Shown here piece after piece: positions 1 through 64,000 of a stretch of 64,000 nucleotides of DNA. The first letter of the stretch is position 1. Every line of letters starts with the position of its first letter. The stretch is from Coleophoma eucalyptorum. Lineage: Eukaryota; Ascomycota; Leotiomycetes; Helotiales; Dermateaceae. The stretch covers positions 372,001 to 436,000 of the forward strand of contig JALRME010000020.1 of the NCBI GenBank assembly GCA_026120035.1, written 5' to 3'. A program made the position numbers and the translations under genes. The notes below the pieces were generated by a model. The model did no database searches, was not told the DNA's origin, and saw only the letters and a program-made list of their open reading frames with translations.

Positions 1-354
1 AGCCGGTCGCAGGTGGCGTCCACCTTTGAATCATGCCTGGAATATCAGGCCTCAAGACAGCATGTTCCCGATATCTTTATGCAAGGCACCGCTAAGCACA
101 TTTCCACCTCCACCGCTCCGACTGCATCGGGCGCTTCCGACTTATCTGAGACTGCCCTTTCCCTCGAGCAAAAGCGTTCCATTGCCAAAGCCACTTCCTT
201 CGTCCCACCCTTCACCGACGCTTACCGACGGGGCGTGAGACATGACATGTACTTGACTTCTTCCCTCAAGCGGCGGCTTCAAATCCTTCATCTGTAACCG
301 CCGCAAAGATCGCCATACCAACAAGACACTCTGGAATGCTATCACGTGCACGAA
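1..354. other. 5' edge, upstream of hxB-like gene
   Basis: No gene is supported here. Short open frames exist on both strands but show no recognisable domain and overlap each other. A C-rich box CCCACCCTTC lies at about 204-213, roughly 145 nt before the hxB-like ATG, and resembles the CCCCAC-type boxes found upstream of other genes in this cluster. It may be promoter or 5' leader of the hxB-like gene. Confidence 0.5.
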
Positions 355-2814
355 ATGTCTTCTGACCCCTGTTTCTACAACGACGATGTTGACAGCATTA
401 GGGAGGCCGAGTATCCTATGCTCAAAGGTATGATTCATGGCCAACTGCAAGGGCGACCGGCGTGTTGAAACATTGGAATAGGAGCAACGTATCTAGACCA
501 CTCAGGCACTACCTTGTATGCGAAGTCTCTGGTACAGAAATTCGCCACATCCATGATTACGGACCTGTATGGCAATCCGCACTCTGGCTCATCGTCGTCA
601 ATACTTGCAACTAAGCGGATTGATGATGTACGATTGCGGGCATTGCAATTCGTGAATGCTGACCCGGAAGAATTCGACCTTGTGTTTGTGCCTAATGCCA
701 CCGCTGCTATCAAATTGGTTGCGGAGGGCTTTTGTGCAGAGAATGGGTTTCACTATGCTTATCATCGAGATTCACATACGAGTCTCGTGGGCGTGAGAGA
801 AGTTGCAGTAACCAATCAATGTTACGGGTCTGATGAGATGGTCGAGCAGTGGCTTTCGCAAACAGACCCAAATGGCACGAATGAGATACCAAACCTTTTT
901 GCATACCCAGCTCAATCCAATATGAATGGACGACGCCTTCCATTGAAATGGTCAGCAAAAATAAGGAACTCCAAGAAAAACACTTTCACGTTACTTGATG
1001 CTGCAGCCTTTGTTTCAACTGCCCAATTGGACTTGAGCAACTCCGATGATGCACCAGACTTTACCGCCTTTAGCTTCTACAAGATCTTCGGCTTTCCGGA
1101 CTTGGGGGCATTGATAGTGAAAAGGTCATCTGCGCATATGTTAACTCGTAGGAAGTACTTTGGTGGTGGAACTGTTGAAATGGTTTCATGTCTTCAAGAC
1201 AATTGGCATGCCACAAAGGATCAATCAGTTCACGAACAGCTTGAGGACGGCACTCTACCCTTTCATAATATCATGGCCCTTGATTCTGCATTTGAAGTCC
1301 ACAAGAACCTATATGGATCTATGGAGCAAATATCGAAGCATACAGCCTACCTAGCAGAAAAGCTATACCAAGGATTGTCAGCACTGCGACATCAAGATGG
1401 TCGAAGAGTCTGCAAAATATACACCGAAAATGAAAGTAACTACCATAAAGGATATCTTCAAGGGCCAGTAGTTGCATTTAATATAAGGAATGCTGATGGT
1501 AAATGGGTTTCCAACGCCGAAGTCGACAAGTTGGCCTCGATTCGGAATATACATCTTAGAACTGGGAATCTCTGCAACCCGGGTGGTATTTCGTACCATC
1601 TAAAATTGAAGACATCTGAGATGAAGGCCAACTTTGCTGCGGGTCAGAGATGTGGAAATGATAATGAAGGCGTATGTGGGAAGCCTACTGGTGTTGTTCG
1701 TGTAAGTTTGGGAGCGATGAGCAACATGAGCGATGTAACAACATTCATCAATTTTATTCGAGAATTCTATATAGAGCAACCGACCGAGCAGGAGGAAATT
1801 AGTCAGAACCCTAGCAGATCGGGACTGTACGTTGAAAGCCTTGTGGTCTATCCTATCAAGAGTTGTGCAGGATGGACTGTTCCGCCAAACGTTGCCTGGG
1901 AAGTCAAAAGGGAAGGATTGCTATGGGACCGTGAATGGTGTTTGGTACATTCTGGAACCGGTCAAGCACTCAGCCAGAAAAGATATCCACGAATGGCACT
2001 CATCAGACCAGAGATAGACCTCAGGGCTGGTGTATTACGAATCCGATTCCACGAACCAAAAAGGACTGACACATCTAGAGAGATATCAGTCTCGCTAAGT
2101 GAAGAACCACAAAGTTCTAAGACACGCACTTCAAATGTTTGCAACGAAAGCGTTCGTGCGTTTCCTTGCAAGTCACAACACATTACAGATTTTTTTACAT
2201 CGGCGTTGGGAGTACCATGTAATCTAGCAAGATTTCCAGCCGGGGGATCAGGTTCAACGACGAGGCATTCAAAAGCGCATCTACAACAGCATCAATTACC
2301 AAGGAAGAGGAGACTGGAGGACGAGACTGGATATTTTTCTACTCCGCCTCCATCACCACCGCCTTCTGATCAAGAAATGATCCCACGGCCCATATTACTC
2401 TCAAACGAAAGTCCCATACTCTGCATCAATCGCGCCTCCCTAGATTTTTTGAATGCTCAAATTCACCAAAAACACGGAAAAGCCGCATCAGCAGCCGTCT
2501 TCCGTGCGAATATCATCGTTGCGGCTTCTACTCCTGCATCTTCAGTACCATATGTGGAGGATTCATGGAAGAATCTCCGGATCGGCACAGAGATCTTTGA
2601 AATGCTAGGAAGTTGTAGGAGGTGCTCCATGGTGTGTGTGGATCAAGAGACGGCGGAAAGAAACGAAGAACCCTTTGTTACTCTGGCTAAGACGAGGAGG
2701 TTCGACAATAAGGTCTTCTTTGGGGAGCATATGTGCCTTTTTTCTAATGGAGTTGGTGGGAAAGCATTTATTAAGATTGGGGATACGGTAGAGGCATTTG
2801 TCAGGGAGGTTTGA
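355..2814 (+). CDS. hxB: Molybdenum cofactor sulfurase (HxB/ABA3 type)
   Basis: Two exons, 355-427 and 482-2814, give 801 aa. The ATG at 355 was chosen because its short first exon (ending MLKG) splices in frame into the conserved ATYLDHSGTT and YGNPHS motifs of the PLP-dependent cysteine-desulfurase-like domain (about residues 20-470). PLP-site context is seen at SFYKIFGFPDLGALIV, where the K is the Schiff-base candidate. A MOSC N-terminal beta-barrel starts near YVESLVVYPIKSC and a MOSC domain fills the C-terminus. In fungi this enzyme transfers a terminal sulfur to the Mo cofactor of xanthine-dehydrogenase-family enzymes and is required for their activity. It sits at the edge of a block whose key enzyme is such a hydroxylase (18423-23148), suggesting dedicated supply. 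A Pro-rich acidic insert (TPPPSPPPSDQ) lies inside the MOSC part. Whether this is the genome's only copy cannot be seen. Confidence 0.93.
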
Positions 2815-3342
2815 GGAGTTTGGCAGTATAAGCTTGGTGTATGAAAATGAAGCATCTATCTATCCATCAAAGATCCGTGCTTCTGTCACAGGCAAACCTT
2901 TATTGTTCGGCCAGTGGAACTGTTGCCACCTCAAAAAATTCACAGCTGCATCAGGGTGTGCTCGCTAAGATGGCCGTCTTCCAGTCCCGGAGAAACCCCT
3001 CCCCCAACTCTAACATTCAGTAGGACGAGTATGCAGGCAAGATAGATAGATAATCCCCACTCTCGACAGCTCATACTTCCAGGGCTCAGATAAGCATCAC
3101 CTCACGCCTGCATGTACGCGGCACGGCGAGCATGATAAACTTTTCCCAACTGTTAGGCTGGTTGTCAATGATTGATTGGCCATCAATCGGTAAGCATTCT
3201 TCTTGCATCTTCTAACTGCATAACTTGGCTGGGAGATTGATGATTTATTTTTCTGTTCTTTTTCCTTCGGATTCATTTGGTCCAAGTTTAATCGGCAATT
3301 GATTTACTGAGACGGATTCTCCAGTGGTCAAAATAAACCACC
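2815..3342. promoter_or_regulatory. Intergenic: hxB 3' end and transporter promoter
   Basis: No gene seen. CCCCACTCT lies at 3055-3063, about 280 nt before the transporter ATG, and an AGATAAG GATA box lies at 3088-3094. Both motif types recur upstream of other genes in the cluster. Function is inferred from recurrence only. Confidence 0.5.
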
Positions 3343-5218
3343 ATGACGGAAATCATCGATGAGAAGAATCTGTCTGTCAAAGACGCCAATGTTGAGGCCG
3401 GGCACGTCAGTGATGCCATTGATCGAAATGCAGAGAGGTCTTACGGTACGTGGTATTCTTCGTTATTTCTCTAGCTCCCATTCCTCGGAAATTGGGATTA
3501 TCATGTGTAGTAGATCGGGAATATTTCGTTGATCAACAAGCTGATGATTGTTTTCTGCAGTTCGCAAATTGGATTTCTATCTTTTGCCTTTCTTGTCGTT
3601 GGTAAGTTTTATTCACCTCGACATCACCAGAAATGGAATAACTTACACAGACCCTAGATGTACTTCTTCAACTCTGTAGACCGAGTAAGCACAACCGTCC
3701 CAAAGAAGATCCGAAGCGAAAGGCAATATTTAACAAAATACAGAGTAATCTCGGAAATGCTAAGACAGACGGCATCGATAAAGACCTACACTTCACTGGC
3801 AATGAATATTCCCTCTTGATCTTGCTGTTCTACGTTCCTTTCGGTCTATGTGACTTACCACTCAATCTTCTTACCAAACTATGGTCCGGAAGAATTACGC
3901 TGCCAACTCGTAAGTTTTCCAGCCTTGGAATGTCAAAATCTTCTCCCCCCCCCAAGTTGCTTATTCTTGACAGTAATGGTTACTTGGGGTGCTTTGGCTC
4001 TCCTTCAATGTGCAGCAAAGAATTTCGCAGGGTTATTGGTCATCCGTATTCTTCTGGGGTATTTATAGCTTCAAGTACCCCCTTGCAGCATTGCCATACT
4101 AATACTGCACAGAGCATGTGAAGCCGGATTCTTCGCTGGTGTAGTCTTCTACATGACGCTCTTCTACACGAGAGGCGAGCTTGGCTTCCGAATCGCCATC
4201 TTTTTCGGATCCGCGCTTCTCGCAGCAGCCTTCTCAGGATTGATTTCCTATGGAGTCTTTCGTATCAAGTCTTCTACCGTGCAGGGATGGATGTGGCTTT
4301 TTATAATTGAGGGTGGCATGACGGTCCTCACTGGCGCTGTGGCATTCTTCTGGTTACCAGGAACGCCTGAGACGGCTTGGTTTTTAAACCAAGACGAGAG
4401 AAAAGCGGCAAAGGCGAGGAGCTTGAGAGATGGTTCCAGGAAAGTTGACGTGGCTTTTAGTATCAAGGAGTCGTTCTCGACATGGAAGAATAAGAGGTTT
4501 TTCGTCTGGATGGTCATTGCGTTTACTTACCCAGTTGCCTTTTCTACGACTTCGAATTTCCTTCCTCAGGTATGCTATTTCTTTTTGTTTGGAGATTTAT
4601 TTTAGAAGAAAGATAGCTAACATTTGATAGATCGTAGCAAGACTCGGATACTCCACCGTCAAGACAAATCTCTGGACGGTTGCACCTAACGCAGTTGGCT
4701 TTGTGATCCTGTTGGTGGTCGCCAAATCCTCCGATTACTTCCGCGAGAGAACATTCCACATTGTCTTCGCACTCTTGGTCTCACTCGTCGGCATGATAAT
4801 CCTCTTTTCAATTGATGTTCTTGCCAACAAAGGACTTGCCTATTTTGCCTGTTTCCTCATGGCCGCTGGTTCGTACACGCCCAGCGTGCTCGTACACTCG
4901 TGGCACAACAACAATAACCTCAACGAAAACTCACGTGCTGCTACTACCGGCTTACTTGTTGGTTTGGGCAATATCGCGGGGATCTTGTCAGCGGCGACTT
5001 TTAGAGTCGAGTATGCTCCTTCTTATAGTCCCACTTTGATTGCAACGAGCGCTTGTAATGTGGTTTGTATCATCTTTGTGCTTGGTCTTGGTGTCTGGAT
5101 GAAGTTGGAGAATCGGAGAAAGAATAGGGAACAGGGCATCTTGCTCAGGGCGGAAGATGTTGACACTGCGGACTTGGTTGACGGAGAATCTTCGCCGAGA
5201 TGGAGGTTCTTTACTTGA
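3343..5218 (+). CDS. hxnP: MFS transporter, anion:cation symporter (Dal5/Tna1-like)
   Basis: Seven exons (3343-3445, 3561-3601, 3658-3684, 3744-3909, 3974-4058, 4113-4569, 4631-5218) give 488 aa. All junctions keep frame and follow GT-AG rules. Motifs typical of the fungal ACS family are visible: LDFYLLPFLSLMYFFNSVDRSNLGNAK split over introns, GIDKDLHFTGNEYSLLI in the first helical repeat, and CEAGFFAGVVFYMTLFYTR. About twelve hydrophobic helices are expected. The family imports organic anions such as allantoate, nicotinate and other carboxylates at the plasma membrane. By position it is the probable importer of nicotinate or a pathway intermediate. The A. nidulans regulon has two MFS genes, hxnP and hxnZ; the symbol given is tentative because homology cannot be resolved here. 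Confidence 0.85.
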
Positions 5219-5640
5219 TTTGCTATCATGAAGAGAGAAGAAGGCTATGGGATGCGAGACTTTGCTCTCAAAATTACATCTAAGGTACATGTTGCAAGAG
5301 ATACCAGACACTATATCTATTCATGTGTTATATTCGAATGCAAGTTTTCTTTTCTACTGTCAAACACTTTCTTAAATAAATAGTGACTTATAAATACTTC
5401 TGAAGGAGAAAAACCCATCCAATCCATCCTTTTGATATCCATTTCTGTTATCTCTAAAATTCACCACCCACCTATCGCCTTCGCTCCCCCCATTTTCACC
5501 CAGCACAAGCGCATCCTCTCACCCCACCCTTCGATTATCGCAACCAAACTGACAAGCCCAAACCGAACAGACAATACACATCTACCAGCACCAGTAAAGA
5601 CCACTCCGATCCACCAGATTCCCTTCATCTGAAAATCAAA
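5219..5640. promoter_or_regulatory. Intergenic: amidase promoter
   Basis: No gene seen. The 200 nt before the amidase ATG are C-rich and hold CCCCACCCTTCG at 5522-5533, a variant of the cluster CCCCACTCTT box. Two GATA cores lie on the minus strand (CGATAG at 5472-5477, CGATAA at 5535-5540). Confidence 0.45.
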
Positions 5641-7710
5641 ATGGGAGATACACGGGAAGAGATCCCAGTCTCCACGTGGGAAAGCATCGTGTCGCAAAAG
5701 ATCGCCATCCAGAAATCCGCCATTGCGCCATTTCTCACCAGTGACTTGGATGCATCGAAAATTGAAGCCATCACCGAAATCAGTGATGTTGAAGTTCTGG
5801 CTGAGAAATTGTCTACAGGAGAGTTCAGTGCCGTAGATGTTGTTGGCGCTTATATCAAGAAGTACGTACCATCAACTCCACCGCTTCTGATACGGTTAAG
5901 AGCCGCTGGATTCCTTGAATTAGAGGAATGCTAAGTATAAGGCGAACACAGAGCTGTAGAAGCACATCGAAAAGTAAGTTCTGAATCTTCTCTTCCAGTA
6001 CTGAGCTGATACTCCTGCAAAGACAAACTGCTTGACCGAGGTCCTGTTCAAAGAGGCCATTCAAGCAGCGCAAGAACTAGATGCATACTACAAAGCCAAT
6101 GGCAAGGTTATTGGTCCTTTACACGGTATTCCAATCACGCTAAAAGACCAATTTAATGTCAAGGGCTTTGATACCACGCTTGGGTATGTTGGAAGAGCAT
6201 TCCATCCTGCGGCTGATGATGCAGTCGTGGTGCAGATTCAGAGAAAGTTAGGTGCTGTAGTCATTGCTAAATCGAACTTGCCGCAAAGTATTATGGTAAG
6301 TCAACTTAGTCAGCTTCTTCCTGTCTTCGATCCTGTGCTAAAAATGTTGCAACTCCTGATACTGAAGTTCGAAATAGTGGTGCGAGACGGAAAATCCTCT
6401 CTGGGGACTTACTGTGAATCCAAGAGATCCTAGATTCACGCCTGGTGGGTCCACTGGTGGTGAGGGCGCCCTACTCGCACTGCATGGCTCAATTGTAGGT
6501 TGGGGTACGGATATTGGAGGCTCAATTCGCATTCCAAGTCATATGAACGGGCTGTATGGCTTAAAACCAAGCGTAAGACTATATTCCCCATCGTCCATTC
6601 TTGTTACCGCCATCAAGTCCAATTACTGAAATGTGAAATTTAAAGAGTGCTCGCTTTCCATATCAAGGAATCCCCGTCTCAACCGAGGGACAAGAACATG
6701 TCCCGTCGGCCATTGGACCAATGACTCGAAGTCTTTCGTCAATGACTACTATCACCAAAGCTGTCATCGATGCTGAGCCATGGATGCTTGACCCGAAAGT
6801 ATCACCTATTCCCTGGCGAGACTCGATATACAAAGAGATTCAGTCACGCCCACTAGTAATCGGTATTATGGTTGATGACGGAGTTGTAAAGGTTCATCCA
6901 CCCATCGAAAGAGCCCTGAATGAACTTGCAGAAAAGCTAAAGAATGCGGGCCACGAATTGGTGCACTGGGAACCTTCTCTGCATCAAGAGTGTATAGAAA
7001 TCATGGTACGTGAACTCTCGCCCCGCATTTCATATGTAGAAGTGTCTCGATGGTTCCAAAGATGTCCAAAAGGAGGATTCCCTGACTTAACTTTTGACGT
7101 AGGACAAATACTATACTGCTGATGGTGGCGAGGATATTCGAAGGGCAGTCCAAAGCGGTGGAGAGCCTTTCATTCCACATGTTGAGAGGTTAATCAACAA
7201 AGGCCAGCCGATCTCGGTTTATGAGTACTGGCAACTCAATAAACAAAAGATCGCCGCACAGAAACAATACCTCGACAAATGGAATAGTGTGAAAGGTCCT
7301 GTCTCAGGTCGAGTTGTCGATGTCCTCCTCACTCCAACTATGCCCCACCCTGCCGTGCCACACAAGGGATGTCGGTCAGTTTACTTATCCTTTATTTTGT
7401 TTTCCCCCATTTAATGTGAAGGAATGGTATCTGATGGTTCAACAGATGGGTAGGGTACACCAAGATATGGAACGTGCTAGACTACACAGCTCTTACCTTC
7501 CCCGCGGATAGCGTCTCCCTGATGAAAGATCCTTTACCTGAAACCCGATACGAACCAAGGAGTGAAATAGATGCATGGAACTGGAAGCTTTATGATCCAA
7601 AGTCTATGGAGGGCTACCCCATCGGACTTCAGATCGTCGGAAGAAGGTTCGAGGAGGAGAAGGTTCTCGGCGCTGCAAGGGTTATCGAGGAGGTTTCAAG
7701 AGGACTGTGA
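5641..7710 (+). CDS. hxnN: Amidase-signature hydrolase (HxnN/AmdS-like)
   Basis: Seven exons (5641-5861, 5952-5973, 6023-6295, 6378-6572, 6646-7005, 7103-7374, 7446-7710) give 535 aa, close to fungal acetamidases (about 550). The Ser-cisSer-Lys triad is visible: Lys in HGIPITLKDQFN, and the serine pair in GGSTGGEGALLALHGS followed by GWGTDIGGSIR. The C-terminal WNVLDYTALTFPAD is typical of AmdS relatives. No signal peptide is apparent, so it should be cytosolic. In the A. nidulans nicotinate pathway HxnN is the last step, hydrolysing 2-hydroxyglutaramate to 2-hydroxyglutarate and ammonia. That substrate is inferred here from gene context, not from sequence. It could instead be a general amidase. 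Confidence 0.9.
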
Positions 7711-8300
7711 TAAGAGCTCGATGCAGGGAGGTAGAAGATCTTTCGTACGAAAAGGAATAAAGTTTTGAGCAGAGTTCCTTGCTGTTGTATATATCAGCTA
7801 TTGGAGGTTAGAGGCGTGGCTATCGTGCGCCAGTTTTCCCGCCACCATGGCGAGCGACCACTTCAAGGTATGTTCCGTCAAGCACGAAGGTTTCCCGTAG
7901 TTTCTTCGCTATGATGTTATGCTACGAAGTTACCTACCTATGATGTCTCTTACTGTTCCCCAAATCCCGCACGTAGTGATTGTTATTGATTGACGTCTTC
8001 TGAAATCCACGAAATCTAACAATAAGATAATCCAAGAAAGTATATTCTCAGTATGAAAGTTACCCTGTGGGTATGAGTGAAATTCATATAGAATAACAGG
8101 TAACACCTACTGTAATATCATTTTGTCCTTCATATGTCAATTGTTCAACACAATACTCAACTCGATGCCGTTCGCCCGACAGAACCAATGCTCGCTAATA
8201 GTGTCTGAAGAACTTCACAGCTGAAGCCTCCCCCTTGTCTTGACACATTATAGCACTTCTTATTGGATCATGATGTTTCATTTCTATGAAGAATGGGACA
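7711..8300. other. Convergent intergenic region, amidase to SDR
   Basis: Tail-to-tail spacer. The only notable element is an orphan well-placed start context, GCCACCATGG around 7843-7852, followed after seven codons by a donor-like AAG|GTATGT. No continuing exon could be found. Otherwise it looks like 3' untranslated sequence. Confidence 0.5.
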
Positions 8301-9158
8301 CTACCACTTTGTAACACCTCCATCCAGACACAAGTCTTGCCCAGTCATGTAGAGTGAAGCGTCACTCGCCAAAAATACACAGCCGCCTCGGATATCCTCC
8401 GGCTCGGCCACCCTGCCGTTCATGATCTCATCCTTCCAGCTCTCCAACAGATGCGGAAAGGGTGCAGTCATCTCAGTCCGTACATAACCAGGTGAAATGG
8501 AGTTTACACGAATACCCTATTCCGGCAAGTTAGCTTCAGTTTTCCAAGGGATGTGTTTGCATCGACTCACGTATTTGACCAGCTCAGCAGCAATAGCTGG
8601 GCACATCGCCCTCACCGCACCCTTAGTGCCGCAGTATGCACTGCTCATCTGACTTCTGATCGCCATGTAACTAGCAATGCTGGCTACAAGGATAATGCTA
8701 CCCTTCTTGGTCTGGTTCTCAATCATCTGCTTAGCCGCCAATTGTGCGGTGTAGTAAACCCCCTGGACATTGACGCCCAGTAACTTCTGGAAATCCTCAA
8801 ACTTGGTATCCAAGAAGCCCACGTTGCGGTTGATACCCGCACATGGCACGCAGATATCTAGCTTGCTGTCGAAATCGGCCTTGAAGGCTGCAAAACCGGC
8901 CTCCAGGCTCTCGAGGGAGGATACGTCGACGATGTAGGACTTGGTCTTCACGTTGTACGTACTGCTGATGGCGTGGAAGGCCTCCACAGGTTCGATCACG
9001 TCGAAGATCGCTACATCGGCTCCAGCCTCTGCGAGTCCCTCAGCGAAGGCCAGTCCGCACCCTCGTGCTCCTCCAGTTACGAGGGCGGTGCGGCCTTTGA
9101 GATCAAACTGGATGGGATTAGTATTGTATGTGCCCCATCTTTTGTTTTCTATTCCCAA
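8301..9158 (-). CDS. hxnW: Short-chain dehydrogenase/reductase (HxnW-like)
   Basis: Two exons on the minus strand (9158-8571, 8516-8301) give 267 aa, the normal classical-SDR length. The nucleotide motif TGGARGCG (TGxxxGxG) is near residue 28, the catalytic YxxxK is seen as YCGTK with an upstream serine in VASIAS, and the conserved SPGYVRTEM follows the intron. PCAG replaces the usual NNAG. It resembles mannitol/sorbose-type reductases. In the nicotinate pathway HxnW oxidises a dihydroxypiperidone intermediate to hydroxyglutarimide; assignment to that step rests on context. It is transcribed divergently from the cyclic-imide-hydrolase gene, which would act next, from a 559-nt shared promoter. 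Confidence 0.9.
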
Positions 9159-9717
9159 CTTACTCTGCTGCTCATGGTGGGATAGAAGGATTGTTTACAG
9201 ATGTGGATAGAGTATTAGGCTTACAAAGAGAGAAATATCTTTGTAGAAAGACTAAGTGTGAAATCTAAAGTAATACGATAAAAAGTAGTTGTAGAGAAGG
9301 CTGAGATGCATCTTAATTCGAAAAGACACTTATTTCGCTCCATCCTCGTCCAATTGCTATGACACTATGATCCACCTTTCGGCCTTGTCCTAACATTTCA
9401 TGAGTAAAGAATATAACCAAAGTAAAAGTTGCTCAGAAAAGCATCCCCCACCATTGATAAGATGCTGCAAAAGTGGATTGAAGGCCGCTAGATACGCTGA
9501 TAAGCACCATCCATGTATCACTTTATCTGCTGCTGCTGATTGGCATCCGAGCTTGGAGCGGCAGCTTCCCCTCCTTCTCAGCCTCGCCAACTTTTCTTAT
9601 TGGGTTTTTGTCGCTTTCTTCTGTTTACTTTCTCTCATCATCGTTCCATCTTTCCTACGCAAATACTCACTGTTGGTCACTACTAAATCCAATCAATTAT
9701 CTCAAGCAACTTTCAAA
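9159..9717. promoter_or_regulatory. Divergent promoter hxnW / hxnM
   Basis: Shared upstream region of two consecutive pathway steps. Two strong GATA boxes, TGATAAG at 9455-9461 and 9498-9504, lie within 50 bp. A C-rich box CCCCCACCATTG at 9445-9456 abuts the first GATA and resembles the CCCCCACTCTTG box in the hxnX/hxnY promoter. No gene is seen inside. Confidence 0.5.
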
Positions 9718-10825
9718 ATGGGCAAGAAGCGCGTCCTCTGTACTTATGGTGTCGATATCGACGCTGTGGCCGGTTGGTTAGGATCATATGGTGGAGAAGA
9801 CTCAACGAGCGATATTTCTCGAGGTAAGTTTCCAGACATTAATTCCTGCATGTAGACAGAATACTCATTGTCTAAGGTCTTTGGGCCGGAACCCATGGAA
9901 CCAGGAGACTGCTCAAGCTCTTTGAGAAATATAATATGAAGACCACCTGGTTCATTCCAGGTCATTCTCTGGAGACCTTCCCAGAAGAGTGTGCCATGGT
10001 TCGTGATGCCGGCCACGAGATTGGATTACACGGATACTCGCATGAGAATCCCTCCGATATGACCTTCGAGCAGCAGCGCGATGTTCTGGACAAGACTTAC
10101 AAGATGCTAACTGAGTTCTGCGGCAAACCACCGCGTGGAAGTGTCGCTCCTTGGTGGGAGACTAGTGAAGCTGGTACCGAGCTCCTTCTTAGTTATGGTA
10201 TTGAATACGACCACTCGATGAGCCACGAGGATTGTCAGATGTACTGGCTCCGCACTGGTGATTCTTGGACCAAGATTGATTATTCGAAGGATGCGGAGAG
10301 TTGGATGAAGCCCCTGATTAAGGGAAAGACCACGGGTCTCGTTGAGATCCCTGGAAGTTGGTACATCGATGATCTGCCACCAATGATGTTCATTAAGAAA
10401 TCCGCAAACAGTCACGGTTGGGTAAATCCCCGCGACGTTGAGGATATCTGGAAGGTGAGCTTTGTTTTGCAGCTTTTGGTGTAACTGTGACTGATTGTTC
10501 TTGCTAGGATCACTTCGACTACTTCTACAGAGAGTATGATGAGTTTATTTTCCCAATGACCATTCACCCTGACGTCTCAGGACGTCCGCATGTGTTATTG
10601 ATGCACGAGAGGTGAGCAATATTTGAATATTAGAACAGCAGAGGTTCAAATACTAATGGCGTCTTTGACAGAATCATCGAGCATATCAACAAGCACGAAG
10701 GTGTCGAATGGGTTACAATGGAGCAGATGTGCGATGAGTTCAAGAGCAAGAATACCCCACCAGAAGGCGCAATGATGCCAGCTCCTGCTGGAGAGATCCT
10801 AAAGAAGCAAAAGGCTGAAGAATAG
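9718..10825 (+). CDS. hxnM: Polysaccharide-deacetylase-fold hydrolase, probable cyclic imide hydrolase (HxnM-like)
   Basis: Four exons (9718-9823, 9877-10454, 10508-10611, 10672-10825) give 313 aa. The CE4/HpPgdA-like family pattern is clear: [20 protein letters not shown] near the N-terminus (metal-binding D), [14 protein letters not shown] (two metal-ligand histidines) near residue 96, SVAPWWE, and [18 protein letters not shown] near the end. There is no signal peptide, chitin-binding module or glycan-anchor signal, which argues against a secreted chitin deacetylase. HxnM and bacterial imidases use this fold to open cyclic imides. In the pathway it would hydrolyse 3-hydroxypiperidine-2,6-dione to hydroxyglutaramate, the substrate for the adjacent amidase. 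The reaction is inferred; the fold and family are seen. Confidence 0.9.
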
Positions 10826-11715
10826 TCATAGCTACGTTTTAAATACGTTGCATACCCAGATAGAATACTCACGATACCTGAATTTTGGCAAGTGCAATGA
10901 AAACAAATCTCAATTCCTCATTCTTGTTCATTCCACCATGTCCAAAAAGAAGTGACAAAAACACAAAGCCTCGGCTTAACGAATACCCTGAACATGGGCT
11001 CGTATCCGTTTATTTTCCCATCTGGTTCGTACCTTGCATTGATGCAGAAGCTGGATCCACTACTGAAGAAGGGCATGACACTGATTGCCGCCGACTTGTT
11101 GACAAAGCCCAATGCAAAAGCAGTTGTCATCAAAGCAGCCATCCCCATTTCTGCATCTAAGCGACCGGGGGGTTCTCCCATGGCCGACTGACGGAATCGC
11201 CGCTATGGAGCACGGCCGCCATGTGGAGAAGGGGTCAGTTGCAGGGGTACTGACCAAGAGTGGAGGAGGGGCTTCTGTCCATTCTTCCCCAACGACCATC
11301 TCCCGGCTCAGCCATCATCATCAATCACTCGTTCAGATTCCTCCTCCATTCTCGACATCTGATCTTGAGAGCACGCCACGAGATCATCTTTCCATGAATC
11401 TGACTACGCTGTACCTCTCCTGATCCCAAGTGACAAGGTACAAAATCGGTCGTGCATACAAACCTACTTATCCTAGTTTATCCGTGTCTTATCACTTATC
11501 CATCCCAAGCAACCCCAACTAACGCCGCGAGAAAAGAAATCGCGTGTGTCCAAAGCCGTCATTACCCAAGCACTTCATTGATCTGATTTTCTCAAAGCAA
11601 CTTTTTGGTCGCTCATACCCACCTCAAACAATCCAGGCAAGATCTTGGAGCTTAGAAGGACGGATCCCCTCACCACCGGGTTATGAAGCGTTCCCGATCA
11701 CAAGTCTCGCCCAGA
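10826..11715. promoter_or_regulatory. Intergenic: hxnV promoter
   Basis: An 890-nt region with no credible gene; short frames here do not match known proteins. It carries the 17-bp element TGACCAAGAGTGGAGGA at 11251-11267 that is identical (reverse complement) to one in the hxnS/hxnT promoter. GATA cores lie at 10858-10863 (AGATAG) and 11488-11494 (TGATAAG, minus strand). Confidence 0.55.
11251..11267 (-). promoter_or_regulatory. Shared 17-bp element, hxnV copy
   Basis: TGACCAAGAGTGGAGGA on the plus strand, 449 nt before the hxnV ATG. The reverse complement, TCCTCCACTCTTGGTCA, occurs exactly at 23559-23575 in the hxnS/hxnT promoter. It is read in the same orientation relative to hxnV and hxnS. 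The CCACTCTTG core recurs in the hxnX/hxnY promoter. Confidence 0.55.
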
Positions 11716-13950
11716 ATGTCCCCAGGTGCAAACAACGAAGGCTTTTCCGTTGCCAATGGCAGCGGAATGGATGGTGTGCGGACTGGAGAGGGAAGTGCTG
11801 TCCGAGATGTGGTTATTGCTGGTGCTGGACCAGCGGGTTTGATGCTTGCGTAGGTTTTTGAGGGCATGGTCCCAATTTCTTTGTCACTTTTCTAATTCGG
11901 AATTGTTACTGTTTTTCTTCTGTTGTGGTTTTGGACCATGGTTTGAGAGGCTAGCTTTAGTGAATGGGCAGCTAACGTATGGGTTTGGGGGATACAGGTC
12001 CAATTTGGCTAGATATGGCATCACACCTACAATTGTAGATGATCGGAGTGACAAGACCTCGACGGGGAGAGCGGATGGGCTGCAACCAAAGACGATAGAA
12101 ACATTCAAGCAATTGGGAATGGCTGATTCGTTAATGAGAAAGGGAGTCAAGATTTACGACATCTGTTTCTGGGTAAGAAAAAGTGTTTCCGCTACTTGCT
12201 ATAATGTGGTCATGAGTCACTGATTGTTGACGCAGAACTCCACCGCTACTACACCATTGCATCGTCAAAGACGCGAAATCCACTACCCACCTGAAGTCGA
12301 TGTCAATGACCCTTTCATTTTGCTTGTCCACCAAGGCATGGTAGAAGATATCTTCATTGAGGACTTGAGGGACAGAGGTATCGAGGTGATGAGAAGTAGT
12401 CCGTTTATAGAATATACTTCGACTGAAGACGTAGAAGCCCCTATCCAGATCACATGTGGCGGCGGCTCAGATGGATCTACGAAGGCAATGGGGGCGAAAT
12501 ATCTGGTTGGATGTGATGGTGCAAGATCTATGGTCAGAAACAGTATCGCAGGTGCGGAGATGGAGGGTGACAGTACTCGTGCCCCTTGGGGTGTCCTTGA
12601 TGGTAAGTTCATAGTCAGATGAAATGCACAAGATTAGCATACTAACTGTTTCTAGGTGTCATCGAGACTGATTTCCCTGATCTCTGGAGTAAAGTAGTCA
12701 TTCATTCCGAGGAACACGGAACAATTCTCTGCATTCCACGAGAGAGGAATATGACGCGATTGTATATCGAGCTCAATCCGGGTATGAAGGATGTCCTATC
12801 CTCAGAAGCTGCCTCTCAGGAATTTGTCATGAAGCGAGCGCAGGAGATTGTCGCTCCATTCACTTTGACTTGGAAGACTGTTGGTAAGTTCGTCTTTCAA
12901 ACTAGCTGAATGTTATGCTGACGGCAGTAGAATGGTTCAGCGTATATAAAGTCGGCCAAAGGGTAGCCAATCGCTTCACAGACGATGCAGAAAGAGTATT
13001 TATAACTGGAGATGTAAGGCTTTTCGATTGTGCAGAACAAGAGAATGTCAACTAATCATTCCCAGGCCGCACACACCCACTCTCCCAAAGCAGCACAGGG
13101 CATGAATGTAAGCATGCACGACAGCTTCAACCTATCCTGGAAACTCAACCTCGCGATCCGCGGCCTTGCTCTCCCATCCCTCCTTAATACCTACACAGCC
13201 GAGCGTCGTAAGATCGCCCAAGACCTCATTAATTTCGACTACGAACATGCCAACGCCTTCGCCGCAGGCGATTCTAAAGCCCTGGCCGAGAACTTTGCAA
13301 CGAACATCAGCTTCATTTCTGGAATTGGGGCAAAATACGCTCCGAATGTTTTGAACGAGCCTACGACTTTGGGCGGCGGCTTACAAGCTGGTGCTTTACT
13401 AAGTCCCGCAAGAGTAACCAGGTACATCGATGCCAACCCGGTCGATCTCCAACTCGACATCCCCATGCTGGGACAATTCCGGATGGTGTTCTTCACATCA
13501 AATCCAAGAGCTGCAGTCCCCTTTCTCTCAGAAATCTCACAACACCTTATATCCTCCTCCTCAGTCCTCGGCCGCGCATCCCTATCCGCCGCAAAATCCT
13601 ACGCCGTGCTCAACACTCCCGCCCCAGAAACAGAAGAGTTCGTGCAGCCACAGCGATACACGGCTGTGAGCAAGCTGTACACACCGGCGCTTGTCACGAC
13701 GGCAGCGAAGGACGATGTAGAGATTGCGGACTTGCCATTGTTGTGGAAGGACAGTCGCTGGACATTCTACCTCGATGATGTGATGGGTTGTACGAAAAAA
13801 TGGGTCGGTGATATCAAGGAGGGTGAGGTGGTGATTTTGAACGTTCGGCCAGATGGCTATGTAGGCTCTCTGAAGGCCTTTGGGCACCAGGAAGCTGAGG
13901 GTGCTTGTGCTTGGCTAGATGGATATTACGGTGGTTTCTTGAAGGCGTGA
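11716..13950 (+). CDS. hxnV: FAD monooxygenase, phenol 2-monooxygenase family (HxnV-like)
   Basis: Six exons (11716-11849, 11998-12172, 12236-12602, 12656-12883, 12928-13013, 13066-13950) give 624 aa. Seen in order: Rossmann motif [13 protein letters not shown] near residue 35 (split by intron 1), DG motif [14 protein letters not shown] motif [19 protein letters not shown], and a C-terminal thioredoxin-like domain (about residues 430-620) with LYTPALV and [12 protein letters not shown]. That architecture is specific to phenol-hydroxylase-type enzymes. In the A. nidulans scheme HxnV hydroxylates 2,5-dihydroxypyridine to a trihydroxypyridine. The first codons (to about residue 30) are a variable extension. 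Confidence 0.92.
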
Positions 13951-14476
13951 TTATGACTAGGTCCAGGTACCTTCGATATAAATCTCAATAATAGCTTGTT
14001 TCTTGAACGTATCCTTTTCAGTAAATGGCATGACATTAAAGTATCCACATTATCCTACGAAGCGCTCACTAAAAGGACGATAGGAGTATAGGCTTAGGCT
14101 ATTTAAAGGCTCCGAAGTTGTGAAGTCTTGATAGATTTGCAGATGAGTTTGTAGATTAAGCGACCAGAAAACTCACAGGCCAAATGCCATTAAGGGATTT
14201 CATACCTTAGCTCTTTCACAACCATTTGGTTCACCTGCCTTAAGGAGTTGCTTTTCAAGAAAATGCTCAATTCTATTCATCTTTGTGCCATTTCTCCCTT
14301 TTTGTTAAGTCGATTGCAGTCATGACCACTGTTCTCGGTAACTTGGATTTCTGGGATACTAGCTTTTAGATGGATGGATTTCAAAGAATGTAACGACGAA
14401 AGCCAAGTGGATTATCCATTCACTTATCTACACTAAGTTGAAAGTACCATTCCCTGCTCTAGAGAACCCAGTTCTC
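13951..14476. other. Convergent intergenic region hxnV / hxnX
   Basis: Tail-to-tail spacer of 526 nt, AT-rich with short pyrimidine tracts. No gene, RNA or repeat was recognised. It probably holds both 3' untranslated regions. Confidence 0.55.
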
Positions 14477-15978
14477 CTACAGCCGACTCAGAAGATTCTC
14501 TTCGGGAGCAGGCGGCCAGAACTTATCCACCTCAACCTCACAACGCCAACCTAGTAACCCTTCTGCAAACTTCCCATCCTTCCACGCCAGCGCATCTCCT
14601 TCCTCACCCGCTCGCATGACACGATCCCGCTCTTGCTGCTCTGGTCCATCGTGCAAGTGATAAAGCCACTGCTGCCTATTTCCCCTCTCAACTACCATCT
14701 CCGTCCTCGATGCGCGGATTTTCTGATAAATATCTAGCAGCTGGCTCTTGGACTGGGTGGTCCTCCGCGAGAATAACTCGCCCAACACTGCGGCATCTTC
14801 GAGAGACATGCCGGCGCCCGACGCGAGGTAGGGGAGTGTGGCATGTACGGCGTCGCCTAACATCGTGAATGCGCCGGATGGATGTGACCATGATTCCATG
14901 CCAGGACGGATGCAGAGACGCCACTTGTAGACGGATTCGCAAAGCGAGAGAAGTTTTGGGATTCGTGGATCCCAGTCTTTATAAAGCGCACGCATCTCTT
15001 CTACGTTGCCTTCCAGTGTGTTGGCTCCCGCTGGCATATCATCAGGGACAAGGAGAACCATGTTGAAGAGCTCGCCGCCGCGAAGAACGTAATTGACTGC
15101 CATGGTCTTAGTAATTTATGTTGAAGATTGATAAGGCTATATTCGAAGAACTTACCAGCATGTGCATCAGGACCAAGCCAGTAATTCACTTGCGGATTCG
15201 TTACCAAGTCCGCCAATTCCGGATCCTTCAGCATCTCCTTTGTTGACAATAGCAGCCTATAAGCCAAGTCTCCCGTCAATGTTGGAGGATCCTCTCGACC
15301 CAGTAAAATCTCTCTCAGCCTTGAATTGATACCATCAGCTCCAACGACCAAATCACCTGTATGCTTCTCCCCGTTCTGCAGAACCACTGTTGCCTTTTCA
15401 CCATTTTCATCACAGATAACATCTTGCACGCGTGCGTTTACTTTCATCTTTGCGCCCAGCTCTACCGCCCGCTCAAGCAGGCAGTTATGCAAATTCGCGC
15501 GGTGGAAATCCCAGTAGAATGTGCCCGGATACTTGGCAGCGGACTCGCGGAAATTCATGTGTGAGATATAATTGCCTTTCCAGCCCAGGAAGTTTACTTG
15601 CTTGGGCTTAGTTGCGTGCTTGTCCAGCATGTCGTGCATGCCCCAGCTTTGCAAGACGCGGCTGCTGTTGGGTAAGATTTGGATGCCTGCTCCGACCTAA
15701 TTCCTGAGAGTTAGGAAAATTGGATAAGGATGAGAGAGATTGAGTTGGGTGATGTTACCTCGCCGATTTCCGAGGCTGCTTCGAAGACTTCGACATCATG
15801 TCCTGCGAGGAGAAGGGCAATTGCGGCTCCTAGCCCTCCTAGACCTGCCCCGACAACTATGACCTGGTTCCTACTCTTAGCCCGATTCCTAACATGATGT
15901 TATTCCGCATTGGGGCCGTACCTTCATTTTCGACCCATCGTCTCGCACAATCTTCTGTTTGATGGGTATGGGAGACAT
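14477..15978 (-). CDS. hxnX: FAD monooxygenase, salicylate-hydroxylase/NicC type (HxnX-like)
   Basis: Four exons on the minus strand (15978-15922, 15863-15759, 15696-15156, 15096-14477) give 440 aa. The FAD-binding motif VIVVGAGLGGLGAA starts exon 2, VVGADGINSRLREIL is the DG motif, and MLGDAVHATLPYLASGAGM is the GD/FAD-ribityl motif. The exon 3/4 junction was set to read PDAHA-VNYVLRGG, using the CAG at 15099-15097; the nearer AG breaks frame. The group hydroxylates aromatic carboxylates, often with decarboxylation. HxnX in A. nidulans converts 6-hydroxynicotinate to 2,5-dihydroxypyridine, as bacterial NicC does. It is divergently paired with the hxnY-like gene. Confidence 0.91.
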
Positions 15979-16389
15979 CTTGGCAGGTCAAATTCACAAT
16001 CTACAAGGGCGTATTTGCTGACGGCAAGTGACTGAAAAAACGACAAGAAGCTCGAGCTATGTGCAGGAGAAGAATTGCTGGTTCCTAGCCTCACTGACAG
16101 CCTCTTACATCGGGCTACAAGAATCAAAGGCTGAATGTTGTGTTCGATCAGATCATAAGCTCCTTGGAGACTTTCGAATTCAAGCTGACATAAGTGGAGG
16201 GAATGTTTAGGATATGTGTGATGGAGAAAGCACCCAAGAGTCCTGGATCGGAGGTTATCAGCCAAGTCTCCTGATCTCAGAGCGCTGTATCTATTCCGAC
16301 GATATGCGCCGTTGTCATTCTGTTATCGGCAGGCTTGTAGCCTTGTGCGAATTTCTAGACTAGGACGGAAATGTTGCAGCAGTGGGGTA

Positions 16390-16419
16390 GGTACATGGAT
16401 ACAAGGGGTACATGGATAC
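16390..16419. repeat. 13-bp direct repeat in hxnX/hxnY promoter
   Basis: GGTACATGGATAC occurs at 16390-16402 and again at 16407-16419, separated by 4 nt, directly beside the AGTGGGG box at 16381-16387. The 17-nt repeat period is compatible with tandem factor binding sites but also with simple slippage. Confidence 0.7.
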
Positions 16420-16569
16420 CAGCTCTAGACTGACGCAATGCAATGCGGTTTCGACGTGGAAGGGAATGGGTGGAGTGGAGGGTGAAGTGCAAGAGGCGAT
16501 GAATCCAGGAAAACAAACCAAGGTAGTGAGTGATAAGCGCCCGGGAGGGGCTGTTGAGCCTAGCTTGCT

Positions 16570-16581
16570 CCCCCACTCTTG
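16570..16581 (+). promoter_or_regulatory. CCCCCACTCTTG box, hxnX/hxnY promoter
   Basis: CCCCCACTCTTG, followed by TCCA. It shares the CCACTCTTG core with the 17-bp element upstream of hxnV and hxnS/hxnT. A G-rich complement fits a two-finger C2H2 protein with RSDHLQR-type helix residues, as in the cluster regulator. The assignment is inference. Confidence 0.4.
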
Positions 16582-16912
16582 TCCACGTTGTTGCCCGATC
16601 CTGATATATCGGACACCCCACTCCCGTCGGTCATCGGCCTTTAGGCTTGCACTCGAATTCCATGCCTTCCGAATCCCCCGCCTTTCCTCAAGACATGGGT
16701 TCCTTGCCATCAAACGATCCTTATCGTCCACTTATGTGCATCAGATCATTATATTTCTGTTCCGTTGCAAAAACACCACGAGGGTTTGTATATACCAGCT
16801 TGGAATCTGTATGCTGTCGTGCACAAACAACGAACAACAAACATCAGCACATGCCCTTCTTGTCCAACCTTCCGTCATCTCTTATCCAAATCAACGTCCA
16901 ATTGCCCTCGCC

Positions 16913-18191
16913 ATGCCAGCAACTGCACCTCCCATTCTTGATTTCTCACGTGAGGTTTGCTTTCATGGAAGGGTTTACAACAGCTAACAGGAAACCATGC
17001 AGCATTCTATGGTACTGATCTCCAAGCAAAACTAAAACTCGTCGAAGATGTGAAGAAGTGCTGTCTACATAATGGTTTTTTCCAGATTGTTGGACATAAC
17101 GTGCCAGCCGAGCTGCAAGAGCGAACAATAAACTGCGTCAAGGAATTCTTCGCACTACCACAAGAGCTAAAGGAGAAAGTTCATAAGAGTATGTCAGCCC
17201 TCAAAGATTCCGAAGCCGACTTAGTACCCGAGACTGATTGGAAAATCGTGCACCATAGATCTGACAACCTGGAACCGAGGCTACGAGAATCTGGGCTCCC
17301 AAATCCTCGAAGCAGGCACGCAACCGGATCAGAAAGAAGGCTTCTACATCGGCGAAGAAATCCCAACCACACACCCTTACTTCACGCAGAAGAAACTCAA
17401 CAGCGGACCTAACCAATGGCCCGTGGGACTTTCCAACCCGTCCGCCTTCCAAAATACGTCTATGGAATACTACAAAGCGATGCACGCCCTCGCACGCGAT
17501 GTTCTCATCGTCCTTGCTCAAACCCTGGGGCTTGACGAGGATTATTTCAACAAAGGCTTCACCAAGGATGCCGTTGCTACGTTGAGATATCTGCATTATC
17601 CACCCCAGCAGAAGGATGGCGACGAGAAGCTCAAGCGGGGCATTGGTGCGCATACGGATTTTGGATCGGTGACGCTGCTGATGCAGGATGAGGTGGATGG
17701 GCTCCAAGTTTGGGAGAAGGAGACGAGCGAATGGCTTGATGTAAGTTTGCTTCTGTTCTCGTCATTTGATCTCCCCCCTCACCCCGCTTCCCTTCCTCCG
17801 TCATCCATTTCTTAAGGAGAAAAAGGGGATGGTACTGATGGCAACACAGGTTGTACCCACAAAAGGCGCCTACGTCGTCAACCTGGGAAACATGTTTATG
17901 CGCTGGTCTAACGACCGCTACATCTCCAATCTCCACCGCGTCATCAACAAATCTGGCAAGGAGCGCTACTCGATCCCCTTCTTCTACAGCGGCAACCCAG
18001 ATTACGTGATCGACTGCTTACCAAACTGCCGCGCGGAGGGTGAGGAGAAGAAATACCCACCCATTACTGTTGAGGGCGCGGTTGGTGGTAGCTATAAAGC
18101 AAGTTACGGCGCTGCTGAGGCATGGAAGAAAGAGTTAGAAGAGAAGAAGACTGGCGGTGCGGAAGTCAAGGTTGAGGCTATTTCTGTTTAG
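16913..18191 (+). CDS. hxnY: 2-oxoglutarate/Fe(II) dioxygenase (HxnY-like)
   Basis: Four exons (16913-16949, 17003-17188, 17259-17740, 17850-18191) give 348 aa. The DIOX_N part has NGFFQIVGHNVP, and the 2OG-FeII_Oxy domain has the iron ligands HTDFGSVTLL (HxD) and the distal His in NLHRVINKSGKERYSIPFF, with the RxS pair binding 2-oxoglutarate. This is the isopenicillin-N-synthase-like group, which includes fungal thymine hydroxylases. HxnY is part of the A. nidulans nicotinate regulon as an accessory hydroxylase whose exact substrate I cannot state. It ends 231 nt from the stop of the molybdo-hydroxylase gene, tail to tail. Confidence 0.9.
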
Positions 18192-18422
18192 GATGGGTTA
18201 TGGGTTTGTATATTTTGGGAAGGGTTTGGACTGGAGTTTGTTCGCGAATGATGTGTTTTTCCAACAATTACGACACCTTTATGCATGTGTATTTAGGAGA
18301 AGATAGAATAAGAAACCTTTTATTTGCCAATTGAGCTACATTTTTTGTATGCTAGTTGCAGCTAATCATTCTAATAGTGTACTACCCATCGCTAAAGATA
18401 TCAAAAATCTCTCCAAAATTCT

Positions 18423-21400
18423 CTAAGCGACGGCAACAAAGAAATTCTTCTCGCCTTTCGGTTCCACTGTACCCATTCGCAAAAGGTCATCACCGACAGC
18501 GAGCCTCAATTTCTCCGCCGTGGCGGGAGAGTCAAGAGTAAGGTAATCCTCAACACCATTCATCTTCCTAGCCTGGACCAAAGCATCGCGTAGAGCAAAT
18601 AGCACCGTGGCCCCCAGGAACAAAGGAGGCTCACCAGTTCCTTTGGATGATTGAATACTACGCAAACTCTTCCAGCCATCTTTGACCTCTTGTAAAAAAG
18701 TGACATTAAACTCTTGTGGGATATCTGAGAAGCCAGGGATCTTGTATGTACCGGGCCCGCGTGTGAAGAGCTGGCCCGTCTGGGTCCAGAGCGATTCTTC
18801 CATGGTGAACAAGCCTTGGCCTTGTACGAAGGCGCCTTCGATCTGGCCGTAGTCGATTGCTGGATTGATAGAGCGACCAACATCCATTTTGATGTCGGTT
18901 CGTAGGACGGTGTGGTCGCCTGTAAGGAGATCAAGCTCTACTTCGCTGCAGCCGATACCTTGCGTGAAATAGTAATACATCGGTTTCACGGTCTCGATAT
19001 CATAGTTGCCCCAGACATAACCAATCCGAGGCATCTTCCAGAATCCATTCGCAGCCAAGTTCACTCGGTCAATATAGGCTGCGTGTGCAATCGTCTTCAT
19101 GGTAGCTTTTGGCCCGAACTTCTCCCAGTATGGCTTTAGGCGTTCGTTAAGTTGGTCGCAAGCGTCTTTTACTGCCATGCCATTGAGATCGCTTCCCGAG
19201 GAAGCTGCTGTTGGTGAAGCATTTGCTGTGTGGTATGAAGCTGTATCTTGTGTGAAAATTGCATCAATAGGTACTTTGAGTTCTTGGGCTGCAACCTGGC
19301 ACATTTTTGTATAAAGACCTGCTTTAAGTTAGTATCGTTGATAGCTCACAGCATGAGAGTCTGCATTACCTTGGCCCATTTCTGTGCCTCCATGATGAAG
19401 CAAAACACTTCCATCAGCGAAGATCTTTACACTAGCAGCAGCTTGATTCAGGTGAAGAGCAGTAGCAAAGCTCAAACCAAATTTGACAGGAAGCATCGCC
19501 ATACCGCGCTTCTTCCACCTATTTTTGGTATTGAAGTCCGCTATCTGGGCCTTTCTCTCTTCATAATTGCACTGCTCCTTCAACTCCTCGAAGATTTGGG
19601 GAATATGCCAATCAACATCAATCTTTTGTAAGAACGGTGTAACATCACCCTCCTTGTAGAGATTCTTGATTCGTAAATCATCTACAGAAATTCCAAGACC
19701 TTCGGCAACGGCTGTCATGTAGCTTTCAGCAATGAACATAGCTTGTGGTCCACCAAAACCTCGGAAAGCAGTATTGCTGTGAATATTTGTCTTGCAAACA
19801 TGTCCTCGTATGTGAACGTGTGGAATCTCGTAACTTCCATCCACATGTGTACAGCAGCGATCCATGACTGCTCCTGACATGTCGTAGCTGTATCCAGCAT
19901 TGTCATATATATCTGCATCAAATGCTACCAGTTTTCCATCGTTCATCACCCCGACTTTCCAGCGTGCCTGCACAGGGTGGCGTTGTCCAGAGGTCATCAT
20001 ATCTTCATCACGGTTGAGCATCATGCGGACTGGTCGCTTCTCTTTCTTGGCTGCAATAGCACAGAGTGATGCAATAGGAACACTTCGAGATTCTTTTCCG
20101 CCAAAGGCACCACCCATCCTTTTCACTCTTGCATTAATTCTGTTACTCGGAACTCCAGTGACCTGACTGACAAATTCCTGTGTTTCCATTCTTGGTCTTG
20201 TCAGTAAAACATTATGTGCGAGTGTGTTGAGGTGAGCTTACGTGTTCTGGGTGGATGACCACACTTCCATGTTCCCATCTTCAATATGTGGAATTACTAA
20301 TGCTGCGTTCGTTTCCAAGTAGAAGTGCTCCTGACCGCCCATTCTCGTGGTACCCTCAAAAATCCTGTCGCACTTCTCAAAAGCCTCGTCAATCGATCCT
20401 TTGATAGCACAGCCTTTCCTTAGCTGTCGGCCATGTGCATAGAAACTCTTCGCCTCAATTGCCTCGTCAATCGTCAAGATTGCTGGTAAGTCCTCGTATA
20501 CAATTCGCACAAGCTTGGCAGCTGCTTGTGCTTCAATAGCTGTTTCGGCATAAACCATACCAATGGTTTGTCCGTGAGAGAGCACCTCTCCATCGGCAAA
20601 AAATTGTTCATCTTTCCGGACAGATCCCCAAAGATTTTGCTCCTTGGTGATAGAAGTCTTGTCAAGATAGCCAGCAGCTAGCCCTGGTCCAATTGCTGGG
20701 GCCCAATCGACCTCAATAAGCTTTGCATGTGCTCTAGTTGACAGAACTAAGGCGCCATACAATTCTCTTTCTTGGTGTGGCATATCATCGAGATATTCTG
20801 CCTCGCCAGTATTTTGTTTAAGTGCACTCATATGAGGCACTTGCTTGCCAACTACTCGCTGCTCATAAGGGTTGATGTTGTCTCTAACACCGAAAGAGAT
20901 TCCTCGATGGATTTCGTTTACAAGGTCTTCGTCAACCTCTCCGAGTTCCAATTCCTTAACCACTTCATGCCAAAACCGGAAGAAGAACGACAATGCCAAC
21001 GTCTTACGGTAGGTGGCCATACCTCCCGGAACTCCGAAGTTTAGATCAAAGTCCTGGCAAAGTGCTTCTAATCCTTTGTTAAGTGTTCTTGAATCGTGCC
21101 ATTTCATTCCTTGTAGCGAAGTTTTGGCGTTCTTTGCTTGCGTTGTGAAAGGTGCCATTCCTCCATAGGCAAGGGAGATGTCTGCAACCTTTCCATCGTT
21201 ATCGAGTATGACACGGAAAGCAGCCGTAACAATGGCAATATCATCGTCTTTCCTCTTCGCTTGTTTGTATGCTTTCATCACTACAGCTTCTTCCTTGGCT
21301 GGGATCGGAATTCGTATACTGGTTATGACAGAATCAGCTGGAAGGCTAGTTGTCCTGTAAGAAATGAAGAATGACTCTATTGGCAGAGGAAATTCGCCAC

Positions 21401-23148
21401 CAGAAATGCTCCTTGCTATCACGGTAGCTCCAGCTGCCAAAAGTACCGGGTTCATATCCGAGATAGGTGAAGCTGTTGCCAAGTTACCAGCTAGCGATGC
21501 AGCATTTCGAATTTGCCTTCCAGCGAAATATCGCAGTTGCTTTCTGCAAGCTTCTAAGACCAACCCTCTTCTTCCAAGTTTCTTAGAAAGGTCCTTGCAT
21601 GCATACTCCAGGTCCGTGAGCGGTGTATTGGCTCCAACCACCAACTCGGTCATTGATGCTAGTTCGTCTTCCGACTCAGGAATATGCATATCTGCAAGCT
21701 CTTCGATTTCTGAAACATATACAGAAACTGCAAAGTGTGAGTTCTTGAAGCGGACTTCGACCTGAACTTCACTAGCACCACCAACAAGCTTGATCGAAGG
21801 ATCTAGATCTTTAAGAGCAAGCAATTGCTTCAAAGTTGTTGGACAGATCCAGATCTTTTTCGAATTACCGTAGCATATCGGGGACTTCTGGAACTTCCAT
21901 AACGTCGGAGGGAAAATAAGCTCTGTAGCCGGAATGTATGGCAGAAACTCGAGTTTCAAAGCCCCGTCATTGTTTGCAGGTGGTGGTGCATCGAGAACAG
22001 TTCGTGTTTTTGTACCTTCGCCTTCTGTTCCCACGAGAGGATGTCGGACTCTTGACTTGATTGGTTTCCCATAGGTAGCTCCCGTTACCTTAATCTCTGA
22101 TTCGAGACTCGGGTTACTTGAAGACGAGTCTTCTTCTTGGGAATCAGAATCGGAAGTAACTTCCTCCGATGCGGTTGTGGAACAACTTGAAGCAAGGTCT
22201 GGCTTATCTCGACAACAGCCACCTGGTCTGCCGCATGATTGGGGAGATCTTACAATGTCTTTTGGGGCAACTTCTGATCGGTACGATGTATAATCACCGT
22301 CTTTCGAAGCTACAATATCAATCTTCTCATCTGCTGGCGTTTCCACAATTTTTCCTTTCAGGTCTTCCAGAATGAATGTCTTGGCAGCTTGTAAAATTGG
22401 CTTATATCCGGTGCATCGGCACAGGTTACCATCCAGATGTCCTTCAAGCTCAATATCGCTGGCAGAAAGATTAAATACTTTGTTGATAGGATCATAAGAG
22501 TTTCTGATCAACGCGTATAATGACATGCAAATGCCAGGTGTGCAAAAGCCGCATCTACACATAAGTTAGTAGGTATTCCGTGATGACGAGGACATAGAGA
22601 GAGATTCCGAGAAGTATGATCCTGACCAAATTTCCGAAATATTGGACTTCGAAGGATTGAAAGAGAAGAGCAAAACTTACTGTGATCCATGAAGTTTTGA
22701 TATCCGTTCCTGCAAGGGATGCGGGTATTGAGCATTTCCCAAACCCTCAATAGTGATAAGATGCTTTCCGACAACTTGGACTCCGTATCAGCTTGGACTG
22801 CAATGTTAATCACAGCATACAGAACTCACCACCGACCAGAGGGTACAGGCAGGCATTGACGGCCATATGCCTCAACCGTCCCTTATTCTTTCGGTCAATG
22901 GACTGTAACACGACGGTGCAAGCACCACAACCGCCCTCTCCACAACCTAATTTCGTCCCTTTGGCACCATGCCGTGATCTGATAAAGTCCAGCAGAGTCC
23001 ATTCAGGATTTGGATTTGCAAGCTCAATTCTTGTACCATTCATGAAGAAGTGAAGAGTAGATTCGGTGAATTCGCTTTCAATCAGCGATTGGAGTTTCTC
23101 GAAGACCGATGGCACGGCCGGCTTTCGAGGCGTGAATGGGAGAGCCAT
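18423..23148 (-). CDS. hxnS: Molybdo-flavo-iron-sulfur hydroxylase, xanthine dehydrogenase family (HxnS-like nicotinate hydroxylase)
   Basis: Five exons on the minus strand (23148-22830, 22780-22681, 22554-20242, 20190-19370, 19318-18423) give 1482 aa. In order: plant-type 2Fe-2S (LGCGEGGCGACT), second 2Fe-2S (CGFCTPG, CRCTGYKP), a linker (about 210-310), FAD domain (KLVGGASEVQVEV), and the Mo-cofactor domain with RMGGAFGGKES, NTAFRGFGGPQ and GTGEPPLFLG. Catalytic residues E944, R1054 and E1414 match the xanthine dehydrogenase set, so these residues do not separate HxA from HxnS. The motif reads GGAFGG where canonical enzymes have GGGFGG. Clustering with the full nicotinate gene set makes nicotinate 6-hydroxylation the likely role. 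The linker is unusually long, Cys-rich then Ser/Asp/Glu-rich, which explains the length above the usual 1350-1400. Intron 1's acceptor (22782-22781) is the least certain junction. Confidence 0.92.
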
Positions 23149-24018
23149 GATGAATTGAAAATGATAGTCTCAGCTCCGAAATGAGAGCAGAGGGTGGCAG
23201 GTAAGATGGAATCTGTGCCAGTGAGGCAAAGCTGGCTTCTGCGTAGATTTCTTTTCTTTTTCAATTCGTGCATGTGCGTGCCCAGTGACGAATGACTTCG
23301 GAACTTACGATGTGGCTTTCCTCAACAGCCGGAAGCGACTCACAAAGACAGTTGAGATTCAAGCTCGGATGTTCATCAGAGGGAAAGCACAGAGGTACCG
23401 CAATATCACAGTCACGCGGATCTGTTTCTGACAAATTGCCACCATCCGACTTGTGAGGGAAGAGCGCCAGAGCCTCTATACCATATACAGTGCGATACCA
23501 AGGATGGGGATTTGTGGAGCAGCCGTTGCGATAAGACAGGGTTCTACAGTAGCGCCGATCCTCCACTCTTGGTCATGCCAGGGGCTACCGACAAGAATGG
23601 ACTTCAACGCGCATTAACGTTGACTGAACTTGACTTGACTGCACAGCACTGGACTGCACATGGCTGCAGCATTTTCTATGACAGCGTTAAATTGGGAATC
23701 GATAAATCTCATCGACATGTCTGCCCACCTCTGCAATGCCATGCCATGTCGATAGACACCGAGGCGCAATACTCGACGGCTGTATGTGTCGCCATCGTCA
23801 CACCCTGGTCGGTCCCTGACCTGAGGCAGTTTCCCCTTAGTGGGGTGGAGGGGTACCTCTGCCGTAAGGTACTTAACAATTTTTCTTCTTTGTTTTCTCT
23901 GCTTAAACCCTCTGCTTGCTTCCATTCCTCTATTCCCTCCATATACCCGTCTCCCTTACTGAGACACTTTCAACAACAATCCTTCTCTATTCAGCTCGCA
24001 CTCTCTCTACCCGTCACT
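23149..24018. promoter_or_regulatory. Divergent promoter hxnS / hxnT
   Basis: An 870-nt shared promoter. It holds the 17-bp shared element (23559-23575), AGTGGGG at 23839-23845, and GATA boxes CGATAAG (23529-23535), CGATAAA (23700-23706) and CGATAG (23750-23755). The region before the hxnT start is pyrimidine-rich, as in fungal core promoters. Frames crossing it are not supported as genes. Confidence 0.55.
23559..23575 (+). promoter_or_regulatory. Shared 17-bp element, hxnS/hxnT copy
   Basis: TCCTCCACTCTTGGTCA, 411 nt from the hxnS ATG and 444 nt from the hxnT ATG, identical to the reverse complement of 11251-11267. A GATAAG box lies 24 nt upstream on the plus strand. Confidence 0.55.
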
Positions 24019-25357
24019 ATGGCTTCCAAAGTCTCGTCTTCTGGCTTCAAGGCCTTGGAGGATACCGCCCTTTTCAAGAGCCTCCAACTTGGAGCTTTGA
24101 ACCTTGAGCACAGAATCGTTATGGCTCCTTTGACCCGTATGCGCGCTGTTAAAGAATCCGAGGGTGTTTGGGCTCCAGGAGACCTAAATGTCGAATACTA
24201 TTCGCAACGTGCTAGCAAGGGTGGTTTGATTCTTACGGAGGCCTGTCCCATCAGCCGTTTGGTGAGTTACATCTGGAAAGCAGGAATTCAGAAATGCAGC
24301 TTGCTGATAATCTCATCTCATAGGCTTGTGGTTATCCAGGAGTTCCTGGTATCTTTACACCTGGTCAAAGTGCTGGCTGGAAGCGCGTGACCGATGCTGT
24401 TCACGCAAAGGGTGGATTTATTTACTGCCAACTTTGGCACGTCGGTCGTGCTACAGTCCCATCTCTTCTCGGTGGTCAGGATTGTGTTAGTGCCAGCTCC
24501 ATTCCTTTGGAGGGCAATGCTTTGGACGGAAGCCCATTTGCCAACACTCCACCACATGCTTTGACAATTGAAGAAATTGGTGAGCTCGTCAAGGAGTTTG
24601 CCGCAGCTGCAAAGAGAGCTTTGGAGGCTGGATTTGACGGAGTTGAGATTCACGGGTATGCTGAGCAGACAAATGGTCATGTCCTGATTCATCACTAACT
24701 CTTTCTCTCAGTGCCAACGGTTACCTTCTCGACCAATTCCTTCATGACAACAGCAACGTCCGAACCGATGCTTATGGGGGATCTATTGAGAACAGAAGCC
24801 GATTTCCATTAGAAGTTATCAAGGCCGTGACCGAGGCCGTTGGTGCTGACAAGACTGGCATCAGATTGTCTCCATACAACTACTTCCAAGATACCCGGGA
24901 TTCTAACCCCAATGCTCACTGGGCATACTTGTGCGATCAGATTGCATCCTGCCCCAAAGAGAACCGTTTGTCATATGTGCATATGGTTGAGCCAAGATTC
25001 GATGAGGTCCTGGACGAGGAGGCCAAGATTGCCGCCCTTGCAAGCACAACCAAATCTGATACTAAGGTTCAATCACTCGTTCCATTCCGACAAATCCTTG
25101 CCAAGGCAGATGTCAAGTTCTTGGCTGCAGGCAACTTCAACCGCGACAACTCTGCTCCAAAGGTAGAGGCTGGTGATGCTGATGCTGTTGTCCTTGGCCG
25201 ATGGTTCATCGCCAACCCAGATCTTCCTGCCAGACTTGCTAAGGGTCTTCCATTGAATCCATATGATCGCAACACCTTCTATGGTGCTGACCCACCTCAA
25301 AAGGGTTACACTGACTATCCTTTCTATGAGGCTGCTTCAGTTAATGGCGTAGCTTAA
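24019..25357 (+). CDS. hxnT: Old Yellow Enzyme family ene-reductase (HxnT-like)
   Basis: Three exons (24019-24261, 24324-24655, 24712-25357) give 406 aa. The FMN-barrel landmarks are visible: HRIVMAPLTRMRA near residue 34, FIYCQLWHVGRAT, GFDGVEIHGANGYLLDQFL (substrate-binding His/Asn), RTDAYGGSIENRSRFPLEV and VVLGRWFIANPDLP. OYEs reduce activated C=C bonds with NAD(P)H. In the nicotinate route HxnT reduces a hydroxylated pyridine/piperidine intermediate. A 2-oxopentenoate or secondary-metabolite substrate cannot be excluded from sequence. It shares a promoter with the hydroxylase gene. Confidence 0.92.
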
Positions 25358-25805
25358 TTCGTTTTCTGGTATGGTTTTTGATTTAGTAGCTGCATATCGG
25401 CATCGGTTCTGCTTCAAAGGAGCAGCTTTGATCTTTATTATAGATAGAGATTTTCTAGTACTATGCATAGACTTTGGGGGAAACGGAATGGCAATATAGG
25501 AATGAAAATGATCAAGAATATCAAATAGGCTGTCGAATTAAGTGACATTCCCTTTTAGTCCTACGCAGAAATTATTAGAATCACGTGAAATTATAATGTG
25601 GCAGGTCTCTCCAACTTCGCCCCACTGATAAGAGATCCACTTCGTTTAGCCGACCCCACTCTTCACATAAGAACTGAGCCTCCGCTCTCCAAAACGCAGG
25701 GTGAGTTTTGTACTGTCATTCAATCATCAATTCAGTCTTCGAAATAGCAGAGTGTATCAATCCTGATATTACACAACTGCTCCATAACGTAAGCGTATTG
25801 GTGCA
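25358..25805. promoter_or_regulatory. Intergenic: hxnR promoter
   Basis: Two CCCCACT boxes lie at 25619-25625 and 25654-25660 (the second extended to CCCCACTCTTC). The first runs directly into TGATAAG (25626-25... end 25632? read as 25624-25632 CTGATAAG). The arrangement hints at auto-regulation plus nitrogen control of the regulator gene. No coding sequence was recognised. Confidence 0.5.
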
Positions 25806-28800
25806 ATGGCCTCTAGTCAAGCTCAGGCTGAGGCTTCGCCCAATGCCGCAACATCCACCTTGCCGACCACGTCCAAAGGGACACCAAAGAAATATGTTTG
25901 CACATTCAAAGGCTGCACGAAGGCCTTCACCAGATCAGATCATCTACAAAGGCACTCACTAAATCATGGCCCGGGGAAGAGTACTTGTCCAAGGTGTTCT
26001 GTCCATTTCAATCGGCCGGATCTGCTCGGTAAGTCACTATTCAACCGTTCAAGGCAACCGCCCAACTAAGAAGTGCTGTAGATAGACATCTAGCCCGCCA
26101 TCGTCAGAAGGACGAGGAGGCAGGCGGTGAAGGCTTGGGGGTTATGGAGACTCGCAAGAGGATGTGGCGTGATGCAGATGGCAACATCGTCACGAAAAAG
26201 CCTACTCTTCCTCACCACGCTGTTGCACAACAACGGCGAGAGTCAGGGTCTGAAGCTCCAGCGGAGTCAAATACCAACTATGAAATGCCACAAAACTTTG
26301 AACCTTTATCACCTCCTAGGTCTACACTAAGCTCGAACTCAAATTCAAGGATACAGCAACAGCAGCAGCATATACCTACTACCATGGCCCCAATGTCAGA
26401 CGAGCGTTGGGCTGCTGACGGTCTACCAGTGTACAGAAATGATGCCCCAGATATGTGTGACTTCTTAGCAAATTCTTCTTGGGGCTCTCATCAGGCCCAG
26501 CCTGCAATGGCTATGAGTAATGTACCATATGACGATATGTTTAACCCGGACACAGGTATAGTATATATCGTCGTTAGTTGAAGTTCGGTGCTAATGCAAA
26601 CAGCGAGCTCGTTCAATATGCCATTCACTACGATGAATAACTATAATTGGTTATTCGACGTAGACAATATGAGCCAGGACCTACAAAATCGTGCTTACCA
26701 ACAATCACAAGTGCCAAGAAGTTACTCAAACAATGTGAATAGCACATTTACCCACGATCAATATCGGCAGCCATTAACCCAGGAAACGCTTTCGAACAAT
26801 GGTTTATCATTATCCATGAACAGTGGCACATATCAAGCTGCGAATCATTTGTTGTCGATGCAACTTCAGGGTCAAACGTCTAGCGAGTCTATGCTCTCAA
26901 GTTCAACAGCGCCAAGCACGCAAGCACTGTCTCCTGAGGACAATTCCTCCCCAGGGAACTTCTCAGGTCAATATTGCCCGACATCTACCTCTCAGACTTC
27001 AGTATCTGAGTACCAACAATCGGTCAGACCTCCAAACCGTGCTGAGTCTGTCGCAGGTCTTGATCCGCTTCAGGCATTCCGACCAACATCTCGAGTTAGA
27101 AATCTCCCAGTAGTGGACGAGATTTCCCGGAATCAGATCTTGGATTTGATCGCCACAGCCTCACCACGCACGCCCGAAGGAAACCCTATCACCCGCGACC
27201 ATCCTCTACTGTCACTGTCAGCTCTGCAGAACTATTGCGACCTATTTTTCTGTCGCTTCAATGTCTGCTACCCTCTTCTTCACCAACCGACGTTTGAGCC
27301 TTCTCAAGTCGAGACACTACTCCTTTTATCTGTACTTCTGCTCGGAGCTACTTACGGCGATAAAGCTGGTCATCGCTTGGCTGTCTGCATTCATGATGTA
27401 ATGAGAGCTCAGATCTTCCAAAGTGTATCTTTCAAAGCTCAGCCAGAACTTTGGATGCTTCAAACCATTTTACTCGTAGAATGTTTTGGCAAATCCAGAG
27501 CTGGTCAGACTCAACATGACATGTCCCACTTGTTTCACGGATTGCTTATCAAGTAAGTGCCAATGACCCAATCTCTTAACTTTCCCACGGCTTACCATGA
27601 ATAGCTTGATCCGAAGAAGTGACTGCCAGACTGTTCGACAACCAAATTTTGATGAAGAGGGAAATACCGAATTGGAGTCAAATTGGAGACGATTTGTTGA
27701 TGTTGAGCAACGCAAGAGGTAAATTTTTAAATGGCATTGGGAAAACCGCTCTTACTTACACTTTCAGGCTTGCTCTTCTTTGCTTCCTCTGGGATACTCA
27801 ACATGCAGTACTATTTTCTCAATCCCTTTGTATGTCTGCTTTTGAGTTACGAGTCTCACTTCCTTGCAATCCTACAACTTGGGAAGCAGACTCCGCTGAA
27901 GAATGGCGGAAGAACTACAGAAGAGAAATTGACACGTCTTTCTTGTCTGTCTTGAAAGTATATGTCAATCCTGGGTCTGCAACTCCACCACATCATTTGA
28001 ATGCACTATCACGACTTCTTATTCTACATGGATTGATGTCAATATCGTGGGATATGAAGCGACGAGACCAGACAGCACTAGGTGAGCCAAGGATCCAAGC
28101 TTCCAAACCTTTAGCTAACGGCAATAGGTTTCGTGGGAACGGAGGCACAAGATAGACAGATGCGCCTCGCCCATTCTTATGATGCTTGGAAGGCTGACTT
28201 TGACACTTACTGCATGAGCATGAGCATGAATTTAAAAGACAATGCTTCATTAAAGCGAGACTTCACTCAGTTCAGCACAGCCAGTATTGCCATCTACCAC
28301 GCCGCTCACATAATCTTGAACGTGGAGATCCTCGACCTCCAAATATATGCTGGTGCACGCCACATCATAGGGCGCCCAGTAACCCGCGCAGACTACGCTC
28401 GCTCTCGGCGCATGCTCAAGCAATGGGTTAAACCAGGGACGGGTTCTTCCGCAGCTGTCAAAGCTTCTTGGCATGCGGCTCATCTACTGCGCGATGGGAT
28501 TTTGAATCTCGATAATTGGGATGTGAACGACGTTTTCCATTACCCATGGTGTCTGTACTTGGCCACGTTGACCTGCTGGGGATTCCACTTCGCAGGCAGT
28601 GATAAATCGCCGAACCCATCAGATAGCTCTGAGCTCTCACATGCTTCTGGAGATTCGATGCAGCATGATGATATCGTCTGGGATGCACAGGCTGAAATGA
28701 ACGTATTGGTTAGTGGTATGACTAGTGCTACTCCTGAGGACTTATGGAGGATGGTTGGCAAATATCCCACTGGTGGGTTGACGGCCGTTATGGCTAAACA

Positions 28801-28903
28801 CCTCAGCAGTGTCCGATGGGCTGTTGTTCATGAGGGTATGAAGGTCCTTAGAGGTCTTGTTGCTGAACGGAGCATTAATGAGTACGAACGGTTGTTGAGG
28901 TAA
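25806..28903 (+). CDS. hxnR: C2H2 zinc-finger transcription factor with fungal-specific domain (HxnR-like)
   Basis: Six exons (25806-26028, 26082-26555, 26604-27552, 27605-27718, 27768-28081, 28128-28903) give 949 aa. Two tandem C2H2 fingers occupy residues about 30-80 (CTFKGCTKAFTRSDHLQRH and CPRCSVHFNRPDLLDRH, the latter split by intron 1). A Gln/Ser/Asn-rich middle follows, then a Fungal_trans middle-homology region (about 440-800; YCDLFFCRFNVCYPLLHQP is its start signature). The A. nidulans regulator HxnR has this same rare C2H2 plus Fungal_trans build, needs a nicotinate-derived inducer, and acts with the GATA factor AreA. Its place at the cluster end supports the same role. The RSDHLQR helix predicts a GGG-type triplet, matching the recurrent AGTGGGG boxes. 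Confidence 0.92.
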
Positions 28904-29725
28904 TGATTGCGGTGGTGGTTTGATTTCGCTGGCGATCACTCAAAAAGTCATTTCTTGGAAATACAGTACATTACCATTGTCCATTCGCGCATAGATTACA
29001 TCATCATGATCCCCTTCTTCCTATTCCATCAAAAGCAGAAGCCAAGAAATCTCGTTTTAGAAGCTCGCCCATTCAAGCGAGATGACAGGATTATTGCGCC
29101 CTTCCTCTTAAGGTCACCACGTCAAACCAAGGTTTATATTCCCGATTTTGATCCACCTCGTCACTCATATGGAGCGGAGAATAAAACATTGATCCATTCA
29201 TCTCATCTCAAACGTCGTGCACAGATCCCCCTTTTCTGATGGAATCCTTGCTTGTTTCGAGATCGTGCTCGCTTAGCACAGCCCGTCAGTTCCTGAGGGA
29301 AGTCTCCTTGAGAACTTCCACACTGTCATTTCCTTCAGATCATGGAAATGATTGTTCAGGCAGGTGGATCACGTTTGTACAACACAGTATTGTACAGCCT
29401 CAACCGTCGGGATCAGTATGAAAACAATTGCCGAATAAGATGTGTTGCCCAGCTTACAAGATACCTAAATTTGCGCTGTCAATGCTATACCCGTCGGTAA
29501 ATCCTTGTTTCGTGTAGATTTGATTTTACTTTTTTTGGCGGGGAAAGTCAACGTCCAGCCTTTCAGGATAGAAATCTTAGCGGGAAACAACCTCCTTTTG
29601 CCTCCGTTTCCACTATACTTAAACGCGTTTGCTGTCAGATCATAAGACGAAGGCGACATGTGCAACCATTATAGCCTATTATCGTCTTATGTACGACATA
29701 GATATCGAGGGGGTGGACCTGTCAC

Positions 29726-29732
29726 GGTTAAA
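29726..29732 (+). promoter_or_regulatory. XlnR/Xyr1-like site, xylanase
   Basis: GGTTAAA, about 57 nt upstream of the TATA box. It fits GGNTAAA, the site of the xylan regulator in Aspergillus and Trichoderma. A single short site is weak evidence on its own. Confidence 0.4.
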
Positions 29733-29789
29733 GCAACGGCCCCTCTTATTGTCGGCAGAGCCATTCATGGTATGATATTGCAAAGGAAA

Positions 29790-29796
29790 TATATAA
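29790..29796 (+). promoter_or_regulatory. TATA box, xylanase
   Basis: TATATAA within AAATATATAAGG, followed by CT-rich sequence to the ATG at 29924. Spacing suits a strongly expressed fungal secreted-enzyme gene. Confidence 0.6.
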
Positions 29797-29923
29797 GGTG
29801 AAAGCTCCCTCGTCCTCTCTCTCCCTTCCGCAAGCAAACAGCTCCACACATTCGTTTCTCTTCTGTCCCTCTTTTACATTCACATAGATACCCAACATAC
29901 ACAGTCCTTCTCAAAAAGCAACA

Positions 29924-30653
<730 letters not shown>

Positions 30654-31204
30654 GGGAGAGACGTGAAACGGCTGGCCGGGTGTTTTTGATGACTTGTATA
30701 TTGATATTCTTCTATACATATATATCTTTTGAAACTTGTCGGCTTTGTTTCCCGTGATTTGGCAGTGAAATGATCAATTAATAAAGTGTCATTCAATAAG
30801 ATTTTAGGACGACTTTTTTTTGGACTTCAGATGGATATCTTTTTGTTTGCTTCACCTCCAGCTCTATCGAGGTATATGCCAATGAAGTTTTGCTAAAAGT
30901 CTTTGCAAATGTACTGAAGACTAGGTTCAAATCCTCCGACGTATCACATACAGTGCCAAATTCGTGTTAATAACTTCCCCGCGTATTTTGTTTTGCTTGA
31001 CGTGCATATAAAATGCATGCAGATGTAGCCAGGGTTTATCGAGAAAGAAGCAAGCACTTAGTAACAAAGGTCAGCAGACATCTAATGCAATTCTAGTAAA
31101 GGTCAATCTATTCAATAGTAATCCATGCAGCCTTTAAAAAGCAAGTACCACGAAACCCATGAGACGGTAGTTCATATTTATCTCGTCCAAAGCTTAAATA
31201 TCTC
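30654..31204. other. Convergent intergenic region, xylanase to GH31
   Basis: AT-rich 3' flanks of two convergent genes. A T-arm-like GGTTCAAATCC at about 30924-30934 was tested and no tRNA fold could be built. Nothing else seen. Confidence 0.5.
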
Positions 31205-33701
31205 TTAAGAAACTTGCACGATATTCCATTTTCTGTTCAAGGCATCCAGGCTTTTCTCGTCGACTTTTGAGCCGACTTCCAACTTGGCAACCTCCTTGCC
31301 GGTAGAATCAACCAAGGTCGTCTTCGCAATATCGCCGATCTGGTAGGTGTAAACCTCGACATCTTCAGCGTAATCATAAACTGTTCGAGTCTCGTCTTGC
31401 TTTCCTAGAACAAGAATGGTGTTCTCTCGAACATATAATGGAAGAGTATCAAACTTGTGCTCTTCTGTAAACCACCCTGGTCCAGCTTTGACTTCTTTTG
31501 TGAAGAAGTTTGTCCACTTGCCCTTGGGCAGGTAGAATTCAACAATGCCAGACTCTTCAAAAATTGGGGCAACAAGAAGACTGTCGCCGAACATGAACTG
31601 TCTGTCGAGGAACCAGGAAGTAGGATCCTCTGGGAACTCAAGGCACATAGCTCGTAACGAGAGCGGTATTCCCAATTTTATAGACTCTTGAGCTTGAGCG
31701 TAAATATATGGCATCAGACGAGCCTTGAGTGTCGTCCACTTCGACAGAACCGCGGAACAGCCTTGGTCAGACTTATCGTCGTTATCTACTGTCCAAGGAA
31801 CTCTGAAAGAGTTGCTGCCATGAAGTCTACTGTGGGAGCAGAGAAGACCAAACGCAACCCAGCGCTTGTAGATCCAAGGTGGCGGAGACCCTTCGAAGCC
31901 ACCGATATCAACAGACCAGAAAGAGAAACCACCAAGGCCAAGCGAGAGTCCTCCACGAACAGACTCTGCCATTGCTTCTGGGGTAGACTCGCAGTCACCA
32001 CCCCATTGGAGTGGAAATCGCTGCGTGCCGGTTGTAGCTGCACGAGCAAACAACACAGCTTCGTCTTTACCATAGCGTGCTTGCAACGCTTCGTACACAA
32101 CTTTATTATAAATAAAAGCGTAGTAGTTGTGCATCCGCTTTGGATCCACCGATTTGTCGAACCATTCAACATCCAGCGTAGGTATGCGCTCTCCAAAATC
32201 AGTCTTGATGGCGTCCACCCCAGTGTCAAAAAGCCCTTCCAGGCAGCTCACATACCACTTGACAGCATCTGGGTTGGTAAAGTCTACCAAGCCCATTCCC
32301 GTCTGCCATAAGTCCCATTGAAATATATCCCCATTCTTGCGCTTTACCAGGAACCCATTTTCCGCTGCATATTTGAATACTGGGGAAGCTTGACCAAGGT
32401 ATGGGTTAATCCAAACACAAACTTTCTTCACGAGCCCTACAAAATAGTTTAGTTAATGCCCGCCAGGAATTTCGGGGGCCAGAAGATGTAAAACCCAATC
32501 AAAATTAAAGCTACACATACCCGCCGATTTTAACCTTGCGATTTGAGCTTTTGGGTCCGGGAATTTCTCTGCATCAAAAACAAAGTCGCACCAGTGGAAA
32601 GCTTTCAGCCAGAAACAGTCGTAATGGAATACCTCCACTGGTATGTCCCGCGCTTGCATGCCTTCAAGAAACGAGTTCACCGTAGCCTCATCATAATTCG
32701 TGGTAAAGCTTGTACTAAGCCACAAACCAAAACTCCAGCTAGGGACTTTTCCAGGCTTTCCCGTGAGGATGGTATACTTGTTCAAAATCTCCTTGGGGCT
32801 AGGACCATATACAATGTACCTGTGAATAGGTCAAAGTTAGATTCCAAATTAGCTTTAGTATACTATTTTAGGAACTAACCATTTTAATCTTTGTCCTTCC
32901 ACACTGGTTTGAACTCTGCAGGATCTCTCACTTCCAATCTCAAGCTCAACTTTCTCGGGAGTGTCAATGAAAATTCCGTATCCTCTTGAGCTGATCCAGA
33001 AAGGAATGTTTTTATACGCTTGGTCACTGGAGGTTCCTCCATCAGCATTCCAGAGAGTTACTGTTTGTCCGACCTTGTTGAAGGCTCCGAATCTCTCTCC
33101 GAGACCATGAACGGACTCTCCTACCGAAAGGGTTGTCTGCGTAAAGACATAGTGCTGTATATTTCGCATATCACCCGTCTGTAAAGGATTGCTGGGCGCA
33201 GGACTGTATGCTAGGCCTACGCTACGGCTGAGCAACGATGTGAGCTCTTTAGAGCCATCCGTTGCGTGAAATCTGATATCGAAAGTATGGTCCTTGGAGC
33301 TGATGGAAGCTGAAATTGATCCTGATGAAATTGTAGTGGCCTTTTCACTGTTTGATATACAGGCATCACTGGCTGCTGGCTTTCCATCGGGAAATAGCTC
33401 AAAATCAGGACCAAGTCTTCGTGCGCCTTGCCAATGGGTCGTCTCGATAGAAAGAACTCCATCAAAGACTGCTTCGATATCCTACTACTATGTCAATTGG
33501 CATCTCGGGAAACAAAATTATTGTACTGACCACCGAGAGAGTACTCAGATTCAAAGAATCTCCCCTTGAACGGATTTGCCTTGTTGGACATAGCAAACTC
33601 AGGCTTTTTCCATCCTCACCCTTGGACATGGAATAGACCTCCTCGGCATACTCAGCTCTCACACCCTCTGCCACCAACCACATACCATCGCGGAATCTCA
33701 T
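31205..33701 (-). CDS. GH31 alpha-glycosidase, YicI-type alpha-xylosidase
   Basis: Four exons on the minus strand (33701-33531, 33481-32880, 32819-32521, 32436-31205) give 767 aa. Features in order: N-terminal beta-sandwich, GLGERFGAFNKVGQTVTLWN, SFGLWLSTSFTTNYDE, HYDCFWLKAFHWCDF, the nucleophile Asp in DAIKTDFGERIP, WGGDCEST (acid/base region), and WSVDIGGF. The KTDFGERIP form and overall order are those of YicI-like alpha-xylosidases. There is no signal peptide, so it is probably cytosolic and would remove xylose from imported xyloglucan oligosaccharides. The exon 1/2 junction (GTCAGT donor) is moderately certain. It diverges from the GH3 gene across a 914-nt promoter. Confidence 0.93.
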
Positions 33702-33870
33702 ATTGCATCAATTGGAATAGAGCTAGAAGATTATGAGGTTGATAATGTCCCCCAAAAAGATTAATTGTGAATGAATCCCTATGTAGAAAAGAATTGAGCT
33801 TGCTCCATTTCGTGTCAGGAGCTATACGAGCTCCAGCTTGAAGCTACCCCTCCATGGTGAGGTACCTGAT

Positions 33871-33876
33871 GCGGGG
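33871..33876 (+). promoter_or_regulatory. CreA-like site, GH31/GH3 promoter
   Basis: GCGGGG fits SYGGRG, the carbon-catabolite repressor site. A second copy occurs inverted at 34247-34252. Such hexamers are common, so the support is the pairing with the nearby GGCTAAA. Confidence 0.4.
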
Positions 33877-33889
33877 GGTTGCGAATTCT

Positions 33890-33896
33890 GGCTAAA
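33890..33896 (+). promoter_or_regulatory. XlnR-like site, GH31/GH3 promoter
   Basis: GGCTAAA exactly matches the xylan-regulator consensus. It lies 189 nt from the GH31 ATG and about 720 nt from the GH3 ATG, so GH31 is the likelier target. Confidence 0.5.
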
Positions 33897-34615
33897 TTCA
33901 AAACTTATGTAACTAGACATGCATGCAGCTGCAGTTGAATTTACCCCCTTTCATTAAATTGTCATTTGATGAAGGCTTTGCTGTTGACCAATCCCCAGGA
34001 CTTACTTCTTTTGGGACTTGTTACCCATATATTCTATATTCTCCCGAAGCTAGCGCTGGACTCGGGGAGTGACATTCCACGAGTCACCTTTCGTTCTTCT
34101 TTCTCTTTAATCACCTCTCGTGATCTTCAATCAGTCTTGTCGCACGCCAACATTGATTTGATGAATCGCACGTACAGTTCTAGTCCCCGTCCGAGGTCCT
34201 AGAGCTAATTGAACTGCCCACCCTGATTCGCCCCCAGGCCTCGCTACCCCGCTGTTGGCAAACCTCCTACGGCGGAGATTTCTCGATTCAGCACACTTTT
34301 GGTCAGAGACGTCACTTATGTTATATCAATAAATGAAGTTCTTACCTGTGGAAATTATGAGCTTGCCCGCAGAATGACTAGGAACTCCGGGCCGGATTCC
34401 TTCTCAGTGGAATCTGCTGCTAGGATAGGATGGAAAAACTGGTCTCGGGCTTGGTTGTTTGCGAACATGGGTATCGAAGTATCGTATCTTGAAATTAGGA
34501 GCTGCAGAATCATAATGATGACCCAGTATAAGAACTGCTTCTTTTCTCAGGGCCATTGTTGAGCTTTCTACCTGGTCGGAGAAGCTCGGAATCAATATTT
34601 GATAACAGTTTCAAT

Positions 34616-37231
34616 ATGCGAGTACTTTTTACACTCGTGGCCTCGGCCATCTTTCGAGTAGTAGTAGCTAAAGATGCTAATTCCACGACTCCGTTGTACA
34701 AAGACCCATCCCAGAGCGTTGATGACCGAGTTTCGGATCTACTCTCGCGCATGACAATTCAGGACAAAACGTCGCAGCTGATTCAAGGTGACATCTCCAA
34801 TTGGATTAATACAACCACGAATGCCTTCAATGAAAGTGGTCTCGTGTGGAATATGGCCACAAGAGCCGGGCAGTTTTATGTAGGGCAAGTACATACTCAA
34901 TGAAGTTGTTGCAACCGGAACTGATAAATTTTGCCAAAGATATCCGGTACCCCAGCAATGGATTGCCGAAGGCATCAAGACTGCACAAGATTATTGTATG
35001 AATTATCACAGTACAATTGTAAGCAAATGACTAAGGGTTTTCAGTGTTACACAATACAACTCTTGGTATTCCTGCTCTGGTACAGACTGAAGGCATTCAT
35101 GGTTTCTTGATTGGAAATGCGACGATCTTTAACTCTCCAATCGCACAAGCCTGTTCATGGAACCTGGAATTGGTTGAGAAAATGGGTGTGGCCATTGCAC
35201 AGGAAGCTGCTGCGCTGGGTGTGAACCAGATATTCGGTCCTCTTGGTGACTTGGCGCGAGAATTACGATATGGGCGAGTGGAGGAGACCTTTGGTGAAGA
35301 TTCTTATCTTTCTGGTGAAATGGGCTACAGTTATGTGAAGGGATTGCAGAGTCAGAACTTTGACACCGCTGATTATAAATAAGCTAATCTCCCTTAGGTC
35401 TGAATGTTAGTGCTACTGTAAAGCACTTTGCAGCGTACGCAACTCCAGAGCAAGGATTGAATACTGGACCAGTACATGGGGGCGAGCGCGAACTTCGGAC
35501 TACGTACCTACCTTCATACAAAAGAATGATCATGGACGGCGGTGCTTATTCGATCATGTCAGCATACTCTTCATATGATGGGGTTGCTCTCATTGCCAAT
35601 TACCATATCTTGACAGAAATTTTGCGGGATGAATGGGGTTACGACTATTGGATTACCAGCGATGCAGGAGCGACTGATCGAGTCTGTAACTCTTTCAAAA
35701 TGTGCGAATCTACCCCATTGGATAAAGATGCAGTAACCTTGTACGTCTTACCCGCTGGTAATGATGTGGAGATGGGCGGCGGGTCCTACAACTTTGAGAA
35801 TATTCCAGCCTTGGTGAAATCAGGCAAGCTAAGTATTGATGTGGTTGATACTGCAGTGTCTCGACTTCTGCGAGCGAAATTCGCAATGGGTTTATTTGAA
35901 AACCCTTACACTGCTGTACCGGCATCCGAAACTGCTTCTCTAATCCATACCCCTGAGAATGTTGCTCTTGCTCGGGAGCTGGATGCAGAATCAATCGTAC
36001 TGCTTGAAAATCACAATGAAACCCTGCCTTTGTCAAAATCTGCAAAGATAGCTTTGATCGGGCCAATGGCTGATTTCATGAATGTTGGTAATCTTAGGAT
36101 TGAGGACAGGAAATCTGCTAACATATCCCTAGTACGGCGACTACGTTGTGAACGGCAGCCAATACCGAGGCGTGACACCTCTCGCTGGGCTTCAAGCCGC
36201 TAGCACTGGCAGCATTACATATGCCCTCGGCTGTGAACGCTGGTCAACTGATCAATCAGGGTTTGAAGAAGCCATTAAGATTGTAGAAGCTGCTGATGTG
36301 GCAGTAGTAATGGTTGGAACTTGGTGTAAGTCAAGCGGGTATTCAAAACTTCTTTGCTAATAGTATCTAGCTCGCGACCAGGTCCAACTTTGGCAAGGTC
36401 TCAACGCAACAACTGGGGAGCACGTTGATGTATCAAACCTGAATCTCGTTGGCGCTATGCCACATCTTGTTTCCGCAATCATCAATACCGGAAAGCCTAC
36501 AGTTGTGGTATATGTTTCGGGGAAGCCAATAACAGAGCCTTGGATCTCCAATAATGCTTCGGCTTTGGTCCAACAATTCTATCCTTCTGAACAAGGTGGA
36601 AACGCTCTGGCCGATATCCTTTTTGGCGATGTCAACCCTAGTGGAAAGCTCTCGGTGGGGTTTCCATATGATATCGGGACGACGCCAATTTACTACGACT
36701 ATCTCAACTCTGGTAGAACTTCAGCACCAGGTATGGAATATGCTAATGGAACGCTCGACTTCGGCCACCAATATGTTCTCAGTTCGCCAATACCTCTTTA
36801 CGAATTTGGGTATGGAAAGTCGTACTCTACTTTCGCTTATTCCAATGTGACTCTTTCAAAGATAAATGTTACCTCAACAGATATAATCACAGCTAGCGTT
36901 GACGTTACCAATAACTCCACCCGGGATGGCACTGAGGTTGTACAATTGTATGTTAAGGATGTGATCTCAAGTGTTGAAGTTCCAAATCAAGTGTTGAAAG
37001 GTAGGTTCATTTCTTGTGCTTCATCGAGATGGCAGCTAATAGGATTCAGGATTTGCCAAAATTCCAATCGCAGCTGGTGCTACTGAAACTGTCAAAATCC
37101 CCGTGAATATCTCGGATGTCGGCCTTTGGAACATTAAGATGCAATATGTCGTTGAACCAGGCGATTTTGTGGTGTATGTAGGAAGCTCCAGTGCGGATAT
37201 CAGATCCAATGCTACTTTCACTGTTACATAA
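34616..37231 (+). CDS. Secreted GH3 beta-glycosidase (beta-glucosidase/beta-xylosidase)
   Basis: Seven exons (34616-34884, 34940-34995, 35045-35350, 35398-36083, 36133-36325, 36371-37000, 37050-37231) give 773 aa. A signal peptide covers about residues 1-18. GH3 N-domain landmarks: VKHFAAYATPEQGLN, RELRTTYLPSYKRMI, and the nucleophile Asp in YDYWITSDAGATD. The C-domain has SIVLLENHNETLPLS and the FnIII-like tail FGYGKSYSTFAYSNV. Many N-glycosylation sequons fit secretion. Two splice sites are atypical: exon 1 ends at a GC-AG intron (GG|GCAAGT, 34885-34886), and exon 4 needs a weak GTTGGT donor at 36084 to give MADFMN-YGDYVV. Substrate (cello- or xylo-oligosaccharide) cannot be fixed. Confidence 0.93.
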
Positions 37232-37463
37232 AATTGTAGCATTAATAAGGCAAACATGAAATATAAGAAACATGGAAATAGAATAACCTCAGACTTCCAT
37301 GGTGCAAAGCAGAATCTTCAAACAAACCTCGAGTTGTGAGCAACTATAAAATCAGCTTAGTGATCATCAGTCGACCTTCCTCTTTGGTCAATACGCTATC
37401 GTTCTTAATGATCGCGATCTCATCTTTCAGACTCATCCATTACAAAACCATACTTTTCGAACC

Positions 37464-38522
37464 ATGCTTGAACCAAGATTTTCAGTACCTAGCGAGACCC
37501 CCCGGTCCAGCAAGGCACCGATGGTGATATCTGGATTGCAGATATACGTATACGGCCTTGAAAATCTCACCCAAACCAGCAGCACGGAGATTGCTGTTCT
37601 ATACCTAGCTCATAATCGCACACGAACTTATCTTGTCACTGAAGGCATAGCGCATGAGGTTTTAAATCGCTATAGAAGCGATGGCAGGGAGAAGAAGATG
37701 GAGATGATTGCTGTGACTTTTAACATGCGTAATCATGGCGATCGTGAGGTATTTGCTTCACCTTATTCAAAGCTGCTTAGCTGACATGAGGAAGACAAGT
37801 CCTAATGCGAACCGTACCTGGAAGGATGGAAATGAAGCACATGGGTATGTTTTTGAATTACGGTTTCGAACTAGAAACACTAACACAACCCAGAATAGAC
37901 CTGATGTCTTTGATTGACGGCTCGGCCTTAGACTTCAAATTGGTCATGTCATATCTTCCAGCCTACCTTCCTCAATTCCACACCTTCCATAACATTATGG
38001 GTGGAGTCTCTCTTGGCGGACATGTAACCTGGCGAATGCCTGCTCTGGTCCCAGATAATATTGAGGCAGCGATTATGGTTGTTGGATGGTGAGTTACTTT
38101 CTTACCCAAATTGAGTATTCTGATATCCAAATACTAGTCCGAATTTGACCGCTCTGATGCTCAATCGTCTCCGAATTGACCCAACTCTGCTGAACACCAC
38201 CGCGGAAGAGCTCTATAAAATCCCGTATGAGATATTGGCAGGGGCCATGACGATTGAGCAGAAAAAGAGGTGGCCACAGATTCTTAGTCAACTTGTCTCT
38301 GAGCAGGATGCAGCTATCAATGAAAATTTTCCTGATATTCCTTTACTTCTGATGGGTGGAAAAGAGGATCCTTTGGTCCCTGTCAGATACACAGAACCTT
38401 GGGTCAAGAAACACACTGAGCAAAATGTCGAATTCTTTGTGCAAGACAATACGGGGCATTCTTGTACCAAGGAAATGGTTGCCAAAATGGCAGTATGGCT
38501 TGGGGATCTGTATGCGAAGTGA
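37464..38522 (+). CDS. Alpha/beta hydrolase, uncharacterised fungal family
   Basis: Four exons (37464-37748, 37795-37844, 37894-38088, 38138-38522) give 304 aa. The nucleophile elbow is GGVSLGGHVTW (GxSxG). A strand-turn with MIAVTFNMRNHGDRE precedes it, the likely catalytic Asp is in LLLMGGKEDPLVP, and the His is in QDNTGHSCTKEM. No signal peptide, so intracellular. It starts 232 nt after the GH3 stop on the same strand. It could be an esterase acting on acylated sugars, but the substrate is unknown. The first codons before residue 20 are uncertain, as a second ATG follows in frame. Confidence 0.85.
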
Positions 38523-38896
38523 ATGGAATCTGCAGCAGAGGGACAGATGATGATGTTGACCTCTATTGCTACAAGTTGCTTGACCATTTTTTTCCATAGG
38601 GTATATCGAAAGTCACGGGGTTCGGCCACTATGATTTGTCAATCGGGGTAGTAGCCTTATCAAAGGTACTGGACCCACTATTGCCGATGGAGATAAGGCG
38701 AATCTTTGTGGAGAAGCAGATACAGAACATCTCACCTCATTTCATCCCGCCATCGGCCTGGTCAAACGATAAAAGCAACATATAACCTGCATATACATCA
38801 CATCAGTTTTTGGTCACATAACTTGTCTTAACTATTCTTCATCAGTTGGCCCTATTTCAAGGCTTGCCGCCGTCAGAACATGGGTGCAGCCAAACA
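38523..38896. other. Intergenic: upstream of Zn2Cys6 regulator
   Basis: No gene. One AGATAAG core lies near 38692. A TATA-like ATATAACC stretch is near 38780-38787. Nothing else recognised. Confidence 0.45.
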
Positions 38897-41658
38897 ATGA
38901 CTTTGACCTCGAGCAATGATCCCACTTCCAGTCCCCCATCAGCTCCTGCTTCCCAAGAAACTGCACTGCCAGTAGAAAGCAATGCAGTGCGCAAAGTGAA
39001 GCAGCGCCGAATCGCTGCGGACGAGAGGAGGCGTGCTGTTCGTGCGTAAGTACCTTGAAATCTGGGCTATCACTGCGGGCCCTGCTGATACCTTATGATA
39101 GCTGTGATGCGTGCAGGAGAGTGAAGGAGAAGTGTGAAGGTGGGGTTCCATGCAGAAGATGCACCCATTTTCGACGTGCCTGCAAATTTGATACCCAGCC
39201 TTCTCCGAGGGAATCTGGGGTTGCTTCTAGAAGGTAGGAAGTTACGTGGCAGTGATCTACATGGGCATAAAAACTAATGTATATAGCTCACGTGGCCCAA
39301 ATACATATCCTCGGGACTTGTTGGACCGCTCACAGTATATGGAGAGGATCTTGCGACATAAGTTCCCAAGCATTAGTCTTGAAACAGATTCCCTACGTCA
39401 CTTGGCAGAGTCACTTGATAAAGAGGATTCGACGGCCGTGAATACTGGAGATGATGAAGATAACTTCGGTATTGACGATGAAATTTGTACTATTCAACCG
39501 GTTGAGGACACCACAATCTGTTAGTCAGAGCATCTGTCTTCCCGTTCGTCCAAGCTGACAGAGATAGATTATTCAGGCGAGTTCTCGTATTGGAACTTTT
39601 CTATGCGCCTCAAACGTCGAATAGATGATAGAATGATAGAATCCAATGTTCAAGTAACCAATTTCTTCCAGGAAGTACTATTTCAATTACTAATTAGTGC
39701 ACCAGAATCAAAAATCGGAACAAGTACCAGAGTATTGGCGAGCTGAGCAACTAAATTCTGGATCTGGCGATAGCCTTGCCGCGGCGATCTCTTTGTGTCC
39801 ACCTCGTGCAATCGCAGAATTCTTAGTTCAGACGTTCTATAACTATGCCGAGACGCATTTCTTTTATGTTGAGCGAGACTGGCTTAACGAAAAGATTAAC
39901 CTCCTTTATCAAAATCCCGGGATTGTTAGCGTCAAGGGATCCGCAACGATAGGCATAATTCTCACTGTCTTCGCAATTGGAACGCAATATGCCTACCTCG
40001 ATTCCCCAGGTCAGAACGGGAAGGCCAACTCCGAACCACGGTTTTCGGAAGATGAAGTTGGCAAGTTATTCTACCAGCATGCAGTCAGATTGCTTCCTGA
40101 GATAATTGAGCTAGCATCTTTGGAAAGTGTGCAAGCTTGTCTCTTACTCGGCGTTTATTCACTTCCCATCGATGCTTCAGGCCTTGCCTTTCTATACATT
40201 GGAATTGCTCTCAGACTTGCCATTCAAAATGGTATGCATCGTAAATATGTGGGCAGTTCTCTCAGTCCTACAATAATCGAGACAAGAAATCGAGTAATGT
40301 GGACGGCATATACTTTGGATAGGTATGGTCGTGCTGTTAACTAATCTACGTCTTTTACTAAGTTCATGCAGGAAAATATGCGTTTTCCATGGCAGACCTT
40401 TATCAATGGTTCCGTCAAGACCAGTATTAGAATTACCGGAGGACAGGGGATTGACGCGGCACATCAACGAGGGTTGGAAACTCGAGCATATGTGTGCTTC
40501 TATACATCTCACTCGGAGCCTTGAGAGTTCTCGGGTCGAAATGTAAGTGTCCTGGGGGCTAGTTGGTGCTTTGCTGACTGAATATCTTGCTATAGATTCT
40601 TCCTGCAGGAATGTAAGAAACATGAGATTATAGCTTGTCTCAACAAGCTGATAAGCATCAAAAATGAACTGGCCACCTGGTGGGAGAGGCTTCCAAGGCT
40701 AGGAGTGGAGGATGATGAGAACTATCTACGGTTCCGGTCAGCCATGCATCTCCGTCTTGAATATTGTCTTGTTCGTATGTTTGTGGGACGACCGTTTCTC
40801 TTCGGCCGCGACTCTGCTCGATCCAATTTCAGCTCACCCTCGGAAAGTAGCGAGCTTCATACCAATGATGCTACTTCTGGAACATCGAACGCCAAAAAGA
40901 CACGAGCATTTTGCCGGACAGCCTTGGTGGAAGACTGCATCAAAGCAGCTCAGGATGCATTAGACAGTTGCCGGGCATTACGAGACAGTCATGGTCTTGC
41001 TCGGGCTTCATACGTAGAGTACAGCTCATGTCGGGCTTCGCTACTCGTGCTTATTGCCCACTCCATCCAGGATCAATCCGATCATTACCAGACATATCTA
41101 AAGGATGGGTTGGACATGATTCGCGACATGTCTACCGCGGGTGACTCAGCTCGGTCTGAAGTGATCCTTCTCGAGACTCTTGAACGAGCGGTCGCTCGCT
41201 TGCATTGCAATGGTACAGGGAAGCCTGGAGCTAAAGGTGCAGATACTGCTTCTTCGTCCTTGGCATCTGGCTATGATCATTTCAAACATTGGGAGTCCAT
41301 CTTTAAAAGTACCGGTGTTGTGAACCCTATGGATACAGGGGCGCAACGTGCGTCAGGTCCTTCAACAAACACGACTTCTGTAAAACAACCAGCTGGGTAT
41401 CAGACCTTGGATTCAGACCTATTTGATTGGTCACCAGATACTTTCAACCAAAATGGAACAGATCCAAACTTCGATATGAATTGTAGCAGTAGCGCACCTT
41501 TTGATGCTTACCATAGCACCAACAACCTGACGTTCTTTGGCATGGACAATATGGACGATATAACGAGCTCAACTGGAAAGCCGACCTATAATGAGACAGA
41601 AGTCCTGGAGAACTTTCTCGCGGATCCTGCATATCGGATCAATTTTACTGATGGGTGA
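38897..41658 (+). CDS. Zn2Cys6 fungal-specific transcription factor
   Basis: Seven exons (38897-39045, 39102-39233, 39287-39519, 39568-39653, 39706-40322, 40372-40542, 40596-41658) give 816 aa. The binuclear cluster CDACRRVKEKCEGGVPCRRC (C-x2-C-x6-C-x5-C-x2-C-x6-C) lies at residues 51-77 after a basic KVKQRRIAADERRRAVR stretch, and is itself split by intron 1. A Fungal_trans region follows (about 240-480; signatures ETRNRVMWTAYTLDRK and VFHGRPLSM). The C-terminus is Asn/Ser-rich and acidic, a plausible activation region. It may govern the adjacent glycosidases or an unlinked target; nothing in the protein names the pathway. Junctions of exons 3-5 are less certain. Confidence 0.88.
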
Positions 41659-41999
41659 ATTTGGCGATGGTTGAGTTATCTATTTAATATAGTGCCAATG
41701 AACCCACCAAGAAAGTCACGAAGTACCAGAATGGTAAAAGTGGACAGTAAGGCGTAAGACATTCTATCCTGCAACGCGTAGAAGCCAAAACGTTTTACGA
41801 AGCCTCACGATGTGGCCAAGAACTTGGGACGGAGGCGTGATCGGTCTTGCGCAATCCTTATAGCTCAGGGATTTATGAGATTAGGAACGCAATTGTATAT
41901 GCCAGTTGAAAACAAAAGCTCTAAAATTTTGAACGCACAAACTTCTCGGGAACTGTAATTTTGTTCATGATATTATTATTATTTTGATTTTGTATTGCT
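41659..41999. other. Convergent intergenic region, regulator to HAD gene
   Basis: AT-rich tail-to-tail spacer. Contains a (TTA)n-like run near 41970-41985. No gene seen. Confidence 0.5.
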
Positions 42000-42722
42000 T
42001 CATGAAGCAGCTTTCACAATCTTCTCAGCCATCTCACTTAGACTATCAGCCATAACATCCATCTCGGTATCAAAGATCTCCAAGCACGGTTCCTTCTCAT
42101 AAACCGTACAATAAGCACCCTTAAAACCGACCTTCTTTGCAGCCGATACATCCCACATATGCGCGGCAGCAAACCAGATTTCATCATCCGCAGCAAATTT
42201 AGCCAACGCAGTTCTATACGCAGCCAAAGCTGGTTTCGCGACTCCAGAGCTATCGCAAGAGATGAAGTTCTCAGCGGGCATTTCAACGCCGCCTTTCTTA
42301 AAATAGCCCTGAACGCGCTTCAGATCGGCCGTAGTCAACAACCACACCTTAAACCCGCCCTTCTTCAGGATCTCAAAGCACTCCTTTGCACCAGGTCTCA
42401 GCTCTAGTTCCGCGTAGCCCTGAACGCACGCATCCCGCTCCTCATCCGTGCAAAGCGCTCGAGGATCCTCCACACCCGCCAGCCATAATGTGCGATAGAA
42501 GGTCGACTCGAGGATGCCCTTGTAGGGCTTGTACCGTTCCGAGATAGACAGGAATGTGAATTCTAACTCGGCCGCCGTCATCCAGCTGTAGCCAAAGAAC
42601 TTTGGGGTGATGCTGTTCGCACGGAGTTTGTCGCCAATGGCCTTGTCGATCTGGGCATGATATGCATCGAAGGACACACAAGTGCCAACAATGTCGAAGA
42701 CAACTTGCTTCTGGCCGCCCAT
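42000..42722 (-). CDS. HAD-superfamily hydrolase, haloacid dehalogenase type II
   Basis: Single exon, 240 aa. HAD motif I QVVFDIVGTCVSF carries the nucleophile Asp10, motif II is LLTTADL, motif III Lys is in SSGVAKPALAAY, and motif IV acidic residues are in AAHMWDVSAAKKVGF. A four-helix cap lies at about 20-100. The family hydrolyses L-2-haloacids or phosphate esters. In fungi many members have no known substrate, so dehalogenation should not be assumed. It lacks introns, unlike most neighbours. Confidence 0.9.
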   Translation of the reverse strand: MGGQKQVVFDIVGTCVSFDAYHAQIDKAIGDKLRANSITPKFFGYSWMTAAELEFTFLSISERYKPYKGILESTFYRTLWLAGVEDPRALCTDEERDACVQGYAELELRPGAKECFEILKKGGFKVWLLTTADLKRVQGYFKKGGVEMPAENFISCDSSGVAKPALAAYRTALAKFAADDEIWFAAAHMWDVSAAKKVGFKGAYCTVYEKEPCLEIFDTEMDVMADSLSEMAEKIVKAAS

Positions 42723-43750
42723 TTTGATTGTGAAGGGTGTTTTTATTTTATTTTGGTTTATTCGTTGTCTGTTGATTGCTGCTCGAGGTCAACCAATCTC
42801 CCGTTTCGCACCGAGATCGAGAGTTGTTGATTGAATATGTGTTTCTCTTTGCTTTCGTGGGAGAGATGACCATCCTCTTCTTATCTTACCCCTCCAGATA
42901 TATACTTCGTGCCTTGGGAGCTTAGCGAATTAGTCGTATCCCCATCTTTGGATCTCACCCCGCGCTCCTCTGTGATTCTCATGTGTCATTGATCTCCAGG
43001 AGAGGTCTGATACCGGGCGTTTATCTCGTGTACCCACCCGCTTACCGGGAGCAACAAGATGCAGGTGCGATTCGCAATGGCAATCAACTGCACGCAAAAA
43101 TAAAGTGTGACATTAACCCCCTAGCACACGTGCCGGCTACGGACATGCTGCCGTAACAGATATCCCACCATGAATTATTAGCCGGGCCGGTCCACATCTA
43201 ATGGTTCTCCAACCGCCTCAGTTTCCCGAAAGTGGGAGGCGACGCCTATCGCTAACATTCGTATACATTCTGATAGCTAGCAACGCGGTTTGAATTGGAC
43301 TGGGTTTATTCCGTGCTTAGATTACGATTGAATAGTCTTATCAAACATCCTTATCTGTTGGGGAAAGGGGAGTAAGGATACTGTGGCTATGCAGCAGGCA
43401 TCGCCATGTGGATCAATCTGGGCATGGGATTTGGGTTGTGGAGAGCTGCTAGTGAAGTAATCGCCAGTCTTATCCTTCGAAGACAAGCTATCATGCTGCA
43501 GGGACGGCTATGCGATATAGCACTGGGCACTGGTGTACTTTGTCAAGCATGATACTATAAGGACCGCGTTGCAAACTCGATGTTCCAGAATGCAAAACAA
43601 GTCAGAGTCAACGGTAATGTGGTTGATGAATATATATAAAATTACGTTCTGTTCTCCATCTCTAGGATAATTCAATTCCACATACATGCTATAGTGCTCC
43701 AATCCCGCTCAATGACAAAAATATTCTAATACAAATACACTACAGGAAAT
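42723..43750. other. Intergenic: upstream of HAD gene, downstream of permease
   Basis: About 1 kb without a gene. It holds the HAD promoter (CT-rich next to the ATG at 42722) and the permease 3' flank. Small frames are short and domain-free. No repeat seen. Confidence 0.5.
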
Positions 43751-45412
43751 TTATGACCACAGAATGTTCAATTTTGAAATTCCCTTCTTGGGTTTTGGCT
43801 CGGGTTCTGGGTTATTCTGGTAGATATCGATGAACCCTCGAATAGGCATATCTTCCAGAGCAACCATTTTGGTCTTGGCGATGAGTTTGTAACCGAAATA
43901 TAAAATCAAAATGATAGGGATGTTCAAGTATGATGAGATGAACGTCTCGTTGCTCCAGTTTCCGTGAATGAAGGTAGCGTACCCTCCAGTGAAGAGGAGA
44001 ACGACAAAGAGAACCAGAGAAGCCCACGTCGTGTATGGCTGAAGCGGTGCTGCCCAGGGAAGCTCAGTGTGGCGGTTGATGCCTTGCTTCTTGCAGCCGT
44101 AGTAAAATCTAAGATAAACAAGACAGATGCAGATCCAGTTAACTAGTGTTGCGATGGATACGAGGTCTTGGAGCCAGGTAAAGACGGTGCTAGCAGTGTT
44201 TGACAAGGTCATGTAGCCCAGACACATGAACAAAGAGTATAAACCCACTGCAACGAAAGGAACACCGAAACGGTTGACCTTAGTGAAGAACTTTGGTGCA
44301 TGTCCGTTCATAGCCATACCAAAAAGGATTCGTGATCCACCAAGCATACTAGAGTTTCCAGAAGACCAAGCGGAAGTAAGGATGACTGCATTGATGATCG
44401 ATGGGACAACCTTGATACCGGCACGTCTTGCAGCGATAACGAAGGGAGATTCAGAAGCAGTGCCGGTAGATTGGAGTAGGTTTGGATCATTTGATGGAAC
44501 CACGAGGCCTACCATGAAAATAGTGAGGACGTAGAACAAAAGGATTCGGATAAAGATGCGCTTGGCAGCCATAGGAATTGCTCGTCTTGGGTTCTTAGTC
44601 TCGGCAGCAGCCATAGTGATGTTCTCAATGCCTGAATATGCGTACAGTGCATTGTTGAGGGTAGTCCAAAATCCAAGGAAGCGACCTAGAGAACCCCCAA
44701 TGCCGAGATATTGGACGAAGGCTCCGGGATCTCTCCAGTAACGGAAGCCGATTGATGTGTGGTCTGGACCTCCTCCGCAAGTAATAACAAGAGCCATAAT
44801 ATTGATTCCAATAATCAACATAATTTTCAACATCGAAAATGTAAATTCCAATTCACCGTACACCCTGACAAATAAGACTGCGGTTAGGATCATGAGGACA
44901 CCAAAGACTGTAATCCAGACTGCATTGTTGATTGTTGTCCAAAATTCCACCAATACGGCAGCAGCGACAATTTCAGCTGGAATCGACACTATGTATGAGT
45001 AGACTTGGTTCCATCCGTTGGCAAAAGACAAGGCAGGGTCGAAGAAGTGCTCGGCATAGCGAACCATTCCTCCATTGAGAGGCACCAAAGCTCCCATCTC
45101 TCCGACAGCAAACACTACACTCGATACCGCCAGGCCAACGATAGAATAGCCAAGGAATGCGCCTAGAGGGCCAGATCTTGTAATGGCTCGACCAGACCCA
45201 AGGAAGAGACCGGTACCAATTGTTCCCGCAAGTGCAATCATTTGAATATGTCGTTGATGAAGGCCCTGCTTAAGAACATGCACCTCCTCGAACGCCCCAG
45301 CCTCATTCTCGAAGCTGGCAGACGGAGCCTCTATGTCCTCTGAGCCCGTCTTCTCGTTCTTGATGGCTCCTGAGCCAAGCTCGAAGCCGGACGCTTTTGC
45401 ATCTGCGGACAT
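43751..45412 (-). CDS. Amino-acid permease (AAP/YAT family, Gap1-like)
   Basis: Single exon, 553 aa. The N-terminal cytosolic part (about 1-50) is acidic. Helix 1 has the family signature HQRHIQMIALAGTIGTGLFL, helix 8 region has SGIENITMAAAETKNPRRAI, and about twelve hydrophobic helices follow, ending in a short Lys-rich tail (PKPKKGISKLN). It is a plasma-membrane proton-coupled importer of amino acids. It is transcribed away from the DAO-type oxidase across a GATA-rich 1.4-kb spacer, suggesting uptake and oxidation of an amino compound under nitrogen control. Substrate range is unknown. Confidence 0.95.
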   Translation of the reverse strand: MSADAKASGFELGSGAIKNEKTGSEDIEAPSASFENEAGAFEEVHVLKQGLHQRHIQMIALAGTIGTGLFLGSGRAITRSGPLGAFLGYSIVGLAVSSVVFAVGEMGALVPLNGGMVRYAEHFFDPALSFANGWNQVYSYIVSIPAEIVAAAVLVEFWTTINNAVWITVFGVLMILTAVLFVRVYGELEFTFSMLKIMLIIGINIMALVITCGGGPDHTSIGFRYWRDPGAFVQYLGIGGSLGRFLGFWTTLNNALYAYSGIENITMAAAETKNPRRAIPMAAKRIFIRILLFYVLTIFMVGLVVPSNDPNLLQSTGTASESPFVIAARRAGIKVVPSIINAVILTSAWSSGNSSMLGGSRILFGMAMNGHAPKFFTKVNRFGVPFVAVGLYSLFMCLGYMTLSNTASTVFTWLQDLVSIATLVNWICICLVYLRFYYGCKKQGINRHTELPWAAPLQPYTTWASLVLFVVLLFTGGYATFIHGNWSNETFISSYLNIPIILILYFGYKLIAKTKMVALEDMPIRGFIDIYQNNPEPEPKPKKGISKLNILWS

Positions 45413-46788
45413 GTTGATATGTTACCGAGATCAAATGAGATGAATGAAATGCGAAGTGTCCGGTGTGGAGGGCGAGCATACAGGTCCTGCGAACACCTGG
45501 GGTATCTTATACTATTCTAAGGCATCCTGCGCCCTGCATTGGCAGAGGGCTGCAGATACAGTATGGAGTAGGAGAGCTCCTTATCAAGATAATGATAGCT
45601 TGTATGCATCTCGAACTGACCAGCATGCGTACCGTATGCCAAGTCAATGATAAGCAAAGGAACAAGGCGCCTTAGCAAAAGCTTCATTAAAAATGCTCGA
45701 CATCTCATACGTTCTTGGGAAATACAAGCACTTGGTTCGCCAGAGGACGGATGATCAGGATGCACCGGCTGCCCACCGGGTACATGAACGTTGCAGGTCG
45801 AAACTACCGGCAGCGTCCTTGATTGGCTGTAGATTGTTTACATAATTGGAAATGAAGATGGAGGATGCAGGAGTGAACCCTTTTGATAAGGGAGAGGATT
45901 TCAGGAGGCGACTGTCCATGTCGATTGTGGCGTTCGGCCGGTATCAAGCTGAACACTATGCCTTGTGTGCCCTGAAAAGCTGATAAGCATCATGCCCTTG
46001 CATGAATTCACTTCATCAGTCTCTCGAGCCGTCTTCTTGTGGTGTTCGAGGAAAGAGAGATAGAGATTCTGCTGCCGTGCACACAATTATCTTCTCAAGC
46101 TTTCCAACCACAGCCTTGCTGCAGTCCATCAAACAAACAATTGAGGAGGATGTCATCCTGCCCCCGTCTCGGTTTCCATGTTTTGAGCCTCGGACATCAG
46201 CGAACCAGAGAATTCTTGTGGGGACTGATGCCGCGTCGCAATTCTCCTATCTCATGCCGAAAGCGTCCAGATAGACACAATCAACATCAACATAAAAGCA
46301 TCATGTCATATATACAAGCCGGCCCGGACTGAAGATTGTGGTTTCCCATGTTCTGAAGATGTGGTCGCTTCGATAACTGACCGGAATTGTTGAGCTGATA
46401 AAGACGGGTCACGGTGGATAATGGGGCGAGGAGATGGTGGCGAGACCGGCGATATAAGTCACCTGATCAAAGTGCCCTTGCTGTATATCATGTGAAGGTA
46501 CATTCTTGATGTGTACTATAAGTTGCCAATTACCTTCACTTGCTCAATTGCTTCCAAGGCCCCTTGATTACTATTATAATGCCAGCAGATTTACCAAAGC
46601 TTCCCCATTTTTCTGTTTGATTCAACTACTTTGAAGCTTTTCGTGGAATCGGACGCTGTATCAGGGGGTCTTCCACCGCCTATTTGAGGTACGAGAATTG
46701 TTCTGATATCTAGTTCGCAGCATATTAACAATTCTTCAGAACCTTCGTAAACAAACTTATACAAAGGCGCAGTACTAGATTAAGGACT
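45413..46788. promoter_or_regulatory. Divergent promoter amino-acid permease / DAO oxidase
   Basis: Nearly 1.4 kb without a gene. GATA boxes are frequent: TGATAAG at 45884-45890 and 45981-45987, TGATAA at 46396-46401, and AGATAATGATAG near 45588-45599. Such clustering is typical of AreA/NIT2-controlled nitrogen genes. Open frames here overlap and show no family match. Confidence 0.55.
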
Positions 46789-48289
46789 ATGAAGACTGTT
46801 TCAGAATCTTTGGAGCGTCTCGGGCTCTCAGTACCACCGACGAAGCCAGCCCAAGAGGTTTCCAAGTGCTTGCCAGTCCCTAATCCGGCAGAGTGTTTCT
46901 GGCAATCTGAGAAACATAAGTTGCATGACCACCGTTCTACAGAAGAACTTCCCAAACACAGCGATGTGGTCATAATCGGAGCTGGATACGCTGGCATCAG
47001 CACCGCATATCATCTGGTCAAGGAGGCCGGCGATTCTGTCAAGTCTATCACAATCTTAGAAGCACGTGGTGCTTGTTCAGGCGCAACTGGACGAAACGGA
47101 GGCCACATGAGACCAGACTTGTACGGCCATATTCCAACATATATCGAGCGAGGAGGAGCTCAGGCAGGAGCTGAGATTGCCGAGTTTGAGATCGCTCACA
47201 TCAAGGCGATCAAGAAGATCGTTGAAGCAGAGAAAATCGACTGTGACTTCACTCTCTCAAGGACAATTGATGTGTGGTGTAACGAAGAGTCCGCAAAAAA
47301 AGCCAAGGCCGTGTATGACCAGATGCTGAAGAACAATTTTGAGTATTTGGATGATGTAATTTTCTACACCGGAAAAGAAGTTGAGGGGGTAAGTGAAATA
47401 TGGCTAGTTAAAGTTTTCAATTTGCTGACTTTCATAGATCTGCGGAGTCAAAGGAGCAAAGGCCTGTGCTTCCTACACAGCTGGGAGTATGTGGCCTTAT
47501 AAGTTTATTTTGGGGCTCATCGAGGTCATTCTCGCAACTGGAAAAGTCAACTTGCAAACCAACACGCCGGTAACATCGGTAACCTCTGATTCCGATGGAG
47601 GATTTATCCTTGAGACATCTCGAGGAAAGACACATGCCAGCAAAGTTGTATATGCAAATAATGCGTACATTTCCGGTCTTTTGCCAGAATATGATCAGAA
47701 TATTGTTCCTTGCAAAGGCATATGTTGCCGCATAACTGTACCCGAGGGCACTACCGCACCACTCCTTAACAACTCTTACATCAACCGCACAGAAGACAAC
47801 ACTCTTTCATATCTTGTTGCAAGGTCAGATGGCAGCATCATCGTTGGTGGTGCCTCAGCAACGTTCAGGCCTCATAAGGACCAGTGGTATAACAATGTCG
47901 ACGACAGTGTTCTCATTGACTCAGCAAAGGACTACTACAACGATTATATGCAGAGGACTTATCATGGCTGGGAAAATTCTGGTGCTAAAGTTGACAATAT
48001 CTGGACTGGAGTTATGGGATATTCATACGACTCAAACCCACATGTTGGTGAAGTTCCTGGAAAGCCGAACCAGTTTGTCGTTGCTGGGTTCAATGGCCAT
48101 GGCATGCCAGTCATTTGGCTGTCAGGTAAGGCGGTTGCCAGGATGGTCTCTGAAACGATACCCTTCGAGCAGACCGGTGTGCCACGGTTATTCAAGACGA
48201 CCCAGGAGAGAATAGAGCGAGCAAGAAACGGATCTGAAGAGGAAGGTGACATTCTTGGTACTGGAAACGCGAAAGCCACAAAGCCTTGA
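46789..48289 (+). CDS. FAD-dependent amine/D-amino-acid oxidoreductase (DAO family)
   Basis: Two exons (46789-47388, 47438-48289) give 483 aa. The Rossmann motif VVIIGAGYAGISTAYHL is near residue 60, GATGRNGGHMRPDLYG is the flavin-contact loop, and VMGYSYDSNPHVGEVPG with AGFNGHGMPVIWLSGKA forms the C-terminal FAD contact. This is the OrdL/PuuB-like fungal subfamily, which oxidises amines or N-substituted amino acids; the substrate cannot be told. No signal peptide or PTS1 tripeptide (ends ATKP), so cytosolic. It lies between an amino-acid permease and an ACS transporter. Confidence 0.92.
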
Positions 48290-48640
48290 ACGCACTTTCA
48301 ATCTTCTGATGCCATGCCGACAGCGAATTACCATAAATCGCTTGGCCGAAATGACATAGTTGCACCATGAACAGTTTTATGGACGCCATCTGCGGTAACA
48401 GAATCTCCGCTTTACGTTGGCTCCTGGAAGGTGAAGCATATCTCAATGCCATATATGTATACTCTGAGGAACAGGACACGGAGTCGACATCAAGATCATT
48501 AATTCTGAAGCCTTGGGTGAACAGGACCTTAAGACTGATCAGTCTTTTTAACAAAAGAAAATCAATATATTCTCTAGCTTATAACTTAGATCAGACTATA
48601 TGATGAGACAAATACTACAAAGTTCAGGGCAACTACTTAT
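48290..48640. other. Convergent intergenic region, oxidase to transporter
   Basis: 351 nt, AT-rich, holding the 3' ends of two convergent genes. Nothing else seen. Confidence 0.5.
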
Positions 48641-50368
48641 TTAGTAAACATAACGAAAATTTGGGTTCTCCTTGTCCGTCATATTTTCCCAGAGCATTTG
48701 CTCATCATCCAGGGATGAATCCATGCCAGTGGCTTGACGCTTGTCTTTCTGCTTGTTGGCCCAGACATAATATCCAAACAACACAATTGAGATGACCGCT
48801 CCACCGGCCTGCGTAGCCATGACAGCAATTTTAGCTGGACGGTACGCCGGCGCGTCTTTCGCCTGGAAAGTCTGGGGACCGATGATATTGCCGATGGAGA
48901 AGCTACCTGCAATCAACGCAGCACTGATGGTCCGTTTGGTGTGGCCTGCAACATTCGACATGGTCCATTGATAGATGATTGTCAAAGTGCCTGTGATGGC
49001 ATTGACAAGATAGACCCCGACTAGGAGAGCCGCCCGCTTGGATTTTGGCATAAACGACATCAGTCCACCCCCAATCATACCTGGGATACAGCAAAGTGCA
49101 AGCCAGGCCCATCGATTAGAGGTCTTGCGGACACCGTATCCAACGATCAGAGATGCAGCAATTGAGACAATTCCACTGGGCATATTGAGTAGAGCGGTGT
49201 TGTAGGAAGAGAATCCGAAGCTTTGAATAAGTGTTGAGGAGTATGTTGTGATGACCCCGCTGGACACGGAAATCTAAACAATGTTAGGCTTTGTAGTTAC
49301 TCATAAGATAGAATATCCTTACACATATTGTGCAGACTGTCATTAGCCACATTTGCACGTCGAGTAAGAGTTCCCAGACTTGTGATGCCTTGAAGTGTCT
49401 GTTCTCAATGCCTGTTTGATTTACACTAATATGCTTTAGAAGCGCTGCTTTTTCGGAATCCGTGAGAAATTTCGCTTTCATTGGAGAGTCAGGCAGAATG
49501 AAGAACGTGGCAATGCCAATCAAACTAGTCAAGACCCCGATAAAGACGAACATGGCCTGCCAGGACTTGAAGTGGGTGTTATGGACATGTTGAAAAGCAA
49601 AGGAGACGATGCCGCCGAGGATCTGACCAAACCCGAGCCCAGCATACCAGATAGAGAAGCGCGGTGCCTGTTCTGACTTGGTGTAGTATTGACTGCTAAT
49701 CAGCATCAAACATGGTGCAATTGCTGCCTCGAAGATTCCAAGCATGATACGTGATGCTAAGAGGGAGTGGTAGTTGAAAGCTCCTGCTGCGGCTGCGCAG
49801 CTGACGCCCCAAAGGGCAACATTGATACCCAGCCATTTACCGGCAGGGAACTTCTGAAGGATGTATCCTATTCAAGGCTTGTAAGTAATGGACTGACAAC
49901 CAGATCTTATGACGAACCAGTAGGAACTTCTGCGATGAGATAGGCTATGAAGAATGCTGATCCAACGTTGGAGAAATCGTTTTTGGTGAGCTTGAGTTCC
50001 TTATTTATTCCCATCACTGCAGCATACTATATGAAGACACCCAAAGTCAGCTAGCTGCGTTGCACAGATAAATCTTCTCATTTTTGTGGGGAATTTCCTA
50101 CGTTTATCACAACTTTGTCGAGAAACTGAAGAGTGTAGCACGCAAACATAATGGGCACAATTCTCCAATCAATCTTTCGTCGTAAGTCCGCAAGATTGAT
50201 GCTTTCGGACTCGACTCCAGTATGCTCATTCAAGTACTTGAAGGCTTCATCAACGTCGCTCACTTCCTTGATATCGTGAATTGGTGGGGTGCTTCTAGTG
50301 TCCATCGAATCAGTGACAGCTTTTTGTCCTGTGCCGACTTTTTCATCGATAGAGGATGACATTGTCAT
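48641..50368 (-). CDS. MFS transporter, anion:cation symporter (Dal5/Tna1-like), second copy
   Basis: Four exons on the minus strand (50368-50102, 50026-49918, 49867-49323, 49273-48641) give 517 aa. ACS-family landmarks: KIDWRIVPIMFACYTLQFLDKV, SNVGSAFFIAYLIAEVPTGY, RIMLGIFEAAIAPCLMLISS, and WTMSNVAGHTKRTISAALI. Twelve helices are expected, with a central loop around KFLTDSEKAALLKHISVNQT. It imports an organic anion such as a carboxylate, vitamin or ureide. It could serve the adjacent oxidase or be the second nicotinate-pathway carrier; neither is proven. The next in-frame ATG is at 50362. Confidence 0.9.
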
Positions 50369-51753
50369 TGAGTGACCCTCGCACTGATGATCTTGAGCTG
50401 ATAGTTGAATCGAATCAACCTTAATTTAAAGGTGGTAGTGTCCTGCACCGGTTGGTACAGGCTTGAGGTAGAAGAAGTATGGTAAACTCAAAGAAATGTT
50501 AAACATGGAACATCGTTTTGGAGAAGTCGAAAATCCCAGAAACCCCAAGCTATCTCTTCGGCAATGTGACTTAACTAATCTCTCCGTGCATTCAGCACAC
50601 TTACCAACCAAATCCATAGTCTTTGTTGCCAAGGAATAATTTTGTGCACTGCTTGCATCATCTAGACTCGCAAGTTCCCTGCATTTCCCCTTGCCTCAAT
50701 TTTTTTGGGACTTCTACCAGTATTGAATCTGCAATGTTGATTGCATGGAAATAAGGAAGGGTTATCGGAAAGGTTCTTCCGTGTACATGGTTCTTGGTAG
50801 TTTTCCGGTGCCAGTCTGCAGGCCTTGGTCGCTTCAAGCGGCGAGGTGCAGAACAGATTGTACTTCCGTATTTCGTATCGGCCAGGAAGTTAACCGAGCT
50901 TTGATTTCGGTAATAGGAGAGTCGATCTTTAAGTCGGAACAAGGGCAGTTGACCGAACAGACCAGAATCACAGCTGCGAACTAAGACGCTGCTGTATCAT
51001 ACCATTGTTTACCCCTCAGTCCTTTCCTTGTCCTGACTTCAACATGAATAGTATAACCATTGACGAAATAAAGGCATTCTGTTGGTATAGCTAGTAACTA
51101 GTACAGGAAGTCGCTAAACAATACATGCTGGGTGATAAGCACTTCTGCTAAATGTATTCTACTTCGCCATTTATACTAGCAGTGAAACCCTGTTCATAGC
51201 TGAGTTGTCGTCTCCTTCGATTGGGTCCGGTAGTCCCTAGAAACGTGAGGTGTGATGCGGCGTGTACCCCCATTCAAGCCCACGCATCAAATCCATGCTA
51301 GGCGCATATTCAACTTTCGGATTCATCCAAGTGAAAGAATATGTTTCAGAGCCCCATGTATAGGCATAGTTACAGCACGTTTCGACAGTCTATCGAGTTG
51401 GAAAGCAGAGCCAGGATTTGAAGTTACTGCAGTTGATATTCCTTTTGCTAACATCAAATCCCAGTAATTGTTATCAGGTCTGATGTGACACTGACGAATC
51501 CTATTGATCCTTTCAGAAAAATAATCCTAGAGGTTTCTCTGATAACGTCTTGATGTGGTTCGTCATAAATTTTTAGGACGAGTGACTGATGCTGGTAGGG
51601 AGAAAGGAGACTCTTAAATGTCGAGACTTCTCCGAGGTAGATCGATTTGATCTGCTGGTACGAGCTCACTTTGAACAATCATTCTTTCATACCAAAACCC
51701 GATGATCACTTCTCGACAATCTCAAGAGCGGATTCCATCTCTATGTGAACACG
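50369..51753. other. Intergenic, no gene recognised
   Basis: 1.4 kb between the transporter and PTH11-like gene starts. Frames of 70-95 codons on both strands overlap and show no domain. One TGATAAG box is near 51131-51137. No repeats or RNA genes seen. Confidence 0.5.
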
Positions 51754-53196
51754 ATGTCACCTGGCACTTGGATCCACAATGGTAGCGCAAAACTCGATGA
51801 GGAATCTCAATACAGAACGATTCTGGGTGTGTCGATCGCTCTCACGATAGTGATGACAGTTATCGTTGGCTTGAGAGCCTACGTTCGAGCAGTCGTAATA
51901 AAGGCTATTGGCGCTGATGACTGGGTCATTATTTTCTCGGCAGTACTGTTTCTCTATCCACTATTTCTACGTACGCTGTCTTTGCTGACAACCTCAAAAG
52001 CTTTGTAGCATCACTTATAATGGCCTTTGCATTGGTCGTAGGTTCTACAGCTCTCAGGTCGTGATACTGCTAAAGAGGACCACAGAAACTAAATGGGGAC
52101 TTGGCCTCACCGTAGCTCTCAGACCAAAAGCGAATTTCGATGTCTTCTCCGTGGTATGTTCAAGAGTGAGAAGACTTTTCAATCTATTATCATGCTTATT
52201 CGTCCAGCTCAACTTTGCAGGAAAGCCAATCTATGTTGCTGGCATCTTAGGATTCAAAATGGCACTCTGCTTGGCTTATCTTAGGATTTTGTCGCACTCC
52301 AGTCGTCAATACAGAAACATCATCTGGTGTGTACTTGTAACCTGTATTGCAGGACATATTGGTGGGGTATTACTTCTTATATTCTTATGCAGCCCAGTAA
52401 GTTGGTCAAATTCTTCCAGCTGCTTCGAGCTTTATGTTAACAGTTGCCCAAAGGTTGAAAAGTCGTGGAAGCCTTTAGTTCCTGGTACTTGTATTGCCAA
52501 TGCCACATCTGTTTATGCGCTCGGTGCCATCTCAATTTTCTATGATATTACAATCCTTCTACTTCCAATTCCCATGGTCATGGGTCTACAAATCAGCAAC
52601 AGGAAACGATGGGGTCTCGTGGGCGTATTCACTCTTGGTATCTTCACGACTTTCTGTTCAATCATGCGGCTTGCGCAGATAAAGTCAATTCTTGCAACAG
52701 GAGACCAGACAGGGTTGGTAATGTGGGCAACAATTGAGTTAAATGTCGGTGTAAGTTTTAAAACGATACATTTTATGTTCGCAAGTAGTTCTGATCAACT
52801 CAACTTCTGCAGATCTCGCTCACCTGTCTCCCAACTCTAATTCCACTTATCAAATACTACCGCAACAAAAATGGTACAAGCCAAGGGGGGTACAATCTTG
52901 ATGATACGTCAGGCTCATATTTTCGCGCATACAAGAGCCAAGACCGCGCGAACCTGCCTCGAAAACATCCCAGTCCTGAATGGAAGGATGAAGATAGCAT
53001 TGACCATGATAATAGTAGCCAGAAGAAAATCTTAGGGCTTCAGAGTTCCTTAAAGGCATCAAGCCCGGATGATAATAGAGATTCAAGATGGGCGAGCTCC
53101 AAAGACATCATTGCGAAGACTGAGTTTAGTGTTGAGTCAAAGGGGGCGACGGACGAAGATAGGAAACTCATGAATAGGAAACCTTGGGATCCGTGA
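51754..53196 (+). CDS. PTH11-like seven-helix membrane protein (fungal rhodopsin-like domain)
   Basis: Four exons (51754-51942, 52001-52153, 52208-52750, 52813-53196) give 422 aa. The ATG at 51754 follows the family pattern. Landmarks of the fungal integral-membrane family are LRAYVRAVVIKAIGADDWVI, TKWGLGL, NFAGKPIYVAGILGFKMALCL and ILLLPIPMVMGLQIS. Seven helices precede a hydrophilic Ser/Asp-rich tail of about 110 residues. Members include surface-sensing receptors, but the group is large and most have no known ligand. No CFEM domain is present. Confidence 0.87.
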
Positions 53197-54170
53197 GGCA
53201 GGAAACACGTATCTCGAAATTAAGATAGAGTGCTCTTACCGCATACGTTAAAACTTGGTCTTTGAAAATTTTAGACCATTCAGTATCTAATTCTGCGATA
53301 CAAGATACTTTAGGTGCAATCTATGGTAGGTATAGCTGTTACCGGACGAGATCCGCAGGCTTTAAACAACTAGGCTGGTCGAAAAGACGGGAAGGAATGA
53401 AAACCCAGAGCTAGAGGGTATTTTCAAATCGATTTTAAGAATTAGAGCATCACAATATGGCCCTTTAAATTAACCTCAAAAAAAGCCCCGATATTTATTT
53501 AAAATAATTATCTTTCAAATCATACTCACTTGCACGGAGAAACCTACACTGATTATTGTGATTCTGGTCTTAGGAGTACTTTCATTCACGGGGCATACCT
53601 CCCCCCCCCCTACCCAGGCCCCGGACGCCACATACCCCATGGATCTGTGCCGCCCATCTGCATATCAACATGATATTAAGCATAGAAACGCCCCTGCCGC
53701 ATCGATTACAAAAGATCGGAAACGCCTTCCGACTTTGGCTCTAGTATCTATTGTATCATGTATCTTAAAGTGGCACCAGAGACTGCAATCGCGCAAGCGT
53801 ACGTGCGGCAGTTTGCATGGGTCAATCCTCGGAGGTTACTCCAGAGGGTAGAAAAGTGGCACACTGTTTTCGACAGGGTCTTTCGTAACATTAATCTGGC
53901 ATGATTGGATTGGTGATTGATGATTACAAAACCTACATTGAAAGAGATTGTCCCTCTATTTGCCTTGCTCGTTGCGATACCGCCTAACTAGTAAATTGCT
54001 CCGTTCTTCGTATTCCCGTAGAGTCCAAAGACAAAACAAGGAGTCAGGAGAAGTCTTTAACAAGATCTGAACGAAGTGGAATTGAAAGTATCAAATCCTT
54101 CGCTGATAAGGAATATCTGCTAGCTTATTGACTCCCAGGGCATACAATACCCAGGTTCTTATACTTTACC
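53197..54170. other. Intergenic, AT-rich with a poly-C run
   Basis: Strongly AT-rich around 53450-53520, with a run of ten C at 53601-53610. The frame crossing the run has no domain. It could hold decayed sequence, but no transposon feature was recognised. Confidence 0.45.
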
Positions 54171-55584
54171 ATGGCAGCCACAAAGTCATCAGGATCAGAT
54201 GCAACTCTGCAGCAAGGAGCTCACATCCTCATTATCGGAGCTGGTATCACAGGGTTAACTCTAGCTCAGGCGCTACGCAAAAGAAATTCTGAGAATCCTT
54301 CAGCAACGCCCATAAAGTTTTCCATATATGAGCGCGATGAGCACGCTCTCGCACGTGGAACAGGCTGGGGCCTCTCATTGCACTGGGCTCTCGGGCAATT
54401 CACAGCGCTATTGCCTCAATATCTCGTTGAAAGACTCCCTGAAGCCCTCGTCGACCCGGACTCGGCAGCCCGAGGGGAATTAGGAGACTTTCGACTGTTT
54501 AACCTCCAGACAGGCAAAGATGATTTTATGACACCACCTAGTGATAGTCCACGGAACAGATTCTCGAGGGAGAAATTAAGGAGGTTGTTAATGGATGGTT
54601 TGGATATTAATGTACGTGGTTGCATCATACTTAAACCAGTAATGAATCGCTGATCCTCTCGACATAGTGGTCTAAGAACCTGGATACAATTCAGTACCCA
54701 AACCAGAGTGAAGTCGTTGCTCAGTTTTCAGATGGCACCATTGCCACGGGCACAATTCTTGTGGGCTGTGATGGCTCTCGTTCACAGGTCAGACGCATTC
54801 TGTGTCCAACAAACCACACCAACAACATCGTACCCATCCGTTTAATGGGAGTCACAGTTCCCTATTCTCCGGAAAGATGCAAACCTATCCAGGCTCTGGA
54901 TCGTTATTTCTTCCAATGCTGCGACCCTGCTACGGATACTTTTATGTTCTATGGATTTCTCAACGTGCCCACCTCGAAGCAACAGGACGCTGCAATGGAG
55001 ACCTTGCCAATCACCTGTCAGGTATTGACTAGCTGGCCTTGTCGGCCAGGATTTATGGGTAGCGATGAAGTGACTGAAGTTCCTGCTGAGAACAATGAGC
55101 GGCTAGCTTTAATGAAGAGCATTTCGTCAAGATGGACGGAGCCATTTAAGCAGCTTGTCTATGATATTCCGGACACGGCTGAGGTGAAGGTGGTCAACTT
55201 GGAAGATTGGCCGCCACAGAAGGGCGCCTGGGATAATCGAGAAGGCAGAGTGACGCTTATTGGTGACGCTGCCCATGCGATGACTATGTGTATGTCTCCT
55301 TTCTCGGCCTGCTTACTTCTAGCTAACGAAGACTATCAGACCGTGGTGAAGCTGCGAACCATGGGATTGCGGACGTGAAAGTCTTCCTGGAACAGTTGTT
55401 CTCAGGAAATGAGATGTCGCTTAAGTCTAAGATTGATGCGTACGAGGTTGAGATGGTTGAGCGCAGTCGACCTGCCGTCCTGAGATCAAGAAAGGCTTGT
55501 ATGCACGCTCACGATTACGCGTCTGTAACGGATCAGAGCCCTCTTATCGCTAGAAGAGCTATTGTTGCTGATGACGAGGAATAG
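54171..55584 (+). CDS. FAD-dependent monooxygenase (FAD_binding_3 type)
   Basis: Three exons (54171-54611, 54668-55289, 55340-55584) give 435 aa. Motifs: ILIIGAGITGLTLAQAL near residue 20, LVGCDGSRSQVRRIL (DG), and VTLIGDAAHAMTM-YRGEAANHG across the last intron (GD). It belongs to the fungal PHBH-like group common in secondary metabolism and in catabolism of aromatics. Unlike the two cluster monooxygenases (11716-13950 and 14477-15978) it has no pathway partners nearby, so the substrate is unknown. Cytosolic by lack of targeting signals. Confidence 0.9.
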
Positions 55585-55772
55585 CAAGGTTGTTAGAGCA
55601 GCTAGAACACTTGCTTAAGTTATCCTTCACACCTTTGACCTTTGCACTGTTTTTCAAAGATATGGGACCAACTGGCATCTGCAATGTAAATAGAAATTTC
55701 AAAGCATAGCCAGAAGTATTTGGTATAGCGAACTATTGGCTTTTGATAAATAAATGCATGCTTCTCTGAAGT

Positions 55773-58700
55773 CTACCATTTGTCAGGACCGAATCTTCCT
55801 CCCTCAGGAACGGTTTTGTAAGCACATGCCTGCCAATCGCAGCCTTGCTTATATACTTCTGTGCCCCACCAATTGAAATTTTCCATCCAACCAGGATATA
55901 CAAAACCAAAGAAAACTACCACCAGTCCAAAAGCAAGGCCAGAATCCAAGGCCGCGCTCATAGTCATGGCATATTTACCCCACCAGGCACCAGCCCGACG
56001 TTTGATAACATAATTGAAAATGTAGCAAACTAAGGCCCAAACTGAAAAGTTAATGCCAGTAGCGGGCGGTATCCAAGATAGGGAGCCAAAAAGAACAGGG
56101 AGGTTAATTTTGCGGACGATGCTAGTTTTCTTGTGTCTAGAATATAACCATAGAGGGATTGGAGCAATGGCCCCAAGGAGGAAGCACCAAACCAGAGGGT
56201 GGTATGTCGCATTAGGACCAAAGAATTCTTTAGGACCAACCACACCCCAGAGAATACTTCCATTAAAATGCACTCGAGCGATAGGGCAGACGAAGCCGTT
56301 GATGGCTTGTGGTGTGCAAATATTTGGCACATTAGCAAACATCCAGTTTAGGACGGCTATCTGTGTGACCGAGGATACAATAGTCGCCACCATTTGAACA
56401 GTGAAAAGTATTCGAGGAGGTATTTTCATGTAGTGGCCCAATTTAAGATCGGCGGAGAATTTAATACCTTGCGCAGAAGATATGTAGCCGTACGTTACAA
56501 ATACCATATTTGCAACGGGCCGACCGGGAAAGACAGCTCCACAAACGAGTTGACAGATAAGATAGATACTGCTATGTTGATTCGTAATTGCCATGACGAT
56601 TCCAATGGGAATGAAGAGAATAGTACAGATACCCAGAGCGAGCAGGAGTCCGTACCAGGGGAGATGTATAGGATAGCTGACATGTTAGCATAACATGGGC
56701 AGAGAGGATCAGAACTTACTATTCGACTACAAACATTCCAACAGCTGTCATGGTCACGAAAGTAGCTAGATACCAACTGATGGGTGCATCCTTGTATCTC
56801 TTCATAAGTCTGTTATGAACATCTTCCTCGCTTATAATATTGTCCATATTTGAGGTAGATCGCTGTAGTCTCAGAGTGCTTGCGTTGGCCGAAGTAAGTC
56901 TGGCAGATGAACCTGCATTAGACCCAGGTAGTGAGCTGTATGCTCCTTTGGTCTGTCCTTCGACTTCTTGCAGAGATCGTTGCCACTGTCTCAAGATATC
57001 TTTTCCATGCCAGCATGCCGTATGAGTCAGAAGTGATGCAAGAGCTGCAAATTGCAGGCCATAACTAAGCACGTAGGTAATAGGCAAGTATACCCGACTA
57101 TAACTTTGGTAGGCTTCTCGGTCGAAGAGAAAGTCGGGGGTCAATATCTTACTGACATCATAGAGGTTCCCGGTGTTGTCAAACACCGCGGAAGATAGGA
57201 TTGGCATATAGGATGAATAGAAGACGTTCGAGTAGTATGCAATGGGAGCAATCACCCACATAACAATTACAAGTCCTCCAACAACATTCATAGCTGCCCA
57301 AAACGGGGTTAAGAGTGGTGATCCAATGTAAGCAATTTGTGCCCAATCGAAGGTGACGGGGAAGAGACCGAGTCCAGAAGCAACTCCAAAAAGATTTGCG
57401 ATCACGACATTTTTGGGAGCAAACCAGGTGATGATGCTGAAGTAGCTCAAAGCTGGCATGAGAAGACCTGGTAAGAAGTAGAACAGAAAGGCCGAAAGCC
57501 AGACAATGAGGAAGAACCTCCATCTGGTGACCCGCCAGCCATTAGCGATAGTATTTTCTTCCTTGTGTAAGGTCGTAAACATTGCAGCAGACATCAAAGT
57601 CCCGGGCCAGATCATTCCACCAGGTCTAACGAGAAAGCGTCGAGCAAGGCCTGCAAAAGTATAGCCCAGTATCTGTGTAGACAGGATGAGCAGCAGTTGA
57701 TATGTGATGCTAACCTTTTGGTTGTAAAAGTGTGTCTGCTCAACGATAACATCGGTTGCAAATGCAAAACCAAAGGACACATTACTACTGATATATACGC
57801 AGCTGTGCTCTTTCTCATTCCACCGACCTTGAGCGAGCCAGAGTCGTATACGTCGCAGCAGACCTTGTGGAGCCACAGATGCATTGTCCGGTGGTGTTCG
57901 TTCCGCCAATACCCCGTCTATAAACTCTTCTTCTGGATCATCCCTTCTTTTCAATAGCGTATCCCAAATGATTCCAAGTGGGTGGACAAGTAAAAGTGCA
58001 ATTACGGGTGTGATAGCGACGCTAGGGTATCTTAGGGAAAAGAATAGATTTGCTGAAGAGCCCAGTATTGCAAACAGCAGAGACAGCGCCCACATCCGCG
58101 GAGTATTTATTGAGAGTGCCGTATTGTCCGTAGCAGAAACAGATGCTCGTACTTGTGCGTATGCAGAATTATCTGGAGGGTCTTCAGTGTCCGTGGTTGT
58201 GGATTCGTCATCCAAAATTGCTTCTTCACCGTCTTCATCTGGGATTTCGAGACGGGATTTGTCGGTTGGGTGCTCATTGCTACCGATCGGAATCCCACCA
58301 ACGGCATACCTGCTGTCCAGCCCGGTATCATGGTCCAAACTATCTTCAATGCGACCCTTCGATTGATTGAAGTTCGATGATCGCCGGCGTCCAGACGAAT
58401 ACGAGGCTCTATCCGAACTTCTTCTTGCGCTGGTTTTCCTTGGTCTTATACTTGCAGAACTGACTGCATTTCTTAACCTGGAACCTGGAGCTGTCCTCCC
58501 TGTCGACCGTTTACTGCCCTCATGGTCTTCGTCTTCACTACTTTCATTTGGAGCTCCAATAGGGACAGCGCCATACGACCCAGTCCCAAAGCCCGGGGCA
58601 GAGCGCAGGAACAGAGGAGATTTGGACATCAGACCGAAAAGGCTTCGCAAAGGGTTCGCAGAAGGTTTATTGGGGACTATGGACCCGTCGATGTTTTCAT

Positions 58701-58899
58701 GTTCGCTGTCGCCTGAATCTCTACGGTGACGTCGAAGAAGAGCAGCGTCAGATTCCGGGTCAAGATCCGACAGAGAGGACGAAGCGCGTCTTCGTGCGGA
58801 AGATGGCAGTGAGGAAAGCGGGATATCAGTAGAATTGATTTCGTGATCATGACATGGTGTTTGGGCAGAGGTCGAGGAGGGTTGGGGAGGCCTAGACAT
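55773..58899 (-). CDS. OPT-family oligopeptide transporter
   Basis: Two exons on the minus strand (58899-56720, 56676-55773) give 1027 aa. A Ser/Arg/Asp-rich cytosolic N-terminus of about 260 residues precedes the first helix (ALSLLFAILGSSANLFFSLR). The OPT signature is seen as PGRPVANMVFVTYGY and KLGHYMKIPPRILF, and a C-terminal WWGTEVYKQGCDWQACAY closes the protein. It imports tetra- to hexapeptides or glutathione-like peptides with protons. The N-terminal arm is longer than in yeast Opt1 and rich in possible phosphosites. It ends 188 nt from the monooxygenase stop, tail to tail. Confidence 0.93.
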
Positions 58900-59620
58900 T
58901 TATTTGCGATAGAAGGCTATAGTGGGGCAGATTGAATTTCTTCTTTCGCTCGCGCAGGCGGGTAAACAAGGTATCAGGGTAAGACGAGGCACGGGAAGAA
59001 GAGCAAGTACACCTATGGGGATAGGATATCAATTGGGTTGTGAGTGTGCCATAATTGCGCTTGAAGCTTGAATTGAAGGTAAACAAAATAAGGATTGTCA
59101 ACAACGCATAAAGCTGAAGCTGTCAAAGTTTGAAGGCGGTACCGTGTGCTTAGCTTATCAGATAAACTGATAACGAACCCCAGTCCTTCTGTTATGGCTG
59201 CCTAATTCTCCAGCTTTGAAATAATCAGGCATCAACTGCCAACTCCAGCACCACCAGTTCCAACTTCAGAAACTGTTCCGTGCTAGCACATCTCAGTCAG
59301 CGCGTGGTATTTAGTGAGAACGAAAACCGTGCTCCCCCTCACACCTTCGTATCGTGAGTCTTGACTAGAAGTCAAGCCTCTTGACTGCGCGTCTTCTTTG
59401 CATCTTAGATCCTTTATTCATTAAATTGTTCCTCTCACCTCCCTTCCCATTTCCCATCCACAATCTAAGAAATCCTACGACGCCAACCTTTCCCGGCTAG
59501 TCGCTTACTTCCGGAACAGCTGGAAATCACTCATTCTAGTTCCTTTGCAGTCAGCCTGATCACCTACCAACTATAAAATCATCCTCAATTGAAGAGCGTC
59601 CACATTCTTGATCAACCACT
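58900..59620. promoter_or_regulatory. Divergent promoter OPT / membrane protein
   Basis: No gene. A dense GATA element, CTTATCAGATAAACTGATAA, spans about 59154-59173: three GATA cores, one inverted. It lies about 255 nt upstream of the OPT start. An AGTGGGG heptamer near 58920 lies outside the nicotinate block and shows that box is not exclusive to it. Confidence 0.5.
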
Positions 59621-60349
59621 ATGGCGCACGTTACAGGCCTGGGTGCCTTCTTTATCATCGTTCTCTTCTTGATTGTTGCCGGCGGAATTGCTTGGGTAGT
59701 CTTCACACATTTACGAGCGCGACGACTCGGCTTACCTCAACCAACGCTGCAGTCATACAACCCTTTCAATCAATCATCGTCGCGATATGGCGGATCAAGC
59801 TCAGGTGAGGGAGGAGTAAAGGGCTGGGTCAATGACAAGCTTCGCGCATTCAAGAACCGCAATAACCGCTCCGCCGGTGGTGCTTACGAGGAGCCTTTGA
59901 GCAGCAGTGTGCGTGGCAGGGCAGCAAACAGAGGCTTTGGTCCTTTGGATCCAGATGAGGCTTGGGATGCAAGAGTAGGCAATGAAGCGGATGCGTATGG
60001 TCCTGGGGGCTATTACGAGGAACAAGAGCTGGGTCTTCACCCTGGTGCGGGTCCTACTTCTGGTCAAGCACCTCCAGGATATGGAGAGAGTCGCGGAAGA
60101 AGCTTGAGTCGCGATCCGGAGCCATACATTGGTGGCACACAAGCAGGTCTGGATAGGAGATATGACGAGGAAATGGGCAGACCAACACAGAACCCTTTTG
60201 ACGACTCTGCCGAGCAAAGTAACGTCAGCTTAAGAGGTGTAAGCCCGAGACCCGTGGAGGCGCCTAGTCAGGCACAGGGACACAAGAAGACTGGCAGCAA
60301 TGATAGCAGCCCGACGGAGCGAAGGTCAATGTTCAGGGAGAATGTGTAA
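59621..60349 (+). CDS. Single-pass membrane protein, conserved fungal, unknown function
   Basis: Single exon, 242 aa. One hydrophobic helix (AFFIIVLFLIVAGGIAWVVF, residues about 9-28) follows a short N-terminus. The rest is hydrophilic and disordered, rich in Gly/Pro/Ser/Arg, with NPFNQSS and NPFDDSA (NPF endocytic-type motifs) and a C-terminal SPTERRSMFRENV. The arrangement suits an anchored adaptor or trafficking protein. No enzymatic domain is visible. Some databases call relatives acid-phosphatase-like, which this sequence does not support. Confidence 0.8.
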   Translation: MAHVTGLGAFFIIVLFLIVAGGIAWVVFTHLRARRLGLPQPTLQSYNPFNQSSSRYGGSSSGEGGVKGWVNDKLRAFKNRNNRSAGGAYEEPLSSSVRGRAANRGFGPLDPDEAWDARVGNEADAYGPGGYYEEQELGLHPGAGPTSGQAPPGYGESRGRSLSRDPEPYIGGTQAGLDRRYDEEMGRPTQNPFDDSAEQSNVSLRGVSPRPVEAPSQAQGHKKTGSNDSSPTERRSMFRENV

Positions 60350-60796
60350 GGAGGTGCAAAACGGGAGGCCGTGAAATGTTTAATTTCGGCGAATCAAGGA
60401 GTATGGGGTTTGGATTTTTGGTACAAAAAATACCTTATATATGAACAAGAAGCTGCACAAATGCTCGAACAGTGATTCTACCTACGCCTTCTTAAGAAAA
60501 TAAATTTCTCCCTGCTGCAGAATACTTCCATGTTGTGAAATATGCTGCTCTGTAGTTTGCCTATTGGACCTCATCTTTCATCAAATTGCGTTGATCAGTG
60601 CTGAGCATGCTATACAGCCCATTATGACGAAACTTACCTTACCCTACCTTAAGCATAATCAGCCCATCAACATGGCACGTGGTGATAACCCACATCGGCG
60701 CCAGGGTCTAATACTGTAGCAGATAAAAGCTTCCCCGCCATTAAATTGCCTTTAACTTTCTAAACACCTCATCCTAAGCACCACAGCAGTTTCCAG
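60350..60796. other. Intergenic: upstream of inositol monophosphatase
   Basis: 447 nt with the 3' flank of the membrane protein gene and the promoter of the next. A repeated CTTACCTTACCCTACCTTA tract lies near 60630-60650. No gene seen. Confidence 0.45.
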
Positions 60797-61750
60797 ATGG
60801 CTGATATCAACCTTCAGGAGGTCCATGACCTCCTCGTGAGCATTGCCCATGAGGCAGGCAAGATGATCATGTCTGCGACGCCATCTTACCTGTCTGCGGG
60901 GGAGAAGAAGAACTGTAGCTACCCACTATCCAAGCTTTACCACTCATCAATATGCTAACATTATATGCCTACAGCCGCCGATCTAGTCACCGAGACAGAT
61001 CAGGCAGTCGAAGCCATGGTATCCTCGCGGCTACAGACCAGCTATCCAGAATACAGCTTCATTGGGGAAGAAACATACAAGCCTGGCGTGACAAAGCTCA
61101 CTGACGCCCCCACATTCATCGTTGACCCAATTGACGGAACCACGAACTTCGTACACGCTTTCCCAGCCTTCTGCATTTCCCTCGGCTTTGTGGTTAATAA
61201 AACCCCTTCCGTGGGTGTTATATACAACCCATTTCTGGATGAATTATACACAGCCATTAAGGGCCAAGGAGCGTATCTTTCTCGAAATGGAGCAGCTAAG
61301 GAGAAGCTGCCACTGAAGCAGAATCCTGAGCCACTGAAGGATCTCAGTACTTGTCTTATTGGTACAGAATGGGGCAGCGATCGCACGGGCAACAACTTCG
61401 CCATCAAATGTGCCGTCTTCGCCAAACTTGCTGCCTCAAAGGAGGACGGCGGAGCAATGGTCCACAGCCTGCGTTCCATGGGATCCGCAGCGCTGAATCT
61501 CGCCGCTGTGGCTACTGGCCAACTAGACATTTACTGGGAGGGTGGGTGTTGGGCGTGGGACGTTGCTGCTGGTTGGTGTCTGCTGTCTGAGGCAGGTGGG
61601 ATCATGGCAGGTGGAAATCCTGGAGATTGGAACCCGACAATTGATGGGAGGAAGTACCTTGCTGTCAGAGCAGCTCCCGAGGGCCAGAAGGCTATTGTCG
61701 AAGAGATTTGGGCGGTGGTTGGAGATAGACGGCTAGAATACGAGAACTGA
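60797..61750 (+). CDS. Inositol monophosphatase family phosphatase
   Basis: Two exons (60797-60914, 60975-61750) give 297 aa. The metal-binding motifs are intact: GEE in FIGEETY, DPIDGTTNFVHAFPAFCISLGF, and the C-terminal WDVAAGWCLLSEAGG. It dephosphorylates myo-inositol 1-phosphate and related sugar phosphates with Mg2+, is Li-sensitive in the family, and is cytosolic. The fungal QutG protein of the quinate cluster is of this family; no quinate genes are present here, so a housekeeping role is more likely. Confidence 0.95.
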
Positions 61751-62312
61751 ACATTTTCTAACTCTCATATACCCTATATACTCTAGATGATATATCTAAA
61801 AGATGAGATAGAATAATTTACCTGCTCGCTTGTCAATTCAACTTCATATCAACTGCTTAGATCTAGCCCAACTTTTTCTTTAAAATTAATGAGCTAAAGT
61901 TTGCTGCGTCAACATCTGTAGCTCCGAAGCAAAAGGAAAAACAATTCGACACTTCTATAGAGGAAGGAATAAAATATTAAATATGAATTACAGGACTCTC
62001 AAAGGGAAGCACTTTAGGATTGGGTTTGTTGGCTTGATAGGACCTGTCTTGCAGCGGCAATATGATTGGTAGAGAGTCCTGGTTTGTTGCTATCTGTTGG
62101 ACTGCTGGAAACGATTGTACAATATCCTGGTTACGCTACATATGTATCATTCACTGATCAGGCTTTGAATGACCTCTTGTACGATATTCGAAAGGGTATG
62201 CAGAAACAAACTTGCAGTTTTATTCAGTTAAAGGATTATGCATTCTTTGTAACATTCGATGAAAGTACGGAGGAACGGACACTTCCAGTTATTGACCACA
62301 ATGCCGCGTCTC
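61751..62312. other. Convergent intergenic region
   Basis: AT-rich. A frame of about 124 codons that starts here on the plus strand runs antisense through the small membrane-protein gene and has no domain. Nothing else seen. Confidence 0.5.
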
Positions 62313-62830
62313 TTACGTCAACAAGCCCAAGAGTCCACACACTATCCAACTACCAGCAAGATACAACATATTCAAACGCACTTCCAATGTTTTTGATATC
62401 GCCTCATTATAATCACCTACACCAGGTATTGGTATCTTAGCCTTACCGGCCCAGAAGTCGCCAACGTGTTTCCGTGCAGCTAACAAAGCTGCGATGTTCA
62501 CAGCAGCCACGACCAATTTCGTCGTGCTTGTTGTTCTGACGAGAAGCAAGTATGCAGAGCTAAGGAGCGTCGATATAACCTGACCCAAGTTTAACTGGTG
62601 AAGCAGGGGAGTCAAGAGATGGGGGCAAATACTGTTATTGTGGCAGAGGCTTGGGTTTTACGTGTGTCCCACAGCTGCTTCTCGGCTATGTTTGAGTATT
62701 TTGCAGCTTTCTCGCTCTTTTCTTCATATTTCAAGAGGTTGGAGATGGCAACTGCACTGTTTACATAGAGATTATAACCTGCAAAAGCTGTCTGGAAGGT
62801 GTAGATGAGTGATACGAGTGCTGATGCCAT
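62313..62830 (-). CDS. Small membrane protein, unknown function
   Basis: Two exons on the minus strand (62830-62633, 62579-62313) give 154 aa. About three hydrophobic stretches are visible: the N-terminus (MASALVSLIYTFQTAFAGY), VISTLLSSAYLLLVRTT, and LYLAGSWIVCGLLGLL at the end. A charged segment YEEKSEKAAKYSNIAEKQ lies between. The intron (62632-62580) keeps frame and has a GTATTT donor, which is weak. I do not recognise the family; the regular hydrophobic pattern and in-frame splice are the support. Confidence 0.6.
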
Positions 62831-63554
62831 AGTGGTGGATTATTGCGGATAGTTCTGGAGTTTGATCTGAGGTGTGGTTTGATTTAGAATTTTTTAATCA
62901 AGAGAACAATGATAGAGTGAAAAGAACAGAGAGGGCCAATCTGTGTTTATGTATCAAGATTCGTAGTTGGCTCTTATCTCTATGACTCTCTTCCTCTGAT
63001 CGGTGTTTTGCTTTGCATGCGAGGCTAGCTAGCCTCGTCATTGTCACGATGACGTATCTGTGTGTTCTTTCATGCATTGCCCGACCTACCCCAGATTTTA
63101 GGAAATACGGATCCAACCAGACCAGAATTACAAGATCCACATATTGGGTTTGAAGGTGGCTCGCATGAAAGTCCTGAAGAGGTCCCAATATGTAGTAGTA
63201 TATTAAAAGAACGTTTGATAGCTCATATCACTGCATGAATGACGATGAATTTCGCTCTCGAGGGTTGAGGATTGGCTATAAGCATACGAGCTTTTGTTGA
63301 TGAATTGGATAGTGTCTCATCAAATGATATTGAATTCAAAGACTTTATAATTCGCAAGCACGAGAACTTCTTTCAAATGTGAAATGTAGGGAATAGAATG
63401 GTTGTTCGGACTAGGTGTTAGAATCGAATACAATCACGTGCAGCTATCCTTCCCTCGGTAAATCGCTTTTGCCGTTTCCAGCCGATTTCGCTACCTCCAA
63501 ATTCCATCAGCATCATCACTTCAAGCTCTCAATTGATTGCCCATACAAGACATC
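62831..63554. other. Divergent intergenic region, small membrane protein / ETF-beta
   Basis: 724 nt, no gene recognised. A short palindrome-like GAGGCTAGCTAGCCTC lies at about 63020-63035. The stretch before the ETF-beta ATG is CT-rich. Confidence 0.5.
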
Positions 63555-64000
63555 ATGTCAGCCCTACGTATCTTGGTACCTGTGAAGCGGGTGATTGATT
63601 ATGCAGTATGTAATGGTCCAATTCTTCATAGCTGTTAGATACAGCATCAAACAGGCACTTGCACATGCAGAATCTAACCTACTTCGCAGGTCAAACCTCG
63701 TGTCAACAAGGCCCAGACGGCTGTTGAGACTACTGGTGTCAAGCACAGCATGAATCCCTTCGATGAACTCTCCATCGAGGAGAGTGTGCGAATCCGCGAG
63801 AAGAAGTCAGCACCAGGCGGAGTAGAAGATATTGTAGCCTTCTCAGCTGGTCCTTCGAAAGCTCAAGACATCCTACGAACAGCTATGGCTATGGGAGCTG
63901 ACCGCTCAATCCATGTCGAGGTTAAGGAAGGCGATGATCTAGAACCTCTCGGAGTTGCAAAGCTACTTGCCAAGGTTGTCGAGGCCGAGAAGAGTAACTT
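63555..64000 (+). CDS. Electron transfer flavoprotein beta subunit (partial, 3' end beyond window)
   Basis: Exons 63555-63605 and 63690 onward give the first 120 residues. The start MSALRILVPVKRVIDYAVKP and the PFDELSIEESVRIREKK stretch are the ETF-beta N-terminal signature, followed by the AMP-binding half (FSAGPSKAQDILRTAMAMGA). The protein works in the mitochondrial matrix with ETF-alpha, passing electrons from acyl-CoA and amine dehydrogenases to ETF-QO. The full protein is about 260 aa, so roughly half is missing. Confidence 0.95.

Follow-up and report, generated by a model that had tools for sequence, protein, structure and literature searches.

A contiguous nicotinate utilisation (hxn) gene cluster in Coleophoma eucalyptorum and the second-lineage Moco sulfurase gene linked to it

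Does a Moco sulfurase gene that lies at the edge of a nicotinate utilisation (hxn) gene cluster belong with that cluster, and which protein then supplies the sulfurase function in a genome that has a second copy of the gene? In Aspergillus nidulans the question does not arise, where purine and nicotinate use share a single hxB gene. We analysed a window of 64,000 nucleotides from Coleophoma eucalyptorum (contig JALRME010000020.1, positions 372,001 to 436,000 of the forward strand; the coordinates below are those of the window unless another contig is named), in which eleven adjacent genes occupy positions 355-28903: ten of Hxn types and one encoding a full-length Moco sulfurase, termed here hxB2.

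Gene models of all eleven genes were built on GT-AG introns, with HxnW spliced by hand, and the gene content was read directly from them. The sulfurase gene hxB2 (355-2814, forward strand) has two exons (355-427 and 482-2814) and encodes a protein of 801 aa, comprising the desulfurase, MOSC_N and MOSC domains. It is followed on the same strand by the genes of an HxnP-like MFS transporter (3343-5218; 488 aa, seven exons) and of the HxnN amidase (5641-7710; 535 aa, seven exons). The short-chain dehydrogenase (SDR) HxnW is encoded on the reverse strand (8301-9175; 254 aa, three exons), and the next two genes, on the forward strand, encode HxnM, of the CE4-fold cyclic imide hydrolase type (9718-10825; 313 aa), and HxnV, an FAD enzyme of the phenol-2-monooxygenase type (11683-13950; 635 aa). 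Two divergent pairs follow: the FAD monooxygenase HxnX (14477-15978, reverse; 440 aa) with the 2OG-Fe(II) dioxygenase HxnY (16913-18191, forward; 348 aa), and the nicotinate hydroxylase HxnS of the XDH family (18423-23148, reverse; 1480 aa, five exons) with HxnT, of the old yellow enzyme type (24019-25357, forward; 406 aa). The last gene of the block encodes the regulator HxnR, with C2H2 and Fungal_trans domains (25806-28903, forward; 949 aa, six exons). The Pfam domain support for HxnV, HxnX, HxnY and HxnM comes from single exons; the best model for HxnT, an OYE-family reductase, was found in the NCBIfam scan and scored below the model's cut-off; and of the two C2H2 fingers of HxnR, one corresponds to a weak Pfam match below the cut-off and the other was read by eye. 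Together, the gene models and the Pfam and NCBIfam domains bear out the eleven adjacent genes of the types named in the original prediction, and no further gene was seen between them, in agreement with its statement that nothing unrelated interrupts the block.

The flanks have a different content. To the left of the block there is a weak Ecl1-like match, below the Pfam cut-off, and to the right the region 29924-37000 contains a probable secreted xylanase (read by eye) followed by GH31 and GH3 genes, which reads as a small plant-cell-wall gene set. Further along, an amino acid permease gene (43754-45421, reverse strand) adjoins the gene of a DAO-type FAD oxidoreductase (46729-48286, forward strand).

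The proposed match of ten genes to the A. nidulans hxn types (S, T, R, P, Y, X, W, V, M and N) is upheld by both domains and lengths, gene trees having covered HxnS and the sulfurase. The protein lengths and domain positions of the block agree with the A. nidulans table of PMC8478523: for instance, the MFS domain spans residues 46-413 of 488 in the window transporter and 49-417 of 491 in HxnP (table 1), while the amidase domain spans 66-522 of 535 in the window HxnN and 78-531 of 543 in its A. nidulans counterpart. HxnX ends in SRL, a PTS1, and this is the PTS1 described for HxnX (PMC9304392). Sequence comparison with the PDB matched HxnM to HpPgdA (3qbu, E 4.8e-131) and HxnV to a phenol 2-monooxygenase (8r2u) at the top of the list, with 2dkh and 1pn0, the two that PMC9304392 names, coming next. 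For HxnX the top match was a 4-hydroxybenzoate enzyme (8gsm), with 6-hydroxynicotinate 3-monooxygenase (8uiq and 5eow) further down at E values of about 1e-49, and for HxnY it was TraH, with thymine dioxygenase (5c3p) further down at 4.3e-36. The transporter, the single MFS protein encoded in the block, gave zero matches in the PDB, so that length and the position of the domain are what assign it to HxnP rather than to HxnZ. As this transporter is HxnP-like and no HxnZ is encoded within the eleven-gene block, the regulon is incomplete there; the suggestion of a complete nicotinate route thus holds for the enzymes, with every Hxn type of the A. nidulans route present, but not for the regulon as a whole. 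The occurrence of ten matching families in one block excludes chance, and we conclude that it is the nicotinate utilisation (hxn) cluster of a Coleophoma-like Leotiomycete.

The identification of HxnS deserves particular attention, as this protein belongs to the same family as the xanthine dehydrogenase HxA. A profile search of the genome with PF02738 revealed two XDH loci, one in the window and the other on contig 18. The window protein has the motifs FGLSFATALHLNQ and TAASSGSDLNG, and the contig-18 protein has FGISFTALFLNQ and TAASASSDLNG. HxnS is marked by an Ala inserted between Phe and Thr, a His after TAL, and a Ser-Gly pair (PMC5746545). All three marks are seen directly in the window XDH, the first two forming its FATAL/H active-site signature, and both the inserted Ala and the His are missing from the contig-18 XDH. 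Counted by alignment column, the insertion is Ala in 117 and Ser in one of the 120 HxnS matches listed (118/120); of the other two, one has FSAA at this place and the stretch is missing from the other. Judged by these residues, the window XDH is HxnS and the contig-18 XDH is HxA. The signature rules out an HxA identity for the window protein, and a grouping with HxA, which the original prediction had allowed for, is not what these residues indicate.

The activities and regulation that we infer for the block are modelled on A. nidulans. By homology, HxnP would import the substrate and HxnS would convert nicotinate to 6-hydroxynicotinate, from which a peroxisomal HxnX would be expected to produce 2,5-dihydroxypyridine, and HxnV 2,3,6-trihydroxypyridine. 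HxnT (in A. nidulans together with a second enzyme), HxnW and HxnM may account for the reduction, oxidation and opening of the ring, and the predicted HxnN step would yield ammonia and 2-hydroxyglutarate. HxnR, by the same analogy, would turn the hxn genes on via predicted sites of the GHGGGG type.

The promoter regions of the hxn genes and of hxB2 were compared for predicted regulator sites. The sequence GHGGGG, predicted to be the HxnR site in A. nidulans (PMC8478523), occurs in all seven hxn promoter regions (16 sites in 4.6 kb) and in none of the three convergent regions of the block. Its density in positions 28904-64000, coding and intergenic sequence taken together, is 0.74 per kb; when 5000 random sets matched in length were taken from this region, none reached 16 sites and four had the motif in all seven pieces. 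The divergent region between hxnX and hxnY (15979-16912) contains five sites, compared to 1.2 expected from shuffles, and the one between hxnS and hxnT (23149-24018) contains two. A point against the motif is that the stretch after hxnR contains three versus 1.0 expected. AreA-type HGATAR sites are clearly above the shuffles only before hxnP (6 versus 1.8). Upstream of hxB2, on the other hand, there are zero canonical GHGGGG sites in 1,029 bp, and the relaxed HxnR sites (6 versus 4.4 expected) are near chance. These counts do not support the idea of hxB2 as an HxnR-driven nicotinate gene, and hxB2 may thus be a neighbour of the regulon and not its member.

What does precede hxB2 is a putative UaY site, the palindrome TCGG-N6-CCGA, which we take to be the UaY consensus. 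It is located at positions 127-140, 228 bp before the ATG of hxB2, and no other perfect copy occurs in the 84 kb covered (the window plus 20 kb upstream). Elsewhere in the genome, one perfect copy lies 241 bp past the first uricase exon that was matched, another lies 502 bp past the match to allantoicase, and a third precedes the first match of one permease by 718 bp; none was found upstream of three other permeases, of HxA (which has two copies with one mismatch) or in the 1,485 bp upstream of the HxB gene on contig 25. The perfect palindrome is therefore present in 4 of the 9 upstream regions examined, with two further PF00860 loci outside this count. The whole genome of 45.26 Mb contains 375 copies, which is below the count of 585 obtained with the reversed control. 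A further UaY-like palindrome was observed on contig 24 (position 2321 of the examined piece), 137 bp before the ATG of a gene for a 557 aa MOSC protein (511-2184 of that piece) with ferredoxin-reductase-like and 2Fe-2S-like parts, both read by eye; this MOSC-ferredoxin reductase is a possible member of the purine regulon.

The ordinary HxB copy on contig 25 (1480-3855 of the examined piece) is a 791-codon open frame. hxB2 keeps the PLP-Lys and Cys motifs of the desulfurase as well as the C-x2-C-x3-C motif of MOSC. The contig-25 protein retains the PLP-Lys and the desulfurase Cys motifs, and neither in it nor, as listed, in its three orthologues is the MOSC domain matched by Pfam. We aligned 208 HxB rows (206 listed matches, the window protein and the contig-25 copy). 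At the three positions of the C-x2-C-x3-C motif, Cys is present in 204, 205 and 204 rows, respectively. The four rows without the motif, in which its loss is seen directly, are the contig-25 copy and the proteins from C. crateriformis, C. cylindrospora and one metagenome, the last of which still has the middle Cys. Compared with two canonical Leotiomycete HxB proteins, the contig-25 protein is 65% identical over the desulfurase part and 27-29% identical over MOSC, versus 70-73% and 71-75%, respectively, for three pairs of canonical HxB. AlphaFold models proved unsuitable as proof of a lost MOSC fold, because the mean block pLDDT of the MOSC end, 50 in the contig-25-type HxB of C. crateriformis versus 60 in hxB2, does not clearly separate the two; a Foldseek search with the same C. 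crateriformis protein returned, among the 50 rows listed, mainly SufS-type cysteine desulfurases. As far as can be told from sequence, the ordinary HxB looks to be decaying in its MOSC half, with the desulfurase half intact. It is not dead, since its frame is still open and orthologues exist. Intragenic complementation shows that the two halves of HxB act independently within the oligomer (PMC9370521), so a remaining role of the decayed protein as a desulfurase partner is conceivable.

The relationship of hxB2 to the ordinary HxB is not that of a recent copy. Its best matches are from Coleophoma crateriformis (89%) and Phlyctema vagabunda (73%), followed by two near 65%, including Xylogone. 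A FastTree calculated for the 208 rows places it in a clade of 17 (the window protein, Coleophoma, Phlyctema, Xylogone, three Lachnellula and ten more), which is recovered at 100/100 in a careful tree of 48 rows, and in neither tree does it group with the Leotiomycete HxB clade. A branch of the 48-row tree, also at 100/100, divides hxB2, Dothideomycetes and Lecanoromycetes from Leotiomycetes (including the contig-25 copy) and Sordariomycetes; hxB2, Leotiomycetes and Sordariomycetes also make up one side of a branch, at 97/96. Of these groupings, only that of hxB2 with Leotiomycete HxB and no others is rejected: it is 61.9 log units worse (p-AU 0.0013, LG+G4), the group having been chosen after the first tree was seen. 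Both sulfurase types are present in C. crateriformis and in Xylogone sp. PMI_703. On the evidence of these trees, hxB2 is a second HxB lineage. The 48-row tree is unrooted, with neither an outgroup nor identifiable Eurotiomycete rows, and we therefore discarded a simple description of hxB2 as the sister of Dothideomycete and Lecanoromycete HxB, which is true only with the root on the Sordariomycete side; if the Dothideomycete-Lecanoromycete branch held the root instead, it would be an old duplicate predating the split of Leotiomycetes and Sordariomycetes. Thus, hxB2 may have arrived by transfer, or it may be an old duplicate that few Leotiomycetes have retained.

The reading that we favour, with good confidence, is that of an hxn cluster with a linked hxB2 that has probably taken over as the working sulfurase, for purine as well as nicotinate use. 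We infer this takeover from the ordinary HxB, which lacks the MOSC cysteine motif and keeps those of the desulfurase, so that hxB2 is probably now the working sulfurase of both pathways and would most likely provide the terminal sulfur for HxnS, and for HxA too. If confirmed, the pairing of a second HxB lineage beside the hxn genes with an ordinary HxB that has lost its MOSC cysteine motif would offer a natural experiment on the replacement of a gene common to two pathways, and on whether the halves of Moco sulfurase can function as separate proteins. The strongest competitor, to which we give appreciable weight although we do not expect it to be correct, is that hxB2 is a housekeeping sulfurase that came to lie beside an ordinary hxn cluster by chance. 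This would agree with its position at the edge of the block and with a promoter in which a UaY-like site is present but canonical HxnR sites are absent, and the distribution of the genes fits as well: Phlyctema, Xylogone and Lachnellula have hxB2 and are not among the 120 HxnS matches listed, and Amylocarpus and Bisporella have a close HxnS together with an ordinary HxB. Because the species lists differ, hxB2 and this type of hxnS do not consistently co-occur, and with different histories their linkage in this genome is secondary or due to chance. A meaningful linkage is nevertheless suggested by the fact that a sulfurase is the sole maturation enzyme needed by HxnS, and that hxB2 lies on the same strand as hxnP, at a distance of 528 bp with no gene between; that precisely a sulfurase gene should be adjacent by chance is unlikely, although with a single genome some probability of it is left.

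We regard as improbable a stronger version of the takeover, in which the ancestral HxB has ceded sulfuration to an hxB2 of foreign or long-separate origin that came to be placed next to the nicotinate genes, and has then shed the half facing Moco and persisted as the desulfurase-only partner in a two-gene, hetero-oligomeric Moco sulfurase. It is also quite unlikely, in our judgement, that hxB2 is a dedicated nicotinate sulfurase that activates HxnS alone, with the contig-25 protein serving HxA: the linkage of hxB2 to the hxn genes, the open frame on contig 25 and its conserved desulfurase half would be in keeping with such a division of labour, but the contig-25 protein has lost the MOSC Cys motif, and it is hxB2, not the contig-25 copy, that is preceded by a UaY-like site. 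Finally, a purine or other pathway with a true xanthine dehydrogenase (HxA), which an XDH family member near a Moco sulfurase gene that is preceded by a UaY-like site might bring to mind, is hardly credible in view of the FATAL/H signature, the separate HxA on contig 18 and the Hxn types of the companion genes.

The window HxnS forms a clade with sequences from C. cylindrospora, Tricladium, Amylocarpus and Bisporella, which joins Chaetothyriales at 100/100, and ten other Leotiomycetes are separate from it. A single Leotiomycete HxnS clade is 139 log units worse and is rejected (p-AU 0.0027) in an analysis that covered 44 of the 122 rows, with HxA left out; when all 122 rows were placed in a FastTree with HxA as the root, the same grouping with Chaetothyriales was obtained, starred 100. 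This grouping suggests a horizontal transfer of hxnS, perhaps with the whole cluster, between Leotiomycetes and Chaetothyriales, which are the groups with described single-locus clusters; old paralogy may be the other account. The HxnS tree thereby adds a candidate transfer that is absent from the available text of PMC8478523.

Comparison with the A. nidulans hxn regulon (clusters 1/VI, 2/VI and 3/I) shows that ten of its eleven gene types are common to both species, with similar protein lengths and domain positions and with the PTS1 of HxnX. The A. nidulans genes are distributed over three loci and include hxnZ, whereas Coleophoma has one locus, with no hxnZ in the block. The Moco sulfurase gene is at the edge of the block in Coleophoma, while hxB of A. 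nidulans is unlinked (PMC5746545) and is under the control of both UaY and HxnR (PMC8478523). One contiguous hxn locus is not new, since single-locus clusters of 11 genes have been described both for Cyphellophora europaea and for a Leotiomycete, Hymenoscyphus repandus (PMC8478523). All three species have a single locus, and the divergent pairs hxnS-hxnT and hxnM-hxnW retained in H. repandus (PMC8478523) are also present in the Coleophoma block, from which hxnZ is absent. The linked Moco sulfurase, in turn, is not among the extra cluster genes in the available main text of PMC8478523, and our literature searches, supplements aside, listed no paper that describes linkage between hxn genes and a Moco sulfurase gene. 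Compared with HxB, ABA3 and Ma-l, hxB2 has the same desulfurase, MOSC_N and MOSC domains and the same conserved motifs; it differs in representing a second HxB lineage inside Leotiomycetes, in a genome whose other copy is without the MOSC Cys motif. The novelty of this locus is not the contiguity of its hxn genes, but the linked sulfurase of a second lineage together with an ordinary HxB that looks to be decaying.
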